Shown here: piece by piece, positions 1-64,000 of the stretch
Numbering within the stretch: position 1 is the stretch's first letter
Layout: each line of letters opens with the position of its first letter
Origin: Closterium sp. NIES-65
Lineage: Eukaryota; Streptophyta; Zygnematophyceae; Desmidiales; Closteriaceae
Direction of reading: 5' to 3'
Assembly (NCBI GenBank): GCA_948144175.1
Contig: CANXME010002189.1
Location: 124,001 to 188,000 of the forward strand
DNA length: 64,000 nucleotides
The notes under the pieces: model-generated
Databases searched by the model: none
What the model was told of the DNA's origin: nothing
What the model saw: only the letters and a program-made list of their open reading frames with translations
Position numbers and translations under genes: made by a program

Positions 1-202
1 GCAGTGATGCCGTCCTTATCCAAAGTGGCCTTGACAATGAGCTTTTGAAAGGCAAAGGTGGGAGAGCTGCTGCTGCAACTAGCCAGCCCCAAGAGTTGGT
101 AGAGGGATTTGATGGAGAGCGATGGGAATGATGTCAATTTATTCCTCGCGATGCCATACGCTGCTTCTATGCTCGCCACCACCGCATACGCCCAACAATC
201 TT
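1..202 (-). pseudogene. Papain-type catalytic-Cys exon of the paralogue (partial)
   Basis: The acceptor AG lies at 203-204. The exon then reads EDCWAYAVVASIEAAYGIAR, the papain active-site helix with the catalytic Cys in CWAY, followed by a segment ending SPTFAFQKLIVKAT. It matches exon 39 of the intact gene (19927-20102) residue for residue over most of its length. The frame is open to the window edge; the His and Asn exons would lie to the left. It belongs to a gene broken further upstream. Confidence 0.75.
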
Positions 203-497
203 CTGCACGCGTAGAGAGGGAGAGTGTTGCAGACAAAAGCCGCAGACACTTACCACCATGAGGATTGCAGGCTGGAAACAAAGTCACAGAGCCTAGAAGA
301 GCAAATGTGCATTGCCAAATCTAGTAAGCTTGAAGGGCAGGAGGGAGTGAAACGCATTGGCAGGGCAGGGAGGAGCTGATGCTACATATTGTTAGCCTGC
401 CATATACATTGGTTCATGGACAGTACTGCGGCCACAAGGCAGCACCCGAGTCACTGCTTGAGCCTTCTGAGTCGACTCAAATGTCATGCAGGCTCAC

Positions 498-669
498 CAC
501 ATGAGCCTTGATCTTTGGGCAGCCAGTTTGGGTCAATGGTCCAGGTGGAGTAGGTGGGTATTCGTCACGTGTCCTGGTCGTCTCATGCCTTGGTGTGCCC
601 CACGCTCACATAGCGCGTGAATGGGCTCGTCGTTTGCGGGTTGAACGTGTCTACGTCCACGAGTAGGCC
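498..669 (-). pseudogene. Protease N-terminal exon with two in-frame TGA stops
   Basis: Counterpart of exon 38 of the intact gene (20458-20631). Recognisable pieces are TTSPFTRYVSVG, PTYSTWTIDPNWLP and KDQGSCG, the last holding the oxyanion Gln. Two TGA codons (583-585 and 565-567) interrupt the frame where the intact copy has sense codons, one of them a Trp. Exon length is 172 versus 174, so the reading phase has also drifted. Splice sites AG and GT are still present on both sides. Confidence 0.75.
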
Positions 670-674
670 CTGTG

Positions 675-874
675 AAAATATTAGGTGTGGGGCCTAGGCT
701 TAGTAGCCTAGGCCCACACTAGGAGATAGGTAAGTTCGAGTGGGTTAGGTGAGAGTCGAGAAATTGGAAGGGAAGTGACTAGCAAGAGTTGGGATACAAG
801 TACATTGCCCTAAATTGGGTTGTACTCATTACAGAGTACCCCACTGCAGGCTAGACAGCAAATATATTCTGACA
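675..874. mobile_element. Possible solo-LTR remnant related to the copia LTR
   Basis: The part from about 748 to 874 resembles the 133-bp copia LTR at 43775-43907 in spaced blocks (tacaagtac, a ccccact-g-aggct block, and the TTCTGACA end matching TTTGACA). A short palindrome around ggcctaggct and agcctaggcc lies at about 683-715. No target duplication was identified, and similarity is only partial. Confidence 0.3.
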
Positions 875-1407
875 GGCCCATGCCTGCATGCAGAGAGTAT
901 CAGCAAGGGGCGTGGGAGTGAGGATTGAACAATGCAGAACGAAAGTAAAATCTTGCTATGTAACATCTTGCTTTCAGCATGCTCACTTCTGTGTGTTGGG
1001 TGTTGCACTTAGTGCTGCTGGCTGCAAGGAGCGTTGTGACTGCGCTTGATGCAGTAAGTGTAAGTGTAAGCAGATTCACTCCTATCAGTTCACTCACAGA
1101 TGCAATACCTATCAGAGGCTCTATCAAGGAGCAAAAGACAGCTGCATAAGAACGTACTTCTCTTTATGGAAGCGGTGGTGGCAAGTTGTATCCTGCTAGG
1201 AAACACAAGGCATTGATAAACAGTGAAGAGAAGAAGTTCAGGATCTAGCCTGAGAGTGGGTTTCGGATTTCAAGTCGGCGTTCCTGACTTGTACAGCTGA
1301 AACTTTGCACACACTGTGTTTGTGAGATCAATCGCATGTTGCACACGCACACATGCATAGTCCTGCATGCTTGGACAATTGTGCCTTCCTAGCGGCGGCA
1401 GGCTTGC

Positions 1408-2074
1408 CTGTTATATCGGATGCCATGGCCACAGCATGCTTCTGCGCGTGAAGGTCTGACGCGGCCACAAAGCCAAAGTAGAAAGAGGGGGACGGCCACG
1501 TGGGCTTCAGCACGTTGTAGAGAGAGAGAGAGGTTCATGGACAGCACGGGGTCGACCAGTCGACCATTGAATGAATCCGCAAGATACACCTTCAAGCTCT
1601 CTCCCTCGTCATCAGGATTGTAATCCACCCATGCAAAGTACATCTTTCCGTTGTTCAGCGCAGTCGAGGTGTTGGCCGTCACATTCAACAAGGAGCTGCC
1701 ATTCAGGTTGACTCCCACGTGACTTGCGCTCGTGTCATTGTGCTCCGTGTCCTGCCACGTGTCAAACTCCACAGCAATGCTGCGTGTGCTCATGCCGGCA
1801 TACCCCACGCCGCTACCGATGATGCTGGTGGTCTTGTTTGTCGCGGAAACGGCAAACGCGAGCCCGTTGCCGCCGCTGCCACGAGTTCTGGGAATCATGA
1901 TGAAGGAGAAGCTAGCCTTGAAGTAGAACTGCCGGCCGCAGCGACCTCCAATGGTCTCATGCGAGAAAAGCTGGAGGCGAGTCTTGGAGAAGAAGGATCC
2001 GTTGAGCGGTGCTGTGAGCTCGGTGAGCGTGACCATGGTTGGGATCAAAGTGGTGGATCGGGGGTTACCCATTG
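1408..2074 (-). pseudogene. L-type lectin exon of the paralogue, frameshifted
   Basis: This exon encodes a legume-type lectin fold: the early strand ends RLQLFSHETIGGRCG, followed by GGNGLAFAVSA, the metal-binding stretch AVEFDTW-QDTEHNDTSASHVG, and YFAWVDYNPDD. Near 1,522-1,535 the minus strand carries a 14-nt CT run where the intact copy (21608-22267) has a shorter one. The net shift of one base puts the final strands (SFYFGFVAAS, then HAQKHAVAMAS) out of frame. The 3' splice donor appears to be GC rather than GT (ACAG then GCAAGC). Upstream of the slip the domain looks well conserved. Confidence 0.8.
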
Positions 2075-2300
2075 CTGCAAAGTCTCAAAGAAAACACAGG
2101 AAACATGGCAGACTGTTGAGTTGTTGGTGAAATTTACAAAAGCATGAGATATGAGCATGGAGTCGGAGTTGGGATTGTCAATAAATATGGGTTTGGCACG
2201 AAATGCCATCTAATTGACTCAGGAGGCTTTTGCCAAAATGCATTCGATTTGGAACTCTCTATTGACGTGGACTAAAGTGGTTGTGGGCGAAAGCAACGAT

Positions 2301-2391
2301 GGTGACATGTGAAGTTGATATGTGAAGGTGATATGTTAAGGTGATATGTGAATGTGACATGTGAATGTGACATGTGAAGGTGACATGTGAG
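2301..2391. repeat. 13-bp minisatellite downstream of a paralogue splice donor
   Basis: About seven imperfect copies of a 13-bp unit like tgacatgtgaagg. On the minus strand the array starts about 30 bases after the donor of the Cys-rich exon that ends at 2426. Confidence 0.7.
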
Positions 2392-2425
2392 AAGTATGGA
2401 GTCATGGCATGCATTTTTTATTCAC

Positions 2426-2769
2426 CTTCAGGAATGCAGGTGGCCAAAGATTCTCCCAGGACGTACCCCTTTTTACAGTCACAAACAAGCCTTTCAGCGG
2501 TTCCATTACGAATACACGTGCCAAACCCCCCACAGGGTGGGCTTTTGCAAGAAAGGTAGCAGAATGGACTGCATTCGCTCATCGGTCGTTGGTGGATTTT
2601 GAAGCATTTGGATGTTTTTCCGAAAGTGAAGCAGTTGCCTTCAAAAAGGGCCTTCTTGCAAGACTTGGTCTTGAGGGAAGAAACGGAAAGGTAGTTGTGG
2701 TATGCAGTGAGAGTGACCTTCGGTGGCGGCACCACCAGGGCTCCACTGAACATATTGTTGTGCAGCGAT
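2426..2769 (-). pseudogene. Cys-rich/EGF-like exon of the paralogue (module 6 end)
   Basis: An open exon with good AG and GT borders, phase 2 in and phase 1 out, as in exon 35 of the intact gene. It begins with the last LRR-like strand (SLHNNMFSGAL) and ends in a six-Cys EGF-like unit: SECSPFC, then SPPCGGFGTC, then VCDCKKGYVLG and CIPEG. This exon itself has no lesion. Confidence 0.75.
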
Positions 2770-3758
2770 CTGTGAGTGTAAGGTATTGCCATTAAAGAGG
2801 GAGGATTTACAGCAAAAAATATCATTGTTTTGAACCAAGAGGGTGGAAATACACAAAAAAACAAATACTAATTAATGAGCAATATTGACCGAGCTTGTGA
2901 CGAAAACGTAAGGATGGCCAGTATTCACTCTATTCAGAAGCTTGAATCTTCGTGTTTCTGGCGACCAAAAGGTCATTTGAGAGTGGTGAGAGGGGTTTTT
3001 GGAATTATTTTACTCACACTTTTCTGATAGACTTCATTAGCAATATTGAAGATGGTATGCTCCCCCAGAAACGTTGTCGCCTAGATCCTTGTTTTGTCAT
3101 TCATCCATGCATTGTGATTGATGATTTTATCTAAAATCTGAAATGATGCAAGAATTTTGACCAGTGCATGGTTGTTGATTTCTTATAGCCCTATTTTATT
3201 TTGACCAACCAAAAAAATCGATGAAACAATGCTGCCTTTGAGCCTTTTAAGAACTGCCAGAGCACCTAGACTAGATGAACTAGCTTCTTCTGAAGCCTAG
3301 TTACCCTCTATTGATAGTATAGCTGGAGTCAATAATTGCATACAATAAATTTATTAAGCATTTCAAGCAGTTGGATATAAAGCCTTTTACAACGTTTCTT
3401 ACTGAGCGTTCATTGAAATAGATACATTCATTGATTGAAATATATAACATTCATCAGAATAGATACATTCATTGGTGTACATGAATTCATTGGTGCACAC
3501 GTGTTCGTTATTGGTATGCATACTTCATTTGGGTACACATGCGTGGTATATTTGCGTTCATTATAATTCATGTGTTACATTAGTGTACATGCGAATGCAT
3601 TAGTGAGCATGCGAATACATTAGTTTACCCCACTTTGCAGGATGGAACCAGTTTTCAAGGAACCGCTCATAAATGAAAAGGGTTAATGAAGTGATGGGAC
3701 CATGCTGAACAAGATACATTGTGCCATGACCGCACAAAGGATGGAGGGTCGGACTCAA

Positions 3759-5480
3759 AAATTTGTAAGGTTGGGGAAAGACCCCAGATACGAGGGCACC
3801 TTCCCAGAAAAATGATGGCACTGCAGGCTCCTACGGATTGGTCACAGGGACATGGGGGTTATGTGCTGTTTGACGGACTTGCTCACACTACAAAGCAATT
3901 TTATACCAAGTTTTCTACCTGCTTGTATCCAAAACTCTCAATTGTTCAATACAAACAAATAATTAAATTTCTGCATTACAAAATTAGAGCATTTTTATAT
4001 GCCTCCAAAATTGTAAATGATGATTATAATCAAAACCTTAAAGAATTGTAATCATTGCCTTTAAACTCCTTAACAGCAGGCAATGCCGTATGGCGGCCAC
4101 ACCGTGCACGTGCAGGTGCAGCCACAGCTCAGAGTGCTGAGTGCCAATGCTATGTTGGCATGGCCTAGAGTGGACTTACAAAGTAATAAGTTTTGTTAAA
4201 TTTGACATGCACCCGTCGAATATGTTTTCCCTAAACATTCTGCCATACAAAGACAGGGCCAAAAAGAAGGAGCCTGCCAATTTTCTGCTCGCAACACTTG
4301 GAGCATTGCAAAGCACCTTCAAAGCTATAACAGGCACGAGCATATAAGAGTGGAGAAGTATTTCAGGATGGACGGCAGGTCCACTGGGTGAATAAAATAA
4401 GTAGCATCATAGCATATTCTGGGCTTATGCAGTACACACGCGGACGAGGGCTGAAAAAACGATGCAGAAGTAGTATTATTTTGAAAAACCTAATCAACGC
4501 AATGCCAGGAGTAGGAAGGAAGCGATGGTGTTTGGCAGTCACAACCTCCCAGACAATGGAAGAAGCGCACTCACATGTAGGTTAGGCCCGTCATGTTACA
4601 AATCCACTCTGGGATCGGACCAGTGAACCCATTCGCACCGATGTCCCTGTAACAGCAGCAGACGATGCACATGTGATAGGTGGTTAAGAAACCCTCAAAG
4701 GGAGGAGAAAAAAGAGAAAGAGAAAAGATTGAAATAAAGATTGAAAAGAATAAAAGTAAAGCTCACTAATAGACTAACTGTGATTGTTTGTGGCTATTGA
4801 ATCCTACTCATGGAGGAAATTCCTTAGCAGCTATGCCAACGCACAATCAAAACAACATGATTGACGCACACATTTCAACATCCAAGTGTTTTGATCGCCA
4901 TATTGCTGAGATTTGCTCCGAAGATCTTCCCGTACAAACCACGGCCCCTCATGCGCGTTCTCCTCTCCGACCCACATCATACAACATACGACACCTTCTT
5001 CTCTTAACCAGATTCACTCTTCATCCTTCCAAACAACCTTTAGTAGAAACAGCAACCAGACAATAGCAAAGACAAATCAGCAAGCAAGCCATAGCACTCA
5101 CAACGTTTCCAATAGAGTCAATCCTGAAAAGCCTCCTGGCAGGCCACCCTTGAACAAATTACTCTGCAAGTTCCTGTAACGAGTGCACATAATAGCATAA
5201 GGATGAGACAGGCATGAGAAAAGGCCAGCTCTTGGTTGATTAGTGAAATGCAGATGGAGAGCGTTTAGTCCAGGGCAATATGATTTCAGAACGCATGGCA
5301 TGAACGACTCTTCAATGTGAGGTGCCTGGCCCTGAGAGGTAGAAATCTTCTAGTGCCGTGATTAGGATGAAAGGAAGTACACACACGATCGGACTATTGT
5401 ACCCATCTCAAAGAGGACGGCCGAGTGGCCCCGTCGTAAGGGAGGCAGGCAGGCAGACTTCAACTTAGCTCGCAGTTATC

Positions 5481-5514
<34 letters not shown>

Positions 5515-6665
5515 ACGAGCAAATTGGTTTGCCAAACCCGTAACCTGTCAAATATATACTGCCGCTATAAAGAGGCCGCCTTGGATAGTTTTTTTTTCTT
5601 ACAAATTGACCAGGTTGGTAAGCTGTGCGATAGTCGATGGAAAGTTGCCACTGAGTCGGTTGTTGGAAAGGTCCCTACAAGATGCAGTCAAGGTTGGCAT
5701 AGGGGAATTACAACAGGTCAAGAACTTGACTGGAGGAGTGTTGTACGGTCAGTCAGATGGATGTGGTGCATGCATTGAGTAGTGCTGGCAGATGGGAGAT
5801 CATTAAAGGATCTGACCATTCATAGTTATTTTGCTAGAATAGATAGTGTATGCGGGCACAATGCATCAATTGGTGTTGGCAGGTGGAATGTGGTGCTGAG
5901 ATTTGTGGCCTCACAATTCTGTCAGATGGATGAGATTCTCAAGAAGTGTTGGAATTCTTCCTGAGACTGCAGCATCTTTCATTTGACTGTGCCAAACGGT
6001 GTCAGCATGGAGGAGAAGATAGAGGCATTAGGAAGTAGGGGCAGTGAGAAGTAGGGGGCAGATAAAGTGGCATGAAGGGGCAGTGGCATGCCTGAACACC
6101 AAAGGATAGACAAAGGGACAATGCATCGCCCGATTCAATTTGGACCACACTAATTTCGATAAACCTACCTTGTATGCAGGGTTGACTACTAACATTCTAT
6201 TTTTTTTTGCCACAATATACGTTCATATCTGAAAGTAACTTTATGCGTTTCAGTCCCGAGTCAGTCTCAAGCTCAAAATGTCACTAGCTCGAGATTGAGT
6301 TGACTTTATTTGGCTTGAGTTTTCTTGATTCGTGCCCTTGTTGGCTAGTCAAGGTGCACGAAGCTGAACTGAACAGATATGTGATCATTGTTGACTCAAG
6401 TTCTGTTATTCTGCTGTGTGGATATTCACATGCATGATGCATGTGAACATTCAGCCTCACCTCAACCATCAGACAGAAAAAATAACAACACTGCCTTTCC
6501 GTTTAGCAACAAGTTGCTAGCACAACCGTTCCCCTTACAAGCTGACGATCTGATATTCGTTGTTGCAAATGACGTTCGTCATGTTGTCACATCTTATGTT
6601 TTGCCTCCACGTGCCATTCCCGTCATACCCTTTCCAAGTATCTTTTATCGCTTGTAATGCTCTCC
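3759..6665 (-). pseudogene. LRR cap and six LRR exons of the paralogue (module 6)
   Basis: Cap exon 6539-6665 reads KDTWKGYDGNGTWR with a Cys pair (RCDNMTNVIC). The LRR exons are 5915-5986, 5603-5674, 5102-5173 and 4575-4646 (72 bp each, all phase 2), then 4180-4239 (60 bp, a 12-bp in-frame loss relative to its partner) and 3759-3830. Examples are DLSNNRLSGNFPSTIAQLTN and DIGANGFTGPIPEWICNMTG. The last exon keeps its acceptor, but its donor reads TT instead of GT, so it cannot be spliced normally. Order and number equal the six LRR exons at 28093-24216 of the intact gene. Confidence 0.8.
5483..5512. repeat. Run of about 30 T (A on the minus strand)
   Basis: Homopolymer in an intron of the paralogue. 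A tRNA A-box-like string (cggccgagtgg) lies about 60 bases to its left, but I see no convincing B box. Confidence 0.8.
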
Positions 6666-6902
6666 CTATTCGTGTGTCAGGCAAGGGGAGAGGAACAAAG
6701 AAACAGGCTGGTCTCCTCAGCTCAATCGCTTCTAGTGCTTCCTCTATGTGTCAGATAGGATTGCAGGATCTGAGGGAACAACAAGCCAGTATGACGTTTG
6801 ATTCACCAAAAACATTGTGAGAAACAAGGCAGTATGACTTTGCATTGCACCCAAAAAGCGGCCATCCCTTATCGAGCACGCCATCCCTTGGCAGAGACTT
6901 AC

Positions 6903-7323
6903 ACTCAGAATCCAAGAGAATGCCGTTGCACGCACTGAAAGTGCCTCCTATCTCAATGTTTCTCCCGCATGCACATGTGGCTTTGCCTGAATTCTCCCCT
7001 CCTTTTCAGAAACAGTAGCCTCGTCCAAAAATGGGCAGGGTGACTGGAGGGGAGAGGTCACAGAAGGCTGAGCAATTGGAGCGCTGGGTGCAGTTGAGAG
7101 CACAGGGTAAGCTGAGATTGAGGAAGCAATTGCTTTGCAGCGAGAGGGCGAGTGAAGTTGAGGAGGAATTGCACATGGTGGTGGGGAGCGTGCCACCGTA
7201 CAGGTAGTTGCTGCTCAGATTCCTGGCACATGAGAGAGAGAACACATGTGAAAAAGGTAGCTTTTGAGTCAAGTCTATTATTACTGTTTAGATCCCTGGT
7301 GCATAGGCGAGGGAACACATGTG

Positions 7324-7403
<80 letters not shown>

Positions 7404-8632
7404 ACACACAACACTCGCTCGAATTGCGAGACATCTTGAGACACGGAAAATGCTCGGATGACGATAGGTTGGCTGGACTAAGAAAAACCCACTTCAACTG
7501 CTGCCATGATGCAAGGTAGTTCGCCGGTCTCTGTGAGTTCGCCTTTGCTGAACTTACGTGTGTTTTAGGACAACGAGACGAACCCCAAGGTTCAGATGAG
7601 AGGAAAAGGTCCTTGCTAGGTGAGAGCTTTAGTAATCTTCCCGAGTCCGCTTGAACGAGAATTTAAACAGAAGCAAAGCCTGTCTGTGCAAGAAGCTGTC
7701 GCTCATTAGACACCATCTTACAGCTTGACAAGCTTTTGCAACTTGCTGAATCCACTTGGTATAATTCCCAAGAGCTGGTTGTGTGACATGTCCCTGCCAA
7801 ATAGAAGAACCCGAAAAGGGTTAGTCATCCCAAATGACAACATTACTCTACACAACCAGCTAGATGATCAGTTTACAATCACTAGCAACTCATTTGATAT
7901 TCCACAAGCAGTCGATTGTGATTTCCCAGCCCTACTGAATTACCTACAACAAGAATCACTTCACCAGCCCAAACCCACGAGATCTGGAGGAGCTGCAGAA
8001 GGCTGAAGGGGTCAGGGATTGACCCTGCTATGGCGTTGTTCAGAAGATTGCTGCATTAAGGGCGACATACGGGCAAGAGGGTGGAGGGAGAGGGTTGGAG
8101 AGAGGGGGTGGGAATGTGGTAGGGAGGAGGGTAGAGGGTTAGTGGGGGAAAAACGACAGTGGAAAGGAACATGAGGAAAGAAACACTGTTCATATTGTAG
8201 ATAAGAAGCTGACGCACACCCCACATGTGTGCATCTACATGCATGCACGTCATACTTACCTGCACTGCACACATACACACCAGCAAAAGCTGTATTTTTG
8301 CAAAAGACTGTGCTTACATAAAAACAGTGTCCTTGCAAAGCTTGTGCAGTTCATACAGATGATTGCTTAGGGAATAAGTGATGTGACCTAAGGTTGTACC
8401 TAGATGCAACAGGTCAGAGCAATGCGACGTGTCTATTGATGAGGTGATGTGGGATGCAATTTAACGAGACGTTGAATGCATCTTGAGGTGATATGGCATG
8501 GCTTTTGGGGTGATGTGATGTGACATGCCTTTCAGCCTACAACGGTGTTCAACAACTCACAGAGACGTGAGGTTCACAAGGGCTTGAATGGAATTGGGTA
8601 TGATCCCTTCTATTCCTTGCTCAGAAACATTC
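6903..8632 (-). pseudogene. Two LRR exons and Cys-rich exon of the paralogue (module 5)
   Basis: LRR exons 8561-8632 (NVSEQGIEGIIPNSIQALVN) and 7722-7793 (DMSHNQLLGIIPSGFSKLQK) are each 72 bp with phase-2 borders. The Cys-rich exon 6903-7222 starts NLSSNYLYGGTLPTTMC and contains NCSAFCDLSP. At 7006-7008 a TGA replaces the Trp codon of the conserved GYCFW motif, and downstream sequence remains alignable (KATCACG and SEC at the donor). The partner in the intact gene is exons 25, 26 and 27. Confidence 0.8.
7326..7399. repeat. (CA)n microsatellite
   Basis: About 36 CA dinucleotides within an intron of the paralogue. Long His-Thr or Cys-Val reading frames here are artefacts of the repeat. Confidence 0.95.
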
Positions 8633-8883
8633 CTGCCCAAAGGAGGAGTGCGGTTGAATGCAATTCTTGCCAGCTGTGAGATGCATGTACATGTGGAAGT
8701 TTGAAACAAACCACGTGTGAGGTCGACGGGGTGGAAGTAGTTGGACGATGGCCATGCACCCTGGCAACAACGACCATGCATCCTAGCAACAACAACGACC
8801 ATGCAACCTAGCAAGGCCACAATGTAAACACCCTCCTTGACCATGCATTGCTGGTCTGGACCACCCAAGGGGGTGTTGCTCAC

Positions 8884-9473
8884 AGGGCCACAATGTAGTT
8901 GTCAGCGTTGCACGTGACATGCTTCAGCCACTCACACGGAGTGCTCTCATTCCACGTGCCTCCCCCATTGAAGCCACCCCAATTACCTAGAGCAGCAGCC
9001 TCACAAGCACCTAGAGCAGCAGCCTCTATACCTGGGTCGAGCGGCACACACAGGTAACAGTCACTTTTAGCATGTCTCTGAGACGCCCAACGCTGAGCAA
9101 ACCACTCACGAAGCTGCTGGGGCGTAAGGGTTTCACGTGGACGCCGCTGCAGCTGCACCGGGCCACCTCCAGAAACTCCCAACTGAGTAGCTGCACCGCG
9201 TCTGCCACTACGACCACTACGCTGAGACGCCCAACGCTGAGGAAACCACTCATGAAGCTGCTGGGTTGTAAGGGTCTCACGCGGACACCGCTGCAGCTGC
9301 ATCTGGCCACCTCCAGAAACTCCCCACCGAACAGCTCCACAGCAACTGCTACGACGGCCGCCACCACTCCCACTGCTGCCGCCACCGTCGCCACCACTCC
9401 CACCGCTGCCGTGAAGAGAAGTCATGCGACCAGCAAGGCAGCACGTAGGAAAGGAAGGGCGACGAGGAGGCAC
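8884..9473 (-). CDS. Chimeric exon: copia gag tail fused in frame to an LRR cap
   Basis: A single open frame of 196-197 codons starts at ATG 9473. It opens with Gly/Ser-rich sequence (HGSGGSGGDGGGSSGSGGG) and two copies of a gag tail unit (TLTTQQLHEWF and TLTPQQLREWF, related to SPQEVREWYS in the copia gag at 48.7 kb). It then passes through CYLCVPLDPGIEAAALG, which matches the gag/protease linker of that copia, and without a break becomes the LRR cap NWGGFNGGGTWNESTPCEW with its Cys pair. It ends at a GT donor after 8884 in the correct phase 2 for the next LRR exon. Whether it is transcribed is unknown; downstream exons of the paralogue are broken. Confidence 0.55.
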
Positions 9474-9540
9474 TAGGGTAGGTCGGGGCGGTGCACGGTC
9501 AGGGAAGGGCAGCGCGCGACCAGAGTAGGGCTGCGCGCTG

Positions 9541-9776
9541 CTAGAGCAGGGCGGCGCGCGGCCAGAGGAGGGCGGCGTGCGGCCAGAGCAGGGCGGCGTG
9601 CAGCCAGGGCTGAGCGCGGCCAGAGCAGGGCGACGCGCGGCCAGAGCAGGGCGGCGTGCGGCTAGAGCAGGGCGGCGCGCGGCTAGAGCAGGGCGGCGCG
9701 CGGCCAGAGCAAGGCGGCGCGCGGCTAGAGCAGGGCAGCACGCGGCTAGAGCAGGGCGGCGCGCGGCCAGTAGCAG
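9541..9776. repeat. 21-bp GC-rich tandem repeat in the copia leader
   Basis: About eleven copies of a unit like agagcagggcggcgcgcggc plus one base. Long Ala/Pro/Arg-rich frames over 9.5-10.6 kb on both strands come from this composition and are not taken as genes. Confidence 0.85.
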
Positions 9777-10663
9777 GCAGTAGCTCCTAGGGCAGCAGCA
9801 CCAAGGGCTTTTTTTTTTTGTAAGTTGATTAATTTACTTATATATTTTAGGGTTTAGCAGGGCGCATAGGGCGCTGCAGAGGCGGCTCGGGCAGGGCACG
9901 GCAGGGCGCCAGAGCGCGCAGGGCAGGGCGCTGGCGCGTTGGCAGGGCAGGGCGCTGGCGCGGGCAGCAGCGCGCACGGGCAGGGTGGCGCTGGGCAGCG
10001 AGTGCAGGCCCGCGGCGGGCGCAAAACGCAGGCACGGTGGGCGAAAAACGCAGGCACGGCGGGCGCAAGGGGCGGGCCCGCGGCGGGCGTAGCGGACAGG
10101 TGCGGGAGGGGCGAACGGGCGGGCTCGTGACGTGCCGAACGGGTAGGTGCGGCAGTGCGAAGGCAGGGCCCGCGGCAGGCCTAACGGGCGGGCGCGGCAG
10201 CAGGCATAACGGGCAGGTGCGGCGGCGCGAAGGGAGGGCCCGCGGCGGGCCTAACGGGCAGGCGGTAGGGCGTGACACGCAGGGCAGCAGGGCACTACGC
10301 GCGGGCTGCAGCAGAGCGCGACGCGCGGGGCAGCAGAGCGCGACGCGCGGGCTGCAGCAGGGCGCGACGCGGAGGGCAGCAGGGCATGGGGCAGGGCAGA
10401 GCGTGCGCGAGGCAACGCGACGCGGGGCAGGGCAGGGCGTGCGCGATGCAGCGCGACGCGGGGCAGGGCAGGGCGTGCACGGGGCAGCGCGATGTAGGGC
10501 TGGGCGTACACGGGCAATGTGACGCAAGGCAGGGCAGGGCAGGGCGCGCACTGACGGCGCAGTGCAGGGCAGGGCGTGGGGTAACACTGTAACCGCAGCC
10601 GGTCACTAAGTAATGGTGGGCTTGAGAAAAACCAGTCCTAGGCTAGGACCTACTCTGATACCA

Positions 10664-10796
10664 AATCAGGAGAATGAATGAGGAATGGATGAACTAGCAG
10701 CATGCAGGAGTACAAGTAGTAAACCCTAATTGGGCTGCACCCTGTATGGGCTACCCCACTACAGCCTACACAACATGCAACATATATAGTTTGACA
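10664..10796 (-). repeat. 5' LTR of the truncated copia
   Basis: 133 bp, the same length as the LTR at 43775-43907. It shares aggaatggatgaactagcag, the chain of accccactac-agcct, and the end tttgaca. It has diverged clearly from the full element, so it is an older insertion. Confidence 0.65.
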
Positions 10797-11238
10797 ATGT
10801 CCAGCGATTAACAGGGGTAGGGTAGGGACAAAAAACCAGGTGACGGCGGAGGAAACTGATAAGTGGAGATGAAGAGGAGAAATGCAAAGCAGACTCCTCA
10901 AATGGCCCTTTCAATAATAGACCAGAAAGTTACAGACATGCAGATGGAAACGTATAACATCCTAACAAGCAAACAAGCAAACAAACAAACAAACACCATC
11001 AGAAAACCAGCTATTCTTTGTCACACTCTAAGGGAGCTCCAAAGCAGACTCCTTGAGGGCTAGTTATTGAAGGATTCCGGCCATTGAAAAGCAGTTCCAT
11101 TTAATACTACCAGAGATCGTCTCCCAAAGCCAATGCAAATTTGGAAAGCAAAGTCAAACAATACCGTGTCTGAGGGTACAACTGCGTCAGAATTATGTCA
11201 AAATGGCTCCCATGACTGTGAGCTTTAGTCCCCATTAC
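10797..11238. other. No gene seen between copia remnant and signal exon
   Basis: AT-richer intron-like sequence with short (aaac)n. I see nothing codable. Confidence 0.5.
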
Positions 11239-11340
11239 CTTGAGACGCATTCCAGGGAATGCCACTGGCAAAGTCGGGCAACAGAGGACCCAGCAACAAC
11301 GCGTGGAGCAAAAGCTCCCACAGAAGTTATAATGGTTCAA
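11239..11340 (-). pseudogene. Signal-peptide exon remnant of the paralogue
   Basis: The minus strand reads ELLLHALLLGPLLPDFASG then IPWNASQ and a GT donor after 11239. This matches RKLLLGALLLAALLFHSATV then IPWHASQ of the intact gene (40703 donor), in the same phase. Homology continues upstream (caggcgtcag shared), but the paralogue has an in-frame TAA just before the hydrophobic core and no usable ATG was seen. Confidence 0.6.
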
Positions 11341-11630
11341 GCTGACGCCTGCTACTATAGTACGAGTAACGCCTCTCGCTCTTCATCGTGGCTACTACTA
11401 CTATACTATTGGTAATATTACTAGGAAAGGCACTGTGTCTCTGTGTCTCTGTAACGTCCCTGTAACCGGGAGGTACTAGCTCTAACTGGGAGGTACTTTC
11501 TGTGTACGTCCCTTGCTATCCCTTACCATTCTCGCGACTCACTGAGTCCATGGTAGCAAGGAGATTGTAGGCACCATGACCGTGGGGTCCGTGGAGGCCT
11601 ATGACGTGGTTGACGATCAGTGGTGGCATG

Positions 11631-11790
11631 TGAGGAACGGTGGACGCATGTGAAGAGAGGTGGGCGCATGTGAGGAGCGGTGAACGCAGGTGAGGAGCGG
11701 TGGGCGCATGTGAGGAGCGGTGGACGAAGGTGAGGAGCGGTGGGCGCATGTGAGGAGCGGTGGATGCAGGTAAGGAGAGGTGGACACATG
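11631..11790. repeat. 21-bp minisatellite
   Basis: Seven or so copies of a unit like gcggtgggcgcatgtgagga plus g, starting directly after the donor of kelch piece 1. Confidence 0.8.
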
Positions 11791-12959
11791 TGAGGATCAA
11801 TGCCGACTTTTGAGGCGCCTCAAACAGCATCAGCACGTCCATTAGCCTGGCGCTGGTGGGCTCTGTGGAGGCCTATGGTGTGGACTAGGGCCGGTGGATG
11901 CAGGTGAGGGGCGATGGACGTAGGTGAGCAGCGATGAGGAGCGGTGACGACTGGTGCACGCGGGTGATGAGCCGTGGGCTACCATTCTTCCCTGAACTCC
12001 TCCATTTGTACTCACGCCCTCGGCCATACTTCCTCCCTCCCTCCCCTATCCCCGCTACCCCTCCTTATGCCCTCCTCCACCCATCTCGTACCTCCTCCCG
12101 TCGTGTCCCCTCCACTCTCGGGCAAGCAGTCACAGCAGGATACACACAGAGTTAAAACCCGATCGAAGTTCGAGGAGCCTCTAAGGACCTCCTGGCCTCA
12201 ATAGACACCTCAAAGATCCTCCTTTCCTGTTGTGATTCTCCCTGCAAGGCAAAGCTAGTCGTTTGCGCGTGCCATTCCACTCTTTGTGCATCCCTCCCAC
12301 TCTTGGGAAGGTGGGCACTCTAGCGGCATCAGCACGAGCGGAGCTGATGACACTGCCAAGGCTGTGACGCACGTCAATGGTCCTCGCTCATGGTGGAACA
12401 ACATCAATCCCCTGAAGCCTTAAAAACGCTTAAAGCAACACAAAAGGATCGGGACTGAATTTTCTTCCAGCACGACCGGAGCTGATGACACTGTCGGGGT
12501 TGTGACATGCCTCAATGGTCCTGACACCCTGTCGATGTGCTCACTATGGAACAAAGACAGCTTTTTGTCTTTCACACGTCCCCCACTTCGTGCAGGTGGG
12601 CACAGCAGTGGCATCAGCACGAGCGGAGCTGATGACAGGCGGTGGAGGGGGGAGATGGGAGGGGGGTGTGTCTCGTGGAAAAGAACATCAGGTGGGGGCA
12701 GCGCCTGGGTGTGGCCTTCAACCCGCGCTCCAACACCGGCACTGAGCTGCCGCCCGCCATGCTGCAGGTGAGGCATGATTGGTGGTGCAGCGTGGTGGAG
12801 TGTGATGGGGCGATATGTGCAAGGCTGGGGCATAGAGTAGTGATGGGGCATAGCGTCTAATCCGCATGGCAATGTGTTGTTTACCTAAGCAGGTGGTTCC
12901 GAGGGAGTGCTGCTATGCTGCCATTCAATTATCCTCTCTTCTCGCCCCTCGTCCCCTAT

Positions 12960-13095
12960 CTCCCCTCCTCCCCTCTCCTCTCTCTGCCCCTCTCCTCTCT
13001 CCGCCCCTCTCCTCTCTCCGCCCCTCTCCTCTCTCCGCCCCTCTCATCTCTCCGCCCTTCTCCTCTCTCCGCTCCTCTCCTCTCCTCGCCCCTCC
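12960..13095. repeat. 17-bp CT-rich minisatellite
   Basis: About seven copies of cgcccctctcctctctc in a presumed intron of the kelch remnant. Confidence 0.85.
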
Positions 13096-13423
13096 TCATC
13101 CACATGGATGGCAGGGCCGCACAGCAGCAGTGCAGGGGCCCATGTTGATTTTTGACTTTGCTTGCTGTAGTGTGGTGGCATGGAATGATTGCCCTCTCCT
13201 CGCCCTTCCCCCCTTTCTCTCTCCAGGGATGGCAGGGCCCGACAGCATTGGTGCAGGGGCACATGTTTATCGTTGAATTTGAAGACAATTACAAATTGAA
13301 GGCATGGGACCCACACACACAAGCCTGGACGTGGGTCGGCAAGCTGTCAGTCATGTCCCACAAGCCGTGGGAGGTGCAGCTTGTCTGCTTCCTGGACCAC
13401 ATTTGTCTTCTTCTGTCGGACAG

Positions 13424-14240
13424 GTAGCTAGTGATGGCGCATCTGCCGCCCCTGCTGCGATCACTGGAGCGGCAGAGGAGGAGGAAGGCGAGAGAGGGGA
13501 GGGCGAGGGTGAGGAGAGACAAAGGGGTGCTGACTAGTGAAAGGTGGGAAGGCACGAGTGTGTGGGGGGCTGTGAGGAGGAGAGAGGAGGGGGACGATGC
13601 AGAGACGTTTTGTTTCAAGGGGCAGGAAGGAATGATGAGGATAGAGGTGGAAGAAGTGGCGGGGAGGAGGAAGATGAGGTCTTTGAGGAGGAGGGGGATG
13701 AGGAGGTGGTAATACCGGTGAAGGTGATAATTGGGCCAGAGGGAGGGGACAAGGGTTGGAGTTGGTGTTAACAAATGCAGTGCTGGGCTGCCAGGTACTC
13801 TCCACGTAAATGCCATCACCAATAGACTGTGCACCCCATGGCCCGTTATGGATGTGTTTCCCCCCTCTGCCCTCATTCTTGTCCCCTGCCTTTCTTTCAA
13901 TGTCTCCCTCTCTTTTGATGCACACCCTTCTTTAACTTCCTTCACCCCTTTTTGTCGAGAGGATGTGGGGTGTATTCAGTGAAAGGGGATACAAATATGA
14001 ATTCTAACAAGTTGTACTCACTAAGATGCATCTCAGTCTAGCCTAGAAGTAACACACATGTTTATAGTTTGACACTTTTCGCCATCGTCCATCCCCAATT
14101 TGACGCAGTGAGCCTTTCTATTGTTGCCCCCTATCCCTTTTTAGACTTCCCCCACCCCTTCTGCAAGGGCCACCCCTTTTGCGCTCTTATCCCCTTTCCC
14201 AACACCAATGTTGTGTCTAGACCCTATCCTTTGCTTGACA
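13424..14240. other. Purine-rich spacer, no gene recognised
   Basis: GA-rich on the plus strand to about 13.77 kb, then C/T-rich. Long frames exist on both strands but show only low-complexity Arg/Glu or Pro/Ser/Leu sequence. Confidence 0.45.
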
Positions 14241-14248
14241 CCCCTAAC

Positions 14249-14927
14249 CAGGGCTCTCGTTATCAGACTAATTTGGTCTGATGGTCTGATTTTCAGACTC
14301 ACCGTATCCCCCCGGATATACCCCCATGGGGGGCAATAATAAAACAGGTTTTTTCATGGGGGTGGGCTTATAATCGAGTAAATTTATAAGCGCCGGCGTT
14401 TATAAAATGACATACATATTTTTTTATATCTTTTAACACCAAACTGTAGGTCTCGTGCTTGCCTTTTCAATCGAGTCGAAGTTACATGGGATCGTCTGTG
14501 AAATTCTCGCGCGCGCTGGGAGATACACCCAATCTGACTCACATCCAGCTCCTGACAGGTCCTGCTGACTGGACCCGCATCCAGTGCAGGGTCCGAATGT
14601 GAAGGGAACCGATTCTGCAACATATCCGCCTGCTAAAGTAAAAATCGTTACAGCTTTTTGAACACATTTCAAATTTTAAAGTTTACGTGCGCTTATAATA
14701 AAACAAGTTTTTTCAAGGGGTGCGCTTATAATCGAGGAGGGGATATAAGCGCCATATGCCAATTAGAAGCGCCAGGCGCTTATCCTAGGGTGGCGCTTAT
14801 ATCCGGGGGGAGACGGCACTTTTTTGGATTCATCTGATTTGGCAAACAGGATCAGACAAAACCATGTCTAATGCCCGGGGGACCTGTCTAATGAATCAGA
14901 CGTCCTCAGATCCTAGCAAGAGCCCTG
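14249..14927. mobile_element. Non-autonomous hAT MITE with perfect 8-bp target duplication
   Basis: The 679-bp element begins cagggctctcgttatcagac and ends with the inverted partner (gtctga...agcaagagccctg). Both sides are flanked by the identical octamer cccctaac (14241-14248 and 14928-14935). A second inverted pair with core tccccccggatata lies inside (about 14,306 and 14,800), followed by repeated gcttataatcgag motifs. No coding capacity. Eight-bp duplications and CAGGG termini are typical of hAT. Confidence 0.8.
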
Positions 14928-14935
14928 CCCCTAAC

Positions 14936-15285
14936 CCACCTTTTTAAACCCGCCCCCATCCATTCTTCACCAGCCCCCGTCCTTTCTTCGACAGCCCCTA
15001 TCTTGATTGCATCCCCCCTACCTTGAGCAATTGGTGCTAAGGTGCAGATTCAAGAAAATCACATTGTAAGCTACAGAAGAGAACCAACCAAATTCCCACC
15101 TTGGACATCAGATGGACACAAACAAAAGAAATTTCACAAAACAAGAGCCCTATCAATGAACACCTGTGACAAATGTGTGCAACCAACCAGAGAAGGCCAC
15201 CTAATACTACGCCATTGGCTCCTAGTATTGCAAGAGTTGACGGCCGCGGCTCGCAATTACAGTAGTAGCACGGCTGAGGGGTTTT
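14936..15285. other. 3' flank of the main gene, no gene seen
   Basis: AT-rich downstream sequence of the minus-strand gene whose stop codon is at 15286-15288. No clear polyadenylation signal could be assigned. Confidence 0.4.
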
Positions 15286-16766
15286 TTAGGGTACACATAT
15301 ACGCACTTGTGCAAGATCCTTTCCCCCTATAGTGCCTGCACATGGCTGGTTATACTCTTGATACTGTAATCGATTGCGATTGAATTCTTTTGAATAGATG
15401 GTGACACATGGCGTGCCCGCCTTAAAAAATTTAGGCCTGCCTTTAGTGCATCTTCCAAGTGAATAGTCCAGGTCCTGCGCTCTTACACAAATCTGAAGCC
15501 ATGGGGAAATGGAAAGAAAAGAAAATAAAAGCAATCAAACAAACAACAGGACTACGAATCATGTGTTCGAAAGAGCAAATGCTGCAGCCAGCACCATTCA
15601 CCAACCAAGGGTCACCACCATCTCAGTTTATAATCACCACCATCATCTTGCCTAATGCACCGATATTCTCACCTGCACTCGCATCGTTTCACTCGCAGCG
15701 TCTTTCGAATTCACAGGATCGCCGCACACTAGCCCGGGGTTTATCCGGTAAAGCTCCACCATGGAAAGGCCAAATAGGGAGTTCTTCACGAATTGCAGGC
15801 AGCTCTCCTTGCTCTTCAAGAACGCCGTCAGCAGACAGCTGGGGACAGTGCCTACAGCTTTAGCATCACGCCCGACGCAAAGCGAGCGGGATACGTTGGG
15901 AAACAAGGAGCAGTTGAGGCCCGGGTTGAGCTGCTTTAAGGAGCCTTTTGACAGTGTGAGGAATGCTTCCACTGAGGAGCAGGTATCCCCCTGGTGAGAA
16001 GTAGGTGGGTTTGTGATAGGAGCAGGAGCATGAAAGCAATCATAAGCCAAGAGAAGTAGACTGGTTGTGAACCAAGAGCAGTAGAGCAGTTGTGAATCAA
16101 GAGCAGTAGAGCAGCTGTGAATCAAGAGCAGTAGAGCAGTTGTAAATCAAGAGCAGTAGAGCAGTTGTGAATCAAGAGCAGTAGAGCAGTTGTAAATCAA
16201 GAGCAGTAGAGCAGTTGTGAATCAAGAGCAGTAGAGCAGTTGTGAATCAAGAGCAGCAGAGCAGCTGTGAATCAAGAGCAGTAGAGCAGTTGTAAATCAA
16301 GAGCAGTAGAGCAGTTGTAAATCAAGAGCAGTAGAGCAGTTGTGAATCAAGAGCAACACTTACGGGCAGAATGTAGTAATAAGCAGAACACGCAATCAGA
16401 TTTGTCTTTGTCATATTGAGTTTTATCTTCTCAAGGGGCTTCGAGCAGTCAACACCCTGCATTCGCAACAGCAGGTGAGCACACTCTCACGGATCTGTAC
16501 TTGAGCAACTCGCGTGGTGGTAGTTGGAATGATAATCTGCTGCTAATGATGTCCAACCCTAAACCCTAAAGCAAGCAGCATTTGGTAATGAGGCACGTAG
16601 CAGTGAAATGCATTCCAGCAACATGGTGGTGAGAAATGCAACTCAGAGTCAAACGGCACCGTGTTCATGAGTTGGAACTCCTTTTGTGTGAGTCCGAAGA
16701 GGTAGAGCACGTCAGCGCACTGCCAGTTGCTGCCATTCACCATCAGTGTGGACGCACTGCCCCAAC
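15286..16766 (-). CDS. Main gene exons 44-47: four LysM-like units and stop
   Basis: Exon 44, 16660-16766: LysM unit 1, NWQCADVLYLFGLTQKEFQL then MN. Exon 45, 16364-16456: its end GVDCSKPLEK and the start of unit 2, ACSAYYYILP. Exon 46, 15673-15990: unit 2 proper, GDTCSSVEAFLTLSKGSLKQ then LNPGLNCS, and unit 3, SCLQFVKNSLFGLSMVELYR then INPGLVCG. Exon 47, 15286-15492: unit 4, AGTPCVTIYSKEFNRNRLQY then QPCAG and RICVP before TAA. GDTC-LNP-C spacing marks plant-type LysM. Such units bind chitin, chito-oligosaccharides or peptidoglycan in known proteins. These four exons use phase-0 introns, unlike the phase-1 modules upstream. Confidence 0.8.
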
Positions 16767-19700
16767 CTGTCGATGGAAAGGGGGGAGGCAAGCAAAGCAT
16801 ACAAGGAGGAGGAGGGAGAGGTTAACAGAGGAGCAAAGAGACAAGGAGGATGGGAGGGGGGAGGGGACAGGCATCAAGAAAACGCATGGCCTTCTTTACT
16901 GAAGCAGAAAATCAAGCTACAGAAAGGCTAGTTATTGTCCACTGTGTTTGACTAAAATGAAGGACAAAAGGACTGAGGGACGAGTCATGGTGGATAAAAG
17001 GATGGGCACGTTTGGGTAGGGGACACGGGGAGAGAAAGCAAGGCAACACAAGGAACTATTCTAGTGGTAACAAAAGAGCAACTTTTAGAGCGGGAATGAA
17101 AGGGGAAAGGTTTCACTTTCAGTGGGGAAGGACAGGGTGGGAAGAGAAAAAGATGCTTCTTAAGATAAGGGTTGCGTGGACACAGGAACTTCGTGTGGAA
17201 AAGGCATTATAAGAGGTGAGTGAATGCAAGAAGGAGAAAAGCCTATCCGAGTAAAAGAGAGTTGTGAACGAATGCTTTGCAACACGACAGAATCCATATG
17301 TTTTTTTTCTTGTGGGAGATGTAGCTATGGAGAAATGACAGCATACTAGAAAATGTTGCAGAAATGACCCATTGAAGACAACCAACCTCTGGAGCAGGTG
17401 GGAAAGCCATCGATGGTGGAGTCCAGAACGTGTGTGGGCGGGCACACACAGGTGTATGAGCCCTTGCCGTCGTTGATACATGACCCCACCTCACATGGGT
17501 TCCGCGTGCTGCCACTGCACACATCCGCTGAGACCCACAAGCAACCGCACAGGAAGGCAGGCAGGTGGGCGGGTGGGCAGGCAGGTGGGCGGGCGGGCAG
17601 GCAGATGGACATGAGTCGAGCAAAAACTTGACTCACTTGTTTTACTCGACTGAAACGAATTCATAGTCCTTGTTCCCTTTCATTTCTTTTTACTCGGCCA
17701 AGACGAACTCTTTGGGTAAGAACAAACTTGTTTTGCATTGATTTTGTTCATTTTCACCATATTTTTCTTGACAAATGGTAAAAACAAAGAGTCGAGACAC
17801 TTTGACAGTCCCGCGAGGCGCCAGACCGGGCACATAATCATTAGATCTATTTATGTTAGGGTGGTATTGTTTATGTACTTTTAATGAGGGTGCATTGCAT
17901 GGCGAAAGCAGGTGGTGGGCCGGTCTGGGGGGCGGGCAGGCAGGGTGCGAGTAGCGTGAGAAGAAAATACAAGATTTTTGTTTTCTCGAAATTATGGTCA
18001 ACGCATGAGTTGGAATCGGAAAAAAAAAAAACAAACAAACAAACAAACAAAAATCTCAGGAGCGAGAGGCACCCACCATAGGCACAGGAGCGAGAGCCGT
18101 CGCCATTCGGGGCTTCGACAAAGGGATGTTTGCAGAGACAGCTGTTGGAGCTGCCGTTCACACGGCACGGGAAGGTGCCACATGGGTTCATCACTGATGA
18201 TTGATCTTCGCTGAATTTGAACGCCTTGACCATGCAAGGGTCGTTGGGGACTGATGTGGCAGGGGGGACGAAATGAGGGATTGGCGCAATTAAGGAGCAG
18301 ACACTAGCACCAAGTGTTATGATTATGTTATTATTATGACGAGCAGGAGTCCCTAGCAGACATAATGACGAGCTCGCGACGGCGAATTGCAAGACAGGGA
18401 TGCCATGCTGAAGCACTAGCCGAGCAGCCTATCGGCTGGTTAAGGCACCGTGTTTGGCTCAAGGTTGACTCGAGAGTAAAGGCGGTTTGGTCTGACCTGA
18501 GGTGCCTTAAGCGACTCACTTCGGATGACAGGGTAAATGCCAGGTAGCACATTGATGCCGCAGATGCCATCCGCAGGTTCCATCCCCATGTACATGTACC
18601 CACTCGCCCCCCACTGCGTGCCCCATGAGTTGCGGATCTTCCAAAAGGGCGGGGAGATGGTCGGGCGGCTGTTATCGGTGCCAACCATGAGGAAGCCTGT
18701 AACGAGTACAACGTGGTTGAGGTTGCCCGTGTAGCACCCCGGGTCCTGGTACTTGATTGTCTGCATGCATACACTCCAACACAGAGGGCAGGGCACAAGG
18801 AGCACTGGTTGATTGCATACACTCCAAAGTTGGTGAGGCAAAGAGGCAGGAAGGCACGCACACCACATTGTGATCATAGTCTCAAAAGAAATCAAGCCTC
18901 TCGTTCTTGATAAATAGGATCGGTAAGACGTGTTGTGTGGTGTGGTTGATCACATGTATAGCACAGTGCATTTGGTCTGCCAAACTTAGGCCTGATTCTT
19001 TGGCCTTGGTTCGTTTGTGGATGGATTACATTGATAGCATCGTTTTGCCTTTCAAACCCCATCGTAGGCAAAAAAATGCAATTCAGGTCATACCTCCTCG
19101 GCAGTGACGCAATGGAATTCAGAGATCTCCCCATCGTTGGTAATAATAAGAATGCATTCAGCTCATGGATATCCCATCGTAGGAGATGCAGCGGAATTCA
19201 GTTGATGCATACCCCATCGTAGTCAATGAAGGAGGCGGCGCTGGCCTCGATGTGCACCACAACAGGCTGGCGCCACACTGCCAGCATGAGCCCAAAGTAG
19301 CCCTTGAATGCTGTCCTCTCAAACCCCCGCACGGGGAACTTTGCCTGCATGCACAGGCACGCACATGCCGCGCGCACATTTACGTTCACATGCCCATCAC
19401 ATGCACATGTACATGCACATGCATATGCACATTCACCACATTCACATTTCACTTTGACATTCACATGCACATGCACATGCACATGCACATTCACGACATT
19501 CAAATTTCACATTTCACATTCACATCACATGCAAATGCATATGCATATGCCATGCACAGGCACACATAACGACTTGGTGCCATTTCAGATGAATGCGAGG
19601 TGCTCACCATTTCGTTCTTGCTAGGAATGCAAGGCTAAAGGCGAGGAATGCGAGGATAGGTGTGGAGCATGTCAGCAGAGATGGAAGGGAAGGAAAGGAG

Positions 19701-22700
19701 TGCATACAGGTGGTGGTGATGGTGAAGCGAGAGCAGTTGCTTCAAGAGAAGGAGGGTGCGGTGCTGTTGCAGATGAGGTCAGGTTCGCAGGGCAGGAGAG
19801 AGAGGAGGACGAAGAGGAGGAGGAGGAGGAGGAGGAGGAGGAGGAGGAGGAGGAGGAGGAGGAGGAGGAGGAGGGGGTGGGGGGGAAGGCATTGGTTGAG
19901 GTCCCACTGAGGCCGCCACCCTTCACAGCAGCCTTGACGAGCTCCTCAAAGGCCTTGGTGGGAGAGCCGCTGGTGCAGCCAGGGAGCCCCATGAGTTGGT
20001 AGAGGGAGTCAATGGAGAGCGATGGGAACGACTTGATGCTGTTATTCGCGATGCCGTATGCTGCTTCTATGCTTGCCACCACCGCATACGCCCAGCAGCC
20101 CTCTGCATGTGTGGAGAGGGAGAGTGGTGGAGACAGGAGCCGGGGACAAGGTCACTTAGCAGCTGACGCAAGCACGACGAATCCGCAGAAGCTAGAAGCT
20201 GACGGAAGCCACAATCCTCTAAGTCCAAAGACACCGCACGGGCCTTTGTCCTCGGCCTGCCTGAGCTTGCATTTGTTGCTCCTAGTATAGTGAAAGGGAA
20301 GTGAAGAGAGTTCCATGTGCAGTGGCAGAGAGGTGCAGAGCCCCAAGGCTGCAGCCTGCCATAGGCGGTGCCGTGCCGGTATACTTATAAAGCACAGCGG
20401 CAACAAGGCTCGCCATGTTAACCTGCTGACTCGAGTCAGATGTCAATCAAGTCTCACCGCAGGAGAAGCCCTGGTCCTCAGGCAGCCAGCGCGGGTCGAC
20501 GGTCCACGTGGAGTAGGTGGGCATTCGCCACGAGTCCTGCTCATCCTGCGCACCGCCGTACCCCGCGCTCACGTAGCGTGTGAAGGGGCTCGTGGTGTTG
20601 GGGCGGAACATCTCTGCATCCACGCTCAGGCCTGTGGCTGCAGGTAGGCAGGGAGCAGCACCAGGGGGGGCGGGAGCGAGGGAGTGGCAACGAAGGGGTG
20701 GATTGAATGCAGCAGAGCGAATTGCATCCACGTCTGGACGGGTGGCTGCAGGCAGGGAGCGACGGTAGCCTGCAGGGGCGTGGGGGCGAGTGAGGGGTGA
20801 TTGGAATGTGACAACAAAAGGGGCGCCATGAGGCTTGTTAGGATGCGATGAGCTCTCAGCGGGGCTTGTTAGGATGCGCCATGAATTCTCAGGAATGGTG
20901 TGCCGCGCACAAGGCATCAGCACTCTACTGTGGCCAGTTTGGCGCAAAAAGCTCAACCCACACGCCTCGGGCCGTGCAAGTTCAGATTCAGGCAAGAACT
21001 CAGAGCTTGGAGCTATTTTTGTTAAGATTGACAACAGATATTGAGACTTGAACTAACCCCTAGCATAGAAAGATGAAAGTTGAAGTAGTACTATGAAGGT
21101 TCTGGACGGACCGAACCAGGACAGTTTCGAACGAACCGAACCACCTCTGTTTCGGTCCAAACCAGTACCAATTCGAGCACTAATGGTTGAGTCAAGTACC
21201 GGCAAAATCACAGCCTGGTTCGACCTGAACTGATTCTGGTTCGGTTCGGTTCGTGCTCATGCCAACCATGAACTGCCTAGCGCAAGAACTAGGAGCATCT
21301 CTAGCCAGGAGCGCCAAGGATGGGTGCTGCACAACTCACTTCGAAAATCTGGAAGCGGTGGGGGCTCAGGGTATCCTGCCAGGAGAAGAAAGGCATTCAA
21401 CATTTCGAAAGCCGTTTGAGACTTGAGAAGAAAGGCATTTGGAATTTGAGAAGAAAGGCATTTGAGATTTAGACCGAAAACAATTATTGTGATGTGACGA
21501 GGAAGACTTGGAAGGGTTTCCTGAAGCTATTGTCTTGTTTTTGCTGCCTTCTGTGCTTGTGAAGTGCATGCATGGTGGTTTTGCTTAGCTGCTGCAAGAA
21601 AGCTTACCTCTTTCAACAGATGCCATGGCCACAGCATGCTTCTGTGCATGCAGCCGTGTGGCGGCCACAAAGCCAAAGTAGAACGAGGAGGACGCTCGCG
21701 TAGGCTGCAGCACGTCGCAGAGAGAGAGTTTCATAGACAGCGTGGGTTCGTTCGGGCGAGCACTGAATGCCGATGCAAGAAACACCTTCAGGCTCTCTGT
21801 GTCGTCAGGTTTGTACTCCACCCATGCAAAGTACATTCTCCCGTTGTTGAGCGCAGTTGAGACTTTAGCAGTCACTTCGGAAAAAGGGCTGCCTTTCAAG
21901 TTGATGCCTATGTGGCTTGCGCTCGTGTCATTGTGCTCCTGGTTCAGCCACGTGTCAAACTCCACTGCCATGCTGCGCCTGCTCATTCCTGCATATCCCA
22001 CGCCGCTGGCGGCGCCACTGGCAGTCTTGTTCGTTGCGGAAACGACAAGCGCGAGCCCGTTGCCGCCCTTGCCACCAGTCTTTGGAATCATCATGAAGGA
22101 GAAATTGGCCTTGAAGAAAAACTCTAGGCCACAGCCATCCCGGATGGTGTCGAACGAGAAGAGCTTCAAGGGCGTCTTGGAGAAGAAGGACCCGCGAGAC
22201 GGTGCAGTGCGGTCGGTGAGGGTGACCATGGCCTGGATCAGCGTGGTTGATCGGGGATACATGTTTCCTGCCATGTGGGGGAGCATTTCCGTGAAACATA
22301 ACAGGGTGAAATGATTGTGGAAGCATGGAGTTGAGGTATGCGCATCAGCGCATGCTGCAAATGTGTCAAGCTGAGATAGCATAGACATGAGCAAACAAAG
22401 CCGAGTGGATACTCCGTTCAGTAAACAGAAACCTTCTTTTTACTTGTCAGTTTCAGACAAGTGTGTGCGCGCATTGTTATCTCAACGAGTACAGAGTTAC
22501 TTGATAGTTAACTTTTCGCAAAATATGCATTTTGCCGGCAGTTCTCTGCAAATTTGAAAATTTGATACGCGGATCTCTCATTACCATGAGTGAGATGGTC
22601 TTTCAGCTTTATCTCACTCGTGCCTTAAAACTTGATTGAGTCAGGCTAAACCGAGTCGAGTAAAACTAAAACAGGCTTAACCAAATCGACTTTTAAAATG

Positions 22701-25700
22701 CTCGTGCCTATGACTCACGATAACCTCTGCAGTCAAGACTCGAGTGATGTGCCATTCGTATGGCAGACTTTTATGAAAACATGGGATCATGGCACACAAC
22801 GATTCTCACTTCACTCAATAATCATTTTGGGAGTCACGTGCAATCTTCCTTACCTTCAGGGATACAGGTGCTTAGAGACTCTCCTGTGATGTACCCCTCA
22901 TTACAGATACACACAGGCGTTTCAGCAGCCCCTTTAAGAACGCACGTGCCAAACCCCCCACAGGGAGGGCTTTTGCTGGAAAGGCCGCAGAACGGGGCGC
23001 ATTCACTCATGGACCGTTGGCGGATCTTGGAGCAGGGCGAAGCCTTTTTCGTGGAATTCCCTTTGAAAGTGAAGCAGTTGTCTTGGTAGAGGTCTGGTTT
23101 GCAGGACTTGGGCTCGGAGGCAGAAACAGAAAGGTAGTTCGTGTGTGCCGTGAATATGATGGTGCGTCGCAGCGGGACCAGCGCTCCAGTGAGCATATTG
23201 TTGTTCAAATTGCTGTGTTGTGTGTGATGGTCAGGGCAGGGGGGGTGCAAGCAACAGAGGGGTTTGGCTGCTTAGTCCTTGGAAAAGCAACCAAAATCTG
23301 TGCTAAATGCGAAAAAATAGTGGAAAGCCCCTCATTATCCACATTACTGATCCACACTGGCCTCGTGGCAAGTGGGATGCACAAATTTCATTGTCTACCG
23401 TTAGAACCTTGTATTCTCCATGACATTTGGCCAGTAGAAGATGCTCTGAGAGTGATCAGAGGGAGAAATTACATGCTGGTGAGTGGCACTTCCATTATGG
23501 TGAGAGTTGCTTACATATTGGTGAGAGGCACTTACATTCTGGTAAGAGAAGCCAATGAGCTTATATTAGAAGGTATTCTCCCTGAGAACCGGTTGTAACT
23601 CAAATCTCTGCGTTGCCAATCGTGCACACATGATGGGCATTCATAATTGGCATGCCCGCATTCAAGCATTCAAGCATGAGTGTTCATCCACTTGCCTCTG
23701 GACGTACATGAGTAACTTGCCCTTTGCACATTGTGCAACGAGAACAGCGTCCCGTTTCAATTCAACCATGCGGTGCAAGTGCAAGTGTGCCACCAGTCGG
23801 TTACAGTGTAGAGGTGCCAGCAATTTAGCTCATGCTTATTTATCCTATGCTGCCGGCCACACTGTCAGTCTATTCTCACACCCTTTGAACTGCACAATCA
23901 ACACTCACTAGCATGAGAAAATGGGCGCACTGGCAAACTTTCACTTTACTGAACGAAGGGCTTCAAGCTCTAAAGCAAACAACTTCAAGACGAAACAACT
24001 TCTTTCGGAGCTTGCGGATATGAACCTTCTTGCCATGTGTCTTCAATCCCCCAGTTTTTCCAAGGATAAACGCAAGTGTGCGAAGCTACAAGCAACTACA
24101 GCACATTGGCTTCAGAAGAGTGAGTTATAGTGTACACATTACAGCACACACACACTAGATGGACAGACTTGGGAAAACCGCCATAATGCTTAAGCCCAGC
24201 AAAATGACGACTTACAAAACTTGAAGTCGTTTGAGCGGCTCAAGAGAGGGGGGCACCTGCCAAGACAAGTGGTTGTGCTGCAGAGCCCTGCAATGCGGAA
24301 TAGCCATTGGGCATGCGTGGGCACAAGGCGACAGTGCGGGGCATGAGGAATTTGCGAACATGTCGTATTCTTGGGATCACGTTGTGTACTTGGGAATAGA
24401 CATGATCACCTTACCAAACCGCAGTTTGGTTCGGTGCAGATCCGTTCGATAATAACCGGAACAACATTTCTTTCTGCCCAGGTCGTTACGGACCGGTTCG
24501 TTGGTTCGGTTGGTTTGTTTTCATAATTTAACCGAGTCGCAGCGACAAACAGATCGTGGTTCGTCGCGACAACCAGCGCGGCTTGCGATGGTTGGGGGTA
24601 CGAGGCATTTTGGGTGGAGTTGATTGGATGAGGGGATTGGCGAAATCAGAGTTGCGCGCAAGACACTACGTGCAAGCGTATTGCACATTTTCCAGATATA
24701 TGTGCAATGCGTGATTCCACCAGCGTTTTTGCACATTACGCTTCGCTGTCCAGTGCAAGCACATTACACAACTAAGGGGGTGTCCAACGCGTTCATTTTG
24801 GGAATTTTAGTGCCCACACACGTGTCGGGGGAAGAAAAAGTGATCACTGTACCAGAAAACGGATGCTCTTTGAGCCGAGTCCACAGTTCCTCGAATTTCG
24901 AGCGCGCGGACACATTCCCACCCACACAAACTTCAACAGTGCCAACACACTCTGGAAACCAGGGTAACCGGTTCCCTCATGAAGAGTGGGGTTGACATTT
25001 TCGCCAGTGTGCATGTGGTTTCGGCGAGTATCGAGCGGCACTGACGAAATCGTGCGAGCAATACACAGGGAACTTACTGTAGCTAGTTGGACGCGATACT
25101 GTACCCGAGTTCGCGTGCATGCTGTAAGCTGTTAAGTGAGCCACACGACTCGAGGTACATGCAGCTGGCGTACCTTCTCATGTACAACAGTCGGTCGTGT
25201 CCACACTTTCTGAAAAATGCATTGTTACAACTCAAAATGTGGTAACTGAAGGGATTTATGAACGGTAAATGTACGCGCTGGACACCCCCTAAGGCTACAG
25301 CTTTACTCTGGGTACTATAACCACACCGAACCGGTGCCGGTTCGTGAGTTACTAACAAAAAAACCACGAACCGGCCCATTGAAGAATAAGGCTCATCACG
25401 AACCGGTTCGGTTCGGATTTGAACCGGTTCATAAACAAAGGCTATGAACATGAGACGGTTCAGTTCGGTACCTTGCTCTTGTCTATGTGGGAACACATTG
25501 CGTACTTAGGAGAATGTTGCCTAACTGAAAACTCGTTACCAGGCTGCTTAATTGGGAACAAGCTGCCTGATCGAAAACAAGTTGTCTAATTGGGAAGAAG
25601 TTGCCAAATTGAAAACAAGTTGTCAAATGGGATAAAGTGGCAAGGTTTGAAGCAAGTTGCCTAATTGGGAACAGTTGGCTGATTGTCAAGGAGTTTCTTA

Positions 25701-28700
25701 ATCAGGAAGAAGTTGCCCTGTTGGGATCAAGGTCCCAACTCAACTAGGGACGCCATGAACAATGAAACGTCAATGACATTTGTAAACGTAGCTATATTGA
25801 GCTCAGAAGCACCCACCATCATGTGTCGGCATCGTTAAGTATGGGAGCGTAATGGTGATCATGATCAGAAGCAGGGAGGGAGCACTGTGCTGTGCGGCAC
25901 TACTGCAGAAATCCGTGTGAACTGAGACGACTTTTGAGGCGCCTCAAAAGGGAGCACTGTGCTGTGCTGCACTACTGCAGAAATCCGTGTGAACTGAGAC
26001 GACTTTTGAGGCGCCTCAAAAGGGAGCACTGTGCTGTGCTGCACTACTGCAGAAATCCGTGTGAACTGAGACGACTTTTGAGGCGCCTCAAAAGGGAGCA
26101 CTGTGCTGTGCGGCACTACTGCAGAAATCCGTGTGAACTGAGACGACTTTTGAGGCGCCTCAAAAGGGAGCACTGTGCTGTGCTGCACTACTGCAGAAAT
26201 CCGTGTGAACTGAGACGACTTTTGAGGCGCCTCAAAAGGGAGCACTGTGCTGTGCTGCACTACTGCAGAAATCCGTGTGAACTGAGACGACTTTTGAGGC
26301 GCCTCAAAAGGGAGCACTGTGCTGTGCGGCACTAGTGCAGAAATCCGTGTGAACTGAGACGACTTTTGAGGCGCCTCAAAAGGGAGCACTGTGCTGTGCT
26401 GCACTACTCCAGAAATCCTTGAAAACAGATGACGCTCTACTTTCACAATTGTAGCACCAGAAGTTCTGCCCTTCTGCTGAGCCTTGATGCAAAGCGGACC
26501 GACTAGAAGCATGAACTGCTGTAAGCGCATGTGTCATGGTGGACTGACTAGAAGTGAGGACTTACAACATAACAAGGTTTGTCAAACTTGAGATGCAATC
26601 AGGAACAGGCCCAGTGAAGCTGTTCTCCGCGAGAATACTGGCATGCAGAAGCAACAAAGATAAAAATGAGGAGCCGGGGGATTCGTGTGCTGTGTGAAGT
26701 TATAGCGTACTTGCCTAAGCTTGGGGTTACATTGTTAATAATAGTGGTCAACCGTCAACTTCACCTTGAAGCGTGAGCGCATGGGAGGGCACGAAGTGCA
26801 CGGACGAAGTGCACTCACATGAAACCTGCAGCTGTCATGCTACAGACTCCTTGTGGGATCTGGCCAGTAAACGCGTTTGCACCAAGATCCCTGCACCAGC
26901 AGCAGACAAACCACATTTCGCATGCAACTTTTAATTTCTCGAAAGAATCTGTGCACCAGCAGACGAACCAATTTTCCTTACAGCTGCTGGTCACTGGTCT
27001 TTACAGAGATTACACAGCAGCAATGGCAACACACACGTAGAGCAACCTCCATCGCACATCCCGCCATTCCATCTGCATTCTGCTCGCCACCTGTATGAAA
27101 CTCTGGGTTCCAGGCCCTTCCGTACACACTGAGCGGGCTGCGTACATAACTTGTGGCAATATGCACACCCCTTTTCTGCACTCTTCTCTCTGCTCTGCAC
27201 TCTGCAAGTGCTAGATTTACCCACACGGTGACGCTCCTGACACACACCCACAGACTGTGCCTGCTCCTGACATCCCTCAAGTCCATCTGCCTTCTGCACT
27301 CCAACCCCCACTTCAAAATGACTTATTCTAATGACTCGTACAAAATTTGAACAAAATCTCTCACAAGGTATCTAGTCGTCGCAACGTTGAGATGGTCTTG
27401 GGCAGGTCGCCTGTGAAGGAGTTGTACGACAATTTCCTGCAACAAGCAAACACGAGGTGACTTTTGAGTCGACTCAAAAGTCACCTCAGTTGTACGACAA
27501 TTTCCTGCAACAAGCAAACACCAAATCGTACAGCATCACATGGGATGGAGTGCAAGGCAGCATGATCACAGCCAGCCAGATGGCACGAACGCTTCTTAAA
27601 TACGCCTCAGAAAAGGCGTTTTAAAGACCGTGTCAAAGCAAACTTTGCGCCTTGAGGCGCCTTGAGGTGCCTGAATCTGGAATACAGGTGTGTTGTCAAG
27701 AGGACGGTTGCATAGTCAGATGTAAGGCAGGGAGGCAAATACCAGGTAGACGTCAAGCTAGCATCGACGTCATCACTGATTCGATTCTATAACAGTGTGC
27801 AAGTTCCTTACCAGTAGACCAAATTGGTAAGCTGTCCGATAGCCGATGGAACAGTGCCACTGAAACGATTCTTGGAAAGGTCCCTATGACATACAATTGA
27901 GGTTGGAAGACAGAGGTTTGATAGGAGGAGTGCTGTACAATCAGATGCATGTTGTGCGCAGGGTGCTGGCAGGTGGAATGAGGTGCATGGAGTGCTGGCA
28001 GGTGGATGGATGTGGCCTTACAACTTGGTCAGATGGACGAGGTTACTGATAAGTGCTGGTATGCTGCCCGCAACTCGAGTTCCATTGACATCCCTGTGCA
28101 AAACGGTCGGCATGTCCGAATAACATCAGAAGCAGGCTAGCTACAGTGCAGTTATTAAACGCAACCTTTCTGCAAACGCAAAAAGCTTGCACAATCACAT
28201 CGCTTCAAACCCTTTCTTGGGTTGGATGGTTACGTGCAATGCAAGTAAGCATCCAGCCTTATGTTGAAGCATCAAATTGTTCCCATCCCATGCATCAACC
28301 ATTGCAGACTGGTGGTGAACGACCGTCTCGGCCAATCCCCTTACAGGCCAACGATATGGTTGTCACCATCGCAAGTGATGTGCTTCATCTCGGCACATTT
28401 GCCATCTCGCATCCACGTGCCTTTCCCATCATACCCTCGCCAGGCTTTCATCAGTGCTTCCAGTGCTTCCCCTGTGCGTCAGAGCAGAAGGAGGGGAGGA
28501 TGTACTTGAAACAAGTCAGAATGACATTTGAGGTGCCTAGAGAAATTGCAAGACAGAAAACGGTGTTACTTTGAATCAGACAAGAGCCAATCCCTTATCG
28601 AGCATAGCCCTACACTCTGAATTCGAAAGAATGCTGTCGCAGCTCCAAGGAGTGCTGCCCATCTTAAAGCTCGGCCCGCATGCACACGTGGCAGTGCCTG

Positions 28701-31700
28701 TGGCCTCCCCCCCCTCCCAGAAGCAGTAGCCGCGGCCGGCACAGGGCGGGGTGGAGGGAGGGGAGAGGCTGCAGAAGGCGGAGCATTGGAGGGGGGGGCG
28801 CTGGGCGTGGGGGAGGGCGCACGGGACGGCGTCGGAGGGGAAGCAGTTGTCGTGCAGAGAGAGGGCGAGCGGCGAGGAGGAGGAGGCGCACATGGAGGTG
28901 GGCAGCGCGCCTCCGTACAGGTAGTTGCTGCGCAGAGAACTGCAGCAGCATGAAAGGGAGATAGAGCGTGGAAGAAATGCACATACATTCGAGTTAAATA
29001 TTATTGATCGTGAACGCCCACTGCTGCCATGCAAGGTGGTGCGGTTTGCCCATCTGCCTAAAAGAAAAACACTTACAGTGTGAGCAGCCCTTGCAACCTG
29101 CTGAGTCCACTTGGCAGTTTTCCGGATAATTGGTTGTGTGACAAGTCCCTGCTCACAGAGGAGAAACCCCAGGCCAAACCAGACTGCTGATGGTGTCTGG
29201 AATTGGCCCCGCTATGGCGTTTGCCGGACAGATTGCTACAACAGAGAGATGCGAGGAAGAAGGCAGGAGGGAAAGGGAGGGAGGTTCAAGGGGAGAGTGA
29301 GGGGATGGAAGAATCAAGAAGGAAGCAGGGAACAAGTGGAGGACAGATGTTAGAAATACATAGCTTTAAAAAGCTGACGTACACAACAGAATTTACACAT
29401 ACGCGTTCACATCACATGCACGCACGCCCCATGCATCCACACTGGACGTCTGCACGCTGCCTGCATGCACCAGCATGCATTCACAAAAGCTACGCCCTTA
29501 CAGAAGCTGTTTGCGTACGTCAGTGATGTGTTCTAGAATTAACATGCTCACAGCAACGTGACATGCTTACAGCAAAGTGTCATGCTCACAGCAACATGAC
29601 ACGCTCACAGCAACGTGACATGCTCACAGCAACGTGACATGCTCACAGCAACGTGACATGCTCACAGCAACGTGACATGCTCACAGCAACGTGACATGCT
29701 CACAGCAACGTGACATGCTCACAGCAACGTGACATGCAGCAGGTCTTGGATGTTGATTGGAATGGACCCTGCTATGCCTTGCCCAGAAACATTCCTGTTG
29801 GCCGATACATGGGAGAGGGGGAGCATCCACTGTTTTCATTGCAAGCTGTGGATGGTGGAGGTAGGAGTGGAAGAACGAACCCGCAATGTGTATGTGACGG
29901 CGACGGGGCGAAAACAAAGGCAAAAGAGGGCAAAAAATGATCGTGTAGCCCGTGCCCACAATGTGACTGCCCTAATTGCACGGTTCACGAGATAGGACCA
30001 TGCACATACGCTGCTAGTTTGACCTGTGAGGCGCCTAGCAAACAAACAAAGGAATTTTCAGGTGCTTTAAAAGGCTGGTAGTTTGAGGCACCTAGCAACC
30101 ATGGGAGTGTTTCTCACATGGCCACTATGTGATTGTCGTCGTTACACTTGACATGCTTCAACCGCTCACACGGGGTGCTTTCACTCCACGTGCCTCCCCC
30201 ATCGAAGCCACCCCAAGCCGATTTCAGTGCATCCAGAACCAGCCCTGCATTCCGAGAGCAGTCGAAGACAGTCACAAGAAGGGACGTGCAAACTGGGAGG
30301 CATGCATTGCAAACACCATTTATCTGGCTTTCTAGCAGTCTACACGTTTTTGTCAGCTGCATGTGCACTTACATTTGTGTTTGTGCATTGTGCACACATG
30401 AAATGGGGAGTGACGTGAAGAGGAAAACGCTCAAAATCGGAGCAGATGTAAATACGAAAGAGATGAGACGATAGAGGCTCACATTCCGAAGTTGGCAATA
30501 GCGTGATGCATGAGCCGGGATCAACTCCATAACCGTACCCCTCCCCGCACACACACGTGGCAGTGCCTGTGGCCTCCCCCCCCTCCCAGAAGCAGTAGCC
30601 GCGGCCGGCACAGGGCGGGGTGGAGGGAGGGGAGAGGCTGCAGAAGGCGGAGCATTGGAGGGGGGGGCGCTGGGCGTGGGGGAGGGCGCACGGGACGGCG
30701 TCGGAGGGGAAGCAGTTGTCGTGCAGAGAGAGGGCGACCCTGCATATTGTCTTGAACAGAGTTCCTGAGTAGAAGTAGTTGTTGCTCAAGGACCTGCAGT
30801 GCAAGCCATGTGAAGTGTAGGGATTTGTTTTTCAAAAAGTTGAAGAGAGGGAGGAGTCATCTTGAATTTTGGGTCATCAGGAGCAGCAAAAATTGACAGC
30901 ATGAGAAATTTAATGTGTCATTTATCCCAAGTCACGAGGTCCACTCACAGAATGTCGAGGTTCAAGAGATTGCTGATAGAGCTTGGCAGTGAACCTGTCA
31001 AGTAGTTTCTAGACAAATCCCTGCACAAGCCACTCGTCAATTGCATACATCCAGAATGAAAGTAGCACTAGGATTGCTATTGTAGTGTGCATGCGAGTGT
31101 CCATGCAGCAACGAAGACCACGACGACGACGAGTCGACGACCACGACCACTACCATGACCACGACCACTACCACGACCACTACCACGACAACAACTCCGG
31201 GCTGCCTTTATTCAAGCAGCGTCAAACTTCAAACATAGCGTCAAGTGCCAAATTGTAGCATTTTGACGCGTGACGCTGACCCCCTTCAGCATTAAGAAAA
31301 TCCATCCCAGCAAGCAGGGAGTGGCGTGCACTCACAGCACACGCAAGGACTTGAGACCACTGATGGCTTCCGGAATGGACCCTGGGATTCCCTGCCCCGA
31401 CACGTTGCTGCCATGGCAGGGAAAGGGGGAACCAGAACGAGTGAAGGGTAGTTGGGTGAAGAGGACAGATGGGTGAACGGAAAGGATGTGAATGCAGACA
31501 AATGGAAGATACATGAAAGCTGTTAGAAGCACAGAGGGAAAAGAATCAATACGATGGCAACCTTCGGATGCCACGAAAGAGCAATGGCAGCAATACTACT
31601 CAGTGGTTGTTGGCTAGGTACTGCTTCTCAACACGAATGGCATGTGATGTCCCTTATGCACTATGCGTGGTTCTCTCTCACAGCAGCTCAACACGGCTCT

Positions 31701-34700
31701 CACAGTGTCTCGATGCGGTTGGTGGAATCGCATGAGACGAACGTCATGCGCTCGCACGGCATGCCACTCTTCCACGTGCCATCGCCATCAAAGCCTCCCC
31801 ACGCGGCCATGAGTGATTCCAACACGCTCCCTGCACGCACGCACACACTCAAGGCAGCCGATGTCATTGCTCCGCACAGGCAACCTACGGTCAGCCCTCT
31901 CCACTATCACAGAGTCAGGAAGACTCCAGGCTGGAAGACTCAAAATGATGGTGTGAGAAGCTGGGAAGCCAGTGCTGCCCTTAATGAAGCGGTGCTTCAC
32001 AAATTCACAAAAATGCTTATAAGAAGTACTCCATCCCAAGCGTCAGCATGCATGCATCATGTATGCAACGCCTTACAGTCCGTTTGTGGGATTAGGGAGG
32101 CACACGTTCCAGGATCAGCTCCATTGTCGTACCCCTCCCCGCACACACACGTGGCAGTGCCTGTGGCCTCCCCCCCCTCCCAGAAGCAGTAGCCGCGGCC
32201 GGCACAGGGCGGGGTGGAGGGAGGGGAGAGGCTGCAGAAGGCGGAGCATTGGAGGGGGGGGCGCTGGGCGTGGGGGAGGGCGCACGGGACGGCGTCGGAG
32301 GGGAAGCAGTTGTCGTGCAGAGAGAGGGTGAGCGGCGAGGAGGAGGATGAGGTGCACATGGTGGTGGGTAGCGAGCCTCCGTACAGGTAGTTGCTGCGCA
32401 AAGCCCTGCCAAGGGAATATTGACCAGGGAAAGGAAATGCAGCCAGGTTTGCGTGCTTGAGTTTGAGATTAGGTTGCTTTCGATGCTGTGAGTCTGTGAC
32501 CAGGGCCGGAGAATATACCAACGTCAAGAGCAGGGAACTGTGATGAATGCTTGAGATTTGAGGCGTCTCAAAGCAAGAGCAGGGTGCTGCGACGATTAGT
32601 GTCTAGCAGGCGTCTCAACCATGACCAGTGACGTTGAGGAATACTTATAGATAACAAAGATAAAGTGAGGTTGTAGAGCTCAGATCGTTCTGAAAAAAAT
32701 GCTTTAGTGAGCTGCTCTTCTCACAGCGTCTGCAGACGCTTCAGTAGGCTGAAGGAGGAAGGTATCGAGCCAGACAGCTGATTGAACGACAGGTCACTGT
32801 GAGGTGCGAAAGCATGGAAACGAAAGAGGGAATTCAGCGAATTGTCCATCTACCAGCATTGTCCATACGAAGGATGCAGCAGCAGCAGCAGCAGCAGCAG
32901 CAAGAAGCATGCCCCAAGGCAAGCAATGGGAGGAGACGGAGAGGTGGCAAGTCAAACAAAAAATATGGAGGAAAGACTGGTCATTCAATAAAGTGCACCA
33001 GTGATGGGCTGTTTGTGTGTGAGTCATTAGAGTCGACTCAGATGTAAATCAATGTCGAAGAAAGACTGGTGGATGGGAGACGGGATGAGGTTTGTATACG
33101 GTCTGAGGACAACGACATGCAAGGGACCTGGGTACTGCAGGAAAGCATTCATGCAGACATGAGGTATATATACACAAAACTGCACGAAATGTGTAACGTT
33201 GTATGCTGGAGAAGTGAGGATCATGCCATACGTACAGGGTCTTGCAACACATAATGATCTGATGCAGAATTGGGTTGGGAAATGCAAACTATGTCAACTA
33301 GAATGATGTGTACTGTGTGATGCTATGAAGTGCAGCTGTACTGTACGCACAGGCGTGTGAGGCGAGTGAGCAGTGACAGAAAGGGTGGGATGGGTCCAAA
33401 CAGGCCTTGGTTTGATAAGTCACTGCAGTCAGAGTAGGTGGGAGGGGAGAGGATAAGGTTGAAGTGAGGAGGAGAAGGATGAAGATGAAATGAGGAAAGA
33501 GTGAGAAGGGAAGGTAAAAGAGGGGGGGATGGGGAGGGAGCGCACACACACAGGGGATAGCAGGAAGGTTCCAAAGTGGGAAAGTGGGTGGCTAAGAGGG
33601 GACAGAAAGGGCCGAGCACAAACAACGGGAATGGAGGGAACAAATAGGACGAGGCAAGAAGAGGTGCCTCAGACTTGCACAGGGAAGATGGGAGTAGCTC
33701 CGGAGAAACGTCACTGCCCTCCTACACATCCCAACCCAGCCTACTGCATACTGTAGTAATAAATCCGACACTCACACAGGAGCAAAAAACATGTTCCACT
33801 CACAGACTGACGATGAACTTTTCAGAATCGGGAACGACAAAGCGGAGGAGGGAGACTGGGGTTTCTGACTGCCACGGTCCACGAGGGCTGCCCCACAATG
33901 CCAACAGGTCTTCCAGGACTTGCACTGGCAGAATCACACGTTCAGACGGGATGGGAGGAAGAAGTTGATATGAACATTGAATCGTGAGGAAAACAAACTT
34001 GTGGACGAGAAAGCTTTTATGACGAGGTTCACATATACATAGTGAGCCCATCCATCCATACTTCTGTTTCGTTTTGATTCAGTGTTTAGGGTTGAGGGCA
34101 AGTCTGCGGATGACAAGACGTCGATCTCCGTTCACCCGTCATGAGTACGCACCCTGTGAGCTCTCCAGCATAGAAACACAGGAGTTGTGGGTAGGCCCAG
34201 GCACGTATCCCTCAAAGCACTGGCACTGCATCTGGCCGGCGCCCCACCATTCACCCCACCCCTCGCCAAAGCAGTAGCCGTGGCCGGCACAGGGGGGCAC
34301 GGAGGAGCCAATCATCCCACAAAAGTCAGAGCACGTTGCGAGCTGCTCGACCTCCAACAGGCACGGGACATCTTCTGGCGCGAAGCAGTTGTTCCGCACG
34401 TCCACTTTGACGCTTTCGCAAACCTTTCCCGCGATAATTCCAGATGAAATGAAGTTGTTGCGTAGTGATCTGCGTGGAAAGGAAGGGAGGAGATGTGAGG
34501 GGAGAGGAGAAGTGGGGTGAGAGAGAGATGGAGGTCCGAGACAGTGGGAGGGAAGGTGTATGTGGGCATTCGCACAGCAACGCTTGGGCTGGGTGTGCGC
34601 GCGCACCTGCAAAGCATCACAAGCGCACCCCCAAACCAAAGCACTACCCGGGCTGGGTGAGCACAGCATTCTGTGAGCATGCACACTCACAGAGATACCA

Positions 34701-35475
34701 AGCTGCTCATTTTAGTCAGAGTTGGCATGGAGCCTGTGAAGTAGTTGTACGAGATGTCTCTGCCGGGAGAAAGGCATGGAACACACATGAAGAGGACGAG
34801 CAAGATGGGAAGATCAAGAAGAGAGAGAACAATAAAAATCCATTGTTCCATCATTAAAGGCAAGATTACATACTACAAGCAAGATATAATGCTAGCACCA
34901 AGCTTACAGGTAGCTGAGCTGAACCAAGCCTGTGACCTCAGGAAAAGGGCCGAAGAAGCTATTACGACTAAGACCGCTGTAATGGAAGGTGAATTGAAGA
35001 TATAGCAGGGAATTGTATGGATGAGGGTGACAGAGGGTGGTGGTTAAGCGTGGGTAAGATCGGTTAGCGCTTGAAACAAAATTGAAACAATCAATACATC
35101 GAACGGAAACGCATGCTGGCAGACATCTCAGGGCTGTGTCTTGCATCCCAGATCCAGCCGTATGGCAAGGACACTCTCCCCCAACCACTTGCACTTTGCG
35201 AGAAAGCATTTGCAGTTGCACAGAAAGGACTTACAGGTGCTTCAGGTATGTCATCAAGGAAATCCCTGCAGGAAATGTCTCTGGAAGGAATGCATCCGAA
35301 AGGACACTGCCAGGAAAAGAAAAGCACGCTTGGGTTAGTTAGCACCCGCTTCCTCTTTTGAGTGAAAAATACTTCAAGCGGCGTGCAGGAAGACATTTCT
35401 AGAAGCAGAACTGTGCAAACTGGGTGAGAGAGCGAGAGCTATGTTTTTTACACCGCAGCGAATATGCAGAGCATA

Positions 35476-35518
<43 letters not shown>

Positions 35519-38500
35519 TGTACATACATATATACAAACAAACCGAAACAGGAGAGAAGACTGATGGGGAAAACCCACATGTGGGTGAGGTGTGGAAGAG
35601 TAAAGAGCCCTGAAGGAAAGCTGTCTTTCACCTCAAACCTTGACACCGTTCTGCATGGCCAATGAGCAAGAAAAGTGGCACAGGTACAGGTCATGCTGTG
35701 GCGTGAGGAGCTTTAAAGCAGAGTAAACGCAGGGGTCCTTATATTACAGGCACAGACAAAACACCTGACAAGCCAAACCTCTCAAAGTAGGCATGCGGGA
35801 GTGGTCGATCCACAAGCTCGGCTTGTGGCTTTTGGAAGAATTGTCAACGAGCCACAGATTTCACTCAGTTTTAAGCTGCAAAGCATCTCCCTTTTACTAT
35901 TCTTGCGGCCCAGCCATCATTCCGTCTTCTTTTTTTCGCATTTTGACCTTGGTCCTTTCCTTTGCACCGCTCACTCTGAAAAACATGTGAGAAAGGCCAT
36001 TTATTTGTCTTGTTCTCCTGTTTCAGCTGTGCTTCTATGTGAAGCATGAGGACGCATGCATCGCACGGTTTGAGATGGTGCAACTAGATCAAAGGCCAGA
36101 CTGCAAATGCGAGATGGCTAAGCTTTTGGCAGGCCTCCCTGGGTTGTCCCTAGCCCCAGCCGGAGGCCAAAATTCAAGCCTAGAGACGACCTCTTTTTTG
36201 GCTCAGTTGGACATGACTCGACCTGGGTCGGCTTGACCCCGCGTATATAAAGTGGAATGCGTGGTGTGGCTCATCATCCTCACGTGCTCGGCTCATCATC
36301 CTCACGTGCTCGGCTTCACGTGCTCAACGCCACAGTTACTCACAGCTTGATAAGGTTGGTCAGCTGACTTATTAACTGTGGAAAAGAACCAGACAAGCTG
36401 TCAGCGTTGCCTATGTCTCTGGTGGACAAAGATGTGACTTGCAACCAATGAGTAAGGAGAGAGGAGCATACACGACGACAAGCGTTCAGCATGCAGCGAC
36501 AGCCATACATGAATGGCTTGAAATAGGCATGGATCAGCCATACATACATACATGACATGGATTGGCATTGCCAAGGGGGCTATGGACACGCATGCACACG
36601 ATCGGCATCGGAGGAGTGAGACACAGGGCATGCAGTATCGCATGGAAGGACAGGCATACATACATGACAGATAGCCTTGACAGGAGGCTGATGGTCTCGG
36701 GTATTTCACCACTAACGACTTGCATGTCAGAGAGGAGACTCCTGGAGGGAAGGGACAGGGACACAGCATCAGAAGACAAACGTGAGGAGTGTGTTGGGAT
36801 AGGGATTGACAGAAAGGAACATTGTATGGTAACAATGGTGCAACAAAAAAGCAGCACTTTCAACTATTGTGGCACACCATTCTGTAACCATGCCATCGGT
36901 GTCGCAAGTGAGCAAGTCTGCAGTCTTGCAGTCGTCCCCGTCCTGCCAGCCTTTGAAGCCTTGGGTGCTGCCACCGTAGAAGCTTTCGATCCAGGATCTC
37001 CTCAAATCCGCGAGGAATGGCACTGCCACCTCCAACCAAACACATGTTTGGCACGAATGCATGGCAGGCAAGTGAGCAGCGCTAGTGACCAGAATGCCGT
37101 TTTCGGCATGCATGTGCAGAGGGAAAGCATTGATATGGTACGGAACAGTGCCCTGGAACGAGCCTCTCAATCCTAGCCCTTACAAGCAGATATTCAGAAC
37201 GTACTCCCTTTACCAAGCAACGCTACCTGCCATCCTTACGCTGGGTGATGTGCCACAGAGTAGCGCTGGTGGAAACACACGTCCCACGGTCCTCTGCGTA
37301 AGGAAACCCTGCATCGCACACACACTTGGCATGCGCTGCGGAGTCCTCAGGATCCCCGTCCCAGTAACAGTATCCATGGCCGCTACAGGCCTCAGAGGAG
37401 GGCGAGATGCCGCAAAAGGCGGAGCAGTCATCGGATGATCGTTGAGCATCGTAGAAGTCACAGGGGTGGTCGAGGCAGTTTTTATAGATCTTCACCTCCT
37501 CGTACTGATCCATGGTGCAAATCTTCACGGGGAATCTGTCATCAGACAAGTAGTTATTGCTCACATCACTGCACGGGGAAGGCAGAGGGGGAGTACAAAG
37601 GATGGAGAGGGTGGAATGAGGGGAGAGGGTGGTAGGAGGGGAGCAGCCACAGAAGGCTGGTATACGTAAGCAGATCGTTGCGGCTGGTTGCTGGGAGCAG
37701 AGGAGGCTGTGGGCAGCTGATACGTAGATTTTCTGAACAGAACAGAACAAGGAAGAAAGGAATGTGTGGAGAAGTGAGGGAGCTACAGGGAGGGAGGTGG
37801 AGGGGGCAGGGGGCTGGGTACTCAAAAACATTTATGTACAGGTAACTTGCTTTCCTCAATAGGGCAGTTCAGCACTCAAAGAAGGACGGACGTGACACAG
37901 CATCCGTGCTGGTGCTGGATCGTTCGTGAGTGACTGTGAGGGATTGTGTGTGTGCCCAGAGGTCCGTCCATGAGGCATGTTGTATGTGACTCACAACCAA
38001 GTAAGGGCTTCCAGGTTGTCAATTGACGCCGGTAACGAGCCTGAGAGCTGGTTGCTTGAAAGGTCACTGCGATGTGAGTGTGAATGAGCAAAGGGGGGAC
38101 CTTGGTTGGATGGCACCATGACAAAAACCGCATTGCTTGCATGAGTATGAGTACAGATGCGAGAAAGCAAGGCAACAAGCAAAGAACAAGCAATCAGTTG
38201 GCGAGCTGCCAAGGGAACGCAATCTACATGGGCTCCCGCAGGGTGAGTCGGGAGGAGGGAGGTGGGGAAGAGCGAGCGAGCAGGGAGGAGGGAGGTGGGG
38301 CAGAGCGAGCAGGGAGGAGGGAGGTGGGGAAGAGAGAGGGGACATGTTAAACCATGCAAGCCCTTCACTTATCTGCAATGTGATCTGAACGCATGTAAGT
38401 GAAGGGCTCGCATGGTTTTAAGCTTGAGAGAGGAGAGAGGCTGACATGGTTTCAAGGCTGGGGAGGTTGGAGAAGCAGTCAGGGAGGGACCCGGCAAGCC

Positions 38501-40883
38501 TGTTGTTGGCCAAGATGCTGCATAAGAAGGAGGGGAGGAGGGTAGCAGGCAGTAGGAGGAGTGCACGGGAACGAGGAGACAGGAGTAGATTAGGCAGCGA
38601 GGAGAGGCAAAACAGTGTGAATCTCCTTGATACAAAATCGAATAGGTCAGGCTCTGCTTAGATACGCGGGTCCAAGGCGGCTGTGGCTCTGGCATGAGCG
38701 TGTATGTGTGAATTCATTCTTCTTACCACGGCGATGGAAATTTAGCAGTGGCTGCAGCACATTGCAGCACAAACAACCACAGACCCATGACATGTCGGCA
38801 GGGGTTGATACGGTTAAGTTACACAATCCATACATACATGGCGCTGGAAAGCTAAACCACACCAGTCTAGGGTGGTTAAGGAGGTGGCTAGGGGTGGCTA
38901 GGGAGGTGGCTAGGGAGGTGGCTAGGGAGGTGGCTAGGGAGGTGGCTAGGGAGGTGGCTAGGGGTGGCTAGGGAGGTGGCTGGGGAGGTGGCTAGGGGTG
39001 GCTAGGGAGGTGGCTGGGGAGGTGGCTCACAGGGACGTGAGTGCGGTCAAGCTGCCAAACGAAGGGATGGTCCCCGTGAAGAGGTTGGCCGACAGGTCGC
39101 TGCCAAGGGCGTTGTCGTGCGGAGGGCAGGCAGGGGGTTGTGGCGTTGTGAGGTAGACAAGGGGAGGCAGGTGGTTGAGGGAAGCACAAGGGGGCATGCG
39201 CATGTTCAATGTCTGAGCATTCTCACGACACACACTCAATGCTACATGGAAAGAACATGTGCACGCGACGTGGTAGTGTTATGTGAATGAAAGGACATGC
39301 GCAACCACACATACAACATTCATGCATACATGCAACATTCATGCACACACGGGACCTTCATGCAGCACGTATACACTCACAATTGAGCCCATGGCATGTC
39401 GCATGGAATGGAAGCCTCACAGATTCACCAGGTTGACCAGACTGTCAAGAGTTGTTGGCAGTTCCCTGCTGAACTGGTTGGATTGAAGTACACTGCCGGA
39501 TGGGGAACGGGCGAGGGGGGGAAGGTGGGGAGAGGGAAATTGGATAGAGGGATCATGTCCAGAATTTTGTGTGCAGTTTTGATGGCTTTGCAAAGCCGTA
39601 CCGAGTCCTCGAGTATTCTGAGATGGTTTCAGGGAGCCAAGTTGGACTAGGCAATGAGAATGTAGCACAGGCAGCACGGGCATGAGATGGTGGCACGGGG
39701 ACGTTACAGGGAGGTGAGCTGCAGCAATGCTCCAATGCTGGACGGCAGGGAGCCGAGCTTGTTTTCACCAGCCAGGTTTCTGGGGCGACAGGTAAGGGAC
39801 AGCCACGCAGGGAGGCCAAGCGGGAGACAGGGAGGAAAAATCAAGCAAGTAGAAATAGTCAGCGCGCGAAATAAAAACTGGAATCGAGGGTAATGGTTCC
39901 GATTGGAATCGTTGTAACTCAACCAATTACGCTCAACGCACACAATTCCGCTTGCTTGTGATGTAACAATCACGGGTCAAATATTACTACACGCCTACAC
40001 GCTGGTAACCACAACAACTATACGATGGCAATTATGCTCTAGAACTGAAAAACATACCTCTGCTCTGATGCATGCAACTATGCCTTACATAACGCTACGT
40101 GATCATGGTAACAACCACGCCTTACATGCTGACAATGACAACCATGTCTTACATGCTTGTAACCATGCCCTGGTCATCACAAGCCAGCACTTGAGCGGTG
40201 GTGCAGTCGTCCTCTTGATTCCACCCCGTGAACCCAACCACCTGCCCCTCCACGCTCATTGCCGCTCGCAGGTCCTCAATCGCAGACACTGCCATTCGGA
40301 CAACAAGTTGGGGGGTGAGGGAAAAGGAGGAGGACGGTAGAACGATACCAGCTTCATGATCAGGCATCGGCAAAGAAATACCATCCAGTGCCAAACAGCT
40401 CAATGCAGACCTCTTCCGGACTTATTTTATATTTCCTTCTGGAGCCTGGTTCTTGTGCCCTTGTTTCCTGGTCGCCGTTTACTGGACCGTCCACCCTCTG
40501 CGTCCGACGGTGCCCATGAAGAGTAACGCCATGTGCTTGCAACTTGCGCTTCCCATTCAGGGTACCAAGATGTAACGCCTGTGGGCTGTGTTAAAGGGCA
40601 TCCGCTGCGCCTAAAATAACACCCTCGTTTTGAACCCAGTGGGTAGCGAGGTTATACAAGGAATTGCGGCTGCGACGCGTCTGCGAATCATGTATCGAAT
40701 ACCTTGCGAGGCATGCCAGGGGATGGCAGCGACAGTGGCGGAGTGGAACAGCAGAGCAGCCAGCAGCAGCGCGCCGAGCAGAAGCTTCCGCAGAAGCCAT
40801 GATGCTTCGAACTGACGCCTGTACACCCACTGGCAGTGCTGGTATGGCGGCGTGTACAAACGCTCTCTTGGTTCCTCCTTCAT
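15286..40883 (-). CDS. Secreted LRR/EGF - L-type lectin - papain protease - LysM protein, 47 exons
   Basis: Forty-seven exons can be placed by GT-AG borders from an ATG at 40881-40883 to a TAA at 15286-15288. Their lengths sum to 6,978 nt (2,325 codons plus stop) with every junction phase matching and no internal stop. Order: signal peptide; six modules each made of an LRR cap (CxxxxxxxxC-type), 2 to 6 LRR exons and a Cys-rich EGF-like exon; L-type lectin; 36-bp linker exon; papain-like protease; two EGF-like exons; four LysM-like units; stop. No kinase, transmembrane tail or GPI-type end is seen, so it is predicted to be secreted. Inferred role: glycan-targeted extracellular proteolysis, in defence or in wall remodelling. 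Least certain are the start (28 residues precede the hydrophobic core; an unseen upstream exon is possible) and the exon 39/40 junction, where another short exon may hide. A decayed tandem copy lies at 1-11.34 kb. Confidence 0.85.
16063..16357. repeat. 25-bp minisatellite in intron 45
   Basis: About twelve copies of a 25-bp unit built on gagcagtagagcagttgtga and atcaa. On the minus strand the array begins within about 10 bases of the exon 45 donor. Confidence 0.9.
17387..18250 (-). CDS. Main gene exons 42-43: two EGF-like units
   Basis: Exon 42, 18077-18250: NPCGTFPCRVNGSSNSCLCK then VEAPNGDGSRSCAYG. Exon 43, 17387-17527: DVCSGSTRNPCEVGSCINDG then KGSYTCVCPPTHVLD and FPTCSRG. Both are phase 1 on each side. 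The six-Cys spacing of exon 43 is EGF-like with a SYTCVC core. They link the protease to the LysM tail, a position where granulin or EGF-type units occur in some plant papain-like enzymes. Confidence 0.75.
18520..21375 (-). CDS. Main gene exons 37-41: linker and papain-like (C1A) protease
   Basis: Exon 37, 21340-21375, is a 36-bp micro-exon (GYPEPPPLPDFR). Exon 38, 20458-20631: SWRMPTYSTWTVDPRWLPED then QGFSC, with the oxyanion-hole Gln. Exon 39, 19927-20102: EGCWAYAVVASIEAAYGIAN with catalytic Cys. Exon 40, 19213-19344: GYFGLMLAVWRQPVVVHIEA then SFIDYDG. Exon 41, 18520-18760: GCYTGNLNHVVLVTGFL with catalytic His, and FWKIRNSWGTQWGASGY with catalytic Asn. All four active-site residues are kept. 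There is no I29/ERFNIN inhibitor prodomain, unlike most plant papain-like proteases. The stretch between CTSGSPTKAFEEL and VRGFERTAF is short for the family, so a missed exon in 19.35-19.92 kb is possible. Confidence 0.85.
19808..19873. repeat. (GAG)n microsatellite in intron 39
   Basis: About 20 GAG triplets. The apparent poly-Glu and poly-Ser frames are not genes. Confidence 0.9.
21080..21270. repeat. Cluster of GAACCG/GGTTCGG motifs in intron 37
   Basis: Repeated short inverted motifs (gaccgaacc, ggttcggttcgg). Similar clusters recur at about 24,410-24,540 and 25,310-25,470. Confidence 0.5.
21608..22267 (-). CDS. Main gene exon 36: L-type (legume) lectin domain
   Basis: One 660-bp exon, phase 1 on both sides, encodes the whole legume-lectin-like domain (about 220 residues, close to the family length). 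Visible marks: GGNGLALVVSATNKT (the GLAF-type strand), the metal site AVEFDTWLNQEHNDTSASHI with Glu, Asp, Asn, Asp and His at the expected spacing (Mn and Ca ligands), YFAWVEYKPDD-SLKVFLA, and SFYFGFVAAT before the end. All ligands expected for sugar binding by known plant L-type lectins are therefore present. Sugar preference cannot be read from sequence by eye. Confidence 0.85.
22854..28471 (-). CDS. Main gene exons 28-35: module 6 (cap, 6 LRR, Cys-rich)
   Basis: Cap exon 28345-28471: MKAWRGYDGKGTWMRDGKCA, second Cys in HITCDGDN. Six LRR exons of exactly 72 bp: 28022-28093 (DVNGTRVAGSIPALISNLVH), 27812-27883 (DLSKNRFSGTVPSAIGQLTN), 27365-27436 (KLSYNSFTGDLPKTISTLRR), 26819-26890 (DLGANAFTGQIPQGVCSMTA), 26566-26637 (ILAENSFTGPVPDCISSLTN), 24216-24287 (ALQHNHLSWQVPPSLEPLKR). 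Cys-rich exon 22854-23212 starts NLNNNMLTGALV and ends MSECAPFCGLSSKSPPCGGF, VCICNEGYITG, CIPEG. The intron before the last LRR exon is large (about 2.3 kb) and holds a MITE and a 72-bp tandem array. Confidence 0.85.
24776..25289. mobile_element. PIF/Harbinger-like MITE in intron 33
   Basis: 514 bp with inverted ends gggggtgtccaacgcg and cgcgctggacaccccc (one mismatch), flanked on both sides by TAA (24773-24775 and 25290-25292). A 3-bp TWA target duplication and G-rich termini are typical of Tourist/PIF-Harbinger MITEs. No coding capacity seen. Confidence 0.65.
25505..25730. repeat. Degenerate 21-bp repeat in intron 33
   Basis: About ten loosely repeated units of the type aagttgcctaattgggaac. 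Confidence 0.6.
25878..26425. repeat. 72-bp tandem array with a perfect palindrome per unit, intron 33
   Basis: Seven full copies and one partial copy (starts at 25878, 25950, 26022, 26094, 26166, 26238, 26310, 26382), nearly identical. Each full unit contains the perfect 20-bp palindrome cttttgaggcgcctcaaaag. The 72-bp period is divisible by three, so open frames of about 150-220 codons appear on both strands. I treat them as repeat artefacts. Confidence 0.9.
27421..27521. repeat. 34-bp perfect palindrome between 33-bp direct repeats at the exon 31 acceptor
   Basis: The 33-bp segment 27421-27453 recurs exactly at 27489-27521, with a perfect 34-bp palindrome between them (27454-27487, centre gagtcgactc). 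The repeat spans the 5' end of exon 31 and its acceptor, so two identical 3' splice sites exist (about 27437 and 27505). Confidence 0.9.
28614..30244 (-). CDS. Main gene exons 24-27: module 5 (cap, 2 LRR, Cys-rich)
   Basis: Cap exon 30118-30244: KSAWGGFDGGGTWSESTPCE with the second Cys in HVKCND. LRR exons: 29723-29794 (NVSGQGIAGSIPINIQDLLH) and 29077-29148 (DLSHNQLSGKLPSGLSRLQG). Cys-rich exon 28614-28939: SLRSNYLYGGALPTSMC, the shared Cys tract, then TATCACGPSFKMGSTPWSC and SNSEC at the donor. The donor of exon 25 sits in the last unit of a 19-bp tandem array. This module is the partner of the paralogue exons at 6.9-9.0 kb. Confidence 0.8.
29543..29732. repeat. 19-bp minisatellite carrying copies of a splice donor, intron 25
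   Basis: Ten copies of catgctcacagcaacgtga. The last copy overlaps the end of exon 25, so every unit repeats the exon end and the GTGAGC donor on the minus strand. Confidence 0.9.
30483..31830 (-). CDS. Main gene exons 20-23: module 4 (cap, 2 LRR, Cys-rich)
   Basis: Cap exon 31704-31830: LMAAWGGFDGDGTWKSGMPC then ERMTFVSCDSTNRIE. LRR exons: 31336-31407 (NVSGQGIPGSIPEAISGLKS) and 30949-31020 (DLSRNYLTGSLPSSISNLLN). Cys-rich exon 30483-30793 is shorter than its neighbours; after FYSGTLFKTICRV it jumps straight into the shared tract ALSLHDNCFPSDAVPCALPH. It ends CITLLPTSEC at a phase-1 donor. Confidence 0.8.
31110..31195. repeat. cacgaccactac-type repeat in intron 21
   Basis: Short imperfect tandem repeat of cacgaccac and taccacgac units. 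Confidence 0.7.
32077..33924 (-). CDS. Main gene exons 16-19: module 3 (Cys-less cap, 2 LRR, Cys-rich)
   Basis: Cap exon 33804-33924 reads LEDLLALWGSPRGPWQSETP then VSLLRFVVPDSEKFIVSL: the fold signature is there, but both cap cysteines are gone. LRR exons: 33351-33422 (DLSNQGLFGPIPPFLSLLTR) and 32725-32796 (DLSFNQLSGSIPSSFSLLKR). Cys-rich exon 32077-32405: ALRSNYLYGGSLPTTMC, LSLHDNCFPSDAVPC, QCSAFCSLSP, PPCAGRGYCFWEGGE, CVCGEGYDNGAD, CASLIPQTDC. A tract of about 185 bp inside this exon is identical to exons 23 and 27. Confidence 0.8.
32876..32902. repeat. (CAG)n microsatellite in intron 17
   Basis: Nine CAG triplets in an intron of the main gene. Confidence 0.9.
34153..37022 (-). CDS. Main gene exons 9-15: module 2 (cap, 5 LRR, Cys-rich)
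   Basis: Cap exon 36878-37022: KGWQDGDDCKTADLLTCDTD. LRR exons: 36664-36741 (78 bp, VVSGEIPETISLLSRLS), 36344-36418 (75 bp, DSLSGSFPQLISQLTNL), 35235-35306 (VLSDAFLPETFPAGISLMTY), 34908-34976 (GLSRNSFFGPFPEVTGLVQL), 34691-34759 (DISYNYFTGSMPTLTKMSSL). Cys-rich exon 34153-34469: SLRNNFISSGI, NNCFAPEDVPC, TCSDFCGM, PPCAGHGYCFGEGW, CQCFEGYVPG. The slightly odd LRR lengths (78, 75, 69) suggest this is one of the older modules. All phases fit. Confidence 0.8.
35480..35515. repeat. (TA)n microsatellite in intron 11
   Basis: About 18 TA dinucleotides in the intron before exon 12. Confidence 0.9.
37240..40883 (-). CDS. Main gene exons 1-8: signal peptide and module 1 (cap, 5 LRR, Cys-rich)
   Basis: Exon 1, 40703-40883: hydrophobic core LLLGALLLAALLFHSATVAA, probable cleavage after VAA. 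Exon 2, 40153-40288: LRR cap GFTGWNQEDDCTTAQVLACD. LRR exons: 39708-39779 (NLAGENKLGSLPSSIGALLQ), 39421-39492, 39031-39099 (DLSANLFTGTIPSFGSLTAL), 38446-38517, 37995-38066 (DLSSNQLSGSLPASIDNLEA). Each is 72 bp (one 69), all phase 2. Exon 8, 37240-37568: a last LRR-like strand (DVSNNYLSDD) and a Cys-rich end DDCSAFC, SEACSGHGYCYWDGDP, KCVCDAGF, CVS, resembling an EGF unit. Exon 8 leaves in phase 1, the same phase in which the cap exon entered. Confidence 0.85.
38876..39027. repeat. 12-bp minisatellite abutting the exon 5 donor
   Basis: About a dozen copies of a unit like ggtggctaggga. On the minus strand the array starts directly at the GTGAGCCACC donor of exon 5. Confidence 0.85.
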
Positions 40884-41906
40884 CTCGCCTGAGAATTCCT
40901 ATAACGCGGTGGATCCTGGTGGTGCGTTCTTAGTAGGTGATGCAGCCGCACCTTGGCTGGTGCTTGACGTTACAAGTGGGCTCTAGTATTATCTGCGTCA
41001 GGTGAGAGCACGAAGCCGCACATGGTGAACCCAACACAGTGACTTGACAGAAACTGCATACTGCTCCATGTGATAGTGTAAGTGTTAGGGTTGGAGGGGG
41101 GGCGGGGGGGAAGGTGGTCTCGTGAGCCTCATCTCGTGAAATCGGCTCTGAGAGTACAGTAGCCGATAGGAAGGTACTAGGACATGCCATGGAACCAATA
41201 GTGAGGAGTCTAAACAGTTGCCTGCAGTAATTGTAAGCACGTAAGGAGATGGCGTGTTGGTGTTCTCTTCTGGCTTTTGAGCTTGCCATTCACGTCTAAA
41301 ATCAGAGCTATCCGTGCATTTATGTGACAACCGTTTCACCCGCATATATACCAAACGGGTCCACCGTTCTGACTCAATCTGAAGTTGGTTCAATACTGTT
41401 CGTCAGTTCCTTAGAAACCCACGACGAAACCTCAATCTCGAACGAAAAAACGAGGGGGGTGAGAGGTGACACCCTTGTTGTGCCATACCTTCTGTGACGC
41501 TGTCATCGAGTCTTTGCAGAACCACATTGGGCAAACTTCACACACTCGGCTGGGAGATCGACGAGAATCATCAGGTCTGTGTGGGTCCTGAATATTTTGC
41601 TCAGAATGGGTTAGCACATCTGGGGTCACAAAACAGTCAGAAATGGATTTTAGTGCTGCGAAGCTTATGGAAATCAGAGAAATGACCAACGAAAAATATC
41701 TGATACCCTCCACATTCTGGGTCATTCGACATCATTTTTATCAGGTGGTGTGCCCTAGGGCTCTCCGTGAGCCGGCTCTCCCAGATCGCCCTGCCTTGCA
41801 CAGTACCACCAACGACTTGAGCCTTATTTTCGATATATTCACTTATGGTACTCACCAACCTTTGTGTACATCTTCGTTCTCAGAATCGTAAGATAATATA
41901 CAGTGA
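40884..41906. other. 5' flank of the main gene, no gene recognised
   Basis: This stretch must hold the promoter of the minus-strand gene, but I see no clear TATA box or other element. A frame at 41432-41725 on the minus strand has no recognisable motif. Confidence 0.4.
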
Positions 41907-41911
41907 GGTAC

Positions 41912-42238
41912 TGTAAGGAATTTTCTCGATATTCCTTAGTGCACCCTGCAACATCGCGTACAGCAGCAGCCGTTGTTCGCCCGTTACTGCCAACGGGGCT
42001 TCACCGACTTCGCGCGCACTGTTTCACCAAACCTCGCACTGCTGGCCTGGCCGTGTCGGCCTACGCTTCGGGACTAGCCCGAGCCTCGCTTCCAGCGTAG
42101 CACTAGCTAGCTCGCACGCTCCGCGTTACCGTTTGCATGTTTCGCGTATAAATGTTCGCTCATGCCTTCGCTCACATTTTGTACTCGTTTGACACCTTGG
42201 TGCAATTCTCGCTACTTCGATTCATTGCACCCGTAACA
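41912..42238 (+). repeat. Chromovirus 5' LTR
   Basis: Starts TGTAAGGAATTTTCTCG and ends CACCCGTAACA (TG...CA). It contains a tataaatg-like stretch (gcgtataaatgttcgctc) that may be its promoter. Confidence 0.9.
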
Positions 42239-42240
42239 CT

Positions 42241-42252
42241 TGGTATCAAAGC
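42241..42252 (+). promoter_or_regulatory. Chromovirus primer binding site
   Basis: tggtatcaaagc, two bases after the LTR. It matches the 3' end of plant initiator-Met tRNA (TGGTATCAGAGC) with one mismatch. Confidence 0.75.
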
Positions 42253-42422
42253 CTCTTTCCTTTTCGGACCGCGCATCTCCGCACTCCAGGAAATCAACTT
42301 TTGATTTTTCACTAGAAGGGACTCACGTACCTTAGCACCTAGGAGCCGCTGTCCTCGCGTTCTCTCGTAAACGCGTGCAGCCACGACTGCGCCTAGACTA
42401 AGACGAGCCGACGCCCTTCGAA

Positions 42423-43583
42423 ATGGATGAACATATCGACGTCATGACTCTCACGCAGGAGCACTTGAACGATCTGCTGCGACAAATCCGCGAGAGCGCC
42501 GAGGAAATCGCGACGCTGACGGCAGAACGCTCGTCCCTGCAAAACGACCTTACACGAGCACAATCCCAAGCACCTGGCACTCCGATTCAGTCCGCACCAC
42601 AGGCATCACAGCACGGAAGTGTGGGGCAACCCGCGAGCGCCGCAAGTGATGGCATCGTCCGCCATGACGGAGACGATGACCACCGCACGACACACCCCGA
42701 CGCGACGAATGCGGCCAGGAATCAGCCTCAAGTCACGATTTCAGTGTCGGCCGGCGAATCAGCTCTTCCGTCGCCGATGCCGCTAAAGCCGGAGCGTCCG
42801 CCATGCTTTGACCCAAGTCAGCAGGGTGGTCCTACCGTTCAGGCGTGGCTCTTCACGTTGAACGTTTTCTTCGACGTGAACTACGTTTCGGAGGAAACGT
42901 CGAAGATTCGTTACGCCATGTCGTTGCTGCGAGGACCCGCCATGGACTGGTGGCGCGTCATCGTCACGAAGCCGGTAGACTACGCGACTCTACCGACACG
43001 GGAAGGACAAACCGGACCCTGGGCGCCGTCGTATTTCGTGGAGGTGCCCCAGTATCGCACGTGGGACGCGTGGTGCGCATGTCTGCGCGCTCATTTCGAG
43101 CCAATTGCGACTTAGATCGCGGCGCGACAAAGGCTCCGCACTTGGTGCCAACTCGGTTCCGTCCAAGACTACACGAGCGGGTTTCTGGCGCTATGCGAGC
43201 AGATGGGATATATGCATGAGAGCGAGAGCATCGACCGCTACATCGGCGGCCTTAAGCAGGACATTGCTCAGGAAATTCAGCTTCACGGCGTCACCGATTT
43301 TCAGGAGATTCTCGCCATGGCGGAGAAACTCGATTTCTTCCGCCGATCGAGACCGGGGTCGTACGAAAGCAGCAATTGGGGACATCAGCCTCGTGGGACG
43401 AACGAGGGCGCTACGATACGTGCCGTCGCCGCAAATGCCGCTGCCGCACCGTTCAAAGGGCGCTGCTTTGCGTGCAATCGGCCGGGACACCGCAAGAACG
43501 AATGCTCGAAAAATGCTAAGGGAAAGGGGGAAGCTGAGCAGCAGAAACAGACCAAGCAGCAGGGAAACGCTGGAAGTAAGTAG
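42423..43583 (+). pseudogene. gag: Chromovirus gag with one TAG stop
   Basis: The start MDEHIDVMTLTQEHLNDLLR has a coiled-coil-like N-terminus. The capsid region contains TVQAWLFTLNVFF and LLRGPAMDWWR, then LRTWCQLGSVQDYTSGFLAL. The nucleocapsid zinc knuckle is CFACNRPGHRKNEC (CX2CX4HX4C). A single in-frame TAG at 43113-43115 splits the frame, probably a former Gln codon. The frame ends TAG at 43581-43583, and protease follows in another frame. Confidence 0.85.
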
Positions 43584-43645
43584 CAGACGGGCCCTCTACT
43601 GACGGGTCACGCCGCTCGCCCGACCCAACCGACCCTCACCGAGTG

Positions 43646-43774
43646 ATTGTACCGGTTCACGCAATCGACCACACCCGGCCGAATAAAGAGGGTACTACGG
43701 TAGACAGCCCTATACTGCTTAGTGGGAAAATTGGGACTGACTTAGTTAAAATATTCGTAGACGGGGGAGCCAGC
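43646..43774 (+). pseudogene. Chromovirus protease, first half, cut at the active site
   Basis: Reads ILLSGKIGTDLVKIFVDGGA then S, the retropepsin D-G/S-G motif. The copia insertion follows the AGC codon, and the rest (HSLINTATTRKLRLP) resumes at 50675 after the copia. Confidence 0.85.
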
Positions 43775-43918
43775 TGTTGGAATCACTGAACAGGAATGGA
43801 TGAACTAGCAGTGAAATGAGTACAAGTACCTAACCCTAGAATTAGTGTACCCCCTATAGGCTAACCCACTGTAGCCTAAACTAACACAACATATATAATG
43901 TTTGACACACCCCCATAG
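43775..43918 (-). repeat. Copia 3' LTR with polypurine tract
   Basis: LTR 43775-43907, TG...CA ends. The adjacent plus-strand cacccccata (43908-43918) is the minus-strand purine tract tatgggggtg. Confidence 0.85.
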
Positions 43919-44140
43919 GCAAAGTGGGGGAGAACTAGGGGTCACAAGACCAGTCAAGGCAAAGCAAGGCAAAACAAGCTCAGGGTGGATCTCAAGGATA
44001 CCACACAAATTCCGAGCACAAGCAAGTGGTCACAAGACCAGTTCACATGCAGGTTTATAATAGAGCAAAAGGTACAATGATCACAACCTAACAAGAGTAA
44101 ACATGCAGATATATATATAGAGATCACAGTACAAACAGAC

Positions 44141-47100
44141 TCAAGAAGTAAGCAAGTGAGGTCCAGTAGGCACAAGGCCTAGAAGAGTGCAAAAGCGCTG
44201 ATGGTCACAAGGCTGAAGCGCCTTGGTGAACACATCAGCAGTGTTGGCCTCAGAGGCCACGTAACGCAGGCAAAGCTGACCACGCTGCTGCAGCTCTCGA
44301 GCAAGGAAGTAACGCAGAGCAATGTGCTTCGTTTTGTGCTCCAGTCTGTGCTCCTCACACAAGGCAATGGCTGCCTTGTTGTCGACGTACAGCACTGGAG
44401 GAGAACGAGGCTGCTCTCCAAGGTCGGCCAGCAAGTAGGTGAGCCAGCGTAGCTCCTGGGCCGCCATGGCTGTGGCGTAGATCTCAGCCTCACAACTGGA
44501 GCTGAGAACAGAAGAAGAGCGAGTAGAACGCCAAGAAACAGAACCAGAGCCAAGACTGAAGGAGTAACCCTGAGACGACCGCTGAGTAGCCTGGTCGTCT
44601 GCCCAAGAAGCGTCTGAGTGCCCAGTGAGAACAACTGGGACTCGCCCTCCAAGCACTAGCCCCATGCCCGACGTACTGCACAAGTAGCGCAACACCCTCT
44701 TAGCTGCATCCATGTGCTCCTTCCGGTGACGGCCGGGAGCGACATAGTGTGCAAGAATGCTGAGAGGGTATGCAAGGTCAGGTCGAGTGCAGGTCATCAG
44801 GTACATGAGGCAACCCACAAGCTCTGGATACGGGCCACTCGGCTCTACGGACTCATCCGAAGGCAGAGCTAAGAGCGAGTGACCGGTAGGCAGAGGAGTG
44901 GGCTGAGGCGAGGAGTACGTGAAGCGGAAGCGCTGAAGGACCTGCTGCACCATGTGTGACTGAGTCAAGGTGATGGTGCGGCGTGCTCTGTCCCGGGTGA
45001 TCCGCAAGCCAAGATAGCTTGTCAGTTCACCCAGGTCAGTGCACGTGTGTCTCTTCTGCAGCTCCGACTTCACGTGGGCGAGTGCCACAGTGTCAGCAGT
45101 AGCAAAGACCAAGTCGTCGACGTACACAAGGACGTAGAACGGCGGCAGTGAGGTGTCGGTGCGTAGAAACAGCGACGGGTCAGCAGTAGAAGGCGCGAAC
45201 CCAAGAGCCGCAAGCGTAGTCCTCAGTGTGTCGTGCCACTCACGAGGCGCCTGGCGGGGACCGTAGACTGGCCGTCGGAGGCTCCACTGGGTACCAGGAG
45301 GGAACGACCTAGTGAAGCCAGGTGGACGGCGCAGCCAGATCTCCTCGTGCAGGCTGCCCTGCAGGAAAGCTGTGCTGAAGTCAAGCGAGTGGAGCTCGTA
45401 GTCACGCAGAGCGGCGACGTGCAGCAGAACCCGAAGAGTGGTCATCTTCGGGGTCGGGGAGAAGGTCTGGAAGAAGTCAACTCCCTCTCGCTGACTGAAG
45501 CCTCGTGCAACGTAACGCGCCTTGAAGACAGGCGGAGAGCCCGGCGGCCGCTTCACCCTGAAAATCCACATGCCACTGACGATGTTCGCCCCAGGTGGGG
45601 GAACCTCGTCGACGTAGGTGCCTGTGGACTTCCAGGAAGCCATCTCTGTGTCCATGGCTGACTGCCACTGAGAGGAGTAGGGACCGGCCATCGCCTCTGC
45701 GTAAGAGCGTGGGGTCAGGATGTCTGGTGCATCCGGGTCTCCCTCAGGGGCAACAAGCATGGACACGAGATGGGGCAAAGCGGCAGCAAAGCACTCAAAC
45801 TCCTCCTGCCTGTCCTCAAGGACGTCAGTACCAAGAGTACACTCACCCCCGACGGACGGAGGACAGACAGACTCAGACTCAGCAACTAGGCTAGCAGCGT
45901 AGTCTAGACGACAGCGAGCAGCAAAGTCGACAAGCTCAGCAACTAAGGCAGACGCAGCAGCAGACTCAAAGGAAGGGTCAGTGACAACAGTAGCCAGGAG
46001 ACGTGTGACAGTAGGACTGGTAGCACGAAGAGAGTCTGACCCAGGGTCAGCAAGAGCAGGAAGAGAGGAAGGAGGAGGAGACGGCAGTGGGACACGCTGT
46101 GGAGCAGTGGACGGACGAAGCGCCATCCGGTGAGTGCCTGGGACAGCAGGAAGACGCTGACGCTGGACTCGACTACTAGAGAGAGCAGTGCCGACAGGCG
46201 ACTCAGGACGAGACTCAGGCGACGCAGGACGAGACGCAGGCTCACGCCGCTCAGTAAGACCTCCAGTCGGACCAGTGTAAGGAGCAGGACCAGGGAGAGA
46301 GGAGGCAGACGGTAACGCCGACTGCAGCTCGACAGGCGGAGGACACGCTAAGGAGGGAGGAGGAAAAGGAGGAGGAAGCTGACCAAGAACCTGCTGAAGG
46401 AGCGGAACAAAGTACGGCCGAGACTGAGCAGCAACACCAGAGCCAGCAGGGACACCCGCACCAGGGTCCGCAGCACCAGCAGCAGCTCCAGCGCCCACGT
46501 CCTCAGCACCAGCGGCACCTCCAACGCCCGGGTCCTCAGCACTAGTAGCAGCTCCAACGCCCGGGTCCGCAGCACCAGCGGCAGCTCCAACGCCAGGGTC
46601 CTCAGCACCAGCAGCAGCTCCAACGCCCGGGTCCTCAGCACCAGCAGCGGCTCCAACGCCCGGGTCCTCAGCACCAGCAGCAGCTCCAACGCCCGGGTCC
46701 TCAGTACCAGCAGCGGCTCCAACGCCCGGGTCCTCAGCACCAGCAGCAGCTCCAACGCCCGGGTCCTCAGCACCAGGAGCAGCTCCAACGCCCGGGTCCT
46801 CAGCACCAGCAGCGGCTCCAGCGCCCGGGTCCTCAGCACTAGCAGCAGCTCCAACGCCCGGGTCTTCCTGAGACACACCTGAGGGAGCGGCACCTTGAGG
46901 GGGGAGGGGGTCTGCAACAGCAGCACCTGGCGCAAGGAAGAGGGGCGGGGGGGGGAGCGAGGCAGTGCGGTAGGGGAAGAGGCGGTAGTAGGGGACGGAC
47001 TCGTCAAAAGTGACGTCCTGAGAGGGCAAGACTCGGCGCGAGGTGGCGTGGTAAAACTGCCAACCAGACGCGTCCGGGACAAAGCCGAGGAAGACGCAGG

Positions 47101-48037
47101 GAACAGCACGGGAGGAGAGCTTGTCCGCAGACGAATCGCGGACAAAAGCTCGAGACCCCCAGACCCAGAAACGCGACGCATCGCCAACCTCCCCCGTCCA
47201 CAGCAGCGTGGGCGAGGTCTCCGGCAAGGAGACACGGGGCCAGAGGTTGAGTTGATGCGCAGCGTACCGGACCGCAAACGGCCACAGAAAGTGGGGGGCA
47301 GCCGCATGGATCAAGGAGGTACGGGCGACCTCCATGACCAGGCCAATGCGGCGCTCCGCAACCCCATTCTTCTGTGGAGAGGCCGGAAGCGTGAACGACT
47401 GCTCAATGCCGTGCTCAGCACAGTAGGCTGCCAAGAGGTCGGAGGAGAACTCACCACCTCTGTCAGAGTGCAAGCGCAGGACAGGAAAGTCCGAGTGAAA
47501 ACGCTCGCTGAGCTGGAGACGGGCTCTGCGGATCCAAGGGATCAAGACATCAGGGACCTCACCCTTGGTGCGCAAGGGGAAGACCAAGGTGTAGCGCGAG
47601 TAGTCGTCAACAACTATCAGGAAGTACCTCTCCTGACCCTGACCACGGACGCGGGCTGGGCCCCACACGTCCATGTGGAGTGTCTGCAAGGGAGCAGTCG
47701 TCGGGGGGAACGAGGAGGAGTGAGGAGCGGCGCGCTGCCGTCCCTCGACACAGGGGAGACAGGTAGGAGAAGGCGAGGGTGGGAGGGCAGGAAGGACCCT
47801 GGGCAGGCCAGAGACAAGGTACCGGGAGTGCATGGCACGAAGCCGCTGCACAGACGGGTGGCCAAGGCGGTGGTGCCAGAGGACAGTCTCGTGTGCCAGA
47901 GAGCGACACGAGCAGGGGGCGGACAGCTGACCTGACGCGGACGCGGACGCAGACGCAGCAACCTGAGGGGACTCAGTAGTCAGTGTGTACAGGTCCGACC
48001 CCGGCTGCCGAGTGAAGGTAGCCAAGTGACGGCCCAT
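44141..48037 (-). CDS. pol: Copia pol: integrase, RT, RNase H (1,298 codons)
   Basis: Pre-integrase zinc region: HETVLWHHRLGHPSVQRLRA and CLPCVEGRQR. Integrase catalytic residues sit in HMDVWGPARV, LHSDRGGEFSSD and KNGVAERRIG. Thirteen 11-residue repeats (EDPGVGAAAGA type) follow. RT: GMWIFRVKRPPG, LDFSTAFLQGSLHEEIWLRR and the catalytic YVDDLVFATA. RNase H: HSDASWADD, CEAEIYATAM and YVDNKAAIAL, ending KHIALRYFLARELQQRGQLC. The frame is fully open to a TGA at 44141-44143. The true pol starts upstream in another frame: a 1-nt shift near 48,045 separates it from the protease. Confidence 0.9.
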   Translation of the reverse strand: MGRHLATFTRQPGSDLYTLTTESPQVAASASASASGQLSAPCSCRSLAHETVLWHHRLGHPSVQRLRAMHSRYLVSGLPRVLPALPPSPSPTCLPCVEGRQRAAPHSSSFPPTTAPLQTLHMDVWGPARVRGQGQERYFLIVVDDYSRYTLVFPLRTKGEVPDVLIPWIRRARLQLSERFHSDFPVLRLHSDRGGEFSSDLLAAYCAEHGIEQSFTLPASPQKNGVAERRIGLVMEVARTSLIHAAAPHFLWPFAVRYAAHQLNLWPRVSLPETSPTLLWTGEVGDASRFWVWGSRAFVRDSSADKLSSRAVPCVFLGFVPDASGWQFYHATSRRVLPSQDVTFDESVPYYRLFPYRTASLPPPPLFLAPGAAVADPLPPQGAAPSGVSQEDPGVGAAASAEDPGAGAAAGAEDPGVGAAPGAEDPGVGAAAGAEDPGVGAAAGTEDPGVGAAAGAEDPGVGAAAGAEDPGVGAAAGAEDPGVGAAAGAADPGVGAATSAEDPGVGGAAGAEDVGAGAAAGAADPGAGVPAGSGVAAQSRPYFVPLLQQVLGQLPPPFPPPSLACPPPVELQSALPSASSLPGPAPYTGPTGGLTERREPASRPASPESRPESPVGTALSSSRVQRQRLPAVPGTHRMALRPSTAPQRVPLPSPPPSSLPALADPGSDSLRATSPTVTRLLATVVTDPSFESAAASALVAELVDFAARCRLDYAASLVAESESVCPPSVGGECTLGTDVLEDRQEEFECFAAALPHLVSMLVAPEGDPDAPDILTPRSYAEAMAGPYSSQWQSAMDTEMASWKSTGTYVDEVPPPGANIVSGMWIFRVKRPPGSPPVFKARYVARGFSQREGVDFFQTFSPTPKMTTLRVLLHVAALRDYELHSLDFSTAFLQGSLHEEIWLRRPPGFTRSFPPGTQWSLRRPVYGPRQAPREWHDTLRTTLAALGFAPSTADPSLFLRTDTSLPPFYVLVYVDDLVFATADTVALAHVKSELQKRHTCTDLGELTSYLGLRITRDRARRTITLTQSHMVQQVLQRFRFTYSSPQPTPLPTGHSLLALPSDESVEPSGPYPELVGCLMYLMTCTRPDLAYPLSILAHYVAPGRHRKEHMDAAKRVLRYLCSTSGMGLVLGGRVPVVLTGHSDASWADDQATQRSSQGYSFSLGSGSVSWRSTRSSSVLSSSCEAEIYATAMAAQELRWLTYLLADLGEQPRSPPVLYVDNKAAIALCEEHRLEHKTKHIALRYFLARELQQRGQLCLRYVASEANTADVFTKALQPCDHQRFCTLLGLVPTGPHLLTS
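46442..46870 (-). repeat. 33-bp coding minisatellite in copia pol
   Basis: Thirteen in-frame copies of an 11-residue unit (EDPGVGAAAGA with variants) between integrase and RT. The period keeps the frame. Confidence 0.9.
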
Positions 48038-49805
48038 CCGAGCACACAGTGCAGTGTGTCACGCGCTCGTAGGCAGGGGTGAACTGGTGAACACCCCCGT
48101 CCTGGAGTGCACATCTTGCCACCAAGTTCGTAGAGAACGAGGGGAGGTGGAGACCTGACAGTGTGCCCGACGGGACCGCAGGGCAGGGAAGGACAGTGGA
48201 AGAGGTCGCAATGACCGGACCCCCAGAGGGGTCAGCAAGGGAGACAGCAACTGGCCGAGCAAGCGGCTCAAGGGCAGTGCGGTCACGAAAGAAGCAGCGA
48301 GAAGCACCTGAGTCGAGTGTGAAGGTGTGCAGTGCGGCAGTCAACGCAGTACCAAGGGGGGGAGACACACGAGCACCTAGAGCAGCAGCCTCACCAGCAC
48401 CTGGGGTAGCCGACACGCGAGTACCTGGAGCGGCAAACGCACTGGCCCTAATGCCCGGTGGCACACACAAGTACTCAGCACCCTCTCCACTAGTAGACAT
48501 CACATACATGGCAGATAGAATAGCATCAAAGTCTAGAGCATAGATATCAATCCCCTTCTTCAGGAGATCAAGCCAGCGGGGCAGCTCAGTGGCCTGAGGG
48601 AACTGAACACGCCAAGCGTCGTCGAGACAAGAGAAGCAGCGCTGTGTGGCGTGCGGTCGTCCACACTGCTGACCAGTGCGGTCACCAGTGCGAATGACGT
48701 ACGTGCAGCTAAGACCACCCCCACCCCCGTGCTAAGAGTACCACTCACGGACCTCCTGGGGCGAGGGAGTGTGCTGCCGGCCCTGGCCACCGCCAGTGCC
48801 GCCACGGCCACCACCACCGCTGCCACCTCCTCGACCACCCCAACCCCTGCCGCCGCCTCGTGCTCCACCACCCCAACCGCCGCCTCCACTCCTGCCACCT
48901 CCCCCGCCGCTGCCGCCACCATCCCCACCGCTACCACTCGCCCCTCCAGCCGAGCCACCACCCCCACTGTCTCCACCGCCCCCACCGCCGCCTCCCCCGC
49001 CGTCACCGCCACCACCCTTGCCCCCTTTGCCCTTGCCGCTGCGGCGTCCGCTCGAGGCAGACGCAGCGCCGACCTTCTCAGCACCGAGAAGGTCGGCAGC
49101 AGCAGCAGAGGCGACTGAGGGAAGGAGGGGGGAAGTAGAACACCCCTCAAAGAACGGGGTACGGGGGTCGCCACGAGAGGCACCTACAGCGACTATGCTA
49201 GTCTCAGCTGCAAGTAGCTCCTTCTCGAGGAGGGCAATGGTGAGCTCAGTGGGGCAACGAGCTAGGAAGTGGTCCCTGACAGCACGCAGTGTGTCAGGGA
49301 GGCGGGTGACTAGGTGGTAGAGAGTGAGCCAGAGTGGAGGGGGGTGCGTGGCAAGGAACTCAGCAGGCATGGCGGCACGGAAGCGGGCCTCACTAGTACG
49401 GAGGTGCGTGATGAGGTCAGCGACTGTGTGAAAGGAGGCCAGGTCGGGAAACATGTAGGGGAGGGAGAGACGGCCTAGTGCGGCAGAGGCAGGTGAGGAG
49501 TAGCGAGCAACTACAGCTGTGTACAGTGCCTGTGCAGTCTTGTGCTGACCAAAGTGCTCGCGTTCGTCTATCGGCAGGGAGTTGCGAATGGCGAAGCGAG
49601 CGTGGGCATCACGAGTCTGCCACTGTGAGCGAGCAGTGCTGTCAGCAGTAGCAGCAGGGGCAGTGACATGGCCTAGGGCGTGATCGTACAGTGAGATGTC
49701 ATCCTTGGCTGTGAGCTGTAGGTAGAGGTGCAGGTCATCGAGCCAGGTGTCAAACTTCACAGGGCGGCCCTCAGCATCGAACACGAGAACCTGTGGGCTA
49801 GCCAT
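47973..49805 (-). CDS. gag: Copia gag and protease with internal TAG
   Basis: Starts MASPQVLVFDAEGRPVKFDT at 49805; the gag core has WLDDLHLYLQLTAKDD and HTVADLITHLRTSEARFRAA. A long Gly-rich basic tail replaces the usual linker. At 48732-48734 a TAG stops the frame after REWYS, but the same frame continues through a Cys/His-bearing segment (CGRPHATQRCFSCLDD) into the protease motif FTLDSGASRCFFRD and stops at 47973. Because frame and domain order continue across the TAG, this is either a recent nonsense mutation or a readthrough site. Confidence 0.8.
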
Positions 49806-50537
49806 AGGAACAGTAGAAATAGCAGCAGTAGCAGTAGGAGAAGCAGGTAGGACGAACCAGGTAGGGCAGGGCGGCGCGGCTCGGTTCAGGTCGGGTTCGG
49901 GCTCGGCTGGGTGGCGCGGCTCGGTTCAGGGCGCGCGGCTCGGCTCGGGGCGCGCGGCTCGGCTCGGGGCGCGCGGCTCGGGTCGCGCGGCTCGGGTCAC
50001 AGCGGGGACGGGCCGCCCGCTCTCCCTCGTGTGCTGCGGCGGGAACGGGCCGCCCGAGGCCTCTAGGTGGTGGGCACGGGTCGGTTGGGGCCCTAGAGGG
50101 GCGAGCGCGGGGCCGATCGGGGCCTGGGCGGGGCTAGCGCGGGCCGACGGGGCCTGAGAGGGGCTAGCGCGGGGCCGACGGGGCCTGAAACGGGGCCGAC
50201 GGGGCCTGAATCGGGGCTAGCGCGGGCCGACGGGGCCTGAGAGGGGCTAGCGCGGGGCCGACGGGGCCTGAAACGGGGCCGACGGGGCCTGAACGGGGCT
50301 AGCGCGGGGCCTGAGCGGGGCTAGCAAGGGGCCGACGGGGCCTGAACGGGGCCGCTAGGGAGAGCGGGCGTGGGGCCGACGGGGCCTGAACGGGGCTAGC
50401 GCGGGGCCATCAAGAGGGGCCTCTAGGGGCGTGACACGTCAAGGCGCCCTAGGGCACAGGTAGGTAGGTAGGTAGGTAGATACGTAGTGGTGGGCCCTTA
50501 GAAAATTTCGGTCCTAGGAAGGACCTGCTCTATACCA
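49806..50537 (-). other. Copia leader: primer site and GC-rich tandem repeats
   Basis: The primer site is the minus-strand tggtatagagcagg directly next to the LTR (50524-50537). The leader is extremely GC-rich, with about 30-bp repeats of the type gggctagcgcggggccgacg from about 50,090 to 50,420. No gene. Confidence 0.75.
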
Positions 50538-50669
50538 TGTTGGAATCACTGAACAGGAATGGATGAACTAGCAGTGAAATGAGTACAAGTACCTAACCCT
50601 AGAATTGTGTACCCCCTATAGGCTAACCCACTGTAGCCTAAACTAACACAACATATATAATGTTTGACA
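50538..50669 (-). repeat. Copia 5' LTR
   Basis: 132 bp, identical to the 3' LTR except one missing base (agaattgtg versus agaattagtg). Confidence 0.9.
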
Positions 50670-50674
50670 CCAGC

Positions 50675-53600
50675 CACAGCCTCATCAACACTGCTACAAC
50701 ACGAAAACTACGACTGCCACTGGACAGATGCTTACCTGAAATCGACGCAAGACTGGTCGACGGCACGCCACTGGCGATACGGAAAACATGTGGACCGAGT
50801 TCGGATTCGATGTGGGGGTAGCTTCACATTTAGCCAGGAAATGCTCGCAACGACGCTCGACGGGACCGATATTTTACTCGGACATGATTGGCTGCGACGA
50901 CACAATCCGCGAGTCGACTGGACAACGGGTGACTGCATTGTACGAGTGAACGGTAACAACATCGCCTTACCTCGCTGGGGCTCGCCTGAGTCATCGTCGG
51001 TGTGTGTTAACGCGATCACGATGAAATGCGCCGTAGCGGCAGGGGCTGACGTATACGCGGTTTACATTCGGGAAGCCGAGGCAGCAGACAAAGGAGGGGA
51101 TTTACAGAAACTTCTAGCCGGCGTACCGAGTGATCTGGCAGCACTGTTGAAGCAGTACAGCAACATTTTCCCTGACGACTTACCGACGCGACTGCCACCT
51201 CAGCGACCGCACGACCACAGGATAGAACTAGACCCGGGGGCACAGCCGACACTAGAGCGACAGTTCCGACTAATCCAACCCGAACTGGACGAACTGAGGA
51301 AGTAGCTGGATTACCTGCTAGAGAAGGAATTCATTCGCCCTAGTTCGTCGCCCTTCGCAGCACCGATATTGTTCACGGCGAAAAAAGACGGGGGATTTCG
51401 CATGTACATAGATTACAGAGCACTGAACAGGGTTACCATCAAATCCCATTTTCCCATCCCGCAAGCCTACGAACTGATCCACCAACTGCGCACAGCCCGG
51501 GTTTTCTCGAAAATCGACCTCCGAGAGGGTTACCACCAGATTCGCGTCAATCCGCCCGGCTGCCCTAAGATCGCATTTCGCACACGCTACGGATCCTTCG
51601 AATACACCGTCATGCCCTTCGGACTGACCAACGCCCCCGCCACTTTCCAAATGACCATGAACGAAGCCTTCCGCCCGCTCTTGGATAAGTGCGTCATCGT
51701 ATACCTGGATGACATCCTGATTTACAGCCCTGACAGAGCACACCACTTACAGGACATCGAAGCAGTTTTTAAGATACTGAGTGAGAACCGCCTACTGACA
51801 AAAGCGTCTAAGTGTGAGTTTTTACAGGACCGACTGGAGTTTCTGGAACACATTATTTCAGCTGCAGGAGTGGAAATAGACCTGAAAAAGATCGCAACGA
51901 TTCAAACGTGGCACGCATCGACCAACTTGACCGAGTTGCAGAGTTTTCTAGGGTTCGTCAACTACGTGCGCCGGTTCGTCCCCGACATGGCGAAGCTGAC
52001 TGCCCCGTTGACTGCGAAGCTGACTGCCCCGTTGACTAACCTGCTGAGGAAGGGGGTTGAGTACACGTGGGGGGAGAAAGAGCAAGCTGCCTTCTCGGCC
52101 CTCAAAACTATTTTGTGCTCACCGCCCGTGCTTCATATCGCAGATCCGCACCGTCCGTTCGAGCTCGTCACTGACGCTTGCGACATCGCTGTGGGAGCAG
52201 TACTATTGCATGACTTCGGGAACGGCCTTCAGCCAATCGCGTACGAGTCCCGCAAGCTTCACCCGCCCGAACGCAACTACCCGATACACGACCGTGAGAT
52301 GCTGGCGATCGTGCATGCGTTCAAGGTGTGGCGATGTTACCTCACAGGAGCAGACGTGACAGTATGGACAGACCACCGATCCCTACAATACCTCCGCGCC
52401 CAACCGAATCTCAACCCACGACAAATCCGCTGGTTGGACTATCTGGAGTCCAATTTCCACTACACGGTCACGTACAAAAAAGGCGCATCCAACATCGCCG
52501 ACGCACTCACACGCCCCAGCGCCCAACTCCACGCCATCCTACTCGCCCAAACCAACCCACTGTTAACAGGCCTATTCACCCACGGATACAGTACCGACCC
52601 ATTTTTCATGATTGGAAAGTCACAGCAACTGGCAGAGGCCAGAGGAGTCTATTACGTAAAAACAGGCACCAACCGCATCTGGGTACCCGCGTATTCACTA
52701 CTGAGGGAACTGTTACTGCAAGAGGCACACGACGGGATTACCTCGGGACATTTCGGGGTAGAAAAAACGCGACAGCAACTGCAGCGGTATTACTACTGGC
52801 CGGAGCTGTTGACCGACGTACAGCACCACGTGGGCTCGTGTCCTACGTGTCAGGTGATGAAGCGCTCACGAAAAAGAAAGGTGGGTCAGTTGCAGCTGAT
52901 TCCACCGCCTGAGCGCGCCTGGCAGCATGTTACCATGGATTTCGTCACAGGGTTACCTTCAAACCCTGGGGGTAACGACGTGGTTATGGTCATCGTTGAC
53001 AGGTTGTCGAAGATGGCACACTTCGCTGCGTGCAAGAAATCGATCTCGGCCGAAGAAACCGCTCGCTTGTTCATCACAGCCGTCGTTCGACTGCACGGGA
53101 TACCAGCTGCAATAATTAGCGACCGCGACATGAAGTTCACCAGCAACTCTGGAAGAACCTCTGGGAGCAGTTCGGGTCAAGGCTACAGTTCAGCTCGTCG
53201 TACCACCCTGAGACCGACGGTCAAACGGAGCGGACGAATCAGACGATGGAGCAGTTGATTCGTGCCACGTGCGACGACCCAACCACTTGGGAGGAGCAGC
53301 TGCTGCTGATCGAGTTTGCGTACAACAACGCCACGTCAACGACGACGCAACAGTCCCCCTTCTATCTGAACTATGGGCAAAACCCTACAGTGCCCATGAT
53401 GCCGAGTCCGGACAACCCAACACCACGTGCACAACAATTCGCCGAAATTCTGCAGGCTGCCCGTACCAGAGCCGCAGAAGCGATTAAAAAAACCAACGTC
53501 ATCCCTAAGCGCAACGCTGACCGCCACCGCCGCCCAGTCACGTACCAGTCAGGAGATTACGTACTGCTCGACACGCAAAACTTAAGACTGCCCATCGTAC

Positions 53601-53995
53601 CGAAATTACGACCCCGCTAGTGTGGACCATTCCAAATCAGCCACATGATTACCCCAGTAACAGCTCATCTACTGTTGCCGGCAGACTAGTACATCAGCCC
53701 TTCGTTCCACGTCAGCTTGCTTCGCCCATACATCCCAACCACAAGCCAACTGCCTCGCCATCGCTCGCCATCCATGACTCGCCCTGCATCAGAGCCGATC
53801 ATCGAGCCCGAAAAAATCCTGAGCCATCGGATTCGACACCCCACGGGAATCAGGAGGATTGAATTCCTCGTTCGCTGGAAGGATCGCACGCCAACTGAGA
53901 ACAACTGGGTGCCCCTAGCCAACATCGAAAACCACCCTGCCCTGCAAGCGTACCTCAGGAGCCGGGGCTTCCGCGATATACACGCACTCGCGTAG
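50675..53995 (+). pseudogene. pol: Chromovirus pol, second part: protease end, RT, RNase H, integrase, chromodomain
   Basis: A frameshift near 50.8 kb leads into DGTDILLGHDWLRRHNPRVD. RT: AKKDGGFRMYIDYRALNRVT, FSKIDLREGYHQIRV, MPFGLTNAPATFQ and the catalytic YLDD. An 8-residue duplication AKLTAPLT follows. RNase H: VTDACDIAVGAVLL and VWTDHRSLQYL. Integrase: HHCC finger (GHFGVEKTR...CPTCQ), TMDFVTGLP, SDRDMKF, then a 1-nt shift near 53,150 before YHPETDGQTERTN. Chromodomain: FLVRWKDRTPTENNWVPLAN. In-frame TAG at 51303-51305, 53618-53620 and 53687-53689. Catalytic residues are all still legible. Confidence 0.9.
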
Positions 53996-54010
53996 CGGAG
54001 GGGGCTTCTT

Positions 54011-54351
54011 GAGGGGGGTGGTAGTGTAAGGAATTTTCTCGATATTCCTTAGTGCACCCTGCAACATCGCGTACAGCAGCAGCCGTTGTTTGCCAGTTAC
54101 TGCTAACGGGGCTTCGCCGACTTCGCGCGCACTGTTTCACCAAACCTCGCACTGCTGGCCTGGCCGTGTCGGCCTACGCTTCGGGACTAGCCCGAGCCTC
54201 GCTTCCAGCGTAGCACTAGCTAGCTCGCACACACCGCATTACCGTTTGCATGTTTCGCGTATAAATGTTCGCTCATGCCTTCGCTCACATTTTGTACTCG
54301 TTTGACACCTTAGTGCAATTCTCGCTACTTCGATTCATTGCACCCGTAACA
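54011..54351 (+). repeat. Chromovirus polypurine tract and 3' LTR
   Basis: The purine tract gaggggggtggtag (54011-54024) is directly followed by the 327-bp 3' LTR (54025-54351), starting TGTAAGG and ending GTAACA, then the target duplicate ggtac. Confidence 0.85.
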
Positions 54352-54356
54352 GGTAC

Positions 54357-55088
54357 CTTCCAGACACTAAAGGATGTAGTGAGTTATTGTTGAGCGTGTC
54401 TGGTTACATTGTATTGCATATTTACGCTATCAATTGAATGTATGACCACGTGACGTTAATGAACTCGAGGCTGCTTAGTCACAACTTGAGTAGGTAGCAT
54501 AAAACGCAAGGTTGGACAGTGAACTTACTTAGGTTTGCTGTTCACCTTTTTACATTCTCCCTAATGCATAACAAATAGGAATAGCACAAATATCCCCTCA
54601 TCTACCCCTCTCCTCATGTGTCACCATGCAGTCTTCCTTGCCTCTTACTTCACTTGCCTCCAGCCGCTGCCTGCCTGCGGTTGCCATCAAGGCATGCCAC
54701 ACCATGGCACACCCCAAACCACATCATGGCATGACACACCATGCCACACCCAAACCAGGCGAAGGCACGGAATGCCATAGCATGCCACACTCGGACATAC
54801 CAAGCAATGACCTGTCACGTGATGGCACACCATACCATGAGATCTCGCAACATGGCATGCCACACCATGACAGAAAACACAATTTCATTCCACACTAAGG
54901 CATTCCACACTACAGCATACCCTGCAATGGCATGACATAATCTATTATAGTACAGTGTACCACATCTCAATATGGTACCAATCCACATGCCATACCACAA
55001 GGTATCTCATCACGTACCACAGCATGGTAACATGCCAAACTGTATCATACCACACTGTATCATACCACACTGTATCATAACACACTGT
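54357..55088. other. Flank with catgccacacc-type repeats, no gene
   Basis: AT-rich, then from about 54,690 degenerate repeats of catgccacacc and, from 55,030, 15-bp repeats of the type actgtatcataccac that continue beyond the hAT element. Confidence 0.6.
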
Positions 55089-55783
55089 ATCACACCCAAG
55101 GATCAAAATGACGGTCGTTTTTTTAATAATTCACCGTATAAAACGGTATCGTAATTTACGGTCGTATAAAACGGTAAAATGCAGTTGAAATGTTATTTTT
55201 TTGTTTGGTTTTAAATACGGTCGTTTTTTACGATCGAAATTTTAAAACAGAGTCACTCACTAGCGGAATACGAAATTCCCAACCGTCATTCTTCGGGGCC
55301 GAATTTCGTCCCCCCGAATCCAATCATTTGCGATTTGTTTTTTCGAGGCGCGAATTTCGACATGTACCCGAAGCGCGACATTAGAACATTTCGCGAAATG
55401 GTCAACATTTGTTGACCCGTTTCGCTCTGTAGTTTTAGCAGTTCGCCGAAGCGCAACGATTCAATTTACCGAGGCGCGACATTCAAACATTTTGGCGAAC
55501 TGACACCAATTGTTTGAATATTTCGCGTAGTCGCTGCACATTTTCGCGCCCTCAGTTTTTTTTTCGCCTGCATGCGCGACAACCCAACCTTCGCGATGCG
55601 AACTCATTTCAGCCAATCAGAGTTGCATCTTTTCCACCACCCTCATCAGCCCATCCCCAAATTCCACTCGACAATGATTGCAGAGCCCTTTACCCCACGA
55701 AGGTACTAATACGAGCAGTAGAAACAAGTAAACACATTCTAGCGTCAGATTAGCCTTAGCTTTCTCTCACCTCAGTTAAGGTC

Positions 55784-58251
55784 ATGGTGAGACCTTTATC
55801 GGACGAATGGAAGCACGTGATCAAGGAGTCTAACAACAGCGTTGTTAGTGCGACATGCAAGCATTGCGGAAATGTCGTTACTCCTAACGCGACACGTATT
55901 AGGTATCATATTTACGGTACTCCTTCAGACAAGCTTAAGAACGTGACGATGTGCAAGTCAGACAAGGCTGAGCTACTCCGTGCGGAAGCCGAACGTGAAC
56001 GTTCCTCTACCGGAGAATGTGAAAACCGTGCCTCCACGTCCTCGGTTGCACTTCAGCCCGTACGTCGTAATAGGCAACGTGACATCCGCGACATGACGGA
56101 TGATGTTGCTCGCGGGCGCGTAGACTACCTGTGGTGTGCGGCGGTGGCAGATAACGATCTCGCGTTCAACGTATCAGGGTCGAAATCGCTCTAGGCGTTT
56201 GTTGACGTGGCCATCCACTTCGCGAAGCCTTACACTCTCCCCACCCCCTTCCGCGTCTCGGGGCCGCTGCTTACCAAACTCAGGGCTGATACGGAAGACC
56301 TCGTTACGCCGCTCAAGGACAGCTAGAACACGAGCGGGTGCTCCCTCTTGGTTGACGGGTGGACGTGCATGAAGTCACAAGGCATGGTGTGCGTCATCGC
56401 GCAAAACGATACGGCACCCGTCATAGTTGACGTCGTTGACTCGAAGACTGCAAAGAAGACCGGAGCGTACCTGGCGGTTCGATCCGCACGGTGGGAGGCC
56501 AACGCGTCGTCCAAGTCGTAATGGACAACGCGTCCAACAACAAACGTGCGGCCGAGTTGCTGAAACCCGAATTTCCGCATGTCTTCTTCACGAATTGCGC
56601 CGCGCATGTGTTGGACCTCATGTTGCACGACTTCGGGAAGGTTCGGCCGGTGAGACGTGTCCTACCTCAAGTTCACTGCGTGGTTATGATGGTGAAGGCC
56701 AGCGTCCCCCGGTTGTGCTTTTCCGGACACTCTTCAACAAGTTGTCGTTGGTCCGGCCCGGTGCAGCGCGTTTTGGGACTCAAGTGATAATGGTCGGCCG
56801 CTTCTTGGAAGTAAGGAGGGCGCTTCAGGCGATGGTGATTAGCGAGGAGTGGGAGCAAGTGGCTGTGGCACGGACGAAGGAGGGGCAAGCAGTCCGGACG
56901 CTCCTACTTGATGATTTGTTTTGGGATCTTGCCAGCGCAGTCCATCGCCTCATGATTCCAAACTATGAGGTGCTTCGGGCTGTTCACAAACGCTCTCCAC
57001 TCATGGGGCAGATATATGGCCTCATGTTAGAGGCTACAGTCAAAACGAACGCGGCTGCAGAGGCGGCAGGTAAGCAGCTGACACATCTTGGCTTTATCTA
57101 GCGTGCTTCCCATCCCAAATAAGCCACTAACATGGTCGTTGGGTTCTCCCTCCACAGCGGGACTATTCGTCAAGCGCACCGGCCTGCTGGCCACAAAGGA
57201 CAGGCCGTCCTTTTTGGCCACCATCAAGGCAATCGTGGCTAAGAGATGGGACGGTTAGCTACACAATTCGTTGCATGCTTTGGGGTGGCTTCTCAACCCC
57301 CGAAACCAACCAGAATGCGGTGAGAAATGACAAGGAGGTGACGGCAGGGGCGGATGAGGTAATCCAAGCCCGTGGTGGGGACGTGGCCAAGCGCGCATTG
57401 CTGTGCGCTCAGCTGACCCAGTTCCACAAGGGAGAGGGGCGGCTTGGATCACACGACGCCCGTTGGGCAGCCTCGACTTTGGTGGAGGGGGGGCGCTTCA
57501 GGAGCTGGCTGTGATGACCCTATCACAGCCAGTCACCTCTTCCGAGGTGGAACGCTATTGGTCCGCCCTTGCTCGTGTGCAGAGGAGGGACCGGAACCGC
57601 CTGGCCGCCACAAAGATGACTGACGTCACCTTTGTGGCCTTCATCAGGCGGGCCCGTGAGGCTTTCGATCGCAGGCAGGTTGTGCGTGAGAAGCTCTACC
57701 GTGACCTGAGCAACGACACCCTCAAGGACGGCTGCCTCGTTCCCCCGGTCGCACCAGAAGAAGAGGAAGAGGGGGCTGAAGTAGTGGGGGAGGGAGAGGA
57801 GGGAGAGGAGGGGGAATGTACCACAATTGACTGGGCGGAGTTCAGGAGCATTGGGAAGAAGAGCAGGAAGAGGAAGGCGGGAGCGGGAGAGTCCTCCAAG
57901 AGGAAGGGTAAGGGGAAGGGGAAGGGTAAGGGGAAGGGGAAGGGTAAGGGGAAGGGGAAGGGGAAGGGGAAAGTTTCATGCAAGGGTGTGAGGAAGGGAA
58001 AGGCTGCAGAGTGGGGGGAGGAGGATGAGGAGGAGGAGGAGGAGGAGGAGGAGGAGGAGGAGGAGGAGGAGGAGGAGGAGGAGGAGGAGGAGGAGGAGGA
58101 GGAGGAGGAGGAGGAGGGTCTGATGGCGGTCAGCAGTGGGCGTGAGGAGGCGGCACCCGCCAAGAACCCAAGGGGCATCGATCCGTGGGATATCAGCGAT
58201 GGTGATAGTGGGGAGGAGGATGACGAGGAGGAGGAAGAAGAGGATCAGTAG
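55784..58251 (+). pseudogene. hAT transposase with BED finger, interrupted by stops and shifts
   Basis: The start is MVRPLSDEWKHVIKESNNSV. BED-type finger: ATCKHCGNVVTPNATRIRYH. The catalytic-core region contains GCSLLVDGWTCMKSQGMVCV, then VVMDNASNNKRAAELLKPEF and HVFFTNCAAHVLDLMLHDFG. Next come RPGAARFGTQVIMVGRFLEV, a probable intron (GT near 57,069, AG near 57,159), KRWDG..LHNSLHALGW, and the dimerisation region QPVTSSEVERYWSALARVQR. The C-terminus is a Lys-Gly repeat and a long Glu run, ending EEDQ TAG. In-frame TAG at 56192-56194, 56324-56326 and 57256-57258, plus several frame changes, make it inactive. Confidence 0.8.
58020..58115 (+). repeat. (GAG)n coding repeat in hAT transposase
   Basis: About 30 Glu codons following a Lys-Gly repeat (57,905-57,970). 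Confidence 0.9.
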
Positions 58252-58610
58252 GGTACAGTGTAGAGGGGGGTAGAGAATGAATAAGGGGTATTAACCCATT
58301 GCAGGCTTGTGTGGAGGGGCGGAGGAGGGGAGGAGGGTAGAGTGGGGGAAAGGATAGATTGGGAGTAGACTTACAGTAGTGAGGTACTCGTTAACCGTAG
58401 AGTAAGGGTAGTAGGCCATTGTAGGCTTGTTTCTCAGTCTGTCCTGTTCATTCTGGGTCGTCTCAATAAATTCTTGGGAAAAAAAAAAAAAAAAAAAAAA
58501 AAAACAGACAAAAAGTCCGATAAAAAACGGCAGTATTTTTGCAAACTGACCGTAAAAAACCACCATTAAAAACAAACCGATTTTTACTATGACCGTCATT
58601 TTGACCCTTG

Positions 58611-58840
58611 ATCATACCACACTGTATCATACCACACTGTATCATACGTGTATCATACCACACTGTATCATACCACACTGTATCATAGCACACTGTATCA
58701 TAGCACGCTGTATCATACCACACTGTATCATACCACATTGTAACATACCACACTGTAACATACCACACTGTAACATACCACACTGTAACATTCCACACCG
58801 TAACATGCCACACTGTAACATGCAATGACACACCATGCCA
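58611..58840. repeat. 15-bp satellite split by the hAT insertion
   Basis: About fifteen copies of actgtatcataccac and variants (taacatacc, tagcacact). The same unit lies left of the hAT at 55,030-55,095. Confidence 0.85.
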
Positions 58841-58852
58841 TCAAGCACATGG

Positions 58853-58983
58853 GTGCACATGAATGCACATCAATGCACATCAATGCACATTAATGCACAT
58901 CAATGCACATCAGAGCACATCAATGCACATCAGTGCACATCAATGCACATCAGTGCACATCAATGCACATCAATGCACATCAC
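58853..58983. repeat. 10-bp minisatellite
   Basis: About thirteen copies of gcacatcaat. Confidence 0.9.
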
Positions 58984-59004
58984 CACCACTGCCATCACTC
59001 ACAA

Positions 59005-59365
59005 GGTCGGAGTTGTAGTGCTGGTGAGGTGTGCCAGAGAGATGGTGAAACCCCCTTGGGTGAGGTGAGTCTCAAGGAGGCGAAGGGGGTAGAAGGTCAC
59101 AGAGCAAGGCCTTTGAGAGGCAAGGGAGGGCGTTTGAAAACCCTGGGTTGAAGCGAGCAAGAGGGCACAGGAAGGGGGGGATTCCGCTGCCCCTTGCTCG
59201 TGCCAACCCAGGGGTTTCAACCCCCCTCTCCCTCCCTACCCCTCGCCGGCCATACTCAGGCCACTTCAACCCCCTTCCCCTACGTACGACTCACCCCACC
59301 CAGAAGGTTCTCATCACCCCTCTGCCACACCGCACCACCACCACCATCCCCACCACACCACCAGC
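59005..59365. repeat. Long imperfect foldback (inverted repeat)
   Basis: Two arms of about 160 bp (about 59,005-59,165 and 59,200-59,365) can pair around a loop near 59,180. Matching parts include ccctgggttg with caacccaggg, gagcaag with cttgctc, and gtgagtc with gactcac. It could be a foldback transposon or a hairpin transcript gene. Confidence 0.55.
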
Positions 59366-59388
59366 ACCACCATCACCCTTCCACAACT

Positions 59389-59545
59389 GGCCAATGCACA
59401 CCATGCACTTCCCCACCATCACTTACCAGCACCAGGAGCAGCAGACAGCAGCAGAAACCATCACTTCCCACCATGCCACAGCTCGCCAATGCACGCCATG
59501 CACTTCCTCACCACCACTTACTAGCACCAGGAGCAGCAGACAGCC
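59389..59545. repeat. Direct duplication of about 60 bp, period 97
   Basis: The segment starting gccaatgcacaccatgcact recurs at 59,486 with few changes. Both copies end agcaccaggagcagcagaca. Confidence 0.7.
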
Positions 59546-60676
59546 CATTCCCCTCCAGAAACAGCACTCCCAGTGGCTGAGGCTTATGGGGCGAGGTGTG
59601 CCAGTGGAAAAGCATGATCTGGCCCAAGACTCAAATCCCACCCCTGACGCGAACCAGAGCCGCCGGCCGGTCGACTCTAACGGTGTCCATTAAGCTTTGG
59701 ACGTCAGATCGGTTACTTGAGCACCGAGTGCCTCCGCCATGCAGATTCCACCCACAAGCCACAACCCCTGAGGATGCTGCCCCTAAGGCAGTGAGCTGGG
59801 TGCTTGCTCCCATGCCCCCCACCCACACACCTCATTCCCTTCACCCCATGCCTCCTTATCTCTACCTACTGTTAACAGGAATGGAGTGTTGGTCCCGCCC
59901 TCGCTTGGGCAACGCCGACGACTTGGTCGGATGTACGGGAGTAGCAACCGACCGTTCACAGTGGGAGAGCTGCTCGACAGGCTTCGTCGAGCTGCAGGGG
60001 ACCGCTGTGGTGTTGCTGTCGACTAGGGAGCTCGACAGCTGCAACTGACTGGTCTGGGCGACGGGTGGGACGTCGACCAGGACCTGCAGTTCGACCGGGA
60101 GGTCGACGGAGCAGTCCGTCGACCTGACAAGTGAGCAGCGGTCGACGAGGGGAGCTCGGCGACAACCGCTGATGGCTCTGGTCGACGGAAGGGGTCCGTC
60201 GACCAAGGGGTAGCTCGACGGGAGTTGTGGTCGACCAGAGGGACCTGGTGGTCGACCAGAAGCACCTGGTGGTCGGCCGAGTCGACTGGGTAACCTGCTC
60301 GACGAGTTCTGCGGAGGCACGCGAACGTCGTCGAGGTTGCGATGGCGCAGGCGACTGCGGGCTGGTATCCCGGAGTCGATATGGCTCGTCAGGCGCAGAC
60401 AACAGCCGACGAATGCCCAACGAGGCAAGTCGGGCCAATCGTTTGCGCACACCTGCGAGCGTGCACACTGCTGTGTTCTACGGGGCAACGCTGGACAGCC
60501 GCTCTGCTGCAGCGTTGGCACGCCGTCGACCTGCTCCGTTGGCAGGTCGCCTTTCTGCAGTGCTGGCGCGGCTCCTCTACGCAACGCTGGCAGGCGGTCG
60601 ACCGAGCTGTGCAGGCGGTCGACCAGGCTAGCAGCAGGGTTGCTAGGTGCCTGATGTAGTCATTGTTGCCATCTCT
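59546..60676. other. GTCGAC-rich spacer left of the second copia, no gene assigned
   Basis: From about 59.93 kb the motif gtcgac/ggtcga recurs every few tens of bases. Frames on both strands give low-complexity Arg/Ser/Thr or Pro/Ser/Val products with no domain seen. Confidence 0.45.
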
Positions 60677-60840
60677 TGTTGGACTGATTCTGGAATTCCA
60701 ACTTTACTAGTGGAAACTCTTGCCAATTTCTCCCGTGAATGTGCAAACACTAAGGAACCAAGCAAAGCTACGATCACCTCTAGTAGTTCGTGCCAACCCC
60801 TGTTGTCTAGCTCACTACCGTTGTAGAGTAAATCACCGCA
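60677..60840 (+). repeat. Probable 5' LTR of the second copia
   Basis: About 164 bp from tgttggactgattctggaat to aaatcaccgca (TG...CA), sharing the TGTTGGA start of the first copia LTR. The following tggtgcagtgagc would be the primer site. The partner LTR lies outside the window, so borders are tentative. Confidence 0.45.
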
Positions 60841-61327
60841 TGGTGCAGTGAGCGTGGAGCGAACACGCGACCTTCAGATAGGAGCCGACTTTTGCACTTA
60901 CTAAGTCATTCGTAGGCCGGCAGCAGCGATAGTCGCCATGGTCGGCCTCGTAGTTGATGCGAGTGTAGCGGACACCTTGGAGGCACGTTTGGCTGACGCG
61001 AGGAGACGCCACGCGGATGGCGAGTACGGGACGATCCCCTTGGTGATCGCCGAGTTGGGCATCCGGTCGCAGTGGGCGACTGAACACCCTTCCCGTCCTA
61101 CTTCTCCTCGACCGGTGCGCAACGAAGGTGGCGTCGACGACGAGGTCGACGGTGGTGCACGAGTCAGCGGCAGTTAAGGCACGAGGCAGAGAGGAGTGAT
61201 CAAGGTCGACGGTAGTGTCGACGGAATCCAGGCGCGAGTGCAGCGGTCGACGGCTGCTGCAGGGAGCTCGCGTGCCGACGTCGATGTTCGACGCCGTTCT
61301 CCTCCATGAAGGGGTGGAGGGCTCTCG

Positions 61328-62525
61328 GTGACGACACACGTGACGGCGGGCGGGATTGCACCGGCGTATGGCTACTTCAAGTTCTCGCCGGACCGGATCG
61401 TCGTCGCACCGCTGCAAGGTCGACGGGACCTCATCACCTGGAGGGAGTCGATTGAACCTCAGCTAGAGGTCGCCGGGCTGAAGGGCTTCGCCGATGGCAC
61501 CGTGCCCTTTCCGCCCGAGGAGGATGTTGAGCTACGCGGGGAGTTTCGTTTTGCTCACCTGCTCACCTTCATGGTCATCTTGAGGTGCTGCTTGCCAGTG
61601 GTGCAGCTAGCGCTGAGGAGCTGTCGAGAGCGACTGGATGCTGGTCACCAGGCATGGCACTTCATCATGTCGACGTACCAGGCCAGGGACGACCTGTACA
61701 TCGGACAGCTAGAGGAGAAGATGACTCACATTCGAATGGGCGAGCAGGAGTCGGCGACGGACTATTGCAACCGAGCTCGACGGATCCTAGCTGAGATAAG
61801 GATGGCGGGCGCCGAATACTCGACGGCGTCCTACATCACCCACGTCCTCAAGGGCCTGCCGCGCAGCTACAACCAAATGAAGAGGTTTACGATGGTGCCC
61901 GGCACACGTGAGTCCCTCGACGAGGACTCCCTTACCAGCTACATCCTCCAGGATGAGGCGATGCACGAGGCAGAGCAGCCCACGGAGTTCCTTCCGCAGG
62001 CGAGTTACGCTGCACCGACGAAGCCGAATAGTCAGCAGGAGCAGCGCGGGAAGCCAGGCGGAGGTGGTAGCGGAGGTGGGCGGTCGACGAAGGACGTCGA
62101 CGAGAAGAGGTCGACGCGGGACAAGGGTCGACGAGGTGGTGGTCGACGGCGGGAGTGCTGGATCTTTGGCGACCCCGACCATCTCTCCTTCGAGTGCCCC
62201 GACCGCGATGATAGCGACGAGGACGACAACAAGGAAGGCCACGGTCGATCGACCAGTCGTCGCCCCCGTCGAGTCGAGAAGCCGCGCAAGGAGAAGCAAG
62301 CGTCGAAGAAGACGTCCTCGACAAAGGACGTCGACAGCTCCAGCGGCAAGAGCCGAGGCGACGAGGAGGCGTCGTGCTCGATGGTCGGCGTGGTGGAGCC
62401 GACGGTCTCGCTAGCACCGGAGGCTGGCGAGGACTTCCAGGCGGTGGCAGCAGCTGTGCAGGCCAACCCGATGGCGGTGCTGCTCGACAGCGGGTGCTCC
62501 CACCACCTGATGGGGACGAAAGTCG
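61328..62525 (+). pseudogene. gag: Second copia gag and protease start
   Basis: Gag core: GRRDLITWRESIEPQLEVAG, WHFIMSTYQARDDLYIGQLE, EKMTHIRMGEQESATDYCNR, ITHVLKGLPRSYNQMKRFTM. The zinc knuckle reads CWIFGDPDHLSFEC: the second Cys of CX2CX4HX4C is Phe. A basic Ser/Lys/Arg linker leads to the protease motif VLLDSGCSHHLMGT. An extra A near 62,519 shifts the frame, and this frame ends shortly after (TAG at 62546-62548). Confidence 0.85.
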
Positions 62526-64000
62526 GTCTTCGTCGACATGGGGCCTAGCGACGGAGTGAAGCACGTGCGTGGGTTCAACGGGGCATTACAGTCTGTTGAG
62601 GGTCGTGGAACTGTCGCTCTGCAAGGGGAGGCCGGGAAGCGGGTGCTCATCCCCGACGTGCTCTACGTTCCGGGTGTTCAGGCGAACCTGCTGTCAGCCG
62701 GCCAACTGAAGGAGAGCGGAGTGCAGCTGCAGGGTGACGGCGACGAGATGCTGCTCGTTGCTACGACCGGGGAGGTGCTCGGTCAAGCACGCTACACCGG
62801 ACGAGTCCTCTGCACCGACCTTCGCCCCTGCTCGACACAGTCGCCGTCGACCGAGGTGGTGGCTATGCGGACGATCGTCTCGGCATCAAAGGCGACCCCT
62901 GATCGGCTGCATGCAAGGCTCGCGGACGTCAACGTCGACATGATCAAGAGCTCGGCAAAGCATGGAGTTGCTGTTGGGCTCGACATCACGCCGTCGACCG
63001 GAGCAGACCCGCCGTATGTCTCGTGCGTCGGAGGAAAGCTGGCGCGGCACACCTTCCCTGCCAAGGGCTCGGACGCAGCGGAGACGCTGGCTGTCGTGCA
63101 CATTGACTTGTGCGGGCCATTTCGAGTAGCTGCCAAGGATGGCAGCCTGTACTTCCTGCTGCTGAAGGATCGCCATACTCGATTTGTATGGGCAATGCCG
63201 GTCGCTCGGAAGAGCGACGTGCTGCGGGAGTTCCAGCGGTGGCTGGTGCTGGTGGAACGGCATACGAAGAAGTCGGTGCTGTCGCTTTGCTCCAATCGAG
63301 GAGGGGAGTTCCTCGGGAAGGCGTTCGCCGACTTCGTCGACGGGAAGGGCATCGTCCACGACCTGACGTGCCCCTACACTCCGCAGCAGAATGGCATGGC
63401 TGAGCGGGAGATGCGCACGGCCGTCGAGTCCGTGCGGACGATGTTGCTGCACATGGGCGTGCAGCACCACTGGTGGCACCTTGCTCTACGACAAGGTGTC
63501 TGGGTGCGCAACTGCTTGGAGCGGTCGACGACGCCGCCGGGGACGACTCCGTACCAGCTGCTGACCGGGCAGAAGCCCGACCTTATGCTGGCGCGGGTGT
63601 GGGGCTGCATGGTGCAATTCATGGTTCCCGAGCAGCAACGTGGTGGGAAGCTGGCGCCGAAGGCTCGCTGGGGACTTCACCTGGGTGTGTCGCCAGAGAG
63701 CAAGGGCTGGGAAGTGCTCGACCTGACCGACAACAAGGTGGTCACGTCGATCGAGGTGATCTTCTACGAGACGCTGTCGCTGGAGGTGTGGAAGGCGAAG
63801 TATGGGCCGGCGTCGAAGCGGACGCAGCCGCACTCGCCAACGGATACATCAACAGCGACGGTTCCGTTGCTCGCCAAAGTCGACGAACCCGGTGATGAGG
63901 ATGTTGTGGAGGTTCTTTCCCCTCCCCCTGTCTTTGCTCCTCCGTTCCCCGTCGCAGATCGGCCTGGGTCGGCACCTGTGTCGCCCACCGACAATGAGGG
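62521..64000 (+). pseudogene. pol: Second copia protease end and integrase (open at right edge)
   Basis: The frame continues SVFVDMGPSDGVKHVRGFNG and VLYVPGVQANLLSAGQLKES. The pre-integrase zinc region is degenerate: LHARLADVN has Asp for the second His, and PPYVSCVGGKLARHTF has Tyr for the first Cys. Integrase: HIDLCGPFRV keeps the first Asp, LCSNRGGEFLGKAF has Asn in place of the second catalytic Asp, and YTPQQNGMAEREMRTAVESV keeps the Glu. The C-terminal part CMVQFMVPEQQRGGKLAPKA is typical. The frame is open to the window edge. Confidence 0.85.

What the first reader, a model, noticed from the sequence alone, without database searches (positions are those of the whole stretch)
15286..40883. 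A secreted LRR/EGF - legume lectin - papain protease - LysM chain in one gene
Seen: 47 GT-AG exons, all phases compatible, about 2,325 codons, no internal stop, with recognisable LRR caps, 22 LRR exons, Cys-rich units, an L-type lectin with all metal ligands, a papain-like domain with Gln, Cys, His and Asn, and four LysM-like units. Known: LysM units bind chitin or peptidoglycan, L-type lectins bind glycans, LRR stacks bind proteins or peptides, and secreted papain-like proteases act in plant immunity. I know of no described protein joining all of these. Inference: a self-contained recognise-and-cleave extracellular effector, for microbes or for the own wall. This is the strongest candidate for an undescribed system here.
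Basis: partly seen in the sequence, partly recalled or inferred. Interest (0 to 1): 0.92.

Follow-up and report, generated by a model that had tools for sequence, protein, structure and literature searches.

The report
Secreted LRR-lectin-papain-LysM algal protease
A one-celled green alga (Closterium), from the group closest to land plants, has a giant, probably secreted protein that joins protein-binding repeats, a lectin, a papain-type protease and LysM-like modules in one gene, and it belongs to a large Closterium family that we found no description of.

Summary
Confirmed and extended. Minus strand 40883-15286: 48 GT-AG exons, one frame of 2,422 residues: signal peptide, six LRR-cap/LRR/EGF units, L-type lectin, C1A papain, two EGF-like exons, four LysM-like units. 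A NIES-68 Closterium protein annotated elsewhere (P0002, 2,643 aa) has the same signal exon and order, covering 36 of 48 exons in frame. A broken tandem copy keeps the same order. So one gene, short of cDNA. It belongs to a large Closterium family: of 131 proteins, 107 carry lectin plus papain (106 in this order), 94 also the LysM block. Papain's catalytic residues are intact here, but 15 of 96 assessable members have Ser for the catalytic Cys, 11 in one supported clade. No I29 propeptide was found. Best guess, unproven: extracellular recognise-and-cleave defence; rival: own wall or mating. Expression and biochemistry could not be tested.

The parts
40703..40883 (-). Exon 1: start codon and signal peptide (MKEEPRERLY...LLLGALLLAALLFHSATVAA, then IPW), ends phase 1
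   Evidence: block 40821-40700 is 73% identical in DNA to the tandem copy 11351-11236; P0002 residues 4-58 align
37240..40288 (-). Unit 1: LRR N-cap exon 40288-40153 (phase 1->2), five LRR exons (39779, 39492, 39099, 38517, 38066; 2->2), Cys-rich/EGF exon 37568-37240 (2->1)
   Evidence: exons 39779 and 38517 have no homologue match of their own
34153..37022 (-). Unit 2: N-cap 37022-36878, LRR exons 36741, 36418, 35306, 34976, 34759, EGF exon 34469-34153
   Evidence: exons 36741 and 35306 have no homologue match of their own
32077..33924 (-). Unit 3: N-cap 33924-33804, LRR exons 33422, 32796, EGF exon 32405-32077
30483..31830 (-). Unit 4: N-cap 31830-31704, LRR exons 31407, 31020, EGF exon 30793-30483
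28614..30244 (-). Unit 5: N-cap 30244-30118, LRR exons 29794, 29148, EGF exon 28939-28614; a degenerate LRR exon near 29235 is not in phase
22854..28471 (-). Unit 6: N-cap 28471-28345, seven LRR exons (28093, 27883, 27436, 26890, 26637, 24287, 23607), EGF exon 23212-22854
   Evidence: exon 24287 has no homologue match of its own
21608..22267 (-). L-type (legume) lectin domain, one 660-nt exon, phase 1->1; metal-ligand motif EFDTWLN...D....H at residues 1633-1649; Asn1600 at the loop-A Asp position
21340..21375 (-). 36-nt linking exon GYPEPPPLPDFR, phase 1->1, between lectin and papain
   Evidence: recognisable in tandem copy within 1216-1102; no match of its own
20458..20631 (-). Papain exon 1: conserved extension (SPF.RY.S) in place of an I29 propeptide, catalytic Gln1816
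19708..20102 (-). Papain exon 2: catalytic Cys1823 (GCWAYA) and Ser-rich insert from a triplet repeat
19213..19344 (-). Papain exon 3
   Evidence: aligns to P0002 2164-2215 at 71%
18520..18760 (-). Papain exon 4: catalytic His2012 and Asn2040
18077..18250 (-). EGF-like exon 1, phase 1->1
17387..17527 (-). EGF-like exon 2, phase 1->1
   Evidence: 72% to P0002 2352-2403
16660..16766 (-). LysM-like unit 1, first half
16364..16456 (-). LysM-like unit 1, second half
15673..15990 (-). LysM-like units 2 and 3
15286..15492 (-). Last exon: LysM-like unit 4 and stop codon
   Evidence: E 1.35e-17 to P0002 C-terminus
1..11388 (-). Tandem degraded copy: signal exon ~11388-11237 (in-frame stop), LRR caps 8982 and 6649, EGF exons 7241 (stop) and 2764, lectin 2132-1364 (frameshift), linking exon 1216 (stop), papain 674-1 (stops)
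   Evidence: pieces of papain, EGF and LysM follow in order left of the window (L009-L011)

Best explanation
The gene makes a secreted, multi-module papain-type protease of Closterium. The six LRR-EGF units probably bind a protein or peptide target. The C-terminal LysM-like units probably hold the enzyme on a GlcNAc polymer such as chitin. The lectin-fold domain sits directly before the protease, with a conserved extension of about 45 residues where an I29 propeptide would lie, and may position or restrain it. The papain domain then cleaves. My most likely role is extracellular defence against chitin-bearing or peptidoglycan-bearing microbes, with Cys-type members as effectors and Ser-type members as binding-only decoys or competitors. 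Shown: one gene by homology and by the tandem copy (no cDNA), domain order, intact catalytic residues here, a family in several Closterium strains, a supported Ser-type clade, exons conserved above introns. Inferred: secretion, targets, activity, latency mechanism, defence.
Against: No expression, protein or binding data. LysM units of this copy are under Pfam's cut-off, as in P0062, and none is listed for P0002. The lectin lacks the usual sugar-binding Asp. Divergence of the LRR part could be relaxed constraint, and the LysM part is nearly as divergent (50%). Unit numbers differ little within the giant subfamily: 6 here, 5 by pattern in P0001, P0002 and P0004, and P0001 has one more unit that the pattern misses (by eye). 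Ser-type members may simply be dead copies, though one clade of 11 argues against that.
Confidence: 0.45

Rival explanations
1. The protein acts on the alga's own wall or mucilage, for example in papilla opening and gamete release during conjugation; LRR and lectin parts recognise self matrix or mate proteins.
For: Conjugation in this species complex needs wall disruption and release of fibrous material at papillae, blocked by concanavalin A (PMC4942458, abstract); an LRR receptor-like protein CpRLP1 regulates the sex pheromone PR-IP (PMC5736609, title and passages). The listed long homologues are all Closterium.
Against: The word protease does not occur in the main text of PMC5736609; of PMC4942458 only outline and abstract were seen. 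A family of this size with a Ser-type clade is more than one wall step needs (inference).
Confidence: 0.27
2. A structural or adhesive matrix protein in which the papain fold is mainly a binding module; proteolysis is secondary.
For: 15 of 96 assessable members have Ser at the catalytic Cys, 11 in one clade with local support 1.0; many disulphide and repeat modules (108 Cys).
Against: 81 of 96 keep all four catalytic residues, and so does this gene.
Confidence: 0.2
3. The chain is an artefact: two or three neighbouring genes (LRR-EGF-lectin; papain-LysM) joined by exon hunting.
For: Some splice sites are weak on the matrix used; six of 48 exons, among them the linking exon, have no homologue match of their own; no cDNA was available here.
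Against: P0002 and P0001 are annotated as one protein; 106 of 107 proteins carry lectin then papain; signal exon, linking exon and order recur in the tandem copy; 88.9% of exonic but 25.1% of intronic bases fall in aligned blocks. Those annotations are probably predictions too, so shared software bias is not excluded.
Confidence: 0.04
4. A non-functional copy in a decaying tandem array.
For: The neighbour is clearly broken; a repeat-derived poly-Ser tract sits in the papain domain and one LRR exon is degenerate.
Against: 2,422 residues without a stop; catalytic and metal residues intact; dN/dS against the neighbour 0.23-0.55 in the six exon pairs that gave a usable value (the neighbour's own decay inflates these); a Ser-rich insert also occurs in P0062.
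Confidence: 0.05

Closest known systems
Closterium proteins CLOM_g23103 (P0002, NIES-68) and CLOP_g10400 (P0001, NIES-67, partial)
   Same: Same order: LRR/EGF units, lectin, papain, EGF-like, LysM-like block; P0002 also the same signal exon
   Different: 53-55% identical over residues 1400-2360; five Cys units by pattern instead of six, with a further one in P0001 that the pattern misses
Algal C1 peptidase-LysM proteins (Chlamydomonas in PMC2728734; algae in PMC6362431; EukProt transcript P0199)
   Same: Papain, two EGF-like and LysM units in the same order in P0199, 33% identical over 463 columns
   Different: No lectin or LRR seen in P0199, but it starts inside the papain domain, so what precedes it is unknown; the Chlamydomonas proteins were not compared here
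Papain P0192, JGI identifier Mesen1 (Mesotaenium endlicherianum, species recalled from the identifier)
   Same: C1A domain without an I29 hit, 30.7% identical to P0002 over 319 columns
   Different: 324 aa, no lectin, LysM or LRR hit
Legume/L-type lectins (pea, Pterocarpus)
   Different: Loop-A Asp replaced by Asn
Plant LRR receptor proteins (CpRLP1, LRR-RLK)
   Same: LRR cap and single-LRR exons of about 72 nt with phase-2 introns (plant-typical, recalled)
   Different: No kinase hit, no second strongly hydrophobic segment; protease and LysM-like block at the C-terminus
Plasmodium SERA proteins (recalled, no call)
   Same: Multigene secreted papain-like family with both Cys-type and Ser-type active sites
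   Different: No relation tested; different domains and lineage

Membership tests
C1A papain-like peptidase | Profile match and papain fold | tested here: met
C1A papain-like peptidase | Gln, Cys, His, Asn of the active site | tested here: met
   Gln1816, Cys1823, His2012, Asn2040 in the window protein
C1A papain-like peptidase | N-terminal I29 propeptide (usual in plant and cathepsin L-type members, recalled) | tested here: not met
   No PF08246 hit in the window protein or P0003, P0007, P0008, nor in P0002, P0062, P0027, P0192, nor in the Pfam column of the 120 listed rows; named land-plant rows carry it
C1A papain-like peptidase | Proteolytic activity | not testable with these tools
   -
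L-type (legume) lectin | Profile match and fold | tested here: met
   PF00139 1.2e-23; on relative P0062
L-type (legume) lectin | Mn/Ca ligand motif EFDT..N....D....H (recalled) | tested here: met
   Residues 1633-1649; a strict pattern found in 65 of 132 proteins
L-type (legume) lectin | Loop-A Asp of the sugar site (recalled) | tested here: not met
   Asn1600; 3 of 3 printed profile-PDB alignments put it opposite the Asp of a DG loop; by pattern Asn 67, Ser 11, Glu 5, Asp 4, Gly 3, Gln 2 among the 92 of 132 proteins that matched
LysM | Profile over cut-off | tested here: inconclusive
   Window 14.7 bits against 20.9, P0062 18.0 and P0002 none at E<=0.01; over cut-off in P0003, P0007, P0008, P0027, P0199; PDB 5bum chitinase LysM 5.1e-4
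LysM | Chitin or peptidoglycan binding | not testable with these tools
   -
LRR receptor-like protein / kinase | Membrane-spanning segment after the LRRs, kinase or short tail | tested here: not met
   Best 19-residue hydropathy mean beyond residue 70 is 1.44, against 2.17 in the signal region (Kyte-Doolittle only); no kinase hit
Closterium LRR-lectin-papain-LysM family (defined here) | LRR/EGF, lectin, papain, LysM-like block in this order in one protein | tested here: met
   LysM below cut-off; all four in 15 of 131 others, LRR counted by a strict pattern

The most novel reading that the evidence does not exclude
Closterium has a large germline-encoded family of secreted 'recogniser-proteases', built by symmetric class 1-1 module shuffling: variable LRR-EGF arrays and a modified lectin aim an I29-less papain protease that LysM units tether to chitin, while an old Ser-type branch supplies catalytically silent decoys. 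That would be a humoral, single-polypeptide protease immunity in algae of the class closest to land plants.
Probability: 0.28. Interest if true: 0.86.

Novelty: new variant of a known kind. Interest (0 to 1): 0.63.

Why it matters
All parts are known, and C1 peptidase-LysM is known in algae. The four-part chain and its size as a family appear undescribed in the literature searched: ten searches of an open-access PMC library listed no paper on it by title or abstract start, though several lists were capped. It puts potential recognition modules of several kinds and a protease in one secreted chain in Zygnematophyceae, the algae closest to land plants, and it offers a natural set of Cys-type and Ser-type members to test whether cutting matters. 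Closterium has a published CRISPR knock-out (PMC5736609, title), so function is testable.

Tried and rejected
Rejected: a break between lectin and papain genes (see rivals). Rejected: calling the lectin a proven glycan binder, because of Asn1600. Rejected: 'unique to this locus'. My first exon models were wrong in places: a 109-exon and a 52-exon dynamic-programming chain full of spurious short exons, then a hand chain with frame slips, corrected and completed with the last exon. In one search, nine exon pairs were tried: the signal exon (two codons compared) and papain exon 2 (wrong frame) were unusable and one LRR pair gave no ratio; six gave values. The His/Asn papain exon of the tandem copy was not found outside the window at E<=1e-3. 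I first wrote that P0002 aligns exon by exon; a recount gave 36 of 48 exons. LysM and EGF folds were not seen in the fold searches, whose lists were filled by the lectin and papain; that says nothing about them. Both AlphaFold models have mean pLDDT about 70. A papain-LysM protein of Volvox was recalled; one search listed no paper for it. Viral, padloc, phrogs and Rfam tools were not used: not relevant. Copy number in the window's own genome could not be counted properly: the genome search answered once (155 PF00112 matches, a lower bound, exon-wise, not assigned to this family). The 77 unlisted hits and 55 were not seen, so relatives outside Closterium may be missed.

Full report
What is there. 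The gene lies on the minus strand. Starting from 72-nt LRR exons with phase-2 introns, I rebuilt the chain by hand after two rough automatic models and located the last exon by homology. The final model has 48 exons from 40883 to 15286, 2,422 residues and no internal stop. Order: signal-peptide exon; six units, each an LRR N-cap exon (phase 1 to 2), two to seven single-LRR exons (2 to 2) and a Cys-rich/EGF exon (2 to 1); a lectin exon (1 to 1); a 36-nt linking exon (1 to 1); four papain exons; two EGF-like exons (1 to 1); and exons for four LysM-like units. The units and lectin are therefore symmetric class 1-1 modules that can be duplicated or lost without breaking the frame (phases).

Is it one gene? 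The papain-end splice sites are partly weak on a matrix trained on LRR exons, so I looked for outside evidence. Searching 5.8 billion proteins with residues 1400-2360 gave 11 proteins of about 1,300-4,100 aa at E<=1e-3, all Closterium; only the 7,967 candidates sharing most words were scored. Translated matches of P0002 (CLOM_g23103, NIES-68, 2,643 aa, starts with Met) run in order from its residue 4 at window 40868 to residue 2642 at 15289. They cover at least half of 36 of the 48 exons in frame; P0001 covers 33, P0004 27, P0062 13, together 42. The six without a match are five single-LRR exons and the 36-nt linking exon. A tandem copy lies at 11388-1 on the same strand. Its signal exon, LRR caps, EGF exons, lectin, linking exon and papain exons align in the same order. 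In the collinear part, 2,522 of 2,836 exonic bases fall in aligned blocks (88.9%), against 25.1% of intronic bases, and 14 of 17 exons are more than half aligned. Beyond the window the copy continues with papain, EGF-like and LysM pieces in order, with a gap of about 14 kb inside the LysM part, probably an insertion. The copy is broken: in-frame stops in signal, EGF, linking and papain exons and a frameshift in the lectin. Of nine exon pairs tried, six gave usable dN/dS values: cap 0.23, EGF 0.55 (one stop skipped) and 0.38, LRR 0.32, lectin (first 153 codons) 0.30, papain exon 1 0.32 (two stops skipped). I take the single-gene claim as confirmed short of cDNA.

Which organism. All listed long homologues are Closterium. 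The tandem copy is 89% identical to P0004 of Closterium sp. Naga37s-1 in the main lectin match (76% in the short second one) and 93% in papain exon 1, and lower in most LRR and EGF matches, so the window comes from that strain or a relative; Naga37s-1 belongs to the C. peracerosum-strigosum-littorale complex. The genome held has 874 Mb in 2,400 contigs.

The family. A profile of the papain-to-LysM part found 197 proteins at E<=1e-10; the 120 listed are all Closterium, and the other 77 were not shown. Of the 131 proteins, all have the papain profile, 107 the lectin, 117 the LysM block, 107 lectin plus papain (106 with lectin first; P0076 is the exception), 94 all three, and 15 also three or more LRRs by a strict pattern. 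In 17 of the 24 without lectin the papain profile starts within the first 57 residues, so many are probably truncated models. A papain-only profile limited to about 150-470 aa found 175 proteins at E<=1e-5, 120 listed; the nearest not named Closterium are P0192 (5e-42; JGI identifier Mesen1, Mesotaenium endlicherianum by recall), EukProt transcripts P0199 (1.7e-34) and P0214 (4.7e-23) of unnamed species, and some unnamed proteins; the first named land-plant papain follows at 4e-19 and, like the other named land-plant rows, carries I29. P0199 aligns to the window protein over papain-EGF-EGF-LysM (33% over 463 columns), so that cassette may be older than Closterium; whether a lectin precedes it there is unknown.

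LysM. In this copy the best unit scores 14.7 bits against a cut-off of 20.9; P0062 scores 18.0 and P0002 shows none at E<=0.01, so the giant subfamily has weak LysM units. P0003, P0007, P0008, P0027 and P0199 score over the cut-off. The only PDB hit of the block is the LysM of a chitinase (5bum, 5.1e-4).

Change over time. Against P0001 the LRR-EGF part is 44% identical, the lectin 62.5, papain 56, EGF-like 69 and LysM 50. By a Cys pattern the window protein has six Cys units, P0001, P0002 and P0004 five, and P0003, P0007 and P0008 one; P0001, P0003 and P0004 are partial, and P0001 has one more unit at its start that the pattern misses. Units 3-5 are 76-80% identical to each other but at most 70% to counterparts, a sign of unit duplication or conversion inside the gene.

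How it may work. See Best explanation; target, activity and defence are inference. The main rival is action on the own wall or in mating, for which Closterium has suitable biology (PMC4942458, abstract; PMC5736609, passages).

What is in print. Passages of PMC2728734 report a peptidase_C1+LysM architecture in Chlamydomonas, lost in angiosperms. Passages of PMC6362431 report C1A peptidase domains joined to LysM, not retained in vascular plants. Passages of PMC11096116 report Lectin_legB in 26 combinations; the words papain and LysM do not occur in its main text. In PMC10407611 on Closterium genomes the words lectin, leucine and peptidase do not occur (passages also). Ten paper searches listed no paper on the four-part chain, in an open-access library only and with several lists capped.

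Verdict. A real, single, large gene and a Closterium-rich family of unusual secreted protease candidates: a new combination of known parts, with function unproven.

Noticed in passing
window 25805-26501, 15973-16405, 29504-29769, 9444-9800: Minisatellites in introns and flanks: 72-nt unit (7 copies, up to 100% identical), 25-nt, 19-nt and 21-nt units. The 19-nt array abuts the donor of LRR exon 29794-29723.
   Followed up: no
window 44141-49925 (-), 50661-53620 (+), 61310-62548 (+): ORFs reading like Copia gag-pol, Gypsy pol and another Copia-type gag (by eye, no family search).
   Followed up: no
window 55760-58251 (+): ORFs reading like a BED zinc-finger/hAT-type transposase (by eye).
   Followed up: no
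window ~19807-19875, in papain exon 20102-19708: A triplet-repeat run encodes a poly-Ser tract inside the papain domain; P0062 also has a Ser-rich insert there.
   Followed up: partly
window ~29235-29166: Degenerate LRR exon out of phase with the chain, its intron to the next LRR exon apparently lost (by eye).
   Followed up: partly
NIES-68: P0002 (CLOM_g23103), P0187 (g23100), P0197 (g23102): Short lectin-papain models 90-100% identical to P0002 with neighbouring gene numbers on contigs of the same length (1,111,717), suggesting recent partial tandem copies there too.
   Followed up: partly
G000, e.g. C595/C1740 and C543/C2069: Many PF00112 matches occur in pairs with equal scores on different contigs, as if haplotypes or duplicates are both assembled.
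   Followed up: no
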